From a virus, in IMG/VR virus record IMGVR_UViG_3300022926_001171, positions 1-45,426 of that record: 45,426 nucleotides of DNA; one strand, 5' to 3'. Shown piece by piece: positions 1 to 45,426 of the stretch. How positions within the stretch are numbered: the stretch's first letter is position 1; the number at the start of each line of letters is the position of its first letter. A program made the position numbers and the translations under genes. The notes under the pieces were generated by a model, which did not search any database, was not told where the DNA came from, and saw nothing but the letters and a program-made list of their open reading frames with translations.

Positions 1-147
1 TAATGTATCATGTACACCGTTTAGTGTATGAAAGGCATGAGCGAATCCCTTGGAACCACCGTGGACAGCATGGTCCTCAACGTGTTCAAGGTGAGTCAAT
101 TTATCTTCGTCTGTGGCCTCAGTGAGGAATCTTTTTAATGTAAGCAT
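1..147 (-). CDS. Partial conserved phage protein (N-terminus only)
   Basis: The first 49 codons of a gene that runs off the left edge. The start ATG is at 147. The N-terminus reads MLTLKRFLTEATDEDK followed by THLEHVEDHAVHGGSKGF. A short 'FLTEA' leader followed by HLEHxED is, from memory, typical of a conserved family in marine T4-like phages (possibly DUF6267) whose biochemical role is not established. A TATAAATA late-promoter box ends six bases upstream of the ATG, so late expression is likely. Function is not assigned. Confidence 0.7.
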   Translation of the reverse strand, partial: MLTLKRFLTEATDEDKLTHLEHVEDHAVHGGSKGFAHAFHTLNGVHDTL

Positions 148-152
148 ATCAG

Positions 153-160
153 TATTTATA
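153..160 (-). promoter_or_regulatory. Late promoter box TATAAATA
   Basis: Exact match to the T4 late -10 consensus, overlapping the stop of the glycosyltransferase gene. With T4 spacing (+1 about six bases past the box), transcription would begin at or next to the ATG at 147, giving a leaderless or near-leaderless mRNA for the left-edge gene. Confidence 0.5.
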
Positions 161-869
161 AAATCTTTTGGTAATGGAAGTTTAAATTACCATTAACTTT
201 GCCTTTTAATTCTTTGTCACTAGGAGTTCTTTTAGGTATCCGTAGTATCATGTTTTTATCATCATATGTAGTTATTTTGACGCTTGTATCAACAATAGAT
301 TCTCTGCCGCCTCTTATTAATTTGATAACAACATCAGGTATTTCAACACATTTAGATATTCTATCCAACCTAGAAAGAAATTCTCGATCACCTTTGTGAT
401 AACCTGTAAACGATTCATCATAACCGCCGGAGCGCCAAAAAGTATCTTTATTAATTACAAAAATATTATGGTGCCCAGGAAACGAATATTGTTTTCTTCC
501 TACAGACATAGCCATTTTATAAACAAAATTATCTTTAACTTCCATTTCACTAATAGAAAACGCATCCTTAACCGCCAGATGCGCGTCTATATCCAAAAAC
601 ATAATATTGCTTGAAGATGCTACGGTTGCAATAAGATTTCTACAACCGTGACTATTAAATCCTATATCTTCAGTAACACGATATAGTTGAAAATTTGGTA
701 GGCGAAGACGCTTCACCAAATCATATGCGGGATATATTTCTGAACCATCATCCACTAAAAAAATTTCAACATTAGTAGGATACTTTTTCCAAAGTCTTAT
801 TTGTTTTTTTAACAGTTCCGGTTCATTGTAATACGTATAGCCTAGTGTTATCTTAGGTATTGAGTCCAT
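156..869 (-). CDS. Glycosyltransferase, GT-A fold (family 2-like)
   Basis: A 237-residue protein with the hallmarks of a GT-A sugar transferase. The N-terminal strand carries LVDDGS (38-43), a nucleotide-sugar-binding acidic motif. FLDID (91-95) is the DxD motif that holds the metal and sugar nucleotide. GGYDESFTGYHKGDREF (148-164) resembles the C-terminal acceptor-side segment of galactosyltransferase-like GT2/GT27 enzymes. The start at 869 overlaps the end of the upstream gene by 17 bases. A cytidylyltransferase lies close by, and UDP-glucose dehydrogenase, GalE and a second glycosyltransferase are elsewhere in the window, so it probably belongs to a sugar-modification set. The acceptor (DNA, virion or host surface) cannot be told from sequence. 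Confidence 0.85.
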   Translation of the reverse strand: MDSIPKITLGYTYYNEPELLKKQIRLWKKYPTNVEIFLVDDGSEIYPAYDLVKRLRLPNFQLYRVTEDIGFNSHGCRNLIATVASSSNIMFLDIDAHLAVKDAFSISEMEVKDNFVYKMAMSVGRKQYSFPGHHNIFVINKDTFWRSGGYDESFTGYHKGDREFLSRLDRISKCVEIPDVVIKLIRGGRESIVDTSVKITTYDDKNMILRIPKRTPSDKELKGKVNGNLNFHYQKIL

Positions 870-1197
870 CCAGTAATTCCGTCACATCTATTTTTGTTAC
901 ATCTTGTGCAGGAAAGTCTATAGTCCCACCTGTTTGTAACTGAAAAGATTCCGAATGTGTCAAGCTGTCTGAGGAAAATAGTTCAAAACCAACATACAAT
1001 TCTTTTACATCTACTTCAATTTTACCTTCCAGTATGTGTTGGAATTTATTAATTTCTTCACCTACCTCTTGCCAGGCTGGTTCTTTATCAAAGAAAGCTA
1101 TGATATATTCATGGCCGTCAACATGACGCCACATAGGCAGATCTTCAGATCCTATATTTTTATATATTTTAGTGATAGCGACTAGTTTTAGATTCAT
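853..1197 (-). CDS. Conserved hypothetical protein
   Basis: A 114-residue protein beginning MNLKLVAITKIYKNIG. The ATG at 1197 is preferred over the in-frame codon at 1221 because GGAG sits about eight bases upstream. It has no signal peptide or membrane segment and I see no catalytic motif. It is mildly acidic, with a mixed alpha/beta pattern. It is packed between the glycosyltransferase (17-base overlap) and a small upstream gene (29-base overlap), so it is co-transcribed with them. I do not recognise the family. Confidence 0.6.
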   Translation of the reverse strand: MNLKLVAITKIYKNIGSEDLPMWRHVDGHEYIIAFFDKEPAWQEVGEEINKFQHILEGKIEVDVKELYVGFELFSSDSLTHSESFQLQTGGTIDFPAQDVTKIDVTELLDGLNT

Positions 1198-1360
1198 AGT
1201 AATACTCCGGACATTTTTCAATTTCTGTTAGACTTACATTATATTTAGTTGCCATTTTTTTGGCAGCGTCCTTCCAGTATGCCCTGAAGCTAGGATCTAA
1301 AGTTCTACGACTAGCTATGACTACTTTAGCAATCTTACTTTTTATATCTGATTCACTCAT
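1169..1360 (-). CDS. Small hypothetical protein
   Basis: A 63-residue protein starting MSESDIKSKIAKVVIASRRT. The open frame extends upstream into the cytidylyltransferase gene. I place the start at the ATG at 1360, just past that gene's stop at 1377, with GAGG/GGGA upstream. It is basic and probably helical (KDAAKKMATKYNVSLTEIE), ending in a tyrosine-rich tail. It overlaps the next gene by 29 bases. Function unknown. A start at 1414, giving 81 residues, is possible but would lie largely inside the upstream gene. Confidence 0.5.
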   Translation of the reverse strand: MSESDIKSKIAKVVIASRRTLDPSFRAYWKDAAKKMATKYNVSLTEIEKCPEYYYESKTSRYH

Positions 1361-1376
1361 ATTAAATTCCCAATCC

Positions 1377-1817
1377 TCAAGATACAGCTTTAATACTCTT
1401 AGATTTAACGGCATGGATACGCTCCCGTAGTTCAGTAGTAGAAAAACTGTGTTCACGTTTATTAAAGTATAATTCTATACCACGTTGCTTGCAGATGTCT
1501 TGTCCAGTGAATTTTGCATTTCTATATTCTTCACCTACAATGCGAACATCTATATCAAGTGTAAGCAATAGATCCTCAAGATCCTTTTCAGTCTGATATA
1601 CAACAATTTCATCTACATACTTCACAGCCTCAAGCTGAATGTAGCGTTCTACAAGAGACTGAATCGGCTTGTTCTTGCTATTTGGCCTATCAATAGTAGG
1701 GTCCGTTTGTAGTCCACAAATCAACCAGTCACACTGGTTTCTTGCTTCTTTGAGCATTGTGATATGCCCAGCGTGAAGTAAATCAAAAGTGGAACAGGTA
1801 AACCCAATTTTACTCAT
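1377..1817 (-). CDS. Cytidylyltransferase-like nucleotidyltransferase (TagD/glycerol-3-P family)
   Basis: A 146-residue enzyme of the HIGH-superfamily nucleotidyltransferases. FDLLHAGH (11-18) has the HxGH nucleotide-binding motif, and HSFSTTELRERI (123-134) matches the C-terminal ISTT-like signature of glycerol-3-phosphate cytidylyltransferases. Members activate a small phosphate such as glycerol-3-phosphate with CTP, or a sugar phosphate with a nucleotide. The ATG at 1817 overlaps the upstream stop as ATGA with GGGA upstream, and is chosen over an earlier in-frame codon at 1847. It sits next to a glycosyltransferase, which fits making an activated precursor for a surface or DNA decoration. 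The substrate is not determinable. Confidence 0.82.
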   Translation of the reverse strand: MSKIGFTCSTFDLLHAGHITMLKEARNQCDWLICGLQTDPTIDRPNSKNKPIQSLVERYIQLEAVKYVDEIVVYQTEKDLEDLLLTLDIDVRIVGEEYRNAKFTGQDICKQRGIELYFNKREHSFSTTELRERIHAVKSKSIKAVS

Positions 1818-2083
1818 AATACTATTCCCGATGTAAACTGTCGCCATGCCTTTTCTACTGCAGGATTGACTTCTGACACCACTACTATCTGAGCGTTGTT
1901 AAAAGTAACCTTCTTAGGTTCTTCCACTCCTGCCATACTAACACCTTTAGCAAAACCCATGCCCTGTTGATTGTGTACAATCATTCTAGGATCTTCAATA
2001 GTAATTCCTTCAGGAGAGTCTGCTATAAATTTACCGACAAACTCACCTACAGAGGTTACTACACTAACAATTTCGTTATTCAT
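1814..2083 (-). CDS. Small beta-rich protein, possible LSm-like fold
   Basis: An 89-residue protein starting MNNEIVSVVTSVGEFVGKFI at the ATG at 2083, which overlaps the upstream stop as ATGAATAA. The open frame extends upstream to 2308, but that part is a shadow of the Api92-like gene. The pattern is beta strand, G-E-x-V-G turn, GITIEDPRMIV, then VTFNNAQIVVVSEVNPAVEKAW. The same order of elements is visible in the genes at 13023-13403 and 38327-38743. An Sm/LSm-like barrel is my inference from this strand pattern; function is unknown. Confidence 0.6.
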   Translation of the reverse strand: MNNEIVSVVTSVGEFVGKFIADSPEGITIEDPRMIVHNQQGMGFAKGVSMAGVEEPKKVTFNNAQIVVVSEVNPAVEKAWRQFTSGIVL

Positions 2084-2636
2084 TTTCATCATCTTGCATA
2101 TTCTCCATCCAACAGGCCATATCATTAGACCACGACATAATTTTTTCTTGTACCATGTCGCGGTATTCCCAAGTGTCATAGTCCTCGCTGTCAAAAGGCG
2201 TACCGCCTTCTGCCAACCAAATTTGTTCAAAGAAGTTATGATCTGCTTCTTCAACGTCCCAATCACCGTTGGCCCAAACAGCACAACCGGCAAAATTAAT
2301 AAACTCATCTATATATGTAAGTTCAACACGAACCTTGGGATCAAGCTCCTCAAGATATCGAGCAAGAGCTTTTGTAAACGGAAATATACTACACCAAGCA
2401 CTGGTGATACTGACAAAATCATTGCCTTCCTCGTAGTAATCAGCATGAGCCCACTTAGGCCCTACATAGTCGCTCATCCATTCATATGAAGGATAATCAT
2501 CACGATCCCAGTCAGGTAGGAAATGTGCGTGTTCTAATCCTGATTCATCAAAAAGTTTAGAAAATATGCGATCAAAAGCATTCATGCAAGCATGGTTGCC
2601 AGTGACCTTAAGATTATTATCTACATGATTTGCCAT
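2076..2636 (-). CDS. Api92-like / YubB-type ferredoxin-fold protein
   Basis: A 186-residue acidic, aromatic-rich protein. The start MANHVDNNLKVTGN and the W-rich acidic centre (KWAHADYYEEGNDFV, AVWANGDWDVEEADHNF) resemble the Api92/YubB ferredoxin-like family (DUF1281) carried by many plasmids and phages. CGGAGA upstream of the ATG at 2636 supports the start. No catalytic residues are known for the family. It is the last gene before a short spacer and overlaps the LSm-like gene by eight bases. Confidence 0.6.
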   Translation of the reverse strand: MANHVDNNLKVTGNHACMNAFDRIFSKLFDESGLEHAHFLPDWDRDDYPSYEWMSDYVGPKWAHADYYEEGNDFVSITSAWCSIFPFTKALARYLEELDPKVRVELTYIDEFINFAGCAVWANGDWDVEEADHNFFEQIWLAEGGTPFDSEDYDTWEYRDMVQEKIMSWSNDMACWMENMQDDENE

Positions 2637-2703
2637 TTAGTATCTCCGAATACAATAATAAGGTGGGCCCGTTAAGGTGGAGCCCATACCTCATTACAAA
2701 TGA

Positions 2704-2961
2704 TTACTCAAATACTGAGGAACCAACAGCCTGATAAGCAGCTGCAATCATAGCACGGCTAGGAGTACCCAGACGATATACAGTAGTACCGTTCTTAGCA
2801 GTGTTAGTGTAAATAGCATGACCGTTTGCACGGAGCTCGCTTACACGCTTGCCAAGAGAAGCAACACCGAACAGACCCTGAGCCTGCTTGACAGACAGTG
2901 ACTGGCCGGAACGGAGGAAGTTAAGAACCTTCTGGTTCTGGGTTGTAGCTGTTTTAGACAT
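2704..2961 (-). CDS. Small helix-turn-helix protein
   Basis: An 85-residue protein with a single winged HTH-like domain: QNQKVLNFLRSGQSLSVKQA then LFGVASLGKRVSELRANGHAI and a beta wing (TVYRLG). This matches the small phage HTH family (HTH_39-like). AAGGAG six bases from the ATG gives a strong ribosome site. It is the fourth gene of the operon driven by the promoters at 3667-3782, so it is probably expressed early and could regulate phage or host transcription. Its target is not known. Confidence 0.75.
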   Translation of the reverse strand: MSKTATTQNQKVLNFLRSGQSLSVKQAQGLFGVASLGKRVSELRANGHAIYTNTAKNGTTVYRLGTPSRAMIAAAYQAVGSSVFE

Positions 2962-2985
2962 AAATGTCTCCTTTCATCATCAAAG

Positions 2986-3195
2986 TTAATCCCACTTTTT
3001 ATGGGAACCAATACGCTCGTTATCTTCATAACCGAGCATATATTCTTTATATTCTACACTAGTTCTATCAGTGATGTCAACCTTATTTTCGGAGTTGTAG
3101 TTGGCGCCTACATAATAATGCGGGTCTTCACCACGTTGATAATAACTATCTGCAGAACCACGGTCATAAGGACCGCCATGTCTTTTATCTACCAT
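2986..3195 (-). CDS. Conserved small phage protein (RHGGPYDRGSADSYY)
   Basis: A 69-residue protein beginning MVDKRHGGPYDRGSADSYYQ. This N-terminal signature recurs, from memory, in many phage-encoded small proteins of unknown role. The C-terminal half (EYKEYMLGYEDNERIG) is reminiscent of a ribosome-modulation-factor-like helix with 'GY..N', but this is weak. The ATG at 3195 overlaps the upstream stop as TAATG, with GAGG upstream, so it is translationally coupled to the 3195-3626 gene and expressed early with it. Confidence 0.7.
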   Translation of the reverse strand: MVDKRHGGPYDRGSADSYYQRGEDPHYYVGANYNSENKVDITDRTSVEYKEYMLGYEDNERIGSHKKWD

Positions 3196-3626
3196 TACGC
3201 TGCCTCCTCAAAACGAATGAGGGAACATTCACGCTGGCCGTTCTCGTCTTGTTTCCAAGAACGCTGTCCTACGACCCTGTTGGACATATCGTAGGACCTA
3301 ACATCCTTCTCGCAGTTGAGGTGACCATCAATGCTCAAACGAGCATAAGTGACGGTTTCCCATTCCTCAACCAAGGTTGACGGATCGAAATCGCAATCGT
3401 CAACCAGGTGCTGGCCGATAATATACTCCTCGGAGTAATCGGAGGAATGCTCAATGCACTTCTCCACGGCCGCATAAAACGCAGGGTCCTGCGCCTCGGC
3501 GAGGGAAACCTCAACCACAAAGGTGTCACCACCTTTGTTTTTCCAATACTGCGGGCAAGTACCCTTGCCGTCCCAATCATGGGAACCATAGTTTTCGCGG
3601 AATTGGGTACAAATTACTAGTTTCAT
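3195..3626 (-). CDS. Conserved hypothetical phage protein, early operon leader
   Basis: A 143-residue protein starting MKLVICTQFRENYGSHDWDG, with CPQYWKNKGGDTFVV, a run I associate with a conserved phage family of unknown function. It is the first gene behind two sigma-70-like promoters and the shared leader containing ATGAAAAAACG. GAGGAC about eight bases upstream of the ATG at 3626 gives good initiation. It contains several cysteines but no clear zinc spacing. The G+C content looks higher than that of its neighbours. No function assigned. Confidence 0.7.
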   Translation of the reverse strand: MKLVICTQFRENYGSHDWDGKGTCPQYWKNKGGDTFVVEVSLAEAQDPAFYAAVEKCIEHSSDYSEEYIIGQHLVDDCDFDPSTLVEEWETVTYARLSIDGHLNCEKDVRSYDMSNRVVGQRSWKQDENGQRECSLIRFEEAA

Positions 3627-3636
3627 ATTACAGTCC

Positions 3637-3654
3637 TCACAACCGTTTTTTCAT
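3637..3654 (-). CDS. Possible leader peptide uORF (5 codons, MKKRL)
   Basis: Between promoter and first gene, the leader contains ATG AAA AAA CGG TTG TGA, and its TGA overlaps the gene's GAGG ribosome site. The identical five-codon ORF is found before the 21136-23382 gene. The uORF itself has no Shine-Dalgarno sequence. It may be a regulatory leader or simply conserved untranslated sequence. Confidence 0.25.
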   Translation of the reverse strand: MKKRL

Positions 3655-3666
3655 TTTATAATGCTT

Positions 3667-3694
3667 ATTATACACGAATCTGAGGAAATGTCAA
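3667..3694 (-). promoter_or_regulatory. Sigma-70-like promoter (proximal), 16-bp spacer
   Basis: TTGACA (3694-3689) and TATAAT (3672-3667), both perfect consensus, 16 bp apart, with GC before the -35 box (TGCTTGACA). It drives the early operon 3626 to about 1. The -10 and leader (GTATAATAAGCA..TATA..ATGAAAAAACG) are nearly identical to the promoters at 20934 and 23426. Confidence 0.88.
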
Positions 3695-3734
3695 GCATTT
3701 TTTTCACTTTTTTCCAATTATTTGGCCTAATGAA

Positions 3735-3814
3735 ATCAACAACTTATATGCTTATATTACTATCTGTAGGTTCACTTGTCAAGCATTAAAAATGCTTTAA
3801 TAATCAATGAGTTA
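3735..3814. repeat. ATCAAnnACTTA motif, locus A (2 copies)
   Basis: Two copies on the plus strand: 3735-3746 (ATCAACAACTTA) and 3803-3814 (ATCAATGAGTTA, one mismatch). They bracket the distal promoter. The same 12-bp motif recurs three times at 21002-21070 and three times at 23473-23539, always in an intergenic region upstream of a strong early promoter. Likely operator sites; the binding protein is unknown. Confidence 0.7.
3754..3782 (-). promoter_or_regulatory. Second sigma-70-like promoter (distal), 17-bp spacer
   Basis: TGCTTGACA with -35 at 3782-3777 and TAATAT at 3759-3754, 17 bp apart, about 90 bases upstream of the proximal promoter. The -35 overlaps a small hairpin (AAGCATTTTTAATGCTT). 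The -10 box is weaker than that of the proximal promoter. One copy of the ATCAAnnACTTA motif lies between the two promoters and one lies upstream. Confidence 0.6.
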
Positions 3815-3854
3815 GGTAAGCCCTACAAGGGTCTGTAAGGGGCTGTGCTGACTA

Positions 3855-3877
3855 GGGTACTCTGGGTATTAGTACCC
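3855..3877 (-). terminator. Possible terminator hairpin after virion gene
   Basis: GGGTACT (3855-3861) and AGTACCC (3871-3877) form a 7-bp stem that overlaps the end of the virion protein gene. No clear T-run follows on the minus strand, so intrinsic termination is doubtful. A second weak inverted repeat (AGCCC..GGGCT) lies just beyond. Confidence 0.3.
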
Positions 3878-4633
3878 TTCGGACCACTGATTAAACTCGT
3901 TTTCTTTGACTAAAACAAGGTTAAATGTGCCAGTGATAACCGCCGCACCAGTACCAGCAGTAACTCTTAGGTCAACATCAGTCTTCTCCGCGAGTGTGAC
4001 TGGGACACCAAAGATATATTCATACTGACCGCCATATGTTGCGCCCTTGTGCATTGTTCTGAATACACCATTTGGTTCTCGCATGAGCAATCTAGATTTG
4101 ATAGGAGAGTTAGCACTACCAGCGAATTCATAATGCATCAATAGCCCTATATATCCCGCTGGAACAGTGTAGACACCCATAAGTGTCTGCCCCTCACCCG
4201 CACTAATCTGAGCGATTTTAATGCCAGAAGAGGTACCGTAATGTGCTGAAATATCTCCTACTTCTTGCTGTGAAGAAGTGTTGTACATTCTAAACAATCT
4301 AATATAAGTGTTTTGAGATGCTACAGCGGTTGTTGTTGGGTCAGTAGCGTCAAGGGTGACTGTCTCTGATTGTACATTGAAGTCTGCATCAAGACCCTGA
4401 ATAAAGACTGTAATGCCCGCATCATCTGCATCATCTGATTTGAGATGTACATTTGCGGCACCGAGATCCCATGTAGTAGCCCACGGATATAAAGTAGAAC
4501 CGTCCCAAACAGTTTCTTCTACGCCATTTGCCGGAGAATTGTTTGCGGCAAATTTGTGGATGTGAAGAGCATTGCGGAGTTTACCTCTCGCAAGTTGTAC
4601 TCTCCAATCATCACCGAATAAGAATGTGCTCAT
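3869..4633 (-). CDS. Virion structural protein (marine phage family)
   Basis: A 254-residue, beta-rich, Thr/Ala/Gly-rich protein. The N-terminal pattern (RVQLARGKLRNALHIHKFA, VWDGSTLYPWATTW) and VFIQGLDADFNVQSETVTL are familiar from virion proteins of cyanophages and pelagiphages, where the protein is found by proteomics as a structural component. The fold is probably jelly-roll-like and the exact position in the particle is not known. It is co-transcribed with the upstream EF-hand membrane protein (adjacent, no gap) from the late box at 4990, as expected for a late gene. Confidence 0.75.
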   Translation of the reverse strand: MSTFLFGDDWRVQLARGKLRNALHIHKFAANNSPANGVEETVWDGSTLYPWATTWDLGAANVHLKSDDADDAGITVFIQGLDADFNVQSETVTLDATDPTTTAVASQNTYIRLFRMYNTSSQQEVGDISAHYGTSSGIKIAQISAGEGQTLMGVYTVPAGYIGLLMHYEFAGSANSPIKSRLLMREPNGVFRTMHKGATYGGQYEYIFGVPVTLAEKTDVDLRVTAGTGAAVITGTFNLVLVKENEFNQWSEGY

Positions 4634-4951
4634 TTAGTCTTTTTTCTCTAAAGCGCTTTTGCCGTAAAATGCGGCGACTATAGCAGCGACTGAAACAAAA
4701 TAGGTTGGCGCCATATCACCCAAAACCGACGCGCCTGACTCGAGGCCAAAGAATGTAGATGCAACTACAGCGAACGGATATAACAACATACCGTAAAGTG
4801 CGAACCAGGCCATATTGCGCTGGGCGTCTCGCATTGCGTCCTCATCCTCCAAACGCTTGCGCTTGAATTCGAGGTACATTGCTTTTTCTTCATCATCTAC
4901 AATGCCGTCGCCATTTACGTCAGCATCGTGGAATTTCTTATCATCTGCCAT
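4634..4951 (-). CDS. EF-hand membrane protein with two TM segments
   Basis: A 105-residue protein. Residues 11-22 form a canonical 12-residue EF-hand loop (Asp11, Asn13, Asp15, Gly16, Asp19, Glu22) that would bind calcium. Residues about 23-45 are a charged helix. Two hydrophobic segments follow, about 48-70 and 82-98, and the protein ends in a lysine tail. The size, two TM helices and late promoter fit a holin-like or envelope-associated protein, but an EF-hand holin is not an established class. Similar proteins occur in marine T4-like phages. Topology and calcium binding are inferred. Confidence 0.75.
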   Translation of the reverse strand: MADDKKFHDADVNGDGIVDDEEKAMYLEFKRKRLEDEDAMRDAQRNMAWFALYGMLLYPFAVVASTFFGLESGASVLGDMAPTYFVSVAAIVAAFYGKSALEKKD

Positions 4952-4989
4952 GAGAATCCCCTATATTATATTTGTTATGGGTATCTTGT

Positions 4990-4997
4990 TATTTATA
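4990..4997 (-). promoter_or_regulatory. Late promoter box TATAAATA
   Basis: Exact T4 late consensus 39 bases upstream of the ATG at 4951, just past the helicase stop. It drives the EF-hand protein and the virion protein as a late two-gene unit. Confidence 0.8.
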
Positions 4998-5001
4998 AAG
5001 T

Positions 5002-6387
5002 TTAAAATTTAAAACCCTCAAAGCTACTTATTTTCTTGCCAAACGCTGAATTATCAAATACAGGAGTATCATCATTACCTGCATCTTGTAATCCTTCCTG
5101 AGGATCACCCTCTACATCAAACAGTTTCATTCTTGATCTGTCTACACCCAACATAAACCTTTTGTTCCTAGTGGGGTCCGAATATCTATTCTTCAACTGT
5201 TTAACCATAACTTGACCTAACTTTTCTATTTCCTCTGTGCTGATGAGCGCAAACATCAAGTCTGCTGTAGCAGGAAGGCCAAATGATTCTGAGGTATCAG
5301 TCAATTCAACATCACTACTATTGTATCCACTCCTTGTAGTCTGTGTAGCAGTTACAAGAGGAACATCATGTTCAACTGCTAGTCCTCTAAGTTCTTCTGC
5401 AATGGACTTGATGATTGTGTAGGAGTTTGCTGAGGAACCAGCACGGAACCTACTGCTACTACATATGTTAAGGTAGTCAATATATATAATATCAGGTACA
5501 AAATTTCTTTTAAGTTTGATTTCGTTGAGTAGGGCTTTGAAGTGTCCCGCGTGTGCTGAGGCCGTCGGGTATTCTTTGACGATAAGCCTGCCTTGGATTT
5601 TTTCATTTATCTTTTGTATCCTATCTTCAAACATTTGCTTTGATAGATCTTTTAACTGACCTATAGGCAAATTCATTAGATTGGCATCAATCCTTTCTGC
5701 TATTCTTTCTTCAGACATCTCAAGTGTAATATATAAAACATTTTTACCCTGTGAAATGTTATTAGCTGCAAGATGACACATGAAAAGAGATTTACCAACA
5801 CCTGTTCCTGCAAGACATACATTCAGAGTTTTATTAGCAAGTCCGCCTTCTGTAATCTCATTGAGCATTGCTAAGTCAAAAGGAATTTTTTCTTCTAACC
5901 TATGATAAAACTCATAACGCTGTATTGCGTTTTCAATATAGTCATGTCCTACGTTATTATCAAATCCTACTTGTAATGCTTTTGATAACATATCAGGCAA
6001 AGCGTCAGGACCTCTCTCCTTATCTCTGCCGTCAATAACCTGAATTCCATCCATTATAGCATTGTAGATTGCTTTATCCTTACAATACTTCTCAGTTTCA
6101 TCAAGTAACCACTCGTAATCTATCGTTTGCTCATTCTCTTGTTTCAGCCATTCACTTAGAGCGGGTAGTTCACCTTCTGATACTGTTCTATCTTCTTCAA
6201 TAGAAATAGCAAGTGCTTGTTTTGTAGGAGACTTGTTATATTTATCAGCGTGCTGTTGAATTTTTCTCAACAGTGTTCTGTGTTCACCTGAAAAGTATTC
6301 TGTTTTTAGAAAAGGAATAACTTTTCTAAAATAATTATCATCAGTAAGAAGGGTACTTAAAATTATATTTTCCAACCTGTCTTGCAT
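5002..6387 (-). CDS. gp41: Replicative DNA helicase, T4 gp41 family
   Basis: A 461-residue DnaB-family hexameric helicase that unwinds the lagging-strand template and partners the phage primase. The N-terminal helical domain is followed by the RecA-like motor: Walker A AGTGVGKS (193-200), the NVLYITLEMSEERIAERIDAN segment, Walker B IIYIDY (300-305), and the GLPATADLMFALI arginine/sensor region. Alignment with T4 gp41 is clear by eye over the whole length (RLIVKEYPT..A..F..LLNEIKLKRNFVP). The ATG at 6387 overlaps the upstream kinase by 47 bases. T4 gp41 is 475 residues, so this copy is full length. It transcribes right up to the late promoter of the next unit. Confidence 0.97.
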   Translation of the reverse strand: MQDRLENIILSTLLTDDNYFRKVIPFLKTEYFSGEHRTLLRKIQQHADKYNKSPTKQALAISIEEDRTVSEGELPALSEWLKQENEQTIDYEWLLDETEKYCKDKAIYNAIMDGIQVIDGRDKERGPDALPDMLSKALQVGFDNNVGHDYIENAIQRYEFYHRLEEKIPFDLAMLNEITEGGLANKTLNVCLAGTGVGKSLFMCHLAANNISQGKNVLYITLEMSEERIAERIDANLMNLPIGQLKDLSKQMFEDRIQKINEKIQGRLIVKEYPTASAHAGHFKALLNEIKLKRNFVPDIIYIDYLNICSSSRFRAGSSANSYTIIKSIAEELRGLAVEHDVPLVTATQTTRSGYNSSDVELTDTSESFGLPATADLMFALISTEEIEKLGQVMVKQLKNRYSDPTRNKRFMLGVDRSRMKLFDVEGDPQEGLQDAGNDDTPVFDNSAFGKKISSFEGFKF

Positions 6388-6793
6388 TTCTTATCCTTTT
6401 TCTAATAATATGAATTGAATTTTCTTGTAGATTTTCTCTAATAGTTAAATCAGCACTTGTTGGTTTCACAAACATTTTATTAGTATTATTATAACGACTT
6501 ATGTCTATAGTGTCAAGGAATATAGTGTAGTCCGGATCAAATATCTTACGGGTCTCATGTAAAGGACAAACAAAGTCTGCTATAGCTATTTTACCAAATA
6601 CTGCTTCTGTATACGCAAGACCACGCATACGCATGGCCTGTCTTAGACGGGAATCATAATCAAAGTCCCAATCTTGTACTGCCTCTCTCACAAAGTCTGC
6701 ATTGAGATGTACAAAATCTTCTTGTCCCTCACAAAGTTTTTCTGACAACCAAGTTTTACCCGAACCGGGCAAACCACACACCAACACTATCAT
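6341..6793 (-). CDS. P-loop kinase (adenylylsulfate kinase-like)
   Basis: A 150-residue P-loop kinase. GLPGSGKT (7-14) is the Walker A, and HLNADFVREAVQDWDF (29-44) resembles the CysC/APS-kinase lid start. FVCPLHETRKIF and TIFLDTI match phage proteins annotated as adenylylsulfate kinase-like in marine T4-like phages. The ATG at 6793 follows the desaturase stop directly; the longer in-frame start at 6901 lies inside the desaturase gene and is rejected. No sulfate-assimilation gene is nearby, so the true substrate may be a nucleotide or a polynucleotide end. Confidence 0.75.
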   Translation of the reverse strand: MIVLVCGLPGSGKTWLSEKLCEGQEDFVHLNADFVREAVQDWDFDYDSRLRQAMRMRGLAYTEAVFGKIAIADFVCPLHETRKIFDPDYTIFLDTIDISRYNNTNKMFVKPTSADLTIRENLQENSIHIIRKRIRNARQVGKYNFKYPSY

Positions 6794-6797
6794 AAAT

Positions 6798-7496
6798 TTA
6801 ATCTGTTCGTATAAGTTTAATAATCCAACCACTAATATCTTTTGTCGGATGACAGGATGGATTGCCAGGATCTTTATGATGATTACCGTGCCAGCCTTCA
6901 CCGAAAGTCAACCAACCTAACCATTCATCATTATGAGCATATCCATTTCGATGGGAATATGATATTATCATACCTATAGCCAATCTAGACAAACCGGCTG
7001 GGGCTAACCAAGCGTAAACGACAGAAAAAGGATCTATCAACAGTAGTATTACAAGCCACAAAAATGTTAGTTTCCAATAATGTTTATGTTCTATAACTAC
7101 AGGTTTGTTCCTAACGAGATCTCTAACATACTTCATATCCATTTCATACAGTGTATGAAAAAACTGAGTTCTCAGATAACCTTTATGTACAGGAGAATGT
7201 GGATCCTTTTCTGTGTCAGAAAACCTATGATGTTCACGGTGCATTGCAACCCAGGCTACTGCCGAACCTGCTAAATTGATATGTCCAAAAAATAAAAGTA
7301 TTAGTTCTGTTATTTTTGAGCATTTAAATGATCTGTGAGTAAGGTATCTGTGATAACATATTGTGCTACCCAAGCTGAACATGAGAAAATACATAAGTAA
7401 AAGTATCAACCATTCGTTTAGCGAACCGTACACTATCATAGGTATCATTGACAAGTATGCGACCATTTGTATCGCTAATAGATGGTATTTTTTCAT
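6798..7496 (-). CDS. Fatty acid desaturase
   Basis: A 232-residue integral membrane di-iron desaturase. All three histidine boxes are present: HRYLTH (49-54), HREHH (86-90) and HGNHH (203-207). Hydrophobic segments flank them at about 8-25, 29-47, 65-83, 143-163 and 168-180. The family introduces a cis double bond into acyl chains and is close to acyl-CoA/acyl-lipid delta-9 desaturases. It is short but keeps the core. The gene starts immediately after the upstream zinc-ribbon gene (TAAATG). As a phage auxiliary gene it could alter host membrane fluidity during infection; that role is inference. Confidence 0.92.
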   Translation of the reverse strand: MKKYHLLAIQMVAYLSMIPMIVYGSLNEWLILLLMYFLMFSLGSTICYHRYLTHRSFKCSKITELILLFFGHINLAGSAVAWVAMHREHHRFSDTEKDPHSPVHKGYLRTQFFHTLYEMDMKYVRDLVRNKPVVIEHKHYWKLTFLWLVILLLIDPFSVVYAWLAPAGLSRLAIGMIISYSHRNGYAHNDEWLGWLTFGEGWHGNHHKDPGNPSCHPTKDISGWIIKLIRTD

Positions 7497-7694
7497 TTAA
7501 TCAATCCACTCTTTGGCTTTTTCACCATATATATTTTCGATACAGTTTTCACAGATAAACAAATCCTCGTTTTCTGTGTGAAAACAGATGGCTGCGTCAC
7601 CCTGCCAAATAGTTATTTGACAGCGATCACATACTCCTTCAGGCTTCTTGGATTTGCCCGTAAGCTTCTTCGATATCTTGTTCAGTAACTTCAT
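7497..7694 (-). CDS. Small zinc-ribbon-like protein
   Basis: A 65-residue protein with CDRC (Cys22, Cys25) and CENC (Cys48, Cys51), a likely four-cysteine zinc site, preceded by a lysine-rich N-terminus (MKLLNKISKKLTGKSKK). The ATG at 7694 is used; an upstream in-frame GTG at 7697 is possible. It overlaps the end of uvsX by 56 bases, so translation is probably coupled. Function unknown; a DNA- or RNA-binding adaptor is plausible from the basic tail and zinc ribbon. Confidence 0.7.
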   Translation of the reverse strand: MKLLNKISKKLTGKSKKPEGVCDRCQITIWQGDAAICFHTENEDLFICENCIENIYGEKAKEWID

Positions 7695-8721
7695 CACGCA
7701 TTATCCCGTCAACGCTTGAAATAGCGTATCGTTTGTTTATCCATGCCAAGAAACTTTCGTCTTTTAGAATAGGCAACCAAAACTCTTTGTTATAAGTATC
7801 CTTAATACGATATTTCTTTTCTTCCACTTCGCCTGTTGCTACATCAACCTTTGAATACCAACCATTGCTAGGTTTGACTACATGACCTGATGCTTGTGCC
7901 ATGTCAAGGAGACCTGACCATTTGCTGATACCACCTTCAAACGAAACCTCAACAGGAATCTTAGACTTCTCACGTACAAAGCGAGACTTCTCAACATTGA
8001 TAATAAAGTTATAACCCATCAGTTCAGTGCCTTGTTTGTCCTGCTGACGACCAATGATATAGATGTTGTCTGCTGAGTAGTAAATACCTGTACCGCCTGA
8101 AAGAATGTCTTTAGGGAACAAACCAATCTCTTTGTATGTGTGATTCACTGCAACCATTGGAATGTCTTTCAGTGTCAAGTGAGGAGTAACCATACGGAAC
8201 AATGACTTCAACTGTTTTGCTCGAGACATATCTGCTACTGACTTACCATCAAGTGCATCATCAACCTCTTTCTTAGACGCCAAGTTACCAACTGAATCAA
8301 TGATAATCATAACATGGTCACCACGTTCAATGCTGTTTAGCTGTGACATTGAATCATGCTTCAACTGTTCTACGTCTGTGAGAGGAGTATGAACCACTCG
8401 ATCTTTGTCAATACCGAAAGTGTCAAAGTAAGACTGAGGAGTACCAAACTCTGAATCATAGAACAGGATAACAGCATCATCATACTTGTCCAGATATGCT
8501 TTTGCCAACAACAATGAAAATGCTGTTTTGAAATGCTTTGACGGACCTGCGAATACTGTCAGTCCAGGTGTTAGACCACCGTCTAGCCTGCCACTCAGTG
8601 CTACGTTCAATGCAGGTACTGAGGTTTGAATCAAGTCTTTCATTCCGAAAAATTTTGAATCAGTTAGAACAGATGTATCTTTGATAGTGCTGTTCTTTTT
8701 TAGTTTATCAATTAAACTCAT
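7639..8721 (-). CDS. uvsX: RecA-like recombinase UvsX
   Basis: A 360-residue strand-exchange protein that coats ssDNA in phage recombination-dependent replication. Walker A is GPSKHFKT (59-66), the same atypical P-loop as T4 UvsX, and Walker B is IIID (139-142). The ATG at 8721 is fixed by GGAG seven bases upstream and by the ATGA overlap with the upstream stop; an in-frame codon at 8733 is less likely. Its partners are in the window: UvsY (40211-40654), UvsW (38733-40214) and gp46/gp47. Confidence 0.97.
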   Translation of the reverse strand: MSLIDKLKKNSTIKDTSVLTDSKFFGMKDLIQTSVPALNVALSGRLDGGLTPGLTVFAGPSKHFKTAFSLLLAKAYLDKYDDAVILFYDSEFGTPQSYFDTFGIDKDRVVHTPLTDVEQLKHDSMSQLNSIERGDHVMIIIDSVGNLASKKEVDDALDGKSVADMSRAKQLKSLFRMVTPHLTLKDIPMVAVNHTYKEIGLFPKDILSGGTGIYYSADNIYIIGRQQDKQGTELMGYNFIINVEKSRFVREKSKIPVEVSFEGGISKWSGLLDMAQASGHVVKPSNGWYSKVDVATGEVEEKKYRIKDTYNKEFWLPILKDESFLAWINKRYAISSVDGIMRDEVTEQDIEEAYGQIQEA

Positions 8722-9287
8722 ATATATCTCCACTTAATATTTTCATATTCATTTATAATGAAATTTCTTTCTATAGTAAATCTTTCTTTACCGGGTTCAT
8801 GGTCTCTCCCGGCATACATATGCGCGTCATCACCAAATCCTGCTAAAAGTATTTCATTGTAACCTTCTTGTGCTGCCTTCCACATTGCTAAAGAACCAGA
8901 ACTAAACCTTCTAGGTATTTCACTCATTGTAACATTTTCAACACAATCATTTTCTTCTAGATATGTATAAAAAATATCGTTTTTCCACCCAGAACAAACA
9001 ACACCGTGTTCTGTAAAATCATTTTTTACTACATTTAAACCTTCTACAATGTCTAAAGGTATAGTAGAAGGCACAGGTGTCCAATCTAAAAATATACAAC
9101 GGTTATTTAACGCATATTTGTCTACATAGACATCGTGCTGTACATATACATCTGTAGCGACCAAAACATCTATATGGATAGTTTCTCTATAGATATAATT
9201 ACAACCCCAGACAACACAATCATCTGGAATTTCTATACCTCTTCTGCTTTCACCATTGCCTAATATGATGGCTCGTTTATACCCCAA
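8718..9287 (-). CDS. Hypothetical protein, MptE-like N-terminus, TTG start
   Basis: A 189-residue protein with AIILGNGESRRG near the N-terminus, the 'GNGxS' turn seen in MptE-like/DUF115 and related Rossmann-type proteins that handle nucleotides or glycans. The C-terminal half (SSGSLAMWKAAQEGYNEILLAGFG) suggests a second alpha/beta unit. There is no ATG near the N-terminus. A perfect AAGGAG lies six bases before a TTG at 9287, so TTG is the likely start. It sits between UDP-glucose dehydrogenase and UvsX. A role in glycan assembly is possible but only inferred from context. Confidence 0.65.
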   Translation of the reverse strand: MGYKRAIILGNGESRRGIEIPDDCVVWGCNYIYRETIHIDVLVATDVYVQHDVYVDKYALNNRCIFLDWTPVPSTIPLDIVEGLNVVKNDFTEHGVVCSGWKNDIFYTYLEENDCVENVTMSEIPRRFSSGSLAMWKAAQEGYNEILLAGFGDDAHMYAGRDHEPGKERFTIERNFIINEYENIKWRYI

Positions 9288-10015
9288 CGTATTCTCCTTG
9301 TTGTATTATCATACAAAGCCTGTTTAAATATACTATCAGTATAACATAATTTGCTCATGTGTGTCAAGTCTTTAGGTAAACATTTGCCACCAAACCCAGG
9401 TTTACCATCTGGTCCTGGTACACTCCAGTGTGAATATCCCAAAGCAGGATCCTCTTTTAACATACACTCTATTGTATTGTAGTCCATCTTATGAGTTTCA
9501 CAAATATCCTTGAATTCATTTGCAACCGCCACTTTCATAGCAAGAACAGTGTTCCTTGCTAGCTTATACATCATTGCCTCTTTCGGACCCAAATACCAAC
9601 AACGCTTATTTGGTAATAGTCTCTGTAACTTATCTGTAAGTTTATAGTCACTTGTTATAATAGGCAGAATGGGATCGTCAACATCTTCTTTCCAATGTTT
9701 TTCTCTTAGGAACTCAGGCATCATAATGGCATTAGGAAATGAATCTACTTGATCGGGACCAATAGTGCTACGAATAACAATTTGTCCTCGCCATTTCCAT
9801 TGCTCATAGGCATCTGTTAAAATGGAAATATCAAGTTTACCATCTTCTCCTGTAGGTGTAGGGACACATAAGAAAATATAATCAAACATATCCTCGTCAC
9901 AGAATCTCGTGCTACCTTTCACAGTGTCATGGATATGAATTTCAGCTTTTGTTTTTCTAAACAAATACTCTGTGGCTGTACCTACAAACCCGTGTCCAAC
10001 AATTAATATTTTCAT
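9260..10015 (-). CDS. UDP-glucose 6-dehydrogenase-like, truncated
   Basis: A 251-residue NAD-dependent nucleotide-sugar dehydrogenase. GHGFVG (7-12) is the Rossmann loop, VPTP (51-54) and STIGP (83-87) are family motifs, and the Lys/Asn helix (YKLARNT, 150-156) precedes GFGGKC (207-212), where Cys212 is the catalytic thiol. Bacterial UGDH enzymes run to about 390-430 residues; this one ends soon after the catalytic cysteine and lacks the C-terminal UDP-binding domain, so sugar binding must differ or be supplied by another subunit. The ATG at 10015 overlaps the polymerase stop as ATGA. Confidence 0.85.
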   Translation of the reverse strand: MKILIVGHGFVGTATEYLFRKTKAEIHIHDTVKGSTRFCDEDMFDYIFLCVPTPTGEDGKLDISILTDAYEQWKWRGQIVIRSTIGPDQVDSFPNAIMMPEFLREKHWKEDVDDPILPIITSDYKLTDKLQRLLPNKRCWYLGPKEAMMYKLARNTVLAMKVAVANEFKDICETHKMDYNTIECMLKEDPALGYSHWSVPGPDGKPGFGGKCLPKDLTHMSKLCYTDSIFKQALYDNTTRRIRWGINEPSY

Positions 10016-12504
10016 CCGAAAAAATCCTCTAAAGTAGATTTAGGCTCTGTACTCCAACTGAGCGTGTTTACAATAGTATTCATGGGTTCTAAAAATGCTT
10101 TCTCAAACATTGTTTTGTAATCTACGTATTTGTGTATATCAAATTCAGGGGGAAGAACTGTATTGAAGGATATAACATTCTCTCGCAATATATTAGGTTC
10201 TTTAAGATAAACAAATTTTATCTTGTCACCTTCCTGTATCAATTCATATCGGTGACCTAAATCTAACTTATCCACATACCAATTAAATAACAAACTACCC
10301 CTAACGTGCATCGGAGTACCTTTACTATATATTTCAGTAAAATTTTTATACTTTGACATATTGTTACAACTTCTAGGAAAAGCTATTGTCTCAGGATTCA
10401 TATCAAAAAAATCTTTCCGAGTATTTTCAATAAAACTGTGTAGTTCCTTTTCGGTGCCTGTGAGACATATACGTACAGCTTCTTTCAAACTGTCTCTCAC
10501 CGGTGCTGGTGTAGAGGAGCGAACAATCTCAAGTCCCATCACCTTTAGATCAGGTGTAGTATATCTCACACCTTCGTTATCCCAGACATTCATAGCATAT
10601 CTTTTCTTAGCAACCCAAAGCGCCTTGTCAGCAATTGCTTCACGTTTGAAAAATATCTTTTCCTCAAAGGCATTTGTGTATTCTGCGAGTTTAGTCATTG
10701 CCTTCGAAATACAAGGCTCAATGGCACCCGAACCGACTTTATCTAAAATAGATATTAACTTGTCTTTTGGTTTATCCGAGTAAAACTTGTCAACCAAGTC
10801 CTTCAAAGTAATATAGCAGGAGTCAGTGTCAGTATAGAAACTATACATTTTACCTTCAGTTTTTAAAGTTTCATTCAAAAACTCATCCAATGCCGTGGAA
10901 GTCTTCCTGATGATATACTGCCCGGTTAGTGTTATTCCTTCTGCTATACGGTCATCATAGTATCTGAAGTATTCATTAGCCATCGCACCATATAGTGAGT
11001 TAAGTTGAATCTTACGTGCCATCTGAAAGTTATTGTACTTAGCAATTAAGTTTTTGTATTTCGGATCCTTTGTCTTCTCGTAATCCTGCTTAGCCTCGAT
11101 CATCAGTTTCTTGTATCGCTGCCTGTCATCAAAAAACTTCTGAACAATGTTAGGGAAGTGACCTTGCTTACTACGTGTAAATGTCTGACCATTAGCAGCT
11201 ACAGCATCATCAGTGTCAAACTTATACTTCTCAGCTAACATACCATCAACGTCCACATCATACGTACCACCAGGCACCAATGTCTCAGGGCTCATGTTGT
11301 ACTGCATGATGATAGAAGGATACAGTGAAGTGGCATCAAACGAAGCAACCCATTCATATGCACCTGGAACCGGCTCTTGTACATAGGCGCCTGCAATTTG
11401 CCTTCCTTTTTTACCCTCATGTTGATGAATTACAATATTCATATCTCGTAGTTGGTTGTACAATAAACAGTCCCAAGTCTTTACAGGACTGAATACATCC
11501 TCAAAGTTCATCTTGGCGTCATAGGTCATTGTCAGACAGAGTTCGATAAGTTTCATTTTCTCTTCCAACTCATCTACTAGCTTTGTATCAATGATGTTGT
11601 ACTCTACAAACAAGTTCCAATCTTTCGTATAAAAATCCCGGAAACTATCATGTGGGTTTTCCAACTTCTTGTGTCCTAGTTCGACTTCTGCTATGTAATC
11701 TAGTTTGTAGGATTCCCGGGTAACATATGTAAACTTTTTGTATATATCCAAATAATCTAATTGAGCAACACCTGTAATATCAAACGTGGTGTATGTTCTA
11801 CCACCCATAGTTAGGTCTTTTTTGTGTACCAGTTTGAAAGGACTAAATGCTTTCTTACCAACATCACCTAGAAGTCTATCTGTTCTTGAAACCAAATAAG
11901 CAATGTCAAATAGTTTAGAGTTCCATCCTGTAATAACGTCAGGACAATTTACAATCCACCACTCCATAAAACGTGCAAGTAATTGTTTCTCGCTTGCACA
12001 CTCTCGGTAATCTATATTTAGGTGTGCTGTATGTTCCGTCGGTGTAAAAGGACCAACACCAAATGTTGTGATTTGTTTTGTTGTATTGTGCATCATAGTA
12101 ATAAGAAGCACTTCCTCAATAGGGTTACCAACAGCAGGAAAACCATTCTCTGCTGTTGTTTCAATGTCTATTGAGTACAAACCAATTTTAGATATATCCC
12201 AGTCAATATCACCGGGATAGTTTTCTGAGATATATTGATAGCCCCAATGTGTCTGGCCGAAGATAGGAAAGTTAGATACTTCTTTGTATTGTTCTACAAA
12301 CTCAGATGCTTCTTTATTAGAAGCAAATTCTACTGGAGAAACCTTTTCTCCAAACATAGTTTTATATTGTGTTGGTTTGTCTGACCTAACAAACAGTGTG
12401 GGTGAGAAGGATACCTTTTTAGATATCCTTTTACCCTGTGGGGTAACACCACGTAACAATATTTTATCACCGTAGTGCCTAGCGTATGTATAAAAATTTG
12501 ACAT
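10012..12504 (-). CDS. gp43: Family B DNA polymerase, T4 gp43
   Basis: An 830-residue replicative polymerase with proofreading exonuclease. Exo I is SIDIETT (111-117), Exo II lies in NSKLFDIAYL and Exo III in YNIIDTKLV. The polymerase motifs are SFDATSLYPSI (388-398), LNSLYGA (501-507) and YTDTDS (557-562) with both catalytic aspartates. The C-terminus LEDFFG is a clamp-binding tail like that used by T4 gp43 for gp45. The ATG at 12504 has GGAG upstream; an in-frame codon at 12519 is less likely. A perfect sigma-70 promoter lies directly upstream. T4 gp43 is 898 residues, so this is a normal marine-type length. Confidence 0.98.
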   Translation of the reverse strand: MSNFYTYARHYGDKILLRGVTPQGKRISKKVSFSPTLFVRSDKPTQYKTMFGEKVSPVEFASNKEASEFVEQYKEVSNFPIFGQTHWGYQYISENYPGDIDWDISKIGLYSIDIETTAENGFPAVGNPIEEVLLITMMHNTTKQITTFGVGPFTPTEHTAHLNIDYRECASEKQLLARFMEWWIVNCPDVITGWNSKLFDIAYLVSRTDRLLGDVGKKAFSPFKLVHKKDLTMGGRTYTTFDITGVAQLDYLDIYKKFTYVTRESYKLDYIAEVELGHKKLENPHDSFRDFYTKDWNLFVEYNIIDTKLVDELEEKMKLIELCLTMTYDAKMNFEDVFSPVKTWDCLLYNQLRDMNIVIHQHEGKKGRQIAGAYVQEPVPGAYEWVASFDATSLYPSIIMQYNMSPETLVPGGTYDVDVDGMLAEKYKFDTDDAVAANGQTFTRSKQGHFPNIVQKFFDDRQRYKKLMIEAKQDYEKTKDPKYKNLIAKYNNFQMARKIQLNSLYGAMANEYFRYYDDRIAEGITLTGQYIIRKTSTALDEFLNETLKTEGKMYSFYTDTDSCYITLKDLVDKFYSDKPKDKLISILDKVGSGAIEPCISKAMTKLAEYTNAFEEKIFFKREAIADKALWVAKKRYAMNVWDNEGVRYTTPDLKVMGLEIVRSSTPAPVRDSLKEAVRICLTGTEKELHSFIENTRKDFFDMNPETIAFPRSCNNMSKYKNFTEIYSKGTPMHVRGSLLFNWYVDKLDLGHRYELIQEGDKIKFVYLKEPNILRENVISFNTVLPPEFDIHKYVDYKTMFEKAFLEPMNTIVNTLSWSTEPKSTLEDFFG

Positions 12505-12527
12505 CTCATCTCCATTCAAGTAAAACC

Positions 12528-12556
12528 ATTATATAATAAAAGAGAAAGAATGTCAA
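12528..12556 (-). promoter_or_regulatory. Sigma-70-like promoter for gp43
   Basis: TTGACA (12556-12551) and TATAAT (12533-12528), 17 bp apart. The TGA stop of the nuclease gene is formed by the TGA of the -35 box. Confidence 0.85.
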
Positions 12557-13023
12557 GTAATAAGATGCCTCATTCCATCCGGAACATGAACACGGCCTTC
12601 TTCAACAAGACGTCTTCGGTTAAGTCGGTGCTGTTCCTGTACATCTTCTTTACTACCGCCTTCATATGGAACGGCATGGCCTTCTTTGATTAGAATACTG
12701 GCCACACCGCACCAACGGTCTTCGGCTGGATAAAAAACATCAAAGTCTCCGAGGACTCGTCCAAACTTGCCCCTTAGATCTTCACCGTCTTTTGCCATAC
12801 GGGTTTTAAGATTTGCAGTTTTGCCTAATAGTTCTTTGAGTCTGTTTTTTGCGGCTAGTCCGAATATTTTTTCTAGTTTATCCCTAGTTCTAGATTCGGG
12901 TGTGTCAATACCCATGATTCGGACACGTTCATCTGTAAGGACTATACCAAAACCTAGATCAATGTCTACGTCTACGGTATCCCCGTCTACAATTTTTAAT
13001 ATTTTTGCTTTATACTCATACAT
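12553..13023 (-). CDS. Staphylococcal-type (thermo)nuclease
   Basis: A 156-residue SNase-fold nuclease. VDGDT (12-16) and RVRIMGIDTPESR (33-45) match the family signature. Arg35 and Glu43 fall at the same numbers as in the S. aureus enzyme, and KFGRVLG (86-92) supplies the second arginine. There is no signal peptide, so it acts in the cytoplasm, plausibly on host DNA or RNA. The ATG at 13023 overlaps the upstream stop as TAATG. Confidence 0.9.
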   Translation of the reverse strand: MYEYKAKILKIVDGDTVDVDIDLGFGIVLTDERVRIMGIDTPESRTRDKLEKIFGLAAKNRLKELLGKTANLKTRMAKDGEDLRGKFGRVLGDFDVFYPAEDRWCGVASILIKEGHAVPYEGGSKEDVQEQHRLNRRRLVEEGRVHVPDGMRHLIT

Positions 13024-13403
13024 TAATTAGTTCCTTCCTGTAATACCTGTGGTTCGTTTTTAGCATCAACTAACTCCACAGGGTGTCTACCGATATATTG
13101 ATTACGTAAGGCAGTATCAGGATCAAATACAGCAACCACGTGGTGTGGTGAAACCTGTATTGTTTGTTTGGCAGCATAAGCAGCATAGGGTGCTAGCCCG
13201 ATAATAAACTCAGACGCTTCTTCGTCCTTAGGTCTCATCAGAATGATAAAAGGTTTTTGTAAATTAAAAATCTTTAAACCATCTGAATCTACAACACTAA
13301 GATGTGAAATAATATCATCACCTGAAGATAGTTTTACAACCTTAACACTGGGTGGTGTTTCTTTTTGTGGTGTATTCACAATCTTTGTTTTCTTAACGGG
13401 CAT
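13023..13403 (-). CDS. Conserved hypothetical protein, possible LSm-like
   Basis: A 126-residue protein: VKVVKLSSGDDIISHLSVVD, then NLQKPFIILM, LAPYAAYAAKQTIQVSPHHVV and AVFDPDTALRNQY. The same arrangement (VIKL...NPL...P...I..V..VSDLDERL...Y) is visible in 38327-38743 and more loosely in 1814-2083, suggesting a common small-barrel fold. The closing PHHVVAVFDPDTALRNQY motif recurs in marine T4-like phages. GGAG precedes the ATG at 13403. Role unknown; a location near replication genes and Hsp20 gives no direct clue. Confidence 0.65.
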   Translation of the reverse strand: MPVKKTKIVNTPQKETPPSVKVVKLSSGDDIISHLSVVDSDGLKIFNLQKPFIILMRPKDEEASEFIIGLAPYAAYAAKQTIQVSPHHVVAVFDPDTALRNQYIGRHPVELVDAKNEPQVLQEGTN

Positions 13404-13414
13404 AGCGTTCTCCT

Positions 13415-13858
13415 TTATTTCACTTCAATTTGTCTTGGTTTCATTTCTTCTGGAACAACCCGCTTTAGAATAATCTCAAGAACACCATCAGTGTAGCGAC
13501 TTTCAACTACCTCAACATCATTTGCAAGTGCGAATGAATGTGTGAAATTACGAGCAGCCACGCCTTTGTGATAGTATTTTCGAGTATCTTCGCCTCTGTC
13601 TTGTACACCTTGTACAATCAGTTTATTGCCTTCCGGAAGTAAGTTTATATTAAATTCATCTTTGCGGAAACCTGCACAAGCAATTTCAATGGTGAAATGC
13701 TCATCATCATCCGCAATAATATTATAGGGAGGATAGTTTGGACTGTGAATTTCAGAAACATTATGTAAATTATCAAACAAACGATCAAAACCTATAGTAA
13801 ACGGTCTTACATTATCAAAAATTTCTGCCATGTTGGCAGTAGTATATTTACGTACCAT
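13415..13858 (-). CDS. hsp20: Small heat shock protein Hsp20 (IbpA-like)
   Basis: A 147-residue small heat shock protein. The alpha-crystallin domain spans about residues 42-138: PPYNIIADDDEHFTIEIACAG, then FAL.NDVEVVESRYTDGVLEI, ending in KRVVPEE. Hsp20 holds unfolding proteins for refolding. Hsp20 genes are a hallmark of marine T4-like phages, where a chaperone role in capsid assembly has been suggested. An intergenic stretch of about 100 bases with a 6-bp hairpin (CACTAC..GTAGTG) separates it from regA. Confidence 0.92.
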   Translation of the reverse strand: MVRKYTTANMAEIFDNVRPFTIGFDRLFDNLHNVSEIHSPNYPPYNIIADDDEHFTIEIACAGFRKDEFNINLLPEGNKLIVQGVQDRGEDTRKYYHKGVAARNFTHSFALANDVEVVESRYTDGVLEIILKRVVPEEMKPRQIEVK

Positions 13859-13960
13859 AATTGTGCTCCTTAATTAAGCGAGTTTTTAATGTTACACTAC
13901 CCTATCGGCGTAGTGGTGCCTACCGGTTTGTACCGCAATTATCCTTACGAGATGTTTAGA

Positions 13961-14419
13961 TTATGCTGACGCACTCCCCGGCGGCTTTTTATTTATATAA
14001 GATTTCTTACCTATATTGTATTTAGGTACTAAACTCCATTCATCTTTTTCTTTGAAAGAAATAATTTTAATCTGACTCAACGGTGCTAGATCATCTTCTT
14101 CTAAATTTGTTACTATTTTTAGCAGACCCCAGTCTTGTAATAGTTTCGCAATAGTATTTCTGCGTTGTAAATCGTTATCAGTGAAGTCAGCATCCTTTCC
14201 ATCTAAAGCAAATAGTTCTTTAAAATGTGTAATAAAATATCTTCCTTGTTTGTGTAAAATATGACAAGATTGATATAAAATATTTTCTTTCTTGGAAGCC
14301 ACACCTATACGAGATAATGTTTCTCTAATTTTGAGAAAATCATCAGAGTATTCTAGTGTAATTTCTAAAGGATGATAACCTGGATAATCAATGCTAAAAA
14401 AATTATCTGGTTCAATCAT
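13961..14419 (-). CDS. regA: Translational repressor RegA
   Basis: A 152-residue homologue of T4 RegA, which binds early mRNAs near the start codon and blocks translation. Near-identical blocks are visible: ILYQSCHILHKQGRYFITHFKE, RRNTIAKLLQDWGLLKIV, and ISFKEKDEWSLVPKYNIG. It is longer than T4 RegA (122 residues) by an N-terminal extension (MIEPDNFFSIDYPGYHPL) and a basic tail. It sits after gp62, as in T4, and has a TATAAATA box 35 bases upstream. Confidence 0.96.
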   Translation of the reverse strand: MIEPDNFFSIDYPGYHPLEITLEYSDDFLKIRETLSRIGVASKKENILYQSCHILHKQGRYFITHFKELFALDGKDADFTDNDLQRRNTIAKLLQDWGLLKIVTNLEEDDLAPLSQIKIISFKEKDEWSLVPKYNIGKKSYINKKPPGSASA

Positions 14420-14453
14420 TTCAGATTCCTATATTATAAAAAAGTCTTGAAAC

Positions 14454-14461
14454 TATTTATA
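14454..14461 (-). promoter_or_regulatory. Late promoter box TATAAATA before regA
   Basis: Exact late consensus overlapping the gp62 stop codon, 35 bases upstream of the regA ATG at 14419. It would allow RegA to be made late, independent of the clamp-loader transcript. Confidence 0.6.
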
Positions 14462-14915
14462 ACTTTCCGCCTTTAGACGTTTTAAGATACGATTTAATTT
14501 TATCGAGATCTTCTTTGCTAAGAATCTTTAATGCAGCTTTTGCCTTTTCAAAATTGTATTTAAAATACTCTTGTACAACTTCTATATCTTCAAGTTCACC
14601 CTTTATCCATTTATTATATCTTTTACCCTTTCTAACAACAGACAAAAGAAAATCATATTGCATCTTTTTATCTAAATGAGGTCTAGCATTCATTTCATTA
14701 GCAGCAATAACTGTATCGGGTGCAAAACCTAAAGCTCTATTTACAATGAATGGGTTATACTGATTTTCAGTCCATTCATCTACAATTAAATTGTTCTTAC
14801 TATAGTTAATTGTGTTAGCAAAATCGAAGGGTGAGATCTTAGCTAACTTTTCCTGAAACTCCTCTTCGGAATATTCTACTACCGGTGCCCCGAAAAAATC
14901 ACTTAAATTGGACAT
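14457..14915 (-). CDS. gp62: Clamp loader small subunit gp62
   Basis: A 152-residue protein matching the marine T4-like gp62 family. SPFDFANTINYSKNNL, PFIVNRALGFAPDTV, ANEMN, and KKMQYDFLLSVVRKGKRYNKW are characteristic blocks. With four gp44 subunits it loads the gp45 clamp. The C-terminal helix (KAKAALKILSKEDLDKIKSY) is lysine-rich. It overlaps gp44 by 17 bases, so the two are translationally coupled. The order regA-gp62-gp44 matches T4. Confidence 0.93.
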   Translation of the reverse strand: MSNLSDFFGAPVVEYSEEEFQEKLAKISPFDFANTINYSKNNLIVDEWTENQYNPFIVNRALGFAPDTVIAANEMNARPHLDKKMQYDFLLSVVRKGKRYNKWIKGELEDIEVVQEYFKYNFEKAKAALKILSKEDLDKIKSYLKTSKGGKL

Positions 14916-15837
14916 CAGCCATTATCTCCGTTAGACACGCAACAAGATTAATCTCTTGGTCTGCAACAAAAGCTGATTTATATTGGTAGTCTGCTATCAA
15001 CAATACAGTTTGTGGTACTGTTTTTATTTCAGGTATTAAACTATCATAGATGAATCGGTAAATACCTTGAGGATCTGACTCAACATTATTAGCAACCCAC
15101 TGTCTCATTTTCTTCCAGTCCTTTTCTTTAAGACTAGTAATCAATTCCTTAGTATTGACTTCTGAAATGTTACTGAGGATACCCTCATCAATGACACCGG
15201 AGCTACTGTAACGCTGTAGTTCGTTTATTACTCTCCTATAGTCAGGATAGTATTTCATCAACAACTCTGCCAACACTTTATCTTTAAATTGTATACCTTC
15301 TTCATTCAAGATATGTTGCATACGTTTCATAAAGGAAGCAGCAAGTGTTCTCTTGTCTCCTTTATGAGCGCTAAACTCAATCACCGTAGTCCTACTGTGT
15401 AGAGGAGCAATGATTCTGTTTTTATAATTACAAGTAAATATAAACCTAGCAGTATTGGCATACTGTTCTATAAATGCTCTCATAGCAGGCTGTACACTAT
15501 CCTTGTTTAGGTAATCTGCCTCATCTATAATTACAATTCTTGTTTTGTTTTCAAAACCCAGTGTAGTAACAAACTGTTTGATCTTAGTCCTCAGTGTATC
15601 AATCTGACGACCTTCATCCGAACCATTGATAAGTAGATACTCACATCCTAGTTCTTCACACAGGGCTCTTGCTACTGTAGTTTTACCCGTACCTGCTGTA
15701 CCACACAAAAGCAGATTAGGAACTTCCCCCTTAGAGAGAAATTCCTTAAACATACTTTTGGTTGACTCAGGCAGGATACATTCTTCAATTGTCTTAGGCC
15801 TGTAACGCTCAACCCAAAGGAAATGATCCTGTTTCAT
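14899..15837 (-). CDS. gp44: Clamp loader ATPase gp44
   Basis: A 312-residue AAA+ ATPase of the RFC/gp44 family. The RFC-like N-terminus (HFLWVERYRPKTIEECILP) is followed by Walker A GTAGTGKTT (46-54), Walker B IIDEAD (103-108), and the HSRTTVIEF arginine-finger region, where SRC of other loaders is SRT. The helical collar follows to the end. With gp62 it opens and loads the gp45 clamp. Length is close to T4 gp44 (319). Confidence 0.97.
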   Translation of the reverse strand: MKQDHFLWVERYRPKTIEECILPESTKSMFKEFLSKGEVPNLLLCGTAGTGKTTVARALCEELGCEYLLINGSDEGRQIDTLRTKIKQFVTTLGFENKTRIVIIDEADYLNKDSVQPAMRAFIEQYANTARFIFTCNYKNRIIAPLHSRTTVIEFSAHKGDKRTLAASFMKRMQHILNEEGIQFKDKVLAELLMKYYPDYRRVINELQRYSSSGVIDEGILSNISEVNTKELITSLKEKDWKKMRQWVANNVESDPQGIYRFIYDSLIPEIKTVPQTVLLIADYQYKSAFVADQEINLVACLTEIMADVQFK

Positions 15838-15863
15838 TCACAACTCCATAATATAATATAGTT

Positions 15864-16025
15864 TTAACCTAGCTTTTCTTTAACTGAGGTTTCATCTTCA
15901 ATCTTTAGCTCAAAATGTTTGCCTTCTACTGCATCACACCAAGAACAGGGTTCACCGTTTGCTGTATGTGTGGGTCCACTGTCTGGACAGTTATGAAACC
16001 ACATACCCTCGATTTCTTCAACCAT
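15864..16025 (-). CDS. Small CxxC protein (53 aa)
   Basis: A short gene: MVEEIEGMWFHNCPDSGPT, then GEPCSWCDAVEGKHFELKIE, ending KEKLG. Cys27 and Cys30 form CxxC and Cys13 may add a third metal ligand. GGAGG lies five bases upstream of the ATG at 16025, and the ATG overlaps the upstream stop by eight bases (ATGGTTGA). The strong ribosome site and tight coupling make it a real gene. Possibly a small zinc protein tied to the clamp or clamp loader. Confidence 0.8.
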   Translation of the reverse strand: MVEEIEGMWFHNCPDSGPTHTANGEPCSWCDAVEGKHFELKIEDETSVKEKLG

Positions 16026-16194
16026 TGTCTTCCTCCTCAAAAGGATCTACTTCTTCTTTTAGGACTTTACGGATCATGCCTAATGCAGGACCCGTAGTCT
16101 TGAAAATATATTCCGCATCACCGTCAATGCTGTTAATTTCTAACAACCAACCGTTTGCTACTTCACGCAATGTGAATGACATTTTACCGTCCAT
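16018..16194 (-). CDS. Small hypothetical protein beside the clamp gene
   Basis: A 58-residue protein starting MDGKMSFTLREVANGWLLEI at the ATG at 16194, nine bases after a GGAG that overlaps the gp45 end. It contains a beta-hairpin-like start, GDAEYIFKTTGPALGMI, and an acidic tail (EEVDPFEEEDNG). In T4 this slot holds rpbA, but I see no similarity to RpbA. Function unknown. Confidence 0.7.
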   Translation of the reverse strand: MDGKMSFTLREVANGWLLEINSIDGDAEYIFKTTGPALGMIRKVLKEEVDPFEEEDNG

Positions 16195-16196
16195 AG

Positions 16197-16868
16197 TTAA
16201 AACTCCGAGGATCTTTCTACTGCAATCCAATATTCAATTTCAGGTTTTATACTCTTTAGATACAGTAAAGGATTGCTACCAACTGTTACAGTATAATCTG
16301 TCATTGCTACCTTCAAACTTTCGACAGGAACATCAGCCTTAAATACACGATCGGATGAACCAACAGAACCTGCATCAAAAGTGTTTGTAGAATCCAAACC
16401 TGTTGTAGGGTCACAAAGTATAATACTTACACTTGTACCATTACCTTCAATTCTCATAATAGGAGCAGAAATAATTGAAGCTGCTTTCAAAAGTTTTTCT
16501 AGGAAAGCCTTTGATAGATCAAAAGTAAAAACTTCATTTACCTGAATTGATTTGTCGGGTGGGGTGTTTATGATTTCAGGATCTGAATACCGGTATTTGA
16601 AGCCGCCAGTGCCGCCTGGAAAATCAACTACCATATATTCTTCACCTAATGTTATGTCTGCATCATCAGCAAAACTAAACAAACCAAGCAGACTGTTTAG
16701 GTCGTATATAGCAAACTCTTTATTAAAGGCCTCATTCACCGAGGCCTTGGAATAAATGGTCTTGGCATTATTAATTGTTTGTAGTACACTACCTTCACGG
16801 AACATAATGTTCTGATTGATTGTAGCATAATTTTTAAGTACATCAAGAGTAGATTTGCTAATCTTCAT
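16197..16868 (-). CDS. gp45: Sliding clamp gp45
   Basis: A 223-residue processivity clamp; T4 gp45 is 228. Recognisable blocks are MKISKSTLDVLKNYATINQN, EFAIYDLNSLLGLFSF, and the closing SIKPEIEYWIAVERSSEF typical of gp45. The trimer tethers gp43 and, in T4, couples gp55/gp33-dependent late transcription to replication. It has its own sigma-70-like promoter at 16896-16924, and the ATG at 16868 follows a leader of about 20 bases. Confidence 0.96.
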   Translation of the reverse strand: MKISKSTLDVLKNYATINQNIMFREGSVLQTINNAKTIYSKASVNEAFNKEFAIYDLNSLLGLFSFADDADITLGEEYMVVDFPGGTGGFKYRYSDPEIINTPPDKSIQVNEVFTFDLSKAFLEKLLKAASIISAPIMRIEGNGTSVSIILCDPTTGLDSTNTFDAGSVGSSDRVFKADVPVESLKVAMTDYTVTVGSNPLLYLKSIKPEIEYWIAVERSSEF

Positions 16869-16895
16869 AATATAAATCCTTCAAGTTAAAATAAT

Positions 16896-16924
16896 AGTAT
16901 ATAATAATTTAAAACTAAAGTCAA
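16896..16924 (-). promoter_or_regulatory. Sigma-70-like promoter for gp45
   Basis: TTGACT (16924-16919) and TATACT (16901-16896), 17 bp apart. The stop codon TGA of the upstream gene is inside the -35 box. Confidence 0.82.
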
Positions 16925-17214
16925 GTGTTTTCTAAAACCTCAGTAGTAAAGCTAAGATTTTTCTCAGCAACATTTTCAACTGCTTCAGAGGTAGTGTAGT
17001 ATGTGTCCATAACTGCCTTGTGTGCGTTCCAAGCAGCCTCACTAGGTGCAGTATATGTAGTAATGATGCTTGTACCATCATTAGACATAACTACTTCACC
17101 CGTAATGCCATTATCAACTAATGAATTTGCTCTCGCAACTTCAACATCTTCTGGTAATGCTCCCCATTCTGCGTTGGGGTCTCTATTGAGAGTAATTTTT
17201 ATAACGTAAGCCAT
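16921..17214 (-). CDS. Conserved hypothetical phage protein
   Basis: A 97-residue protein starting MAYVIKITLNRDPNAEWG. It shows a short beta pattern with NDGTSIITTYTAPSEAAWNAHKAVMDTY in the middle and an acidic tail. I recall similar proteins in T4-like marine phages without assigned role. A TATAAATA box is 36 bases upstream and its stop is embedded in the gp45 promoter. The late box suggests a virion or late-stage role, but this is inference. Confidence 0.65.
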   Translation of the reverse strand: MAYVIKITLNRDPNAEWGALPEDVEVARANSLVDNGITGEVVMSNDGTSIITTYTAPSEAAWNAHKAVMDTYYTTSEAVENVAEKNLSFTTEVLENT

Positions 17215-17248
17215 TTGTTTTCTCCGTAAATAAGAAGGTTATTGTCTC

Positions 17249-17524
17249 TTATTTATAATCCTGGTCATGTTCATTCAAAGCTAAAAGCGCATAATGTAAG
17301 ATTTTTAGTAGGTCTTTTCTATTGTGACCGTCTTTCTTACCGTATCGCTGAGTATACTTGAGGACATTGCCGAGGAAGAATCCCATGCCGTGTCCACAGT
17401 CCATGATAAACTCCGATGACTGAAACCTACTACGGCTATAATGCTCACCGTACGTTTCGTCTATATAAGCCTGGAGCTCTGCAATTAGAGCTCCTTCGTT
17501 AAATTTGTAATCTATTTTTGCCAT
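17249..17524 (-). CDS. DUF3310-like small protein
   Basis: A 91-residue protein starting MAKIDYKFNEGALIAELQAY. The second half (FIMDCGHGMGFFLGNVLKYTQRYGKKDGHNRKDLLKILHYAL, in part) matches the DUF3310 pattern of small phage proteins, where 'GNVxKYxxRYxxK' precedes 'DLLK'. A nucleotide-pyrophosphohydrolase-like helix bundle has been proposed for such proteins; no catalytic acid pairs are obvious here. The ATG at 17524 overlaps the ParB-like gene stop (TGATGG). It is in one operon with the ParB-like gene. Confidence 0.75.
   Translation of the reverse strand: MAKIDYKFNEGALIAELQAYIDETYGEHYSRSRFQSSEFIMDCGHGMGFFLGNVLKYTQRYGKKDGHNRKDLLKILHYALLALNEHDQDYK
17250..17257 (-). promoter_or_regulatory. Late promoter box TATAAATA
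   Basis: Exact late consensus overlapping the stop of the DUF3310-like gene, 36 bases before the ATG at 17214, with a CGGAGA ribosome site between. Confidence 0.7.
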
Positions 17525-18795
17525 CAAAATACCTCATGCACTGTCTTATATTTTTTGTTTTGTAAGGACATTCTACCCATTGGAACAATAGAATATGTAT
17601 CTTCTCGCATAACATATTCAACCAATGCTGTTATGGGTAGTACACTCATTCCAGGGCTTCCTGCTTTTCTCCATAGAGGTTTGCCGTCAAATGTCTTACT
17701 ATTACGATCAAGATAACAAATCACTATAGTTCCTTCTGTCTGTTCTTCAGTCCAAACAAAACCAAGTGAGTAACCATATTTCTCGCTGGTTGTGGTGAAC
17801 CCATCAACCATTGTAGTTTTTGTTTCAAGAGCATTGACCTGTTTGTCATCTTTGAAAAAAAGTATATCCATACCTTTCATTGCTTTCCCAGGTCTTGCCT
17901 CATAAACATCTTGAGATTCATTAAAATATTTTATAAAGTTAGTGGTTAATACACCGTGCATATAACCGCCTTGAGTATTTTTATCCAAGTGATACCAATG
18001 TGGTTGTTCGTCTTGTTCTTTTTTCAAGGCCTTAACAACATCTTTAGTTAAAGATTCAAAAGGTATATTTGCAAATAACTTTTCAAGGGTTTCGTCTCGA
18101 TCAAACTCAGCTTCAATTTTTAAATTTGTTTGCATTTTTTTAAATTGAGTTTCGATTCTTTTTTCTTTTCCTGTTAGCAACTCCTGAAAAAGCCTAGGAT
18201 CTCCTGGATATTCTACCTTTTTAAACTCTCCGCCGTCACGTAAAACTAGTGCCTTCTTATAAGTAGGAACAGAGGAGCCTGCCCTAGTAATTATAGATTT
18301 TAGTTCTCCGGGTGTCGGTTGTTTGCCATAATAAGTTACAAATGATTTAACGTCTGCTTCAGCAGCCATAACAGAGGCAATAGGATGGTGTGTTGTACTT
18401 TTATTATCTACTCTCATAGAAGCACAAACATCAGGGTGGTCAAAATCAATAGCACCATCTGCGCCCATGTCTTCTATCATACGTTTGGTCCTAGGCTTGC
18501 GTTGTACGGGAACCATGGTCCATCCCAAAGCTAAACAAGCCATAATTCTGTTCCAACCGGCATCTAGAAAATTGCCTTCGGAATCTCCTTCCCATACAGT
18601 CGGTGCTCGATGCAGACCTTCTGTTTCAATAAGAAATTTTAAATCCTCACGACTTTGAATAACCTCTTCGTCCACTGCTGTCTCACGAAAAATATTGTTA
18701 TTCGGGTTGGCAATAATACTGTCAATGGGTACCCAGCTAACCTCTCTTGGGCCATCATAAGTATGAATTTCAGAATGTAATTTTATAGCTTCCAT
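17524..18795 (-). CDS. ParB-like domain protein with possible PD-(D/E)XK C-terminus
   Basis: A 423-residue protein. Residues about 18-100 look like the ParB/Srx N-terminal domain (SWVPIDSIIANPNNN, NFLDAGWNRIMACLALGWTMVPV), with DAGWNR (78-83) in place of the usual GERR or DGHHR. The middle (about 130-260) is charged and helical. In the C-terminal part, MDILFF at 309-314 followed by ALETKT (322-327) gives D310-x13-ExK, the spacing of a PD-(D/E)XK nuclease core. It has a strong early promoter of its own. No ParA is nearby. The role could be DNA cleavage or host takeover, but this is inferred. Confidence 0.7.
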   Translation of the reverse strand: MEAIKLHSEIHTYDGPREVSWVPIDSIIANPNNNIFRETAVDEEVIQSREDLKFLIETEGLHRAPTVWEGDSEGNFLDAGWNRIMACLALGWTMVPVQRKPRTKRMIEDMGADGAIDFDHPDVCASMRVDNKSTTHHPIASVMAAEADVKSFVTYYGKQPTPGELKSIITRAGSSVPTYKKALVLRDGGEFKKVEYPGDPRLFQELLTGKEKRIETQFKKMQTNLKIEAEFDRDETLEKLFANIPFESLTKDVVKALKKEQDEQPHWYHLDKNTQGGYMHGVLTTNFIKYFNESQDVYEARPGKAMKGMDILFFKDDKQVNALETKTTMVDGFTTTSEKYGYSLGFVWTEEQTEGTIVICYLDRNSKTFDGKPLWRKAGSPGMSVLPITALVEYVMREDTYSIVPMGRMSLQNKKYKTVHEVF

Positions 18796-18826
18796 TTTTA
18801 GTCCTCACTATTTGAATGTACTTACC

Positions 18827-18854
18827 ATTATACACGATTTGATCCGTATGTCAA
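18827..18854 (-). promoter_or_regulatory. Sigma-70-like promoter for ParB-like operon
   Basis: TGCTTGACA (-35 at 18854-18849) and TATAAT (18832-18827), 16 bp apart. The leader ends with GTGAGGAC, as in the promoters at 3667 and 23426, but has no ATGAAAAAACG block. Confidence 0.9.
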
Positions 18855-18862
18855 GCATTATT

Positions 18863-19690
18863 TCAAAGAATAATATTTTCCAAGAACGGAATAACTGTTT
18901 TACCTTTGGCCAGTTTCCTACCATTCTCTGTCTCGTCTCCTATTTTGCGGTCAGGCCAGTAATGGTGTTGTGAAAACAAAGGAGCTTTCAGGTTAAAGTC
19001 TGCTTGTGAAACAACCCATTGCCACCTGTCTTGACAAGTTTGCATATATTCTCTATTACAAATGAGTTCGGGCGGTAACCATTTTTTAGCCCAATCCCAA
19101 TGTTCATATGGACTAGGGTGTTCATCATACTGTAGTATTTCAATTTCTTTTCCCTTCCTATGATGTTCTAGAGGAAACTTATCCAGGTAATCACTGTAAG
19201 GCAACCAGCCGTCATAAAGAGAGGGTTCAAAAAGCATATCATCTGCTGTTGGTGCTGGTACTTCCTTTAGGAATTCTTTTGCATTAATGGTTAAAAAAGG
19301 TTTGTGCATAGAGTTCATATAAAATTTACAGCCAATATTTTTTAAATAACCACCCATTGCTTTCACCAGAGACAAATCTCTAACAGCGTATGAAACAGGA
19401 TCAAAGGTATCTGATATAGGACTCGCATTGTGAAGCCATTTTCTTTCTACTGAATCAAAGCAGTCCGTTCTATACCAAGCCGACCACAAAATAATTACAA
19501 TATCATCTGAATTAATTTTTTCTATTTCGCTTACTTTCAAAACAGAGGAAAAAATGTAGAGGTTACCTGCGCCTGGGGATCCGTAGTTAAATGAACCATT
19601 TGGCCTACCCAATGCCTCGTAAGCAAAGTCAGCATAAGTAGGCCAAATGTATTCTGTCAGACTACACCCAAAAGTAAACAGGCGTCCCAA
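18863..19690 (-). CDS. SGNH hydrolase-like protein, TTG start
   Basis: A 275-residue protein with SGNH/GDSL-type signatures: FGCSLT (7-12, nucleophile serine block), NYGSPGAGN (35-43, block II-like), VIILWSAW in the next strand, and DEHPSP (189-194), the block V Asp-x-x-His-Pro. It probably acts as an esterase or acyltransferase-like hydrolase. It begins directly after the AAA+ stop. The only start that keeps the FGCSLT strand is TTG at 19690, with GGAG six bases upstream. The substrate is unknown. It is co-transcribed with the AAA+ gene. Confidence 0.75.
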   Translation of the reverse strand: MGRLFTFGCSLTEYIWPTYADFAYEALGRPNGSFNYGSPGAGNLYIFSSVLKVSEIEKINSDDIVIILWSAWYRTDCFDSVERKWLHNASPISDTFDPVSYAVRDLSLVKAMGGYLKNIGCKFYMNSMHKPFLTINAKEFLKEVPAPTADDMLFEPSLYDGWLPYSDYLDKFPLEHHRKGKEIEILQYDEHPSPYEHWDWAKKWLPPELICNREYMQTCQDRWQWVVSQADFNLKAPLFSQHHYWPDRKIGDETENGRKLAKGKTVIPFLENIIL

Positions 19691-20869
19691 TTAAAACTCC
19701 ACCTCGTCTAGTGGAGTGTTCTCTACCTCAGGCTCCTGAGGGTTTGCAGGGTCAACCTTAGTGTACAAGTCAATAAATGCCGCCTTAGTATCAGCGTCAA
19801 AACGGTTGGTACACAAGGTGATTGCCTTAATCTTGTCCTTGAATACACCGTAAGCATTTACAATGTGCTCAAGCCTACGGGTGCTGACCAACTCGTCTAT
19901 AGCACCCTCGAAAAAGGTCTTACGAATCACCTCGGACCAAGTAACCAGATGAGTAGCGAATTCCTCATCTGTATAACCAGCCTTGCCCATCTTGTTAAGG
20001 ATGATGCGCTTCTCTACGGCTGCTGTAGGGTACTCCTGCTCAACGGTAATTGCAAAACGCTCCAGGAACGCTTCGTCCAACAGCTGAGCGCTGATGAATT
20101 TACCATCATCTGAACCACGACCTTTTGTATTCGCAGTCGCCACAATAGTAAACCCGTTGGCAGGAGCGACGGTCTCGCCAGTCTTCTTATTGAAGTACGC
20201 TTTACCTTCAAGGATGGCCTGGAGACACATCAACTTGTTGGATCCACGGTCTACTTCATCAAGGATCAGGACCGCGCCACGTTTCATGGCGGTGAGGACC
20301 GGTCCTTCTCTATAGACGACGTTACCATCAACTAGAGTATTGCCACCGATTAGATCGTCCTCGTCGGTCTCAATACTAATATTTACACGGATAGCCTCAC
20401 GCTTGAGCTGAGCGCAAACCTGCTCAACCATTGTGGTCTTACCGTTACCGGACAATCCGGATATAAAAAGTGGGTAGAACATACCACCCTGAAGGATAGT
20501 CTTGAGGTCCCTGTGAAAACCAAAGGGTACATAAGTATCGTCTTTGGATGGGACCAGGTTTTGAATATCCATTGCTAATTTGGCCATTGATACTACCTTA
20601 GACTCAGGAGCCTGTACAGGAGCTGGGGGAGGTGTAACGACCTGCAGCTTAGGTTGACGGACAGGAGCTGCTTTGATAGCTGCTGTGCCTGTGAACATCT
20701 CGGACATATCGTATACGCCGGATTCAACCTTGTACTGATCCTTGAGAATAAAGCCTGGGTGATTGATACCCATTGCTTTGGCCTCACGGATAATATCCTT
20801 ACGGGCTACGTGGTTGTTTCCGTCAGCGTATGAACGGAGGGTGTCAATAAGTGCGTTACGGTCAGTCAT
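19691..20869 (-). CDS. cobS-like: MoxR/CobS-like AAA+ ATPase
   Basis: A 392-residue AAA+ ATPase. Walker A is GLSGNGKTT (138-146), Walker B LILDEVD (201-207), and sensor-1 TIVATANTKG follows at about 238. The N-terminal 100 residues carry a helix-rich domain and a Pro-rich linker. MoxR/CobS-type ATPases remodel partner proteins together with a VWA protein; the next gene upstream (21136-23382) is such a partner. Phage copies are often labelled CobS, but no cobalamin genes are in this window, so a literal cobaltochelatase role is unlikely. Its own promoter and motif-rich region lie between the two genes. Confidence 0.9.
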   Translation of the reverse strand: MTDRNALIDTLRSYADGNNHVARKDIIREAKAMGINHPGFILKDQYKVESGVYDMSEMFTGTAAIKAAPVRQPKLQVVTPPPAPVQAPESKVVSMAKLAMDIQNLVPSKDDTYVPFGFHRDLKTILQGGMFYPLFISGLSGNGKTTMVEQVCAQLKREAIRVNISIETDEDDLIGGNTLVDGNVVYREGPVLTAMKRGAVLILDEVDRGSNKLMCLQAILEGKAYFNKKTGETVAPANGFTIVATANTKGRGSDDGKFISAQLLDEAFLERFAITVEQEYPTAAVEKRIILNKMGKAGYTDEEFATHLVTWSEVIRKTFFEGAIDELVSTRRLEHIVNAYGVFKDKIKAITLCTNRFDADTKAAFIDLYTKVDPANPQEPEVENTPLDEVEF

Positions 20870-20933
20870 AATATAAGCTCCTCACAAGCTATTAATAATA
20901 AATTTTAGTGCGTTTTTTCATTCTATAGTGCTT

Positions 20934-20961
20934 ATTATACACGTATTATAGAAAAAGTCAA
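20934..20961 (-). promoter_or_regulatory. Sigma-70-like promoter for AAA+ gene
   Basis: TGCTTGACT (-35 at 20961-20956) and TATAAT (20939-20934), 16 bp apart. The leader resembles those at 3667 and 23426 (AAGCACTATAGAATGAAAAAACG) but then runs on for about 40 bases before GTGAGGAGC, with the ATG at 20869. Confidence 0.88.
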
Positions 20962-21001
20962 GCATTATTTTCATTTATTTGAAATCTTTTTTCCGTTATA
21001 A

Positions 21002-21070
21002 ATCAAGCACTTACCACTGAACTAAGTTGTTGATTTCATTGAAGTTTTTTTACAGCAAATCAATGACTTA
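21002..21070. repeat. ATCAAnnACTTA motif, locus B (3 copies, one inverted)
   Basis: Plus-strand copies at 21002-21013 (ATCAAGCACTTA) and 21059-21070 (ATCAATGACTTA), and an inverted copy at 21023-21034 (TAAGTTGTTGAT). The first and the inverted copy form an inverted repeat with a 9-base spacer. All lie upstream of the AAA+ promoter. See the findings for the three-locus pattern. Confidence 0.75.
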
Positions 21071-21088
21071 CGAACCTACCGTGAAATC

Positions 21089-21131
21089 TGTAGCGAGAGT
21101 AGTATTCTCACTCGCTACATCTCACGTAGCG
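21089..21131 (-). other. Mutually exclusive hairpins downstream of VWA gene
   Basis: Just after the VWA gene stop, the RNA segment from 21111-21119 can pair with 21089-21097 (TGTAGCGAG/CTCGCTACA, 9 bp). Its 21113-21118 part can instead pair with 21126-21131 (CGCTAC/GTAGCG, 6 bp, 7-base loop). The two stems exclude each other. No T-run follows, so simple intrinsic termination is unlikely; an attenuator or RNA-processing site is possible. Confidence 0.45.
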
Positions 21132-21135
21132 CTAT

Positions 21136-23382
21136 CTATGCAATCTCTGGGACGAATTTCTGTACAAAGATGCGCTGCTGTGCCTTAGAGCCTGCAAACT
21201 TGCGGAACCCACGTAGTAAGTCACCCTTTTTAGTGGACTTGACCTCGAGCTCCTCGTCCTCAATGCTCAGCTTGCCGCCGTTCATAATGTAACGGACATC
21301 AAACCCTACCTTGTCACGGGCTTCAATGAGACCTGAGGGCTGCTGTGGCTTGAATATCTTTTCCCATTCCCAGTAGCCCATGTTAATGTCACCAACAGTA
21401 GCGTAATCCTTACAATCCTCGAGGGTGCGCTTAGTGAACCTGTCCAGTATATGATAGTTGATAACCTTAGAGCCTGTAATCTCCTTGTACATCTCAAGCA
21501 GAGTACAGGTCAATTCTACGTTATGATGCGCTCTGCCTTTAAGCATGGGGTACACTGCTGAACCATACTTGAAAACAGGCTCTTGTCTGTAACCAGGATT
21601 TTGAGGCCACATTTTTCCCTCGCTCTCCTTCCAGTATTCGGAGAAATCAGTAGCCTCACCGTCAGTCAGGACAATAGTATTAAGAATCTCAACACCAGTA
21701 CCCTTACGGAAACGCTTGGCAATCTCAATACCGATAACAATTGTTGCATTGAGAGGCGTGCCACCCATATCCAATGCACCGTTTTGATTTATCCAAACAG
21801 GTAACATACCGTTTGTGGTACGGTTATTGCGACCTGCCATACGATAATCGAATGATGATTTCCACAGTAGTAAATACTTGTATGCTTCCTCGAGCTGTGC
21901 CTTGCTGAAATCTGAAGTGAGCAGCTTGACAGTCTTAGCCTCTTCAATCACATATTCACCTACCTTAGACTCAGGTCGGGAAATATTGCCGCTCCAAGAA
22001 TTATTGCCAGTAGTAAAACCATACACCTCGAAAGGCACATTGATTTTACGTGCAAACATAGTTAGATTAATAAGCTGTGCAAGTGTATCACCCATATTAC
22101 GGAACATTGAACCTGACATATCGAGGTACATAATGAAACCGTGATTCTTGCCTTCGGGTATTGAAGTAACCTGCTTGAACAAGTCATCTGAAGTCTTGTA
22201 AGCCCACAGTCTATCCTCATTGAGATCGCCTGTCTTGGCAGTCTTAGCCTTAATGAATTGTGACGCTTTACGCTTCATCTCAAAAGAGGCAACCATCTGA
22301 TTAATTGTCTTGCTGTTCTGTGCAATGAAATCTTTGTACAGTTTTTCAGCGTGTGTCTTAGGGTCTACGTAATTGTTATGATGACCGGCCTCAACAAGGT
22401 CCCACCTGTAAACATCTTTAGGCTGTACAATATTATCCAACAAGCTTGGGCCTGTGGGTAAAGTAATGTATACTGATTCCTTAGACACCTCAGTGTCTAA
22501 CAGACTTTCCTCATTCTCACGGAATGCCTTGTCAGTAATTGAACCAACACCACCGTCATCTGCAAAGTCCTGAATAGCCTGAGGTGCTTCGTCCTCTGCC
22601 TCGTCCTCGATGTCACCGTCATCTGAATCTGAATCACCAGCAGCTTGAGAATCATCTGAGTCCTCGTCGGTCTCCTCACCACTGTTACCAGCAGCTGAAC
22701 CACCTTCATCAGTCTCATATTCGTCTGAATCTGACTGCTCCCAGTCTGACATATCGCCTTCCATGCTCATATCGCTGTCGCCTGACTGTGGGTCGAAGTC
22801 TTCCATCAACTGCTCAATATCATCCTCAGCAGTTTCCTTTGCCTTGCCGTGTAATTCACGGGCCAGTGCCTCAACCTCTTCCCAAGTCTGAGTATTCGCA
22901 CAACGGTCTACAAAGGACTGTTCTTCAGTAGTAAACTGTACATTGAGGAATGCACCTAACTTGAAGTATAGGTTGATACGGTCAATAAGAGGCAGCTTGT
23001 TTACGTCTACATCTTTGACACCGAAAAAGTCACGCTCGAATAATTCACGGTAACCTGCGTAAAAGCTACGGACAAGACCGGGATAACGTGATTTTACATT
23101 GCGCTCAATACGTGCGTCCTCGATAACATTGAGGAAGCCTTTAAGTGTACGATCCTCACAAACGGCATCGTGCCAGCCTTCTGCTGGGGTCTCATGTACG
23201 TGTCCGACCTCGTGACCGATAAGAAGGTCCTGCACACAAGTAGGCATATCTTTCCATTTAGGGATATACATTGTGCGAGACATTGGATCAAATGCTGCTG
23301 TAGGGAGGTCTGACTTAACTTCTACTGTAATATTTTCAGTAGACAATAGTTTAGCAAGTAATGATTTTTGTTGAATTTGCAT
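21136..23382 (-). CDS. CobT-like zincin plus VWA-domain protein
   Basis: A 748-residue protein with three parts. Residues 57-61 are HEVGH, a zincin-type zinc motif, followed by NVIEDARIE (85-93), which could give the third ligand. Residues about 185-280 are a long Asp/Glu/Ser-rich linker. Residues about 415-600 form a VWA domain with a complete MIDAS: DMSGSM (421-426), GGTPL (540-544) and VLTDGEATD (571-579). CobT/VWA proteins work with MoxR/CobS ATPases like the neighbour. A metalloprotease activity is possible but HExxH here is HEVGH within a hydrophobic helix and is unproven. It has its own early promoter. Confidence 0.85.
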   Translation of the reverse strand: MQIQQKSLLAKLLSTENITVEVKSDLPTAAFDPMSRTMYIPKWKDMPTCVQDLLIGHEVGHVHETPAEGWHDAVCEDRTLKGFLNVIEDARIERNVKSRYPGLVRSFYAGYRELFERDFFGVKDVDVNKLPLIDRINLYFKLGAFLNVQFTTEEQSFVDRCANTQTWEEVEALARELHGKAKETAEDDIEQLMEDFDPQSGDSDMSMEGDMSDWEQSDSDEYETDEGGSAAGNSGEETDEDSDDSQAAGDSDSDDGDIEDEAEDEAPQAIQDFADDGGVGSITDKAFRENEESLLDTEVSKESVYITLPTGPSLLDNIVQPKDVYRWDLVEAGHHNNYVDPKTHAEKLYKDFIAQNSKTINQMVASFEMKRKASQFIKAKTAKTGDLNEDRLWAYKTSDDLFKQVTSIPEGKNHGFIMYLDMSGSMFRNMGDTLAQLINLTMFARKINVPFEVYGFTTGNNSWSGNISRPESKVGEYVIEEAKTVKLLTSDFSKAQLEEAYKYLLLWKSSFDYRMAGRNNRTTNGMLPVWINQNGALDMGGTPLNATIVIGIEIAKRFRKGTGVEILNTIVLTDGEATDFSEYWKESEGKMWPQNPGYRQEPVFKYGSAVYPMLKGRAHHNVELTCTLLEMYKEITGSKVINYHILDRFTKRTLEDCKDYATVGDINMGYWEWEKIFKPQQPSGLIEARDKVGFDVRYIMNGGKLSIEDEELEVKSTKKGDLLRGFRKFAGSKAQQRIFVQKFVPEIA

Positions 23383-23395
23383 AATGATAGGGTCC

Positions 23396-23413
23396 TCACA
23401 ACCGTTTTTTCAT
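23396..23413 (-). CDS. Possible leader peptide uORF (MKKRL)
   Basis: Same five-codon sequence (ATG AAA AAA CGG TTG TGA) as at 3637-3654, again ending in the Shine-Dalgarno of the next gene. Only the start of this block is kept in the leader at 20880-20934, where the frame reads on for a few more codons. Confidence 0.25.
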   Translation of the reverse strand: MKKRL

Positions 23414-23425
23414 TTTATACTGCTT

Positions 23426-23453
23426 ATTATACAGCCTTTTTAGAAAAAGTCAA
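23426..23453 (-). promoter_or_regulatory. Sigma-70-like promoter for VWA gene
   Basis: TTGACT (23453-23448) and TATAAT (23431-23426), 16 bp apart. The 30-base leader that follows is almost identical to the one at 3626-3667. Confidence 0.88.
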
Positions 23454-23457
23454 GATA

Positions 23458-23539
23458 TAAAAGCCCTTACAAATCAATGACTTACGTTAAGTGCTTGATC
23501 TATAAGGGCTTTTAGTTTTCTAAGTAAATCAATAACTTA
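23458..23539. repeat. Nested inverted repeat and ATCAAnnACTTA motif, locus C (3 copies)
   Basis: A perfect 12-bp inverted repeat, TAAAAGCCCTTA (23458-23469) and TAAGGGCTTTTA (23503-23514), encloses a second one: ATCAATGACTTA (23473-23484) and TAAGTGCTTGAT (23488-23499) separated by three bases. A third motif copy, ATCAATAACTTA, lies at 23528-23539 and overlaps the stop codon of the secreted-protein gene. The structure sits immediately upstream of the VWA promoter. It could act as a terminator for the upstream gene, an operator or a cruciform site. Confidence 0.75.
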
Positions 23540-23872
23540 GCGTTCTATGATAATAATTGTACGATCGCCCTCAATTATTCTGCGACATCCTCTGTACCCA
23601 GCATACTGTCTACTACAGGGAAAGTGCCTTCTATATGCCTCGCGGTGTGTTTCGGTGCGTCTAGAATGATAGCGATGCTCGGTATAATCATAAACATCCT
23701 CGTGGTCATGGTGTTCACGGTGCTCTTTACGGTCATCTAAAACTTCATGTATTACCGCAACACCTGCAATTATACCGATAATATCGTGAGGATCGGCCGC
23801 GTGTGCTGCATTAGAACCACCGGCCACAAATCCGACCAGAAAAAATACTGCTGCATTAATAAATTGTTTCAT
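23537..23872 (-). CDS. Secreted His/Arg-rich small protein
   Basis: A 111-residue protein with a clear signal peptide: MKQF, a hydrophobic core (INAAVFFLVGFVAGG), and a cleavage site after NAAHA (about residue 25). The mature part has a short hydrophobic helix (DIIGIIAGVAVIHEVL), then a His/Glu/Arg-rich stretch (EHREHHDHEDVYDYTEHRYH) and two cysteines. It would be periplasmic and may bind metal through its histidines. It has its own sigma-70-like promoter, so it is probably made early. I do not recognise a family. Confidence 0.7.
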   Translation of the reverse strand: MKQFINAAVFFLVGFVAGGSNAAHAADPHDIIGIIAGVAVIHEVLDDRKEHREHHDHEDVYDYTEHRYHSRRTETHREAYRRHFPCSRQYAGYRGCRRIIEGDRTIIIIER

Positions 23873-23898
23873 ATGTAGACTCCTTACAGTGTTCTACC

Positions 23899-23927
23899 AT
23901 TATATTTATTAATTATACAAATGTCAA
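23899..23927 (-). promoter_or_regulatory. Sigma-70-like promoter for secreted protein
   Basis: TGCTTGACA (-35 at 23927-23922) and TATAAT (23904-23899), 17 bp apart. The stop codon TGA of the ClpP-like gene is part of the -35 box. Confidence 0.85.
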
Positions 23928-24520
23928 GCACTTTTTTTGGCCGGTGTTTTTCTCTTTGATTTAGGTTCTGTTAAGCCTTTTAGTCTTTTTTCTAATCTTT
24001 TACCGACCTCTGAGGGTGTCATCCATATGTCTTGGCCTTTTTGGATACTCTCAATTTCAGCTTCGGTTAAAAATCCTGCATAAATTTGTTTCATTAAATT
24101 TGCTGACCACTTTTCTTCATGGAAGATTTGTTCTTTCATTTCATTGCCTTTGCCAAATGTTCCACCTGAATAGTTATGGAACATAAACATACTATGATCT
24201 GAAATTTCAAAAGAATCGGCAATCAGAAAAATAAATGTAGCTGCTGACATACAAGCACCCTCTACAGATGAGATTACCTGTGCTCTACTTTCTGATAATG
24301 CTCGCATCAACTGAATAGCAGTCATTACATCACCACCGTAACAGTTAATATGAAGGTATATTATATCGGATTCACTTGCTGTTCTAATAATGTGATTCCA
24401 CTCTACATATTTTTCAGGCCCATCTATATGCCCATTTAAATAAAAATCATAAACACTTCCTGTCGGTCTGACAAAAACACCAGCGACAATAGGCTCAACC
24501 CCTGTTTTTACTTCACTCAT
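23924..24520 (-). CDS. clpP: ClpP-like serine protease
   Basis: A 198-residue ClpP-family serine protease. INCYGGD (58-64) is the oxyanion strand, GACMSAATF (88-96) carries the nucleophile Ser92, and MFHNYSGG (113-120) carries His115. The C-terminus is lysine-rich (SKRKTPAKKSA). ClpP assembles in rings and degrades unfolded substrates with a Clp ATPase, here presumably the host's. ClpP-like genes are known in marine T4-like phages. AAGGAG upstream of the ATG at 24520 is strong. Confidence 0.9.
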   Translation of the reverse strand: MSEVKTGVEPIVAGVFVRPTGSVYDFYLNGHIDGPEKYVEWNHIIRTASESDIIYLHINCYGGDVMTAIQLMRALSESRAQVISSVEGACMSAATFIFLIADSFEISDHSMFMFHNYSGGTFGKGNEMKEQIFHEEKWSANLMKQIYAGFLTEAEIESIQKGQDIWMTPSEVGKRLEKRLKGLTEPKSKRKTPAKKSA

Positions 24521-24529
24521 AACGACTCC

Positions 24530-24898
24530 TTATACGCTATCGTAGTATCGTGTAACCGATTTAATTTTTTCTATTTGTTTATCTATGATAGCCGTTCTAT
24601 TGGGCCAGTGAATATAATCCTTCTCAGGGTTCTTTTGAAGGTTATACAGTAGAGGCAAGATTAGATCCTCTACCTGCTTTAGTTTAGCAGCCACGTCTTG
24701 TTGTACAAGTTCACGGTGCTCATTAATCATACCAGATGAATCAGATTGAATTATAAGTGACTCAATTCTTTCGATTTTGTCTATTATAGTGTTCAATTGT
24801 ACATCATCAACCTTCGCTACAACAGGTTGTTGTGGTTGTACTTCGCCTGTAGGTATGTCATCTACTGCGGTAAAACCAAAATCGAAATCGTCTGACAT
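24530..24898 (-). CDS. Conserved hypothetical phage protein
   Basis: A 122-residue protein: an acidic N-terminus (MSDDFDFGFTAVDD), a Pro/Gln linker, a helical region (NTIIDKIERIESLI), and a conserved C-terminus (LILPLLYNLQKNPEKDYIHW then NRTAIIDKQIEKI). The C-terminal block recurs in T4-like marine phages with no known role. It lies between ErpA and ClpP, so is probably co-expressed with them. The helical C-terminus suggests a protein-protein interaction role. Confidence 0.65.
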   Translation of the reverse strand: MSDDFDFGFTAVDDIPTGEVQPQQPVVAKVDDVQLNTIIDKIERIESLIIQSDSSGMINEHRELVQQDVAAKLKQVEDLILPLLYNLQKNPEKDYIHWPNRTAIIDKQIEKIKSVTRYYDSV

Positions 24899-24907
24899 TT
24901 TTAACCC

Positions 24908-25234
24908 CTATACGGTAAAACTAACACCACACCCACAAGTACCTACAGCATTTGGGTTAGTTAATTGAAACATTGAACCCATAATATCTTGTTTGTAGTC
25001 TAGTGTACTACCAGCTAAATATTGATAAGATAAACTGTCAACCAATACTAAATCGTCAACTATTGTATCTTCTTCCTGTTTTTCTTCAACTGAAAAACCA
25101 TATTGAAACCCTGAGCAACCTCCGCCTGTTACATATACACGCAAAAATTTGTTGCCTTCTTTAAACTCTGTTGCTTTTTTTATAGCAGAATCTGTAAGTA
25201 TTAGAACCTTAGGTACAAATTCATTTACTATCAC
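24908..25234 (-). CDS. erpA: A-type iron-sulfur carrier (ErpA/IscA-like)
   Basis: A 108-residue A-type carrier. Cys40 ([11 protein letters not shown]) and the GTCGCGVSF end (Cys100 and Cys102) are the three conserved cluster ligands. These proteins pass Fe-S clusters from IscU to target apoproteins. The start codon is a GTG at 25234 inside the iscU 3' end (14-base overlap) with AAGGA upstream; no nearby ATG is in frame. The likely partner IscU is the next gene upstream. Confidence 0.92.
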
Positions 25235-25607
25235 TATATTTTTCCTTATAGTCTGCTATTGCTGCTCTGATAGCATCTTCTGCTAACACACTACAATGTA
25301 TTTTAACAGGAGGTAGTGCAAGTTCTTCTGCCAAGTCTGTGTTTGTAATTTCCATAGCTTGGTCTAATGTTCTCCCCTTCACCCATTCGGTTACTAAGGA
25401 GCTTGATGCTATTGCGCTACCACACCCGTATGTTTTAAACTTAGCATCAGTAATTATATCATCTTCTACCTTGATTTGCAAGCGCATCACATCACCACAT
25501 GCAGGTGCTCCTACCATACCGGTGCCAATACCATCGGTGTCTGGGTCCCATTTACCCACATTACGTGGGTTTTCATAATGATCTAATACCTTATCCGAGT
25601 ACGCCAT
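25221..25607 (-). CDS. iscU: Fe-S cluster scaffold IscU
   Basis: A 128-residue IscU-type scaffold. The three cluster cysteines are present (Cys37 in PACGD, Cys62 in YGCGSA, Cys105 in HCS), with the Asp39 next to the first and His104. LPPVK (98-102) is the HscA/DnaK-type chaperone recognition motif, kept intact, so host HscA/HscB could transfer its clusters. No IscS is visible here, so sulfur would come from the host desulfurase. The ATG lies inside the end of the deformylase gene (17-base overlap). IscU is uncommon in phages. Confidence 0.93.
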
Positions 25608-26115
25608 TTACTAATTTATACCTTTTAACTTTTTTATCTAATTGTGTTAAAGCTCTTTTTATTTTAAAACGTGATGCTCGCATTGTAAAGTTTTGTCCTA
25701 GCATATGATCGTATTCATGTAATACAACTCTGGCAGGAATACCTTTAAACTCCTCAATTATTTCTTCACCCTGTTCATCTTGATATTTTAAAATCACACC
25801 TTTAGGTCTAGTCAAGTTTAACCAAAGACCAGGATAAGACAAACATCCTTCACGCAGTACCTGTTTGTCCTCAGATACAGATACAAGTTCAGGATTGATT
25901 ATTATTTTTTTTGTTATGCCTGAGTGACCGCCAATAACAAATACAGAATAGTCTAAACCAACCTGATTTGCTGACAATCCAACCCCACCAAACTTTTTCA
26001 TAGCAGCAAATAACTGTTCACCAAGTTCCTTGGCGTTGTCTGTTTCAAAGTCAAACTGTTTGGGTTTTACTTTTAACTTTGGATCTGTAAAAGGCAGTAG
26101 TTTTAATTCATCCAT
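25591..26115 (-). CDS. def: Peptide deformylase
   Basis: A 174-residue metalloenzyme that removes the N-formyl group from new proteins. All three motifs are present: GVGLSANQVG (44-53), EGCLSYPG (89-96, metal-binding Cys91) and HEYDH (133-137). Marine T4-like phages commonly encode PDF, where it may speed maturation of phage proteins. The ATG at 26115 overlaps the gp46 stop as TAATG. Confidence 0.95.
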   Translation of the reverse strand: MDELKLLPFTDPKLKVKPKQFDFETDNAKELGEQLFAAMKKFGGVGLSANQVGLDYSVFVIGGHSGITKKIIINPELVSVSEDKQVLREGCLSYPGLWLNLTRPKGVILKYQDEQGEEIIEEFKGIPARVVLHEYDHMLGQNFTMRASRFKIKRALTQLDKKVKRYKLVNGVLG

Positions 26116-27785
26116 TATGTCATTACCGAATAGTTTTGTCTCTTTTCAAATTTTATCTGACTTCTAAACTTGTCAAACAACTGGTCACCCTTGTGTGAGA
26201 TTACAAATACATTTGTGTCCTCACCTATAGTGTTCAACAAAGTCATTACATAGTCAGTCCCATTTACGTCTAGTGAGCTATCAAACACCTCATCTAGTAG
26301 TAGAAGGTTTGTGCTTGCACTGTTCTTCATCTTTGCTATTGTTCGCCAAGTGAATACAAGTGCTAAGTCTATACGTTGCTTTTCACCTTCACTAAACGAA
26401 GCGTAACTAAACTTATCTCTGTGCCGTGACTTAATTGTTTCTTTGAATGTTTCATCTAAATCAAACTGTACAAAGAAGTCCATAGCAGTTAAATATTTAT
26501 TCACTAACTTATTTATGACAGGTAAATACTGTCGAATAATTTTAGTTTTTATACCTGAGTCTTTTAGTAAGTGTTCTGCTACAGAATGATACTCTTGTTC
26601 TTCTTTGTATTCATTGCGTTGTTCTGTTTTGCTCACAAGATCCTTAGCAACCACTTTTAGTTTTGCTGTTTCTTTTTCAATATCGCCTATCTTGTTTTCT
26701 GTTTCAGATTTCTCAAGGATTAAACGCTGTAATATTGTTTGTTCAGCAATAAGTAAATTGTTTATATCGACAATCTTCTGATTGATTTCTAAGTATTGTT
26801 CATACAGTTTATCAACTTCTTCCCACTTAGCATCAAGTTCTACTTGTGCCTTTTCAAGTTCATCAATCCTGTCTAACTTTTCTTCTGACATACTTGCTTT
26901 GAAGTCATGTGGTATGCCTTGTTTACAGGTAGGACAGTCATCATTCTTATGATAGAATTCTAACTCTCGTCTAGCGTCTCTAATTTGTCTATTAAACTCG
27001 GTTTTGAGGGCTTCCAACTTTTGCTTTTTTGACTCAACTGTGCCCAAATTCTCCTTCGCTGCTGTGCTAGCGTTCGAGTCCTCTGTAAGCATTTTAATCT
27101 TTGATTGCGTGGCATCTATTTCCTCCTGTATCTTATTTATTTTTTCTTGCTTGTCAGTTTGTAAAGTTTCAATGTAGGACTTCTGAACCTTACCTTTCTC
27201 TTTTACAACCTGTATTTCACCTTCAATAAATCTAAGTTTCTCTTTTAGGTTTGTTACCTTTTCCTTGAGGACTTCTTTCATTCGTGTAAAAATACTTATG
27301 TCTAAGATGTCCTCGATAATTTCTCTACGTTGACCCAAAGGCAACTGCATGAAAGGAGTAAAGGACGCTGAACCAAGTATCACAATTTGTGTGAAGGACT
27401 TATAGTTTAGTTTCAGTATATTTTCTTCCAAATGTTTTTGATAGTCACGCACACTAGCATTTTGATCTACCATGCTACCGTCTATCTCAATCTCAAATAC
27501 ACCCGGTAGACTGCCTCTACGCACAAGGTATTCTGTGTTGCCTATTGTAAACTCAACCTCTACCAATAGTTTCTTTTTGTTGATAGAGTTTATTAGCTGA
27601 GGCTTTGATATATTTCGGAAGGGTTTGTTAAACAAAGCAAATGTAATAGCATCAAGTAGTGTTGATTTACCTGAACCATTTTCACCCACAATAAGAGTGC
27701 TAGGACTTCTGTCTAACTTTATTTCTGTAAAACTATTACCTGTAGATAAAAAGTTTTTCCATCTAATTGTTTTGAATTTTATCAT
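26115..27785 (-). CDS. gp46: Recombination nuclease subunit gp46 (Rad50-like)
   Basis: A 556-residue SMC/Rad50-family ATPase. Walker A is GENGSGKST (34-42). Two long charged coiled-coil arms flank the zinc hook CPTCKQG (Cys284, Cys287). The signature FSEGEKQR and Walker B LLLLDEVFD lie near the C-terminus. With gp47 it resects DNA ends for recombination-dependent replication. Length is near T4 gp46 (560). Confidence 0.96.
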   Translation of the reverse strand: MIKFKTIRWKNFLSTGNSFTEIKLDRSPSTLIVGENGSGKSTLLDAITFALFNKPFRNISKPQLINSINKKKLLVEVEFTIGNTEYLVRRGSLPGVFEIEIDGSMVDQNASVRDYQKHLEENILKLNYKSFTQIVILGSASFTPFMQLPLGQRREIIEDILDISIFTRMKEVLKEKVTNLKEKLRFIEGEIQVVKEKGKVQKSYIETLQTDKQEKINKIQEEIDATQSKIKMLTEDSNASTAAKENLGTVESKKQKLEALKTEFNRQIRDARRELEFYHKNDDCPTCKQGIPHDFKASMSEEKLDRIDELEKAQVELDAKWEEVDKLYEQYLEINQKIVDINNLLIAEQTILQRLILEKSETENKIGDIEKETAKLKVVAKDLVSKTEQRNEYKEEQEYHSVAEHLLKDSGIKTKIIRQYLPVINKLVNKYLTAMDFFVQFDLDETFKETIKSRHRDKFSYASFSEGEKQRIDLALVFTWRTIAKMKNSASTNLLLLDEVFDSSLDVNGTDYVMTLLNTIGEDTNVFVISHKGDQLFDKFRSQIKFEKRQNYSVMT

Positions 27786-28843
27786 GCAGCATCCTGTGCC
27801 TCAACATATAAAGATTGTAACATTGTTTTCAGTTTACCCTTATCAACATTCAATTCAATACCGTCTACATATTCTTTGAGGAGTGTCATTGTATCTTCTA
27901 AGTTTACATCTTCACCGACAGCCTCGTCTTCAAACTCGGACAAGTCCTCAATGATTTTTAACTCAATTAAATCACAAGTGTATAGGTTATCAAGGAACTT
28001 TTCAAATAAAGATACATTTGTTTTCTTTACTACAATTAACCGTACACACTTACCTCGTATAGACTCAAAAGAATAATTATTAAGAGTTGCAATACTTCCG
28101 GGTTCACTGTCATCATAATAGATCTTAGCAAACATAGTATTCGGGTTATCAACATAACTTAACTCCTGATTGTCGCAATCAAATATAGCAAATCCTCGTG
28201 GGTCATCATAGTCCGACCAAGTTATTTCATATGGGTTTCCCATATAAGTGATATTTCCTTGACTATGCCTATGATGGAAATGACCACTAACGACACGCTG
28301 AAAATTACTAAAAAGCTTAGCGTCCATACCGTGAGGGTTAGGAGTCCCACGATACATTTGGTAACCGGAGAACTCGAAGTGACCGAAGCACACTGTTGCG
28401 CTCGTTCCGTTAACCATGTCCATGCTTCGCTCATAATTGTCTGTGCAGATCCAAGGGAGGAGGAGGATTGTAGACTTTCCCATAGTGACTTCAGTTGGTT
28501 CTTCATATAGGTAAACATTATCATATTCTCTCAACAATAAGTTAGGCGAGTTTACTTCATTTGTATTTTTAAAATAAGTGTCATGGTTACCCGGTATCAT
28601 ATGAATATCAATACCTAAGTCTCGTGCCTTATCAAAAAAATATTCTTTACAGCTCTTTAAACTATTATAGTTTATATATTTACGTCTGTCAAATGTATCG
28701 CCAAGATCAAAGATAGTTTTAATGCCATGTTCTTCCAAGTAAGGGAAAAAAGTTTCTTCATAAAACTTTCGGAAGTAAGCATCAAATTGTAATGAATCGC
28801 CTCTCGCACCGAAGTGTAAGTCGGTAACTAAAGCTATCTTCAT
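27782..28843 (-). CDS. gp47: Recombination nuclease subunit gp47 (Mre11-like)
   Basis: A 353-residue metallophosphoesterase. Motif blocks DLHFGARGD, DLGDTFDRR, PGNHDTY and GHFHHRH give the Mre11-type di-manganese site. It forms the nuclease half of the gp46/gp47 complex, and T4 gp47 is 339 residues. The ATG at 28843 overlaps the queD stop as ATGA, and its own stop is four bases into gp46, so all three are translationally coupled. Confidence 0.96.
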   Translation of the reverse strand: MKIALVTDLHFGARGDSLQFDAYFRKFYEETFFPYLEEHGIKTIFDLGDTFDRRKYINYNSLKSCKEYFFDKARDLGIDIHMIPGNHDTYFKNTNEVNSPNLLLREYDNVYLYEEPTEVTMGKSTILLLPWICTDNYERSMDMVNGTSATVCFGHFEFSGYQMYRGTPNPHGMDAKLFSNFQRVVSGHFHHRHSQGNITYMGNPYEITWSDYDDPRGFAIFDCDNQELSYVDNPNTMFAKIYYDDSEPGSIATLNNYSFESIRGKCVRLIVVKKTNVSLFEKFLDNLYTCDLIELKIIEDLSEFEDEAVGEDVNLEDTMTLLKEYVDGIELNVDKGKLKTMLQSLYVEAQDAA

Positions 28844-29289
28844 TCACGCTCGTATATAGCAGAATTAGCACCGTGTTCCCTTACTTCACACGATACACAA
28901 TAACATCTACCATTTGTCAAATTCTTAACAACAGAATCTGCATACCAAAATGCTTCTTCTGCAAATTTCTCACAACCAACGCCTGGTAGTATGACAACCT
29001 TAGCAAGTCCTTTGTCTTGTAGTAACATAAGTTCTTTTATTTCTGGGTCATCTCTATCTACAACCAAAGTATGGTCAAAGTTATCTTCTAACCAATCCTT
29101 TAGTTCTTTCAAGCCACCAAAGTCTACTACCCAGTTTTTATCATCAAGTATTTCACAGCCAAACTTAAAGCTGAATCCTAATGAGTAGCCGTGTAGCAGT
29201 GAACAATGGCTGTGCGTGGCATTAGGTTGTCGGAATACACACGACAACCCACGTTCATGCCCATACGTTTTCGTTGAATAATGTTTCAT
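28840..29289 (-). CDS. queD: 6-carboxytetrahydropterin synthase-like QueD
   Basis: A 149-residue PTPS/QueD-family enzyme of the T-fold type. HSHCSLLHGYS (26-36) contains the catalytic cysteine (Cys29) and His33; the usual HGH here is HGY, so the third zinc histidine must come from elsewhere (perhaps His26 or His28). VVDFGGLK, FDHT and EVREHGANSAIY are family blocks. It converts dihydroneopterin triphosphate to carboxytetrahydropterin in 7-deazaguanine synthesis. FolE and QueE are in the same window. The start at 29289 (GGGAG upstream, ATGA overlap) is preferred over the in-frame codon at 29301. Confidence 0.88.
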   Translation of the reverse strand: MKHYSTKTYGHERGLSCVFRQPNATHSHCSLLHGYSLGFSFKFGCEILDDKNWVVDFGGLKELKDWLEDNFDHTLVVDRDDPEIKELMLLQDKGLAKVVILPGVGCEKFAEEAFWYADSVVKNLTNGRCYCVSCEVREHGANSAIYERE

Positions 29290-30230
29290 CTGTTCTCCCA
29301 CTTGTATGCGTGTTCTACAATATCAGCAAGGGTATATTTAGGTACCCAATGCAATTCATTCATAGCAAGCTCAATAGCTGCGAATGTTTTTGCTGGGTCA
29401 CCTTCTCTCCTGTCACCATAATTTATTTCAATGTCCTTACCTGTGTATTCTCTGAAAGCATCAATCACATCTATCACACTTTCTCCGCTACCTTTACCTA
29501 TATTAAATACCTGATAAATGCCATTGTTGTCGAGGTAATGTATAGCATCAATGTGTGCCTGTGCAATATCAACCACATGAGTATAGTCACGGATACAAGT
29601 ACCATCGGGTGTATCATAGTCATCACCAAACACTGTAAAGGGTTCACCTGTACCGAAACACCTTGCAAGAATAGGAACAAGATGTGAATATGTTTCCTGT
29701 TCATAACCATGTCTATTCAATACATCAGCACCTGCCGCATTAAAGTATCTAAGTGACAATGTTTTGATACCATATGCGTTTTCATAGTCCTTAAGGATTT
29801 CCTCAAACATATCCTTTGTACGGCCATATGGTGACATAGGATCCTTTCTGTTTCTTTCTGTAGTAGGAAACTCTGGGTAGTCACCGTACACACTGCTTGA
29901 GCTACTAAAGATAAAGTTTTCAACCCCTGCCTGAATACATTTATCAAGGAACTTAATACTGCTCACAATGTTATTATTGTAGAACACTGATGGTTCCTCA
30001 ACGCTACGACCTACTTCATGGTCTGCCGCAAAGTGAATCACAGTTTTAATTTGATTGTCTCTAAGAATAGATCTTACGGTGTCCGAAGAAAAATCTACAA
30101 CAACCCCGGGTCTTGTAAGATCACTTGACCAGTCTACACCGAATACTTCAAAGCCTTGTTCTTCTAACTGCAAACAAGTCTGATGACCAATAAACCCTTT
30201 ACTACCTGTGACCAATACTTTTTTATTCAT
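29286..30230 (-). CDS. galE: UDP-glucose 4-epimerase GalE
   Basis: A 314-residue SDR-family epimerase that interconverts UDP-glucose and UDP-galactose. The Rossmann loop GSKGFIG (9-15), SSSSSVYGD with the catalytic Ser, and YGRTK with the Tyr-x-x-x-Lys pair are all present. RYFNAAGAD and IRDYTHVVD are typical. It overlaps the upstream glycosyltransferase stop by eight bases (ATGAATAA). Together with UGDH and two glycosyltransferases it suggests phage control of a nucleotide-sugar pool. Confidence 0.95.
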   Translation of the reverse strand: MNKKVLVTGSKGFIGHQTCLQLEEQGFEVFGVDWSSDLTRPGVVVDFSSDTVRSILRDNQIKTVIHFAADHEVGRSVEEPSVFYNNNIVSSIKFLDKCIQAGVENFIFSSSSSVYGDYPEFPTTERNRKDPMSPYGRTKDMFEEILKDYENAYGIKTLSLRYFNAAGADVLNRHGYEQETYSHLVPILARCFGTGEPFTVFGDDYDTPDGTCIRDYTHVVDIAQAHIDAIHYLDNNGIYQVFNIGKGSGESVIDVIDAFREYTGKDIEINYGDRREGDPAKTFAAIELAMNELHWVPKYTLADIVEHAYKWENR

Positions 30231-31485
30231 ACTTTGCCTTCGCTACGTGTTTACGATATGTTATACTGTCTCTATAAAGAGGTTGCTGTATACTTCCTGT
30301 ATACATACAATCTAAAGTCCTGTCAATTGTACCGTCCTGATAATCACTTATCTTACCTATATTATACTCGTCTAAGTACACATTGTCAATAGCATCTTGC
30401 ATTTTCTTTAACTTATCAATGGCATCTTCTATTGACCAGGGAACATACATATGGTTAGCATTATTAGCAAACACCTCGGGGAAACTTCTGTATGCCGGGA
30501 ACAGTGTCAAACAACCCATAGTATCTGCTTCACTGACTGTATTGCTAACCCAATCTTGTAATGCACAATTAAACAGTACCTGACTTTCTGAAAGCAAACT
30601 ATAGTATTCATTCTTTTTCAATCCTGTGTATACCTTAAAGTTTGCTGTATCGCCTGACTGTAGAGCCATTGCTCTGTCAACATACTCCTGACGGTTACTT
30701 TTCAGTTCAGGGTGTCCACAAAAAATAGCAAACTCCATTTCAGGATCTATTTTGTAGTATGCTTCAGCCAAGTCCATATAAAAATGTGGTTGCTTTTCAT
30801 CATCCCAGCGAGAAGAAAATCCAACACGTTTAGTTCTGTTGTGTAGAGGAATGTTTTGGTGCATCCACTTTCTGCTAGTATCAGGAGCAACACGTTCCAA
30901 TACTTCATTCTTACCGAAAGGCAAACCTGTTACATAAATATTCTTTTTGAAACCTGCAATACGAAGATGAGCTACAAATTCTTCTGATGCTACCATAATA
31001 CCATCAACAAATTCATCAACCATTTGCTCGTATCTACGCATCCAATTGAACATACCTTCACGTATTAAAAAGTCATCTGGGTCTGTAGTCTGTGCTAAGA
31101 AACGAAGGAATACTCTTGGTCGATACTCAGGAGGTGACTGTTGCATAATGTATGGCAAACATTCTAGTCCAGGAGTAAACATATCCTCATAGAAGATTAC
31201 ATCATCACGGTGTACTTCACCGTTTTTCATCTTCTGAATTAGGTTCATGTGCTGAGAAAGACTGTAATAACTTCTGCCATGTGCATCAAGTACACTACCA
31301 GTAACAATAGCTTTACTGTCATCTAGTTCCTGACCTGTCACAATCTCATAGTCAATACCGCGTCTTTTAAACACACGTTCATTCCACTCCTGCAGTTGTA
31401 GAGTGTAACGTGCTTCATAAGACTCTAGTCCCATGTACCAGAGTTTTCTAATTTTAATTAAAGAGGGGTCATTTTTGTTAAGCAT
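30223..31485 (-). CDS. Glycosyltransferase, GT-B fold (GT1/GT4-like)
   Basis: A 420-residue protein with a two-domain GT-B shape: an N-terminal acceptor domain (QHMNLIQKMKNGEVHRDDVIFYEDMFTP, in part) and a C-terminal donor domain with GFSSRWDDEKQPHFYMDLAEA, a nucleotide-sugar-site pattern, and VSNTVSEADTMGC as the EX7E-like region. Similar enzymes are found in marine T4-like phages. Acceptor and sugar are unknown. It lies between GalE and the T-fold protein, consistent with using UDP-galactose or a related sugar. Confidence 0.82.
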   Translation of the reverse strand: MLNKNDPSLIKIRKLWYMGLESYEARYTLQLQEWNERVFKRRGIDYEIVTGQELDDSKAIVTGSVLDAHGRSYYSLSQHMNLIQKMKNGEVHRDDVIFYEDMFTPGLECLPYIMQQSPPEYRPRVFLRFLAQTTDPDDFLIREGMFNWMRRYEQMVDEFVDGIMVASEEFVAHLRIAGFKKNIYVTGLPFGKNEVLERVAPDTSRKWMHQNIPLHNRTKRVGFSSRWDDEKQPHFYMDLAEAYYKIDPEMEFAIFCGHPELKSNRQEYVDRAMALQSGDTANFKVYTGLKKNEYYSLLSESQVLFNCALQDWVSNTVSEADTMGCLTLFPAYRSFPEVFANNANHMYVPWSIEDAIDKLKKMQDAIDNVYLDEYNIGKISDYQDGTIDRTLDCMYTGSIQQPLYRDSITYRKHVAKAKYE

Positions 31486-31831
31486 TATATACTATTGCTC
31501 CGTTTTCATCATCTTCAAACACTTCAACCACACATTGCCTGTTAGGATAGTTTGCCTCAACATAGTCCATGAGTTCCTGACCAAGCATTTCACATGACTT
31601 ATAATCAAGTTCCATAATGCCTTCATCAAACAGTCCTTCAAGTTCACGCTTGAATAGAATAAACTCTACGTCCCTGTCATCATGGAAAACTTCTAATGTA
31701 ACATAGAAATGAAACATATGGCGGTGAGGGTGCTTGAGAAACTCAACACCCTCTGGTGCATCAGGATAACAGTGAATGCCTTCTTTCTGAAAGCTCACCT
31801 TGATAAATACATTACGTTTTCTTACTGGCAT
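31478..31831 (-). CDS. PTPS/T-fold-like small protein
   Basis: A 117-residue protein that looks like a shortened relative of PTPS/QueD. NVFIKVSFQKEGIHCYPDA gives the N-terminal strand, HPHRHMFHFYVTLEV (34-48) supplies His pairs in the place of the zinc motif, and VVEVFEDDENGAIVY resembles the QueD closing block. The fold assignment is by eye. If correct it is a second T-fold protein near a deazaguanine gene set; whether it is catalytic is unknown. It overlaps the next gene by 20 bases. Confidence 0.55.
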   Translation of the reverse strand: MPVRKRNVFIKVSFQKEGIHCYPDAPEGVEFLKHPHRHMFHFYVTLEVFHDDRDVEFILFKRELEGLFDEGIMELDYKSCEMLGQELMDYVEANYPNRQCVVEVFEDDENGAIVYNA

Positions 31832-32030
31832 TTTTCTTTTTCCTGTTTGCTTTTCTTTTTGCTTTCGCCCATCGTTTTTTATATTCTTGATATGTCATTC
31901 TAAATTCTGAGCCAGAAGCCTTGAAATCTTCATAACATCCTTCATAAAATTTAGCAAGCCTTGCTCTATTAGACCTTACATCATTAGTAAGCTCTTTAGA
32001 AGTAAAGTTGCCTCCACTATTATCTGGCAT
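31812..32030 (-). CDS. Small basic hypothetical protein
   Basis: A 72-residue protein: a polar N-terminus (MPDNSGGNFTSKELTNDVRS) followed by a helical segment and a very basic tail (KKRWAKAKRKANRKKKNAS), suggesting nucleic-acid binding. The ATG at 32030 overlaps the upstream stop by 11 bases, and the 3' end overlaps the next gene. Function unknown. Confidence 0.65.
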   Translation of the reverse strand: MPDNSGGNFTSKELTNDVRSNRARLAKFYEGCYEDFKASGSEFRMTYQEYKKRWAKAKRKANRKKKNASKKT

Positions 32031-32562
32031 TGAACCACTCCGGTACTTGCCTGTTTGTCCATTTAGCGAAGTCTCGCTTGTATGTTCTGTAGTAATTACG
32101 ATACCCGTGTAATGGGTCAGTCATCTTAACATCATCAGGCATTGCCTGTGGTAAGGCAGTGACACAAGAGCTAGGCATATTCTTAGGTGTCTTAACTAGT
32201 ATATGTTCTAACTTCTCTTGTGTCAAGTGTTTTCTACCATACCTATGAGTATATTCTTTACAAAGTTCTATCCACAAACTATATAAGTAGCCGTAGTTTT
32301 CCTTTGTCATTCTACACCACTTGCCAGACGGATGATTAATATGTGATGCTTTGTACAATGTGTTCTCAAGATTACTATCCATCATTCGCCAACGCTTAAT
32401 GTTGCGATTGTTTTTAGTTTTGTCCTGATACATATCACCATCAAGTACACGGTGTGCTGTAGACATCAACTGTGCATACTCTATAATCATCTTGACCACG
32501 TGTTTGTCGCAGTGCTGTTGCGCACACGTCTTAGTGTCATTGTGTAGATAAAATATATTCAT
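32020..32562 (-). CDS. Pyrimidine dimer glycosylase-like protein
   Basis: A 180-residue protein of the Pyr_excise-like family. The start MNIFYLHNDTKTCAQQHCDK followed by HVVKMIIEYAQLMSTAHR and the HINHPSGKWCR block match phage and bacterial proteins placed near T4 endonuclease V (DenV). DenV cuts at UV-induced dimers, so a DNA-repair role is plausible, but these longer relatives have not been shown to have the activity, and the key N-terminal Thr of DenV is not obvious. Confidence 0.65.
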   Translation of the reverse strand: MNIFYLHNDTKTCAQQHCDKHVVKMIIEYAQLMSTAHRVLDGDMYQDKTKNNRNIKRWRMMDSNLENTLYKASHINHPSGKWCRMTKENYGYLYSLWIELCKEYTHRYGRKHLTQEKLEHILVKTPKNMPSSCVTALPQAMPDDVKMTDPLHGYRNYYRTYKRDFAKWTNRQVPEWFNAR

Positions 32563-32564
32563 AA

Positions 32565-32795
32565 TTAGCTCATTACATTAGTGAATGTAGTTTCAAACTC
32601 CTCATTGAGAGCAGTCTCATCTTGGAAGTTGCCTTTGTAATATACATTTGCCATTTTACGGAACACTCGCTTATCAAGCCCTTCCTCATCGTGGATCTTC
32701 TTTACAATCTCACGGATAAGTTCTCGTTCTGCTTGTGCTCTTGTCATAGCATCTGAAATTTCTACAATTGCGTTTCTAACCTTTTGTGCGTTCAT
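32565..32795 (-). CDS. DsbA-like dsDNA-binding protein
   Basis: A 76-residue helical protein. RELIREIVKKIHDEEGLDKR then VFRKMANVYYKGNFQDE matches the shape of T4 DsbA (an auxiliary dsDNA-binding protein linked to late transcription), with the same spacing of ELG/EGLD and KMFxxLxxxYxK. The ATG at 32795 follows the upstream gene without gap. T4 DsbA is 89 residues. Assigned by resemblance; the biological role in this phage is inferred. Confidence 0.7.
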   Translation of the reverse strand: MNAQKVRNAIVEISDAMTRAQAERELIREIVKKIHDEEGLDKRVFRKMANVYYKGNFQDETALNEEFETTFTNVMS

Positions 32796-33016
32796 TATAA
32801 CTCCTTATCGGGGTGTTTGTCAAGTGGTAATATAGATTCATTTTCAATGATTTTGATTATGGTATTGGTCAATTTTAAATCGGCCTCTAACCAAGAGATT
32901 TTAATTTGTAGTTCTTTTAAATGGTCTAGGTAATACTCTAACTCTCTTTGTTTACGTTCTTTGAGTTCTCTAGCGTCATCTAAAGATGTAATAAATTTGC
33001 CGTTTTCGTCTGTCAT
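32795..33016 (-). CDS. Small coiled-coil protein
   Basis: A 73-residue protein: MTDENGKFITSLDDARELKE then a long charged helix (KQRELEYYLDHLKELQIKIS, then WLEADLKLTNTIIKIIENES). The heptad-like hydrophobic spacing suggests a coiled coil. The N-terminal GKFITSLDDARELKERK block recurs in marine T4-like phages. Its position next to a DsbA-like gene and the 2OG oxygenase gives no specific function. It overlaps the upstream stop by four bases. Confidence 0.65.
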   Translation of the reverse strand: MTDENGKFITSLDDARELKERKQRELEYYLDHLKELQIKISWLEADLKLTNTIIKIIENESILPLDKHPDKEL

Positions 33017-33504
33017 AATAGGTCAAATAATATATGTATTCGATCAAATACTAAATTTCCATTTAATGCAGTGTGTGTCTTTGTTGTATTAGTCAACCAA
33101 GCAGTTCCGTCTGCTGGCATACGTTTTATTTCATCATCTATAATCATCATACATTGTTCATTGGTTTCTAAAGGTAAATGTATTCTTTTTGTTGTGTCTG
33201 CGTGTAGTGAATAACATTTCTGTCCAGGTAACATCATAAGTCTAACACGACCAATTGAATATTTTTCTTTTAGTGTATTCAAGACTTTTTCAAAATAAGT
33301 ACCAATAAAATGTTGATTCACCTCAGTAAAATTTCTACTAGTCATCAATGGCCCAGTACCGAAAAACCAATCTTTTTGGCCAGAAGGGTGTGTCAAACAT
33401 ATTTGATTCTTGTCACCCCAACCAACTAACTCTACTAAATTATACATTTCTTTTGTGAGTATGTCAAGATCAAATTGATAATCTAACCGTATAAAGTTAT
33501 CCAA
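33013..33504 (-). CDS. 2OG-Fe(II) oxygenase (aspartyl/asparaginyl hydroxylase-like)
   Basis: A 163-residue double-stranded beta-helix oxygenase. His101 and Asp103 (HADT) and His144 (HTALNG) form the iron triad, and Arg155 is placed to bind 2-oxoglutarate. WLTNTTKTHTALNG is typical of the aspartyl hydroxylase branch. Its stop overlaps the next gene by four bases and its start overlaps the DpdA-like gene by eight, so it is made with DpdA. In this context it could oxidise a protein or a DNA base; nothing here distinguishes the two. Confidence 0.82.
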   Translation of the reverse strand: MDNFIRLDYQFDLDILTKEMYNLVELVGWGDKNQICLTHPSGQKDWFFGTGPLMTSRNFTEVNQHFIGTYFEKVLNTLKEKYSIGRVRLMMLPGQKCYSLHADTTKRIHLPLETNEQCMMIIDDEIKRMPADGTAWLTNTTKTHTALNGNLVFDRIHILFDLL

Positions 33505-34867
33505 ACAATGCCTCCAATGAAGGTTTTTCCAGAGGTGCTATGTGTGAAATGCTTGCTGACTTTTTATTGGCCTTAAATATAGGTGCCCATGTATTCATCC
33601 AATTATTGAATGTGTCCACATCTTTTACATCAAACAATGCTTTGGCCGCGCCAGTTGGATATTTTTTATCAGCTAGCCTAATAAGTGCTTTCTTGTCGTA
33701 CATATACTTTTCAATCTGATACATAAAATTCTTTATACTAGCACAACACATAACAGTTCTGCCCTCATACCAATCAAGCAAATTGCCGTACTGTTCTAGA
33801 TGTGGAATAGAAGGTGTGTTCAATACTTCATGGAACTTTTCAAGTGACAGCGACAAAGGCCAATATTGTTTTATGTCATTGTACATAACCTCATACTCTC
33901 TGTTAGGTACAAATGCTCGTGCTTCACCCACAAGAGGAGCGTCAGATGCTCTTGCTCTATCATACTTCAAAGTGTTGCCTTCGCCTGCAACAAAGTATCC
34001 ATTGACAATTTCACCCAACATATAATACAGTCCTGTTTCTACTGCTCGTGTATGAGTTGTAGAGTCATATGATACATGAACATCACCGTACATACCATTC
34101 TGTAAAAAGATAAGATAAGGTATCATACGTGACACAGCACCTACTCCCAAAATATGTAAGTGTAGTTTACCTGTTTCATCTCGCACAGGCACTTGAGTAG
34201 CAAAAAACGCTTTTTGTATATCTTCAAGCGGTCCTGTACCTAGTGCCGCACCACCCATTGCCACACCGCCTATACGATTGTGATCTTCTTTAGGCACTGT
34301 TTCAAGTATAGTGTCAGTCCATTCAAGGTAAGTTTCTAGGTCACCGCCTTGACAAATCATAAAAGGTTTGCAGGAGCTACCGTTTTGTTTGAATACTTCA
34401 ATCTGTCGCTTAACATTCTCTGCTGTTTGTTTAGCATACTTGTGACGATTTGCTTTATCAAAGTATCTATTTGTTGTATCGTTTCTGTCAGATGCGCCTG
34501 TAGTAATAACAGGTATCTCATCAAAACACATACCAACATCTGCCCACTTGCTTTGATCCTGATACACTTCTTCTCTGAGTGTATTCATATTAGTTCCTTT
34601 AGGAATTTTATGAGCAAGTGTCACCATCTGTAGTCCGCCGGAGTCAGCGTGTAACTGATGAATAGATGGTTTGAGGTTACTTAGACGAGGACCGAAATTA
34701 CTTTCTGCCCATGCGTTGTACAGTAAGGAAAATGTGTGACCCGGTTGGTCATCAAAAAAGTGGTGAAATATTTTGTTCACCAAATCAATGTTGTCTTGAC
34801 TATCATGTAAAGATGGATTGGATAACCTCATATAAGAGGTGCCTGATGCTACGTATTCTAATTTCAC
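33497..34867 (-). CDS. dpdA: DpdA-like DNA guanine transglycosylase (TGT family)
   Basis: A 456-residue TIM-barrel protein of the tRNA-guanine transglycosylase superfamily. HADSGGLQM (73-81) contains the DSGGxQ substrate loop. CFDEIP and GGVAMGGAALGTGP give further barrel blocks. Phage DpdA exchanges a guanine in DNA for a 7-deazaguanine derivative. The window also carries folE, queD and queE, which make the precursor. The start is GTG at 34867 (GTGA overlap with the exonuclease stop); an ATG 12 codons later is possible. The normal bacterial TGT zinc-site C-terminus is not evident, as in DpdA-type enzymes. Confidence 0.82.
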   Translation of the reverse strand: MKLEYVASGTSYMRLSNPSLHDSQDNIDLVNKIFHHFFDDQPGHTFSLLYNAWAESNFGPRLSNLKPSIHQLHADSGGLQMVTLAHKIPKGTNMNTLREEVYQDQSKWADVGMCFDEIPVITTGASDRNDTTNRYFDKANRHKYAKQTAENVKRQIEVFKQNGSSCKPFMICQGGDLETYLEWTDTILETVPKEDHNRIGGVAMGGAALGTGPLEDIQKAFFATQVPVRDETGKLHLHILGVGAVSRMIPYLIFLQNGMYGDVHVSYDSTTHTRAVETGLYYMLGEIVNGYFVAGEGNTLKYDRARASDAPLVGEARAFVPNREYEVMYNDIKQYWPLSLSLEKFHEVLNTPSIPHLEQYGNLLDWYEGRTVMCCASIKNFMYQIEKYMYDKKALIRLADKKYPTGAAKALFDVKDVDTFNNWMNTWAPIFKANKKSASISHIAPLEKPSLEALFG

Positions 34868-35403
34868 GATTTCAATATCTCTATAATAAGTTTGGCTTCA
34901 GCAATAGCGTCATGTAACGCATTATGATTCACGCCTGTTTTCTGTAGTTTTTTACCCAACACATTTGCTAATGTGCGTAGGCAGTATATGTCCCAAAACT
35001 TCCACGGTAAGTGTTCACCGTAGACTTTATCTTTGTCATACCCAATAGCATAATAAGCTGATTCTAAAATACTTATATCAAAGTTAGCACCGAAGCCCCA
35101 TATAGGATTACCTACTTCATAAAAGTCAGCAAACTTATGTAGTGCTTCAGTGAGAGGTACAGGGTCTTTCATCCAAGCATCCCGTGCCTCTTTACTTTGT
35201 TTTGTCCACCACTCAATTGTATTCTTGTCAAAGTGTAGTCCTACATCCTTACAAGTTTGAGGATCAATGTTTATAAAAAACTCCTCAAGTATTCCTTCTT
35301 CTAATGAGAATTTGACAGCACCAATAGACACGATACACCCATTGGCATGAGTGCTTAGTGTTTCAAGGTCTACTACAAACTGTGGTTGATTAGGTTTTAT
35401 CAT
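34864..35403 (-). CDS. dexA: DnaQ-like 3'-5' exonuclease (DexA-like)
   Basis: A 179-residue exonuclease of the DEDD superfamily. VVDLETL (10-16) supplies the first Asp and Glu, WGFGANFDISIL the Exo II Asp, and HNALHDAIAEAK the Exo III His and Asp. Phage DexA-like enzymes trim DNA 3' ends. Its stop is four bases into dpdA and its start four bases into folE, so it is within the deazaguanine operon. Whether it acts on modified DNA is not known. Confidence 0.85.
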   Translation of the reverse strand: MIKPNQPQFVVDLETLSTHANGCIVSIGAVKFSLEEGILEEFFINIDPQTCKDVGLHFDKNTIEWWTKQSKEARDAWMKDPVPLTEALHKFADFYEVGNPIWGFGANFDISILESAYYAIGYDKDKVYGEHLPWKFWDIYCLRTLANVLGKKLQKTGVNHNALHDAIAEAKLIIEILKS

Positions 35404-36083
35404 CTACAAGAATATTCCTGTTGCAATTTAATGTTGTCAAAGAATTCTTTTTTAGTGTCAGGGTTATTAAAGAAACTACCTTTGAGTACAGTTGTCTGTG
35501 TCAAGCTACTGCCCGCCATGATGCCTCGGTTCTCACAACAACCATGAGTCGCTTGAATATAAACACCTACGTTATCACTGCCTGTTGCTTCTATAATTTC
35601 TTTAGCAATATCATTACACAATTCTTCTTGTAATGTACCTCGTCTAGCACACCACTGAGCGATACGTGTATATTTAGACAGTCCAATAAGTTTATCAGCA
35701 GCTATGATACCTATGTATGCTACACCACTGACAGGCTGGTGATGGTGTGAACACATTGACTTTAGTTCGCTACGTACAACAAGCATACCATCATATCCAT
35801 CATCTACATGATTAGGAAATGCTGTAGCATTAGGCATAGGATCATAACGACCAGCCATGAGTTCGTTCACATACATCTTAGCAAGTCGTCTTGCTGTACC
35901 CTGTGAGTTAGGATCTGTTTCTCTGTCAATAACTAGACTGTCAAGCACACCCTCAAACTTTGTAGTTAGTTCATTTATTAGGGCTTCTTTGTCACCACTT
36001 TGCATGACTTCTGAGATATTGTCTGAGGCATAATATCTTATGCCTGTTGCATTTAACCTATGTTTAATTACATCACTTATCAT
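35400..36083 (-). CDS. folE: GTP cyclohydrolase I FolE
   Basis: A 227-residue FolE that opens GTP to dihydroneopterin triphosphate, the first step of folate and 7-deazaguanine synthesis. SMCSHHHQPVSG has the zinc-binding Cys and His, and ATHGCCENRG the second Cys block; RLAKMYVNELMAGRY is the N-terminal helix of the family. The true start is the ATG at 36083 (AAGGA upstream, overlapping the upstream gene by 11 bases); the longer in-frame start is inside the small upstream gene. It is encoded with QueD, QueE and DpdA. Confidence 0.93.
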   Translation of the reverse strand: MISDVIKHRLNATGIRYYASDNISEVMQSGDKEALINELTTKFEGVLDSLVIDRETDPNSQGTARRLAKMYVNELMAGRYDPMPNATAFPNHVDDGYDGMLVVRSELKSMCSHHHQPVSGVAYIGIIAADKLIGLSKYTRIAQWCARRGTLQEELCNDIAKEIIEATGSDNVGVYIQATHGCCENRGIMAGSSLTQTTVLKGSFFNNPDTKKEFFDNIKLQQEYSCR

Positions 36084-36273
36084 TATCAATGATTCCTTGA
36101 TCCCAGTTTCTTGCACAATCTTCTGCGTAATAAAGACTCTTGCCAACTAGTTCTCTTGTTTCAATTAGTTTTTCATTTTCGTACATTTCCACAACATAAC
36201 AAGTATCGGGTCCTTTTGAAGAACCATTGTTATAGGGTTGTTGACGAATAACGCTTGTTCTTCTTGTCATCAT
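36073..36273 (-). CDS. Conserved small phage protein
   Basis: A 66-residue protein starting MMTRRTSVIRQQPYNNGSS, then TCYVVEMYENEKLIETRELV and YYAEDCARNWDQGII. These blocks recur in marine T4-like phages. The ATG at 36273 overlaps the phosphoribosyltransferase stop as ATGA with GGGAGAAGG upstream. It may be a small subunit or adaptor; function unknown. Confidence 0.7.
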   Translation of the reverse strand: MMTRRTSVIRQQPYNNGSSKGPDTCYVVEMYENEKLIETRELVGKSLYYAEDCARNWDQGIIDNDK

Positions 36274-36725
36274 ACCTTCTCCCAAGGAAAATCTAACCAT
36301 CTACTATCATTATATAAATTACCTGCAACAAAGTCAACCTTTATATCAGGCCTTTTGTTATACATAACGGCCCATTTAGCTTTAGGAGCGTGTACTTTAA
36401 TTTGTTCATATGTTCGACCAGAGTCAATAAGGTCGTCTACAATCAACACATCTTCTGAGTCATGTACTTGAATCATGTTAGTCCATTGTATATTGTCATC
36501 TCTAGTTTGCCACACAACAGGAACAAACTTAGCATTAAGTTGATGTGAAATCATTACACCGGGGACAAGCCCTCCTCTGGAAAGGCCGACTACAGTTTTA
36601 ATTTTAGTCCCATCAAAATTAATCTTACCAACAATTGTTCGTACACAATCCTCAACCTCTTGCCAAGTGATAGGTACAGTTTCTATTTCAGGTTCGACAG
36701 TAAAATGTTTTTTGCCTATGTTCAT
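36270..36725 (-). CDS. Type I phosphoribosyltransferase
   Basis: A 151-residue PRTase. VLIVDDLIDSGRTYEQIK (93-110) is the PRPP-binding loop, and SRGGLVPGVMISHQL (49-63) a typical N-terminal block, closest by eye to xanthine/guanine PRTases. It would make a purine nucleotide from a base and PRPP. It sits between queE and folE, so it could feed GTP synthesis for deazaguanine production, or act on a modified base; both are inference. The ATG at 36725 with GGA upstream is preferred over the longer frame. Confidence 0.85.
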   Translation of the reverse strand: MNIGKKHFTVEPEIETVPITWQEVEDCVRTIVGKINFDGTKIKTVVGLSRGGLVPGVMISHQLNAKFVPVVWQTRDDNIQWTNMIQVHDSEDVLIVDDLIDSGRTYEQIKVHAPKAKWAVMYNKRPDIKVDFVAGNLYNDSRWLDFPWEKV

Positions 36726-36726
36726 A

Positions 36727-37614
36727 TTAAGTTCCGATTTTGTTCCCATATACATAACAGTGATTACGAGTAGCTACCTTGTAGCCTTTTTCCATAGCTA
36801 CATTACATATAGCAGCTACATTTTCTTGCTCTTCTTTCGTGGCGCCTGCAGGCATGATCCATATGTCAGGCTTTTTCATTTCTGCTTGCTTAGCATACCG
36901 TGTTATTTGGTCAGCATAAAAATCTATTTCACGCCAAGCGTCTTTGCTACCATTACAAACAATCTTTATAATGCCTGTACTTTTTGTACCTTCAATATAT
37001 GACATAAAGTTGTCAACATCAAATGCTTGTTCTTCGCCTGCTGTATGCCACGTCTTAGGACTGATTGCCCAATGCCAACGTATACCCATGTCAGCCAAGT
37101 ATATGTTAATAAAGTCTTTCAAGTCTTTGTTTAATTTTTTAGTGCCATTAGTTTCTACTGTAATGATTTTAGGTACATTGCCACGAATAAGAAACTCATT
37201 GACAATTGCTTTCATCTGTCGCTGTTGCAACATAGGTTCGCCACCAGTAAACGCAAGCATATTTTCTTGTTTGCTTAGTGGATGTGTGAATTTGCCGTGT
37301 GGTAAAAGTGATTCAAGTTTGTCAGCGGCACCTTCAATTGTAGTATCAGTGGCTAAATGCTTATACTTCATTGACCATGTGTAAGATGAGTCACACCCTT
37401 TGTCCCAGACAGGTAGATCCTCTACACGATCTACCGCAATTAAGTCGTAGTCCTTGTAGGGGAGTTCCCAAGTATCGGGTTCAGTAGGTTGTTCTTGGCC
37501 GAAACCGTTACATTCTAAGTTACAGCCGAAAAATCTAAGCCAGACTGTTGGTGTGCCTGCTAGTTCTGCTTCGCCTTGAAACGACCAGAACATTTCGGAA
37601 TATCGAACCTTCAT
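36727..37614 (-). CDS. queE: 7-carboxy-7-deazaguanine synthase QueE (radical SAM)
   Basis: A 295-residue radical SAM enzyme that makes CDG from carboxytetrahydropterin. SEMFWSFQGEAELAGTPTVW (6-25) is the QueE N-terminus. Cys31 and Cys35 (GCNLEC) give two cluster ligands; the third, Cys74 (KGCDSSY), is set back by about 38 residues compared with the usual CxxC spacing. TGGEP (123-127) binds SAM. The ATG at 37614 has GAGG seven bases upstream; the in-frame TTG at 37620 is rejected. It has its own promoter at 37641. Confidence 0.93.
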   Translation of the reverse strand: MKVRYSEMFWSFQGEAELAGTPTVWLRFFGCNLECNGFGQEQPTEPDTWELPYKDYDLIAVDRVEDLPVWDKGCDSSYTWSMKYKHLATDTTIEGAADKLESLLPHGKFTHPLSKQENMLAFTGGEPMLQQRQMKAIVNEFLIRGNVPKIITVETNGTKKLNKDLKDFINIYLADMGIRWHWAISPKTWHTAGEEQAFDVDNFMSYIEGTKSTGIIKIVCNGSKDAWREIDFYADQITRYAKQAEMKKPDIWIMPAGATKEEQENVAAICNVAMEKGYKVATRNHCYVYGNKIGT

Positions 37615-37640
37615 ATACAATCCTCATAATATATAAGACA

Positions 37641-37669
37641 AGTATATTATATTTAGACATCAATGTCAA
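37641..37669 (-). promoter_or_regulatory. Sigma-70-like promoter for queE operon
   Basis: CGCTTGACA (-35 at 37669-37664) and TATACT (37646-37641), 17 bp apart. The -35 lies inside the last codons of gp55. Confidence 0.8.
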
Positions 37670-38222
37670 GCGCTGTTTCATCTTTTTTGTCAAAATATTT
37701 TGGCCGTCTTTTCGGCACATTTGAATTGGACTTTTTGAGTTCTTCTCGGTCACGGGCATTCTGGTCAAGTTGTTCCTGTACCCAGTTTAAATACTCGTAG
37801 TTACCAGAATCACCTTCGATCTCATCTAATAGTTGTTGAAGGTCAATGCTCTGTAGATATCTGAGTTTAGTTTCAGATTGTCTGGCCTCTTTCTTAATTC
37901 TACGCACAAAAGAATAGTAAGTAATTTGTGTGAAGTATGCGAAAGGGTTATTGGATTTTTCGGGGTTGAAACGATCAGCATACCTTAGGCAATTTTCAAT
38001 GCCATCAAGTATCATTTCATCCCGGAAAGTATAGTTTACAAAATTAGACTTATAGGCCAAATGATTTGAGATCTTAACAAAACATTCGCCCAAGTAATTT
38101 GTGCATTGAGGTTTCGGATTGCCTGCTGACTCAGCAGACGCAATTTCATCTTTCCAGTCTTTCATAGCCTGAAAAAACTTTTTGTTGTCAATGTAATGTG
38201 CAGTTGCTTTTTTCTTCATCAT
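37653..38222 (-). CDS. gp55: Late-transcription sigma factor gp55
   Basis: A 189-residue homologue of T4 gp55, the sigma-like protein that directs RNA polymerase to TATAAATA promoters. HYIDNKKFFQAMKDWKDEIA aligns with the T4 N-terminus, and FRDEMILDGIENCLRYADRF and NPFAYFTQITYYSFVRRIKKE with its core helices. Late boxes throughout the window are its predicted targets. The ATG at 38222 lies exactly at the expected +1 of the promoter at 38229-38257. Confidence 0.95.
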   Translation of the reverse strand: MMKKKATAHYIDNKKFFQAMKDWKDEIASAESAGNPKPQCTNYLGECFVKISNHLAYKSNFVNYTFRDEMILDGIENCLRYADRFNPEKSNNPFAYFTQITYYSFVRRIKKEARQSETKLRYLQSIDLQQLLDEIEGDSGNYEYLNWVQEQLDQNARDREELKKSNSNVPKRRPKYFDKKDETALDIDV

Positions 38223-38228
38223 GTACCC

Positions 38229-38257
38229 ATTATATAGTTTAAATTATATTTTGTCAA
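38229..38257 (-). promoter_or_regulatory. Sigma-70-like promoter abutting gp55 ATG
   Basis: CGCTTGACA (-35 at 38257-38252) and TATAAT (38234-38229), 17 bp apart. Using normal spacing, +1 falls on or next to the ATG at 38222, which predicts a leaderless gp55 mRNA. Its -35 box is the mirror of the plus-strand promoter's (TGTCAAGC..GCTTGACA). Confidence 0.8.
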
Positions 38258-38271
38258 GCGCTAAATAATGC

Positions 38272-38300
38272 TTGACATCCATTCACGGTATTGTTATACT
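38272..38300 (+). promoter_or_regulatory. Plus-strand sigma-70-like promoter
   Basis: GCTTGACA (-35 TTGACA at 38272-38277), 17-bp spacer, TATACT (38295-38300), +1 near 38307. It is the only plus-strand site of this type I find; every convincing gene is on the other strand. It would transcribe into the 3' end of the 38327-38743 gene in antisense. Confidence 0.6.
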
Positions 38301-38315
38301 TGTGCTGTCGGCATG

Positions 38316-38350
38316 AAAGGGATAGTTTAATGTACGATCTTATCCTTTTT
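38316..38350 (+). terminator. Possible plus-strand terminator hairpin
   Basis: AAAGGGATA (38316-38324) can pair with TATCCTTTT (38341-38349) around a 16-base loop, followed by a T-run to 38350. With the plus-strand promoter it would give a transcript of only about 40-45 bases. The loop is long and the stem partly A-T, so termination is uncertain. On the minus strand the same stem would have only a weak T-run. Confidence 0.35.
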
Positions 38351-38743
38351 AAGTAACATCTCATCTAAGACTTCTTTCATATATTCTGCTTCTTCTTTTG
38401 TGTATTCAGGCTCTTTGTTGCTGACATAAGCATTACCATCATAAGACATACCTGTTTTGTAAACAGTGTTCACCATTTCTTCATACGTAGATATTAATCT
38501 TTCATCTAAATCAGAAACATACAGGACATTGTAAGTGTCAATGACAATCTCTTGGTCTTGTGTCATCACTAAAAAAGGCCTAAGCACCATTTGTTCGCCT
38601 ACAACCTTACCTGCCGAGTCTTGCATAGGTTTAGAATATACTTCTAAAGGATTCACAATCAATACATCTTCTGGTGTAAATTCTATATCGCCCACGACAG
38701 TAACATTATTTGTCAGTTTAATAACTTTATAATTATTCTGCAT
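38327..38743 (-). CDS. Conserved hypothetical protein, possible LSm-like
   Basis: A 138-residue protein: YKVIKLTNNVTVVGDIEF, DVLIVNPLEVYS, LRPFLVMTQDQEIVIDTY, then VLYVSDLDERLISTYEEMV and a helical acidic tail. The core pattern is shared with 13023-13403. The ATG at 38743 overlaps the UvsW stop by 11 bases. Function unknown; a small beta-barrel is inferred. Confidence 0.65.
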   Translation of the reverse strand: MQNNYKVIKLTNNVTVVGDIEFTPEDVLIVNPLEVYSKPMQDSAGKVVGEQMVLRPFLVMTQDQEIVIDTYNVLYVSDLDERLISTYEEMVNTVYKTGMSYDGNAYVSNKEPEYTKEEAEYMKEVLDEMLLKKDKIVH

Positions 38744-40214
38744 TTATAGGTACTCTTACAAGTTTGTAGTTGAATCCTTCTTCATTATAAATTTTTATAC
38801 GCTCTACCATATGATGTAACGTATAATTTTTCTTAGACTTCCATTGTAAGTCATCACCTACATCAAACAAGTTACAAGAGGTTTTGTTATCTCCTTTACG
38901 CAACCCTCGACCAATACTTTGTAAGTTTCGTATTCTGCTTTTACTCGGTGAAGCAAAAACAATATTATGTAAGTTTCTAATATTTATGCCTGTTGAAAAT
39001 GTCCCATATGACGCAATAATAATAGCGTCTGTTTCTTCCTCTGTTATAGCACGTATCTGTTCTCTTGTGTCAGTATCAGTACCACCGAATACAAAAAATA
39101 CTTTTCTATCCGGACACTTTGTTGAAATCATATCGTGTAGAATTCTACCGTGCTTCTCTACATATTGAAACAACACAAGTGTGTTTCCTTCTTGTGTGAT
39201 AGACAAATTACGTATAACTAAGTTGCGACTGTGATTCGATACAAGCCAATCCATTTCTTCCTGATATGTCATACCTTTCACTGTTTTTCTGTCAGCATCA
39301 GGGTAATCTAATACCATTGCTATAATTTTTAAGTCAGCAACTTGATTAGTGTCCATCAGTTTCTTTGTAGTAATAACTTTTTTGACCTGTCCGAACACAC
39401 CTTCTAATACTAGCTTGTGTGTCTTTGTACCGTCAAGTGTACCTGTTGTACCGATACGATAGGGAGAGTTTACACATTTGTCTAATATAGTAGTAAGAGA
39501 TTTTGCTTTGAATAGATGAGCCTCGTCACCATAGATAACATCAAACTGCTCGAACCAAGACTTAGGAAACTTGTATATAGATTGCCAAGTAGATATAGTT
39601 ATAGGATATTCGTTTGACTTTTCTTTGCCGCCATATATTCTATGACAGTTCTCGGACACAGCCCAATCATCTGCGGTTGCGTAGTCTTGGAAGTCACCAT
39701 ACATTTGCTCAACGAGAGACGTTGTTGGGACAATGATGAGTTGCTTTCTGTTAAGATGTTGATGATAACGAACCAAGTTATAAATGATAAGAGATTTACC
39801 CGAAGCAGTTGGTGAAAGGAGTAATGCTCGCCCATTGTTAATTGCCGTCTTGACCGCATCAACTTGATAGTCTCGTATTTCAATGTCTTTGCCTCCGCTT
39901 TGTAGCTTTAATTTTTTAGCAAAGTTTTCTACGTACTGTGTTGATACAGGATCACCTATATCTTTTATGTTTATTTCGATAGGATATTCTAATGTGTTAG
40001 CAAACTCTTTTAAGTAAGGTAAGAGCCCTACGTACAGTTCTTGTCTGTACATATTATATAAACGTGCTTTGCCATCCCACATACGTGAGCGATACAGCGG
40101 CATAAACTTAGCACCGGGTACATCAAAAGTAAAGAAATCATTGAGCTCTTGTGATATACCTGGCTCTGTTTCTATCTTAAGATGTACTTCATTTTTCTTG
40201 CTGACTTTTATCAC
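38733..40214 (-). CDS. uvsW: UvsW helicase
   Basis: A 493-residue SF2 helicase of the UvsW family, which unwinds R-loops and branched DNA and switches T4 replication from origin to recombination mode. SPTASGKS (134-141) is Walker A, DEAH (230-233) motif II, and SIGRGLRKGDNK the motif VI region. The N-terminal domain with MWDGKARLYN is typical. T4 UvsW is 503 residues, so this is full length. It overlaps uvsY by four bases (ATGA), as expected for this module. Confidence 0.96.
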   Translation of the reverse strand: MIKVSKKNEVHLKIETEPGISQELNDFFTFDVPGAKFMPLYRSRMWDGKARLYNMYRQELYVGLLPYLKEFANTLEYPIEINIKDIGDPVSTQYVENFAKKLKLQSGGKDIEIRDYQVDAVKTAINNGRALLLSPTASGKSLIIYNLVRYHQHLNRKQLIIVPTTSLVEQMYGDFQDYATADDWAVSENCHRIYGGKEKSNEYPITISTWQSIYKFPKSWFEQFDVIYGDEAHLFKAKSLTTILDKCVNSPYRIGTTGTLDGTKTHKLVLEGVFGQVKKVITTKKLMDTNQVADLKIIAMVLDYPDADRKTVKGMTYQEEMDWLVSNHSRNLVIRNLSITQEGNTLVLFQYVEKHGRILHDMISTKCPDRKVFFVFGGTDTDTREQIRAITEEETDAIIIASYGTFSTGINIRNLHNIVFASPSKSRIRNLQSIGRGLRKGDNKTSCNLFDVGDDLQWKSKKNYTLHHMVERIKIYNEEGFNYKLVRVPINAE

Positions 40215-40654
40215 ATTAACCCATTAGTAAACTTCAAAAATTCAATAGTATTTTTTATATCCCATGTTCTACTATTTAGTGACTTCATAACATACTCACA
40301 CTGATACAAGCAAGCACGAATATATTCTACTTTATCTACAATTTTCATAACATCAGGATCACTGTCTAATACTTCTTGCATTTCTTGTTTTAGCGGTTGG
40401 TTGCCTAAATATTGCTCCCAGCCAAGACCATCTAATTCTTCTTTACTGAGTTCGCCTCTAAAATATCTACCTTTAATTCTACGTAGGGATAGCATTTGTG
40501 CTTCGTATTTACGTAGCTGTAGTTTAAAAGTAGTAAGATAGTTTAAATATTTGGCGTGAAGTTCAGGAGTCTTTGCAGATTCACTGCCGAGATTTAATTC
40601 GTCAATCTTGCAATCGGACTTCCATTCCTCTTGCAGTTCATTCAATGTAATCAT
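40211..40654 (-). CDS. uvsY: Recombination mediator UvsY
   Basis: A 147-residue helical protein corresponding to T4 UvsY (137 residues), which loads UvsX on gp32-covered ssDNA. TLNELQEEWKSDCKIDELNL aligns with the T4 N-terminus and DPDVMKIVDKVEYIRACLY with its central helix. The UvsW-UvsY pair next to the late module is typical of marine T4-like phages. A TATAAATA box is 34 bases upstream. Confidence 0.92.
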   Translation of the reverse strand: MITLNELQEEWKSDCKIDELNLGSESAKTPELHAKYLNYLTTFKLQLRKYEAQMLSLRRIKGRYFRGELSKEELDGLGWEQYLGNQPLKQEMQEVLDSDPDVMKIVDKVEYIRACLYQCEYVMKSLNSRTWDIKNTIEFLKFTNGLM

Positions 40655-40687
40655 AATGTACCTGTATCAATTTAACAATAATGTATA

Positions 40688-40695
40688 TATTTATA
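40688..40695 (-). promoter_or_regulatory. Late promoter box TATAAATA for uvsY
   Basis: Exact late consensus overlapping the stop of the tail-tube-like gene, 34 bases before the uvsY ATG at 40654. Confidence 0.65.
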
Positions 40696-41266
40696 TTGAG
40701 TTTATCTTATACTGTCTGTACCTAAATGATGCTAAACCTATAAAATATTCTGAATCGGTCAAATCAAAATCTAGACCACTTAATGCAGTTGGATAAGAGT
40801 TTTGAAAAATAATTTCTATAGAGGGATTATTATTAGAATCTAAAACAAACAAACTTGCGTCACTAAAGAGACCTTCAATTGTTTTTGCTACAGTTTGCCC
40901 AGGAAATCTATACAACTGATTCTGTAAGTAGGCCGTATATTCTTTTGTGTCTTCTGGATTACCCAAACCCCTCATCCAGTTATATAACTCTTTATAGTTA
41001 GCCATGTTTTCCTGAATAAGAAAACGAATGTTTAAAGTACCGAAAGTTAGCTTTTCGCCTGGTTGAAAGAAATCTTGCAAGGGTGTGGAAACTTGAGCCT
41101 CACCGATAGTGATGTCTGGGATATTTGCTGATTGACAGAAAAAAGAAACATTCGGCAGGTTGTGAACCTGAAACTTAAAGCCATTGGGTTTTAAGTAGTC
41201 AAGTTCACCTGGGTTCCCTGCATCAAATGTTGCTTCTGATATATTAGCTGTGGGTGTGTATGCCAT
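40691..41266 (-). CDS. Tail tube-like protein (gp19/gp54 superfamily)
   Basis: A 191-residue beta-rich protein. LDYLKPNGFKFQVHNLPNVS, FFCQSANIPDITIGEA and KLTFGTLNIRFLIQENMANY (in part) are characteristic of marine T4-like tail tube or tube-initiator proteins, in which 'FCQSANIP' is the entry to a tube-type barrel. I cannot separate gp19 from gp54 by sequence. A late box is 25 bases upstream. It lies beside uvsY rather than gp18, so the order differs from T4. Confidence 0.7.
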   Translation of the reverse strand: MAYTPTANISEATFDAGNPGELDYLKPNGFKFQVHNLPNVSFFCQSANIPDITIGEAQVSTPLQDFFQPGEKLTFGTLNIRFLIQENMANYKELYNWMRGLGNPEDTKEYTAYLQNQLYRFPGQTVAKTIEGLFSDASLFVLDSNNNPSIEIIFQNSYPTALSGLDFDLTDSEYFIGLASFRYRQYKINSI

Positions 41267-41290
41267 AGTAGGTACCTTGTGTGTATCTAC

Positions 41291-41298
41291 TATTTATA
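41291..41298 (-). promoter_or_regulatory. Late promoter box TATAAATA for tail gene
   Basis: Exact late consensus, 25 bases upstream of the ATG at 41266. The rest of the 107-base gap to the upstream gene holds no other recognised site. Confidence 0.75.
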
Positions 41299-41373
41299 AT
41301 ACCTGTAAGTCTAGGTACAAAGTCATGGTTTACAGATAAGTGCATACAGAATAATACATACAATGCGTAATAC

Positions 41374-41478
41374 TTAGAAGCCATAGTTAGCAAACACAAT
41401 TGCCGCTGGCAATCCGAAAGCTATAACTACAGTTGATACTGCCTGAAGTGTTGCGAATGCGATTTCACGCTTTTTCAT
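41374..41478 (-). CDS. Tiny single-TM membrane protein (34 aa)
   Basis: A 34-residue protein: MKKREIAFATLQAVSTVVIA then FGLPAAIVFANYGF. One hydrophobic segment (about 8-31) follows a positive N-terminus, so N-in topology is likely. The ATG at 41478 has AAGGA nine bases upstream, whereas the longer start at 41505 has none. It is driven by the promoter at 41573 and has a hairpin at the RNA 5' end. Function unknown. Confidence 0.6.
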   Translation of the reverse strand: MKKREIAFATLQAVSTVVIAFGLPAAIVFANYGF

Positions 41479-41536
41479 TTCTTTAAGTCCTTGCCTTTTG
41501 AGCATTTTAATATCGTTAGTTATACTGGTGTGTATA

Positions 41537-41563
41537 GGAAAGTAACATATAGTGCTACTTTCC
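41537..41563 (-). other. 5'-terminal mRNA hairpin
   Basis: GGAAAGTA (41537-41544) and TACTTTCC (41556-41563) are perfect 8-bp arms with an 11-base loop. With +1 predicted near 41566, the stem begins about three bases from the RNA 5' end, as in stabilised mRNAs. Confidence 0.6.
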
Positions 41564-41572
41564 GTACTATAT

Positions 41573-41601
41573 ATAATAAACGATATTTTAAGACTTGTCA
41601 A
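41573..41601 (-). promoter_or_regulatory. Sigma-70-like promoter for tiny membrane protein
   Basis: TGCTTGACA (-35 at 41601-41596) and TATTAT (41578-41573), 17 bp apart. The stop TGA of the 32-residue gene lies in the -35 box. Confidence 0.7.
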
Positions 41602-41696
41602 GCATTAAATGCAGGGTGACCCTCGAAATACATCTGAATCATTACGTGTATGGCCGTATCGCAAACGATAAGGATCGTACAGAATGTCAGAAACAT
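41598..41696 (-). CDS. Tiny membrane protein (32 aa)
   Basis: A 32-residue protein: MFLTFCTILIVCDTAIHVMI then QMYFEGHPAFNA. Residues 2-22 are hydrophobic. A GGTGG lies about nine bases upstream of the ATG at 41696. Its TGA stop is embedded in the following -35 box, the same arrangement seen before gp43, gp45 and the secreted-protein gene, which supports a real gene. Function unknown. Confidence 0.55.
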   Translation of the reverse strand: MFLTFCTILIVCDTAIHVMIQMYFEGHPAFNA

Positions 41697-41713
41697 GGGA
41701 AGGCCACCGTACA

Positions 41714-41899
41714 CTATGCAGTTCTATCAAATAAATCGGCCGCGTTACATTGTAGCTGGGCTCTACAATCTCTTATGTTTCTTTCCCATTGTAGTGGACT
41801 AGGCATCCAGTCAAACTCTGTACCGTCACGGTAAATATTAGTGGGGTTATTACATCCCACCATGGCAATACTAATTGTTAGGAATAAAAACTTCTTCAT
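41714..41899 (-). CDS. Small lipoprotein
   Basis: A 61-residue protein with an N-terminal signal (MKKFLFLTISIAMVGC) ending in Cys16 of a lipobox-like site (MVGC). The mature part has NNPTNIYRDGTEFDW and two more cysteines. A small lipoprotein driven by a late box could be an outer-membrane spanin (Rz1-like) or other envelope protein, but the proline-rich body typical of Rz1 is not present. A late box lies 65 bases upstream. Confidence 0.65.
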   Translation of the reverse strand: MKKFLFLTISIAMVGCNNPTNIYRDGTEFDWMPSPLQWERNIRDCRAQLQCNAADLFDRTA

Positions 41900-41963
41900 A
41901 CTAGTTTCTCCGTAAGTTATCCATTACAGGAAACAGGTCGCTATCACAGCGAGCTAACAACAC

Positions 41964-41971
41964 TATTTATA
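41964..41971 (-). promoter_or_regulatory. Late promoter box TATAAATA for lipoprotein
   Basis: Exact late consensus, 65 bases before the lipoprotein ATG and downstream of the gp23 terminator, so the lipoprotein can be transcribed separately from gp23. Confidence 0.7.
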
Positions 41972-42001
41972 ATACGTATAAAAATTGTTTTTAGTTTAGA
42001 T

Positions 42002-42028
42002 AAAAAAAGGGGCTACAATGTAGCCCCC
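42002..42028 (-). terminator. Rho-independent terminator after gp23
   Basis: GGGGCTAC..GTAGCCCC forms a GC-rich stem (42009-42027) directly followed on the minus strand by seven T residues. A smaller hairpin (ATCCC..GGGA plus T-run) lies a few bases before it. It is the strongest intrinsic terminator in the window. Confidence 0.92.
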
Positions 42029-42066
42029 TCAAAAATGTCCCTATTGGGATTCTTTTTATTTTTTTC

Positions 42067-43341
42067 TTACATCAAGTTAGTAACTTTAACTTTTCTGTAA
42101 TACTGGTTACGTGCTGCAGTGAATGTATCACCGTCTGTAGCGCCGCCATCAGTAGTAGTAACGTATGGGTTAGCAATCATACCGTAACGAGTCTTGAAGC
42201 CAATCTTTGGCTGGAACGTGCCAGGATCAATCGCTCTAACCATCTGTAAAGGAACATACGGACAGTAGAATATACCAGCGTCATAAGGGCTAGTACCTTT
42301 GTATCCAGCTACGTAGAACTGAGAAGCTGCACCAGTGTTGGCACTGTAAGGGTCAATGTATACTCTGTAGCGACCATTGAGAACACCTGCGAAAGTGTTA
42401 CCAGTGTCATCAACCTGCAGGTTAGTGCTAAGTGCAGGAGTATAGTCAAGAACGCCTGACATTGCAAGAGCAGAAGCTACGTCAGAAGAACAAATGATAA
42501 AGTTACCTTTGCCCCTACGAGTGTCTTGTGCAATTACGTTGGCATCACGCTCAATGTTGAACATGAGGCCTTTAAAGCGTTCTACTGACCAACGACCGTT
42601 ACTGTCAACGTCAAGGTCGAAAGTACCAGCAGTTGCAGTTGAAGCTGCGCCGTTTTTAGCTACTTTGTAGATAGTACGAATAACTTCACGGTTGATTTCA
42701 GCGAGAATTTCCTGAGAAAGAATGTTGCTCAGTTCGCTTTCTGCGTCAAGACCATGAATTGCTTTCAGGTCCTGGGCAAGTTCAACAGTGTATTCTGCTT
42801 TCAGAGCACGTGACTTGGCAGTTACAGTAGTCTTCTCAATTGAGAATGCCATTTCCTGCATAGTAGTTGTATCGCCGAAGCCTTCAGCAGTTGAAGTAGA
42901 TACACCAGCACCAGTAGTGTAAGCACCATCAACAGGGTTAGAACCAGCGTGGTTAGAACCGCCGTTACCAGAGAAGTCAGAGTCAGCTTCGTTAAACAGG
43001 GCTTCTGTGCCTGTCTGGGAAGAGTAATGCGACTTCATGGCAAAGATAAGACCAGTAGGACCGGTCATTGGCTGTACACCAGCTACGTCATAAGCCATCA
43101 GATTGGGAAGAGCTCGTCTTACCAGGCTGATTAGAATAGGATCATAGTTGTCTACAGAAGCGCCAGTGGCATTTGCGTGTGTTGCTTCGAAAAGGGCTGA
43201 TTTTTCTTCGCGCAGCGCCTTCTCTTGATTTTCGAGAACTACAGCAGTTACCGCTCTTTTGTATGGATCTGCAATTTCAGGCAGGCTCTCATGCTTAAGA
43301 ACAGGTTCCCACTTCTTCTCAACTTGTTCAGATAAAAACAT
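42067..43341 (-). CDS. gp23: Major capsid protein gp23
   Basis: A 424-residue HK97-fold capsid protein. ISLVRRALPNLMAYDVAGVQ then PMTGPTGLIFAMKSHY is the highly conserved start of T4-like gp23; YTVELAQDLKAIHGLDAESE and CPYVPLQMVRAIDPGTFQPK with IGFKTRYGMIANPYV close it. T4 gp23 is 521 residues; marine types are shorter, as here. It has a late promoter 39 bases upstream and a strong terminator downstream. The protease gp21 (44621-45283) would cleave its N-terminus. Confidence 0.98.
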   Translation of the reverse strand: MFLSEQVEKKWEPVLKHESLPEIADPYKRAVTAVVLENQEKALREEKSALFEATHANATGASVDNYDPILISLVRRALPNLMAYDVAGVQPMTGPTGLIFAMKSHYSSQTGTEALFNEADSDFSGNGGSNHAGSNPVDGAYTTGAGVSTSTAEGFGDTTTMQEMAFSIEKTTVTAKSRALKAEYTVELAQDLKAIHGLDAESELSNILSQEILAEINREVIRTIYKVAKNGAASTATAGTFDLDVDSNGRWSVERFKGLMFNIERDANVIAQDTRRGKGNFIICSSDVASALAMSGVLDYTPALSTNLQVDDTGNTFAGVLNGRYRVYIDPYSANTGAASQFYVAGYKGTSPYDAGIFYCPYVPLQMVRAIDPGTFQPKIGFKTRYGMIANPYVTTTDGGATDGDTFTAARNQYYRKVKVTNLM

Positions 43342-43379
43342 TGAAGTTTCTCCTTATTGTTGTTATAAACTAACTTTAT

Positions 43380-43387
43380 TATTTATA
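43380..43387 (-). promoter_or_regulatory. Late promoter box TATAAATA for gp23
   Basis: Exact late consensus 39 bases before the gp23 ATG, in the gp22-gp23 gap, with AAGGAG just before the ATG. Confidence 0.85.
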
Positions 43388-43400
43388 ATAAATTAAACTT

Positions 43401-44567
43401 TTAAAACTTTGAAGACTTGCTAATAGCCTGAGCATATCTGCCCATTATATTATTTTCCGTAAGATTAAGTTCGTCTACTGTGTCTTCTAATGTTTCATTT
43501 GATTCAACGATATCTTTACGAAAATAATTTTCTTTAACTACCTTTAGCTTAGCTCTGTAAGAGTCTGCACTAGTATAAGATATATCTTCTACCATAGTAG
43601 CAAATTTTTCAGCCTCAGTGTCTGCTAAGTCCTCTGAAATGTCAGCAAAAATGTTTTGCTTCTTCAGAGCTACAGCTTCTTCATTAAGCTCTATATTCTT
43701 GTTGACCTGTTCATCTAGTTTAACCTGTAGGGTATCTAGTTTGGTCTGCATTTCAGAAAGTATATCATACTTTTCTTCAGGCACTTCAATGTAATGTTCA
43801 GTGAATACCTGTTGCATACCTTTAATGAAAGACTCTGTAACTTCAGAACGAATACCGTTTTCAACAGCAAGTTCGTTTTCTTTCATCCAGTTCTCAATAC
43901 AATAATTGAGGTACTTGTCAACATTTTCAACCATTTCTTCTAGTTTAGCGTCAAATTCAGCGTTAGCCTGTTCTTCAAGCTCGGCTTCAATAGATTCGAC
44001 TTCGTTTGCTACACGGGAAGTGACAACTGCTTCAAAAATTTCAGCTGCCTTAACTTTAAATTCTTCTGTGAGGTTTTCGTCACCTTCAAAAAGAGCATTG
44101 AGATCTTCTTCAAAGAGAGCGTCACCTTCGTCTACAGCGACTTCCTCTTCTTCGATTTCTTCAACTTCTTCTTCAGCAACCATTTCGACTTCTTCCTCAA
44201 CGGCTTCATCTTCTACAATTACTTCATCTTCTTCAAGCTCAGCTTCTTCACGATGTACGTTGCCCGCAGAGGACTTCTTCATTACATCAGTTTCGCTTGG
44301 CTTGTCGTTGACAAAGTTTGCAGGAGCTTCTTTAGCACCGTTACCTGCAGGAAGAGTACCATCTTTGCTCGCTTTACCTGAAGCAGCCTTACCCACGGTT
44401 GAAGTCAACCCACCTTCTGCGTTGCCAGTACCACTAAGGTCTTGCATCTCAGGATTGGCGTTTGAATCACCTTGAGTAGGGTTGCTATCGTCACGAGCAG
44501 TGAGCTTGTCTTTAGGGCGGTTTGCTGCACCTTCCATAAGCTCTCTGATTTTAGACTCTACACCCAT
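43401..44567 (-). CDS. gp22: Prohead core scaffold gp22
   Basis: A 388-residue acidic, helical protein. Residues about 120-170 are almost all Glu/Val/Asp, and a long predicted coiled-coil region follows (ETQTKLD-like heptads, SEMQTKLDTLQVKLDEQVN). It ends in LNLTENNIMGRYAQAISKSS, a familiar gp22 C-terminus. T4 gp22 is 269 residues, so this one is extended by the N-terminal low-complexity part. It scaffolds the head and is later degraded by gp21. It lies between gp21 and gp23 as in T4. Confidence 0.93.
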   Translation of the reverse strand: MGVESKIRELMEGAANRPKDKLTARDDSNPTQGDSNANPEMQDLSGTGNAEGGLTSTVGKAASGKASKDGTLPAGNGAKEAPANFVNDKPSETDVMKKSSAGNVHREEAELEEDEVIVEDEAVEEEVEMVAEEEVEEIEEEEVAVDEGDALFEEDLNALFEGDENLTEEFKVKAAEIFEAVVTSRVANEVESIEAELEEQANAEFDAKLEEMVENVDKYLNYCIENWMKENELAVENGIRSEVTESFIKGMQQVFTEHYIEVPEEKYDILSEMQTKLDTLQVKLDEQVNKNIELNEEAVALKKQNIFADISEDLADTEAEKFATMVEDISYTSADSYRAKLKVVKENYFRKDIVESNETLEDTVDELNLTENNIMGRYAQAISKSSKF

Positions 44568-44608
44568 TGTTTTATCTCCTTTCGGTTAGATTTATAACTT
44601 GTCTTGTA

Positions 44609-44616
44609 TATTTATA
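44609..44616 (-). promoter_or_regulatory. Late promoter box TATAAATA for gp22
   Basis: Exact late consensus 42 bases before the gp22 ATG at 44567, overlapping the space after gp21. A second near-match (TTATAAAT) lies 20 bases closer. Confidence 0.8.
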
Positions 44617-44620
44617 CAAA

Positions 44621-45283
44621 TCAAATATTAGATAACTTATTTAAAAACTCGTTGAAAGCTCTCATCTTAGCTTCTGCCAAATCTTTACTGTTAGCTTTCT
44701 TAATAAATTTTTGTGTTTCTTCGATCTCTCGCTCCTGCCAGACACCTTTCACAAAAACCCATTCTCTATTTTCCATAATACCCTGTACATAAGCATCAGG
44801 GGCTGATGGATCTGCTACGATGTCAGCAGCAGTGGCAAGCATAAAATCATCTTGTACTTCATTTATACCTTTGCCATTTTCTTTAAGTGAACCGAGACCG
44901 CGTGATGATACACCTAGGCCGGCACCCTCTTTAATCAAACTTGAGGCAATATTACCCATAGGGGTGTCAAGTATTTTAGCCTTTCCAATCCAGTTGTCAC
45001 CGTCTTCTTTAAGAGAGGTAATCATATGTGAAACACGGTCTAAGTTAATATTAGGCCCGTCTGGGTGTCCAAGTTCTCCATATGCTCTTTTAGTGTTGAC
45101 TTGTTCTTTCATATAACGATCTACTTCTTTCGCCATAATCTCTCTGGGATAGACACGACCGTTTCTGTTTTGTAAATTAGACTGTAGAAAGACGCCTTCG
45201 ATATAGAGGCTCTTCTTACCTGTCTCAGCGTTTTCTTCTACAATAAACTGTAGATCTTCATTTAATTCTTTTATTAGTCTCAT
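44621..45283 (-). CDS. gp21: Prohead protease gp21
   Basis: A 220-residue serine protease of the herpesvirus-assemblin-like prohead protease family. GELGHPD (69-75) carries the catalytic His73, and GLGVSSRGLGSL (122-133) the nucleophile serine (126 or 127). It cleaves gp22, gp23 and other head proteins during maturation. T4 gp21 is 212 residues. The ATG at 45283 overlaps the upstream partial gene stop as TAATG. Confidence 0.95.
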   Translation of the reverse strand: MRLIKELNEDLQFIVEENAETGKKSLYIEGVFLQSNLQNRNGRVYPREIMAKEVDRYMKEQVNTKRAYGELGHPDGPNINLDRVSHMITSLKEDGDNWIGKAKILDTPMGNIASSLIKEGAGLGVSSRGLGSLKENGKGINEVQDDFMLATAADIVADPSAPDAYVQGIMENREWVFVKGVWQEREIEETQKFIKKANSKDLAEAKMRAFNEFLNKLSNI

Positions 45284-45426
45284 TAGCCTAAGTCTCCGTC
45301 AGCGCCTTGATGTTGCTGTGAACCGTAACCTGCAACCTTAGCACATTCAACAATAACAGTACCACCAGCACCAGCATTGTCAATTACTATATCAATGTCC
45401 TGATCGTTTTCGTCATTGTCAGAAAA
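45283..45426 (-). CDS. Partial gene, C-terminus only
   Basis: The last 47 codons of a gene that begins beyond the right edge, ending VECAKVAGYGSQQHQGADGD then LG. Position before gp21 suggests a prohead core or portal-adjacent gene. The acidic beginning (SDNDENDQDIDIVIDNAGAG) matches no family I recognise with confidence. Confidence 0.55.
   Translation of the reverse strand, partial: FSDNDENDQDIDIVIDNAGAGGTVIVECAKVAGYGSQQHQGADGDLG

Follow-up and report, generated by a model that had tools for sequence, protein, structure and literature searches.

Integration host factor (IHF) is a DNA-bending protein of bacteria, and Giladi et al. in 1998 (listed among the references of PMC1784095 and PMC2753651) are said to have described phage lambda PL as a promoter with an upstream IHF site. 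In E. coli, the IS5 element activates glpFK through an IHF site and a bend; an insertion of 10 bp, but not one of 5 bp, is tolerated (PMC2753651). E. coli IHF sites follow the consensus WATCAANNNNTTR, and their 5' part is A/T-rich (PMC7581858). Literature searches with the literal words of the motif described below found nothing relevant, and those on IHF with T4-like or early phage promoters found no direct precedent.

The window analysed here (the whole stretch of DNA, 45,426 bases) is a virus record with a T4-like replication and head gene set: DNA polymerase gp43, a DnaB-like helicase, UvsX, clamp loader, sliding clamp, an SbcCD-like pair (T4 gp46/47), a UvsW-like helicase and the major capsid protein Gp23. 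By polymerase, the closest named phages are cyanophages, at ~50% identity or less (~49% for the nearest). The window also encodes peptide deformylase-like (25591-26115) and HldE/cytidylyltransferase-like (1377-1847) proteins, possible auxiliary metabolic genes. An HTH protein encoded at 2704-2961 is Pfam HTH_39. Three further genes concern us:

3195 to 3626, minus strand: 143-aa protein of unassigned function; homologues in related phages are also preceded by the IHF-type element
19691 to 20869, minus strand: AAA+ ATPase, CobS-like (AAA_5; PHROG 249)
21136 to 23382, minus strand: VWA-type protein, labelled 'peptidase', partner of the AAA+ gene (PHROG 459)

The 12-letter motif ATCAAnnACTTA occurs in exact form 7 times in the whole window, compared with 0.24 expected from dinucleotide-preserving shuffles, and 0 of 100 such shuffles reached 7. 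The initial annotation had counted eight copies. Its coordinates and orientations are correct, but the copy at 3803 is one specified base off the motif (C to G) and makes an eighth only if one mismatch is allowed. Confinement of the copies to three intergenic regions, which together total 665 bases, was also borne out: a count across all 45,426 bases found no exact copy elsewhere, and the sole encroachment is that of the copy at 23528-23539, which overlaps a neighbouring ORF by the TAA of that ORF's stop codon (23537-23539). The seven exact copies are sites 1 and 3 to 8 below.

3735 to 3746, plus strand: site 1, ATCAACAACTTA, promoter-proximal, 40-bp gap to the -35 box at 3694
3803 to 3814, plus strand: site 2, ATCAATGAGTTA, one mismatch to the motif, full match to the IHF consensus
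21002 to 21013, plus strand: site 3, ATCAAGCACTTA, promoter-proximal, 40-bp gap to the -35 box at 20961
21023 to 21034, minus strand: site 4, ATCAACAACTTA, inverted, position kept in relatives L012 and L019
21059 to 21070, plus strand: site 5, ATCAATGACTTA, sharing an A/T tract with site 4
23473 to 23484, plus strand: site 6, ATCAATGACTTA, promoter-proximal, 19-bp gap to the -35 box at 23453
23488 to 23499, minus strand: site 7, ATCAAGCACTTA, inverted, with G rather than A/T at the W position
23528 to 23539, plus strand: site 8, ATCAATAACTTA, whose minus-strand TAA is the stop codon of the ORF at 23537-23872

Each copy is probably a site for host IHF, which would stimulate host-type sigma-70 promoters by bending the DNA upstream of them. 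This prediction is made from sequence, and it assumes that the phage's own host has IHF.

Each of the three regions contains a minus-strand, near-consensus sigma-70-type promoter whose spacer is 16 bp long. The -35 boxes start at 3694 (12/12 consensus matches), 20961 and 23453 (11/12 each). The leaders are very similar among the regions, and the near-identity of promoters and leaders before the 3626, 20869 and 23382 genes that the initial annotation described was confirmed as a likeness of sequence. At most, their sigma-70-like character hints that the three promoters may be early ones. A tandem promoter-like site lies between sites 1 and 2; site 2 is 20 bp from its -35 box, and the orthologous site in L150 also has a gap of 20.

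3667 to 3694, minus strand: promoter of the 3626 gene, TTGACA-16-TATAAT
3754 to 3782, minus strand: tandem upstream promoter-like site, TTGACA-17-TAATAT
20934 to 20961, minus strand: promoter of the AAA+ (CobS-like) gene, TTGACT-16-TATAAT
23426 to 23453, minus strand: promoter of the VWA gene, TTGACT-16-TATAAT

Other near-consensus sigma-70-like sites in the window had no exact IHF-type site within ~110 bp upstream. Two divergent near-consensus promoter-like sites lie at 38229-38300 (38257, minus; 38272, plus), and these are without the motif.

How closely do the copies resemble IHF sites? The motif ATCAAnnACTTA is the IHF consensus WATCAANNNNTTR with two of its four N positions restricted. 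Together with the neighbouring base, it fits WATCAANNNNTTR in 7/8 copies, the consensus being that of E. coli. That neighbouring W base, absent from the motif of the initial annotation, is A in 7/8 copies (the copy at 23488 has GATCAA) and is A/T in all unique promoter-linked sites. A run of A4+ or T4+ stands 7-22 bases 5' of ATCAA in 7/8 copies; such a run is found at 19% of window positions and at 31% in the same intergenic regions. In the E. coli IS5 work, the IHF site constructed ahead of glpFK, aatcaagcagtta (PMC2753651), differs from the copy at 21002 once, at an N position. The copies also resemble the IHF sites of lambda-type attP, which show WATCAANNNNTTR with an A/T-rich 5' side (PMC7581858). 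However, att sites serve recombination, whereas the window copies precede promoters and adjoin no tRNA.

Read on the gene strand, the promoter-proximal site invariably has the orientation TAAGTnnTTGAT. We examined its spacing in the window and in related phages, fixing only the IHF positions (YAANNNNTTGATW) and taking sites no more than 60 bp upstream of a promoter-like site. There were 43 unique YAANNNNTTGATW sites upstream of promoter-like sequences, while shuffled-letter patterns gave a mean of 2.5 and at most 9. Similarity clustering left 34 groups, in which the gap from TTGAT to the -35 box is mostly 19-21, 29-30 or 39-41 bp, that is, clustered at successive helical turns. The Rayleigh R was 0.67 at 10.5 bp (p ~5e-5), and 0 of 20,000 uniform-gap draws reached it; this null is a simple one, and phylogeny leaves the clustered sites less than fully independent. 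The best-fitting period of the gaps was 9.9. In the opposite orientation, the site had no such phasing.

A sigma-70 promoter with an upstream IHF-type site in fixed helical phase is the arrangement of a lambda PL-type promoter. The likeness to lambda PL lies in a site for host IHF, here a predicted one, ahead of a host-type phage promoter, with stimulation that would act via upstream DNA. What sets the locus apart from lambda PL is its T4-like phage, the sharing of the predicted site by several promoters, a gap that changes in helical steps and the extra inverted copies. At IS5/glpFK, activity depends on helical phase, which is the behaviour that the gap distribution suggests here; the difference is that the transposon end lies much further upstream (~-220).

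From these features we infer IHF as the protein, activation as its effect and the geometry of the bend. Host IHF would bind upstream of the three sigma-70 promoters and bend the DNA sharply, always on one helical face with respect to RNA polymerase. Upstream DNA would thereby be folded towards polymerase and the promoter stimulated, as IHF does at lambda PL. The extra inverted sites would provide further bends, or positions for the same upstream complex. IHF may alternatively repress these promoters.

Perhaps a different protein reads the element? The initial annotation proposed an operator for one regulator, with the HTH protein as a candidate. One regulator for a small set of promoters that includes the AAA+/VWA pair agrees with our results, the element being conserved in relatives, rare elsewhere and helically phased. 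A phage operator read by the HTH protein was not supported: the motif lacks symmetry and fits the IHF consensus, also at the W position that had not been listed. The motif ATCAANNACTTA has no dyad, and its promoter-proximal copies are single and in one orientation; this asymmetry rules against a dyad operator of a dimeric HTH phage repressor. A broader alternative is that some other sequence-specific regulator, of phage or host, reads TAAGTnnTTGAT including its GT and activates or represses the promoters. Within the central NNNN, two positions vary freely and the other two favour GT, with CT, CC, AC, AT and CA as exceptions. Positions 4-5 are free in the IHF consensus, yet ~2/3 or more of the phased phage sites have GT there; this counts against IHF, and the strong preference for GT (or CT) is what another reader would produce. 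Homologues of the HTH_39 protein do occur in several motif-bearing relatives. They also occur, however, in records without phased TAAGTnnTTGAT units, including Pelagibacter phage HTVC008M, and the HTH_39 protein is therefore a weak candidate. Most phage repressors, moreover, read dyads. Phased sites without GT occur in distant phages (TAACCCGTTGATA, TAAATTATTGATA, CAAACCCTTGATT), and those with a 19-20-bp gap have CC, AT or AC at positions 4-5; hence, the IHF positions are kept where GT is lost. The same word is also widespread beside bacterial tRNA genes, and a phage regulator would serve no purpose there. We consider a regulator other than IHF unlikely.

A phage-encoded HU/IHF protein was a further candidate. 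None of the 20 related records searched, of up to 222 kb, contained an HU/IHF-family gene; hence, the host would have to supply the protein.

The region upstream of the VWA gene contains an additional feature:

23458 to 23514, no strand assigned: inverted repeat with 27-nt arms and a 3-nt loop, enclosing sites 6 and 7

This repeat forms a terminator-like hairpin on both strands (folding z -8.7 and -6.0). Its outer arms are AAAAGCCCTTA/TAAGGGCTTTT, and its ends are T-rich. Its loop-proximal arms are the two convergent motif copies. The hairpin may terminate transcription from both sides, and a terminator may coexist with the IHF-type sites there. Could the inverted copies in general pair in RNA as terminator hairpins that shield the operons from one another, with the motif as a by-product? 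The very strong fold on both strands and its T-rich ends would fit, but the other two regions fold no better than shuffles (z -0.7 and -0.1), and the NN bases are non-complementary in both window pairs. Many relatives, furthermore, have a single site with no partner, and terminators would leave helical phasing and fixed orientation unexplained. We regard this as very improbable; the hairpin adds to the site pair in its region and does not replace the general explanation by IHF.

Conservation extends well beyond the window. The element before the AAA+ gene is present in most near-clade loci (L001-L026, 67-97% identity, some loci being incomplete). In L012 and L019 (71-76% identity), the three-site array before this gene keeps its offsets of 21 and 57 bases, and this spacing is retained while spacers and NN bases have changed. 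Before the VWA gene, the element reaches L128, L131 and L149, in which the VWA protein is ~30-33% identical over its length, and the element recurs before homologues of the 143-aa gene. The motif is thus present upstream of the same genes in related phages, as the operator proposal of the initial annotation implied. The preceding VWA gene in several relatives uses the motif's TAA as its stop codon, as the ORF at 23537 does in the window. One 162-kb record (G009) has three phased TAAGTnnTTGAT-promoter units, before the VWA gene, the homologue of the 143-aa gene and one further gene; its AAA+ gene is preceded by the variant TAACATGTTGAT.

In two loci (L341 and L342, from relatives G003 and G008), a different gene (~113 aa) is preceded by the module of tandem promoter and two sites found at window 3650-3815, as though such cassettes could pass from one gene to another. 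Are the copies then simply traces of a recent duplication of promoter cassettes, with no function of their own? The great similarity of promoters and leaders in the three regions could be read in this way, as could the displaced tandem module. The copies differ, however, in NN, orientation and flanks, and the sites outlast the divergence of their spacers, with gaps that shift in helical steps. We find such an origin extremely improbable as the whole explanation.

Toward more distant phages the element is lost from view. In two cyanophages, the upstream regions of the same two genes were read and the site was not found, and the whole genomes had no phased TAAGTnnTTGAT units; we count this absence in favour of IHF. 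Pelagibacter phage HTVC008M and several more distant records likewise had no phased TAAGTnnTTGAT-promoter units. The absence from HTVC008M and these distant records counts against IHF as the reader, with a weight that in the case of HTVC008M depends on whether its host has IHF. A fixed 19-bp pattern proved too strict to be informative in distant records.

A wider reading is that, in this clade of T4-like phages, IHF is the common switch of a regulon of 3-5 promoters (those of the AAA+/VWA pair, the 143-aa gene and others), with direct and inverted arrays kept in phase over deep divergence. We offer this tentatively, as somewhat doubtful. If it were true, IHF level or growth phase would set the timing of the AAA+/VWA machine, and T4-like phages outside the model hosts would tap a host nucleoid protein for specific promoters. 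A likely regulator would then be named for the phage AAA+/VWA pair, which is widespread but unexplained. The relatives, with gaps of ~20, 30 and 40 bp, amount to a natural helical-phasing experiment.

The word also has a bacterial counterpart. With one genome per bacterial species, the extended word TAAGTNNTTGATTTNATTRG occurred in >100 stretches; among the matches listed, most were from Pseudomonadota and none was named as Bacillota or Actinomycetota. In a form free at NNNN, 146 Cyanobacteriota genomes gave 21 matches compared with 8 for the reversed control, and GT was not favoured. Among 150 Burkholderiales genomes, the same form gave 50 matches and the reversed control 2; here, position 4 is often G or C, and pairs other than GT are numerous. 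A tRNA 3' end lies at exactly +17 in 31/81 TAAGTNNTTGATTTNATTRG sites among the matches listed. Integrative elements that target tRNA genes have attachment sites arranged in this way, at a fixed distance from a tRNA 3' end, and this architecture suggests that the tRNA-adjacent sites are IHF sites of presumed att regions. In many Pseudomonadota genomes (L217-L296, L344-L373), TAANNNNTTGATTTNATTRG stands at a fixed +17 from tRNA 3' ends, a simple marker of integrated elements.
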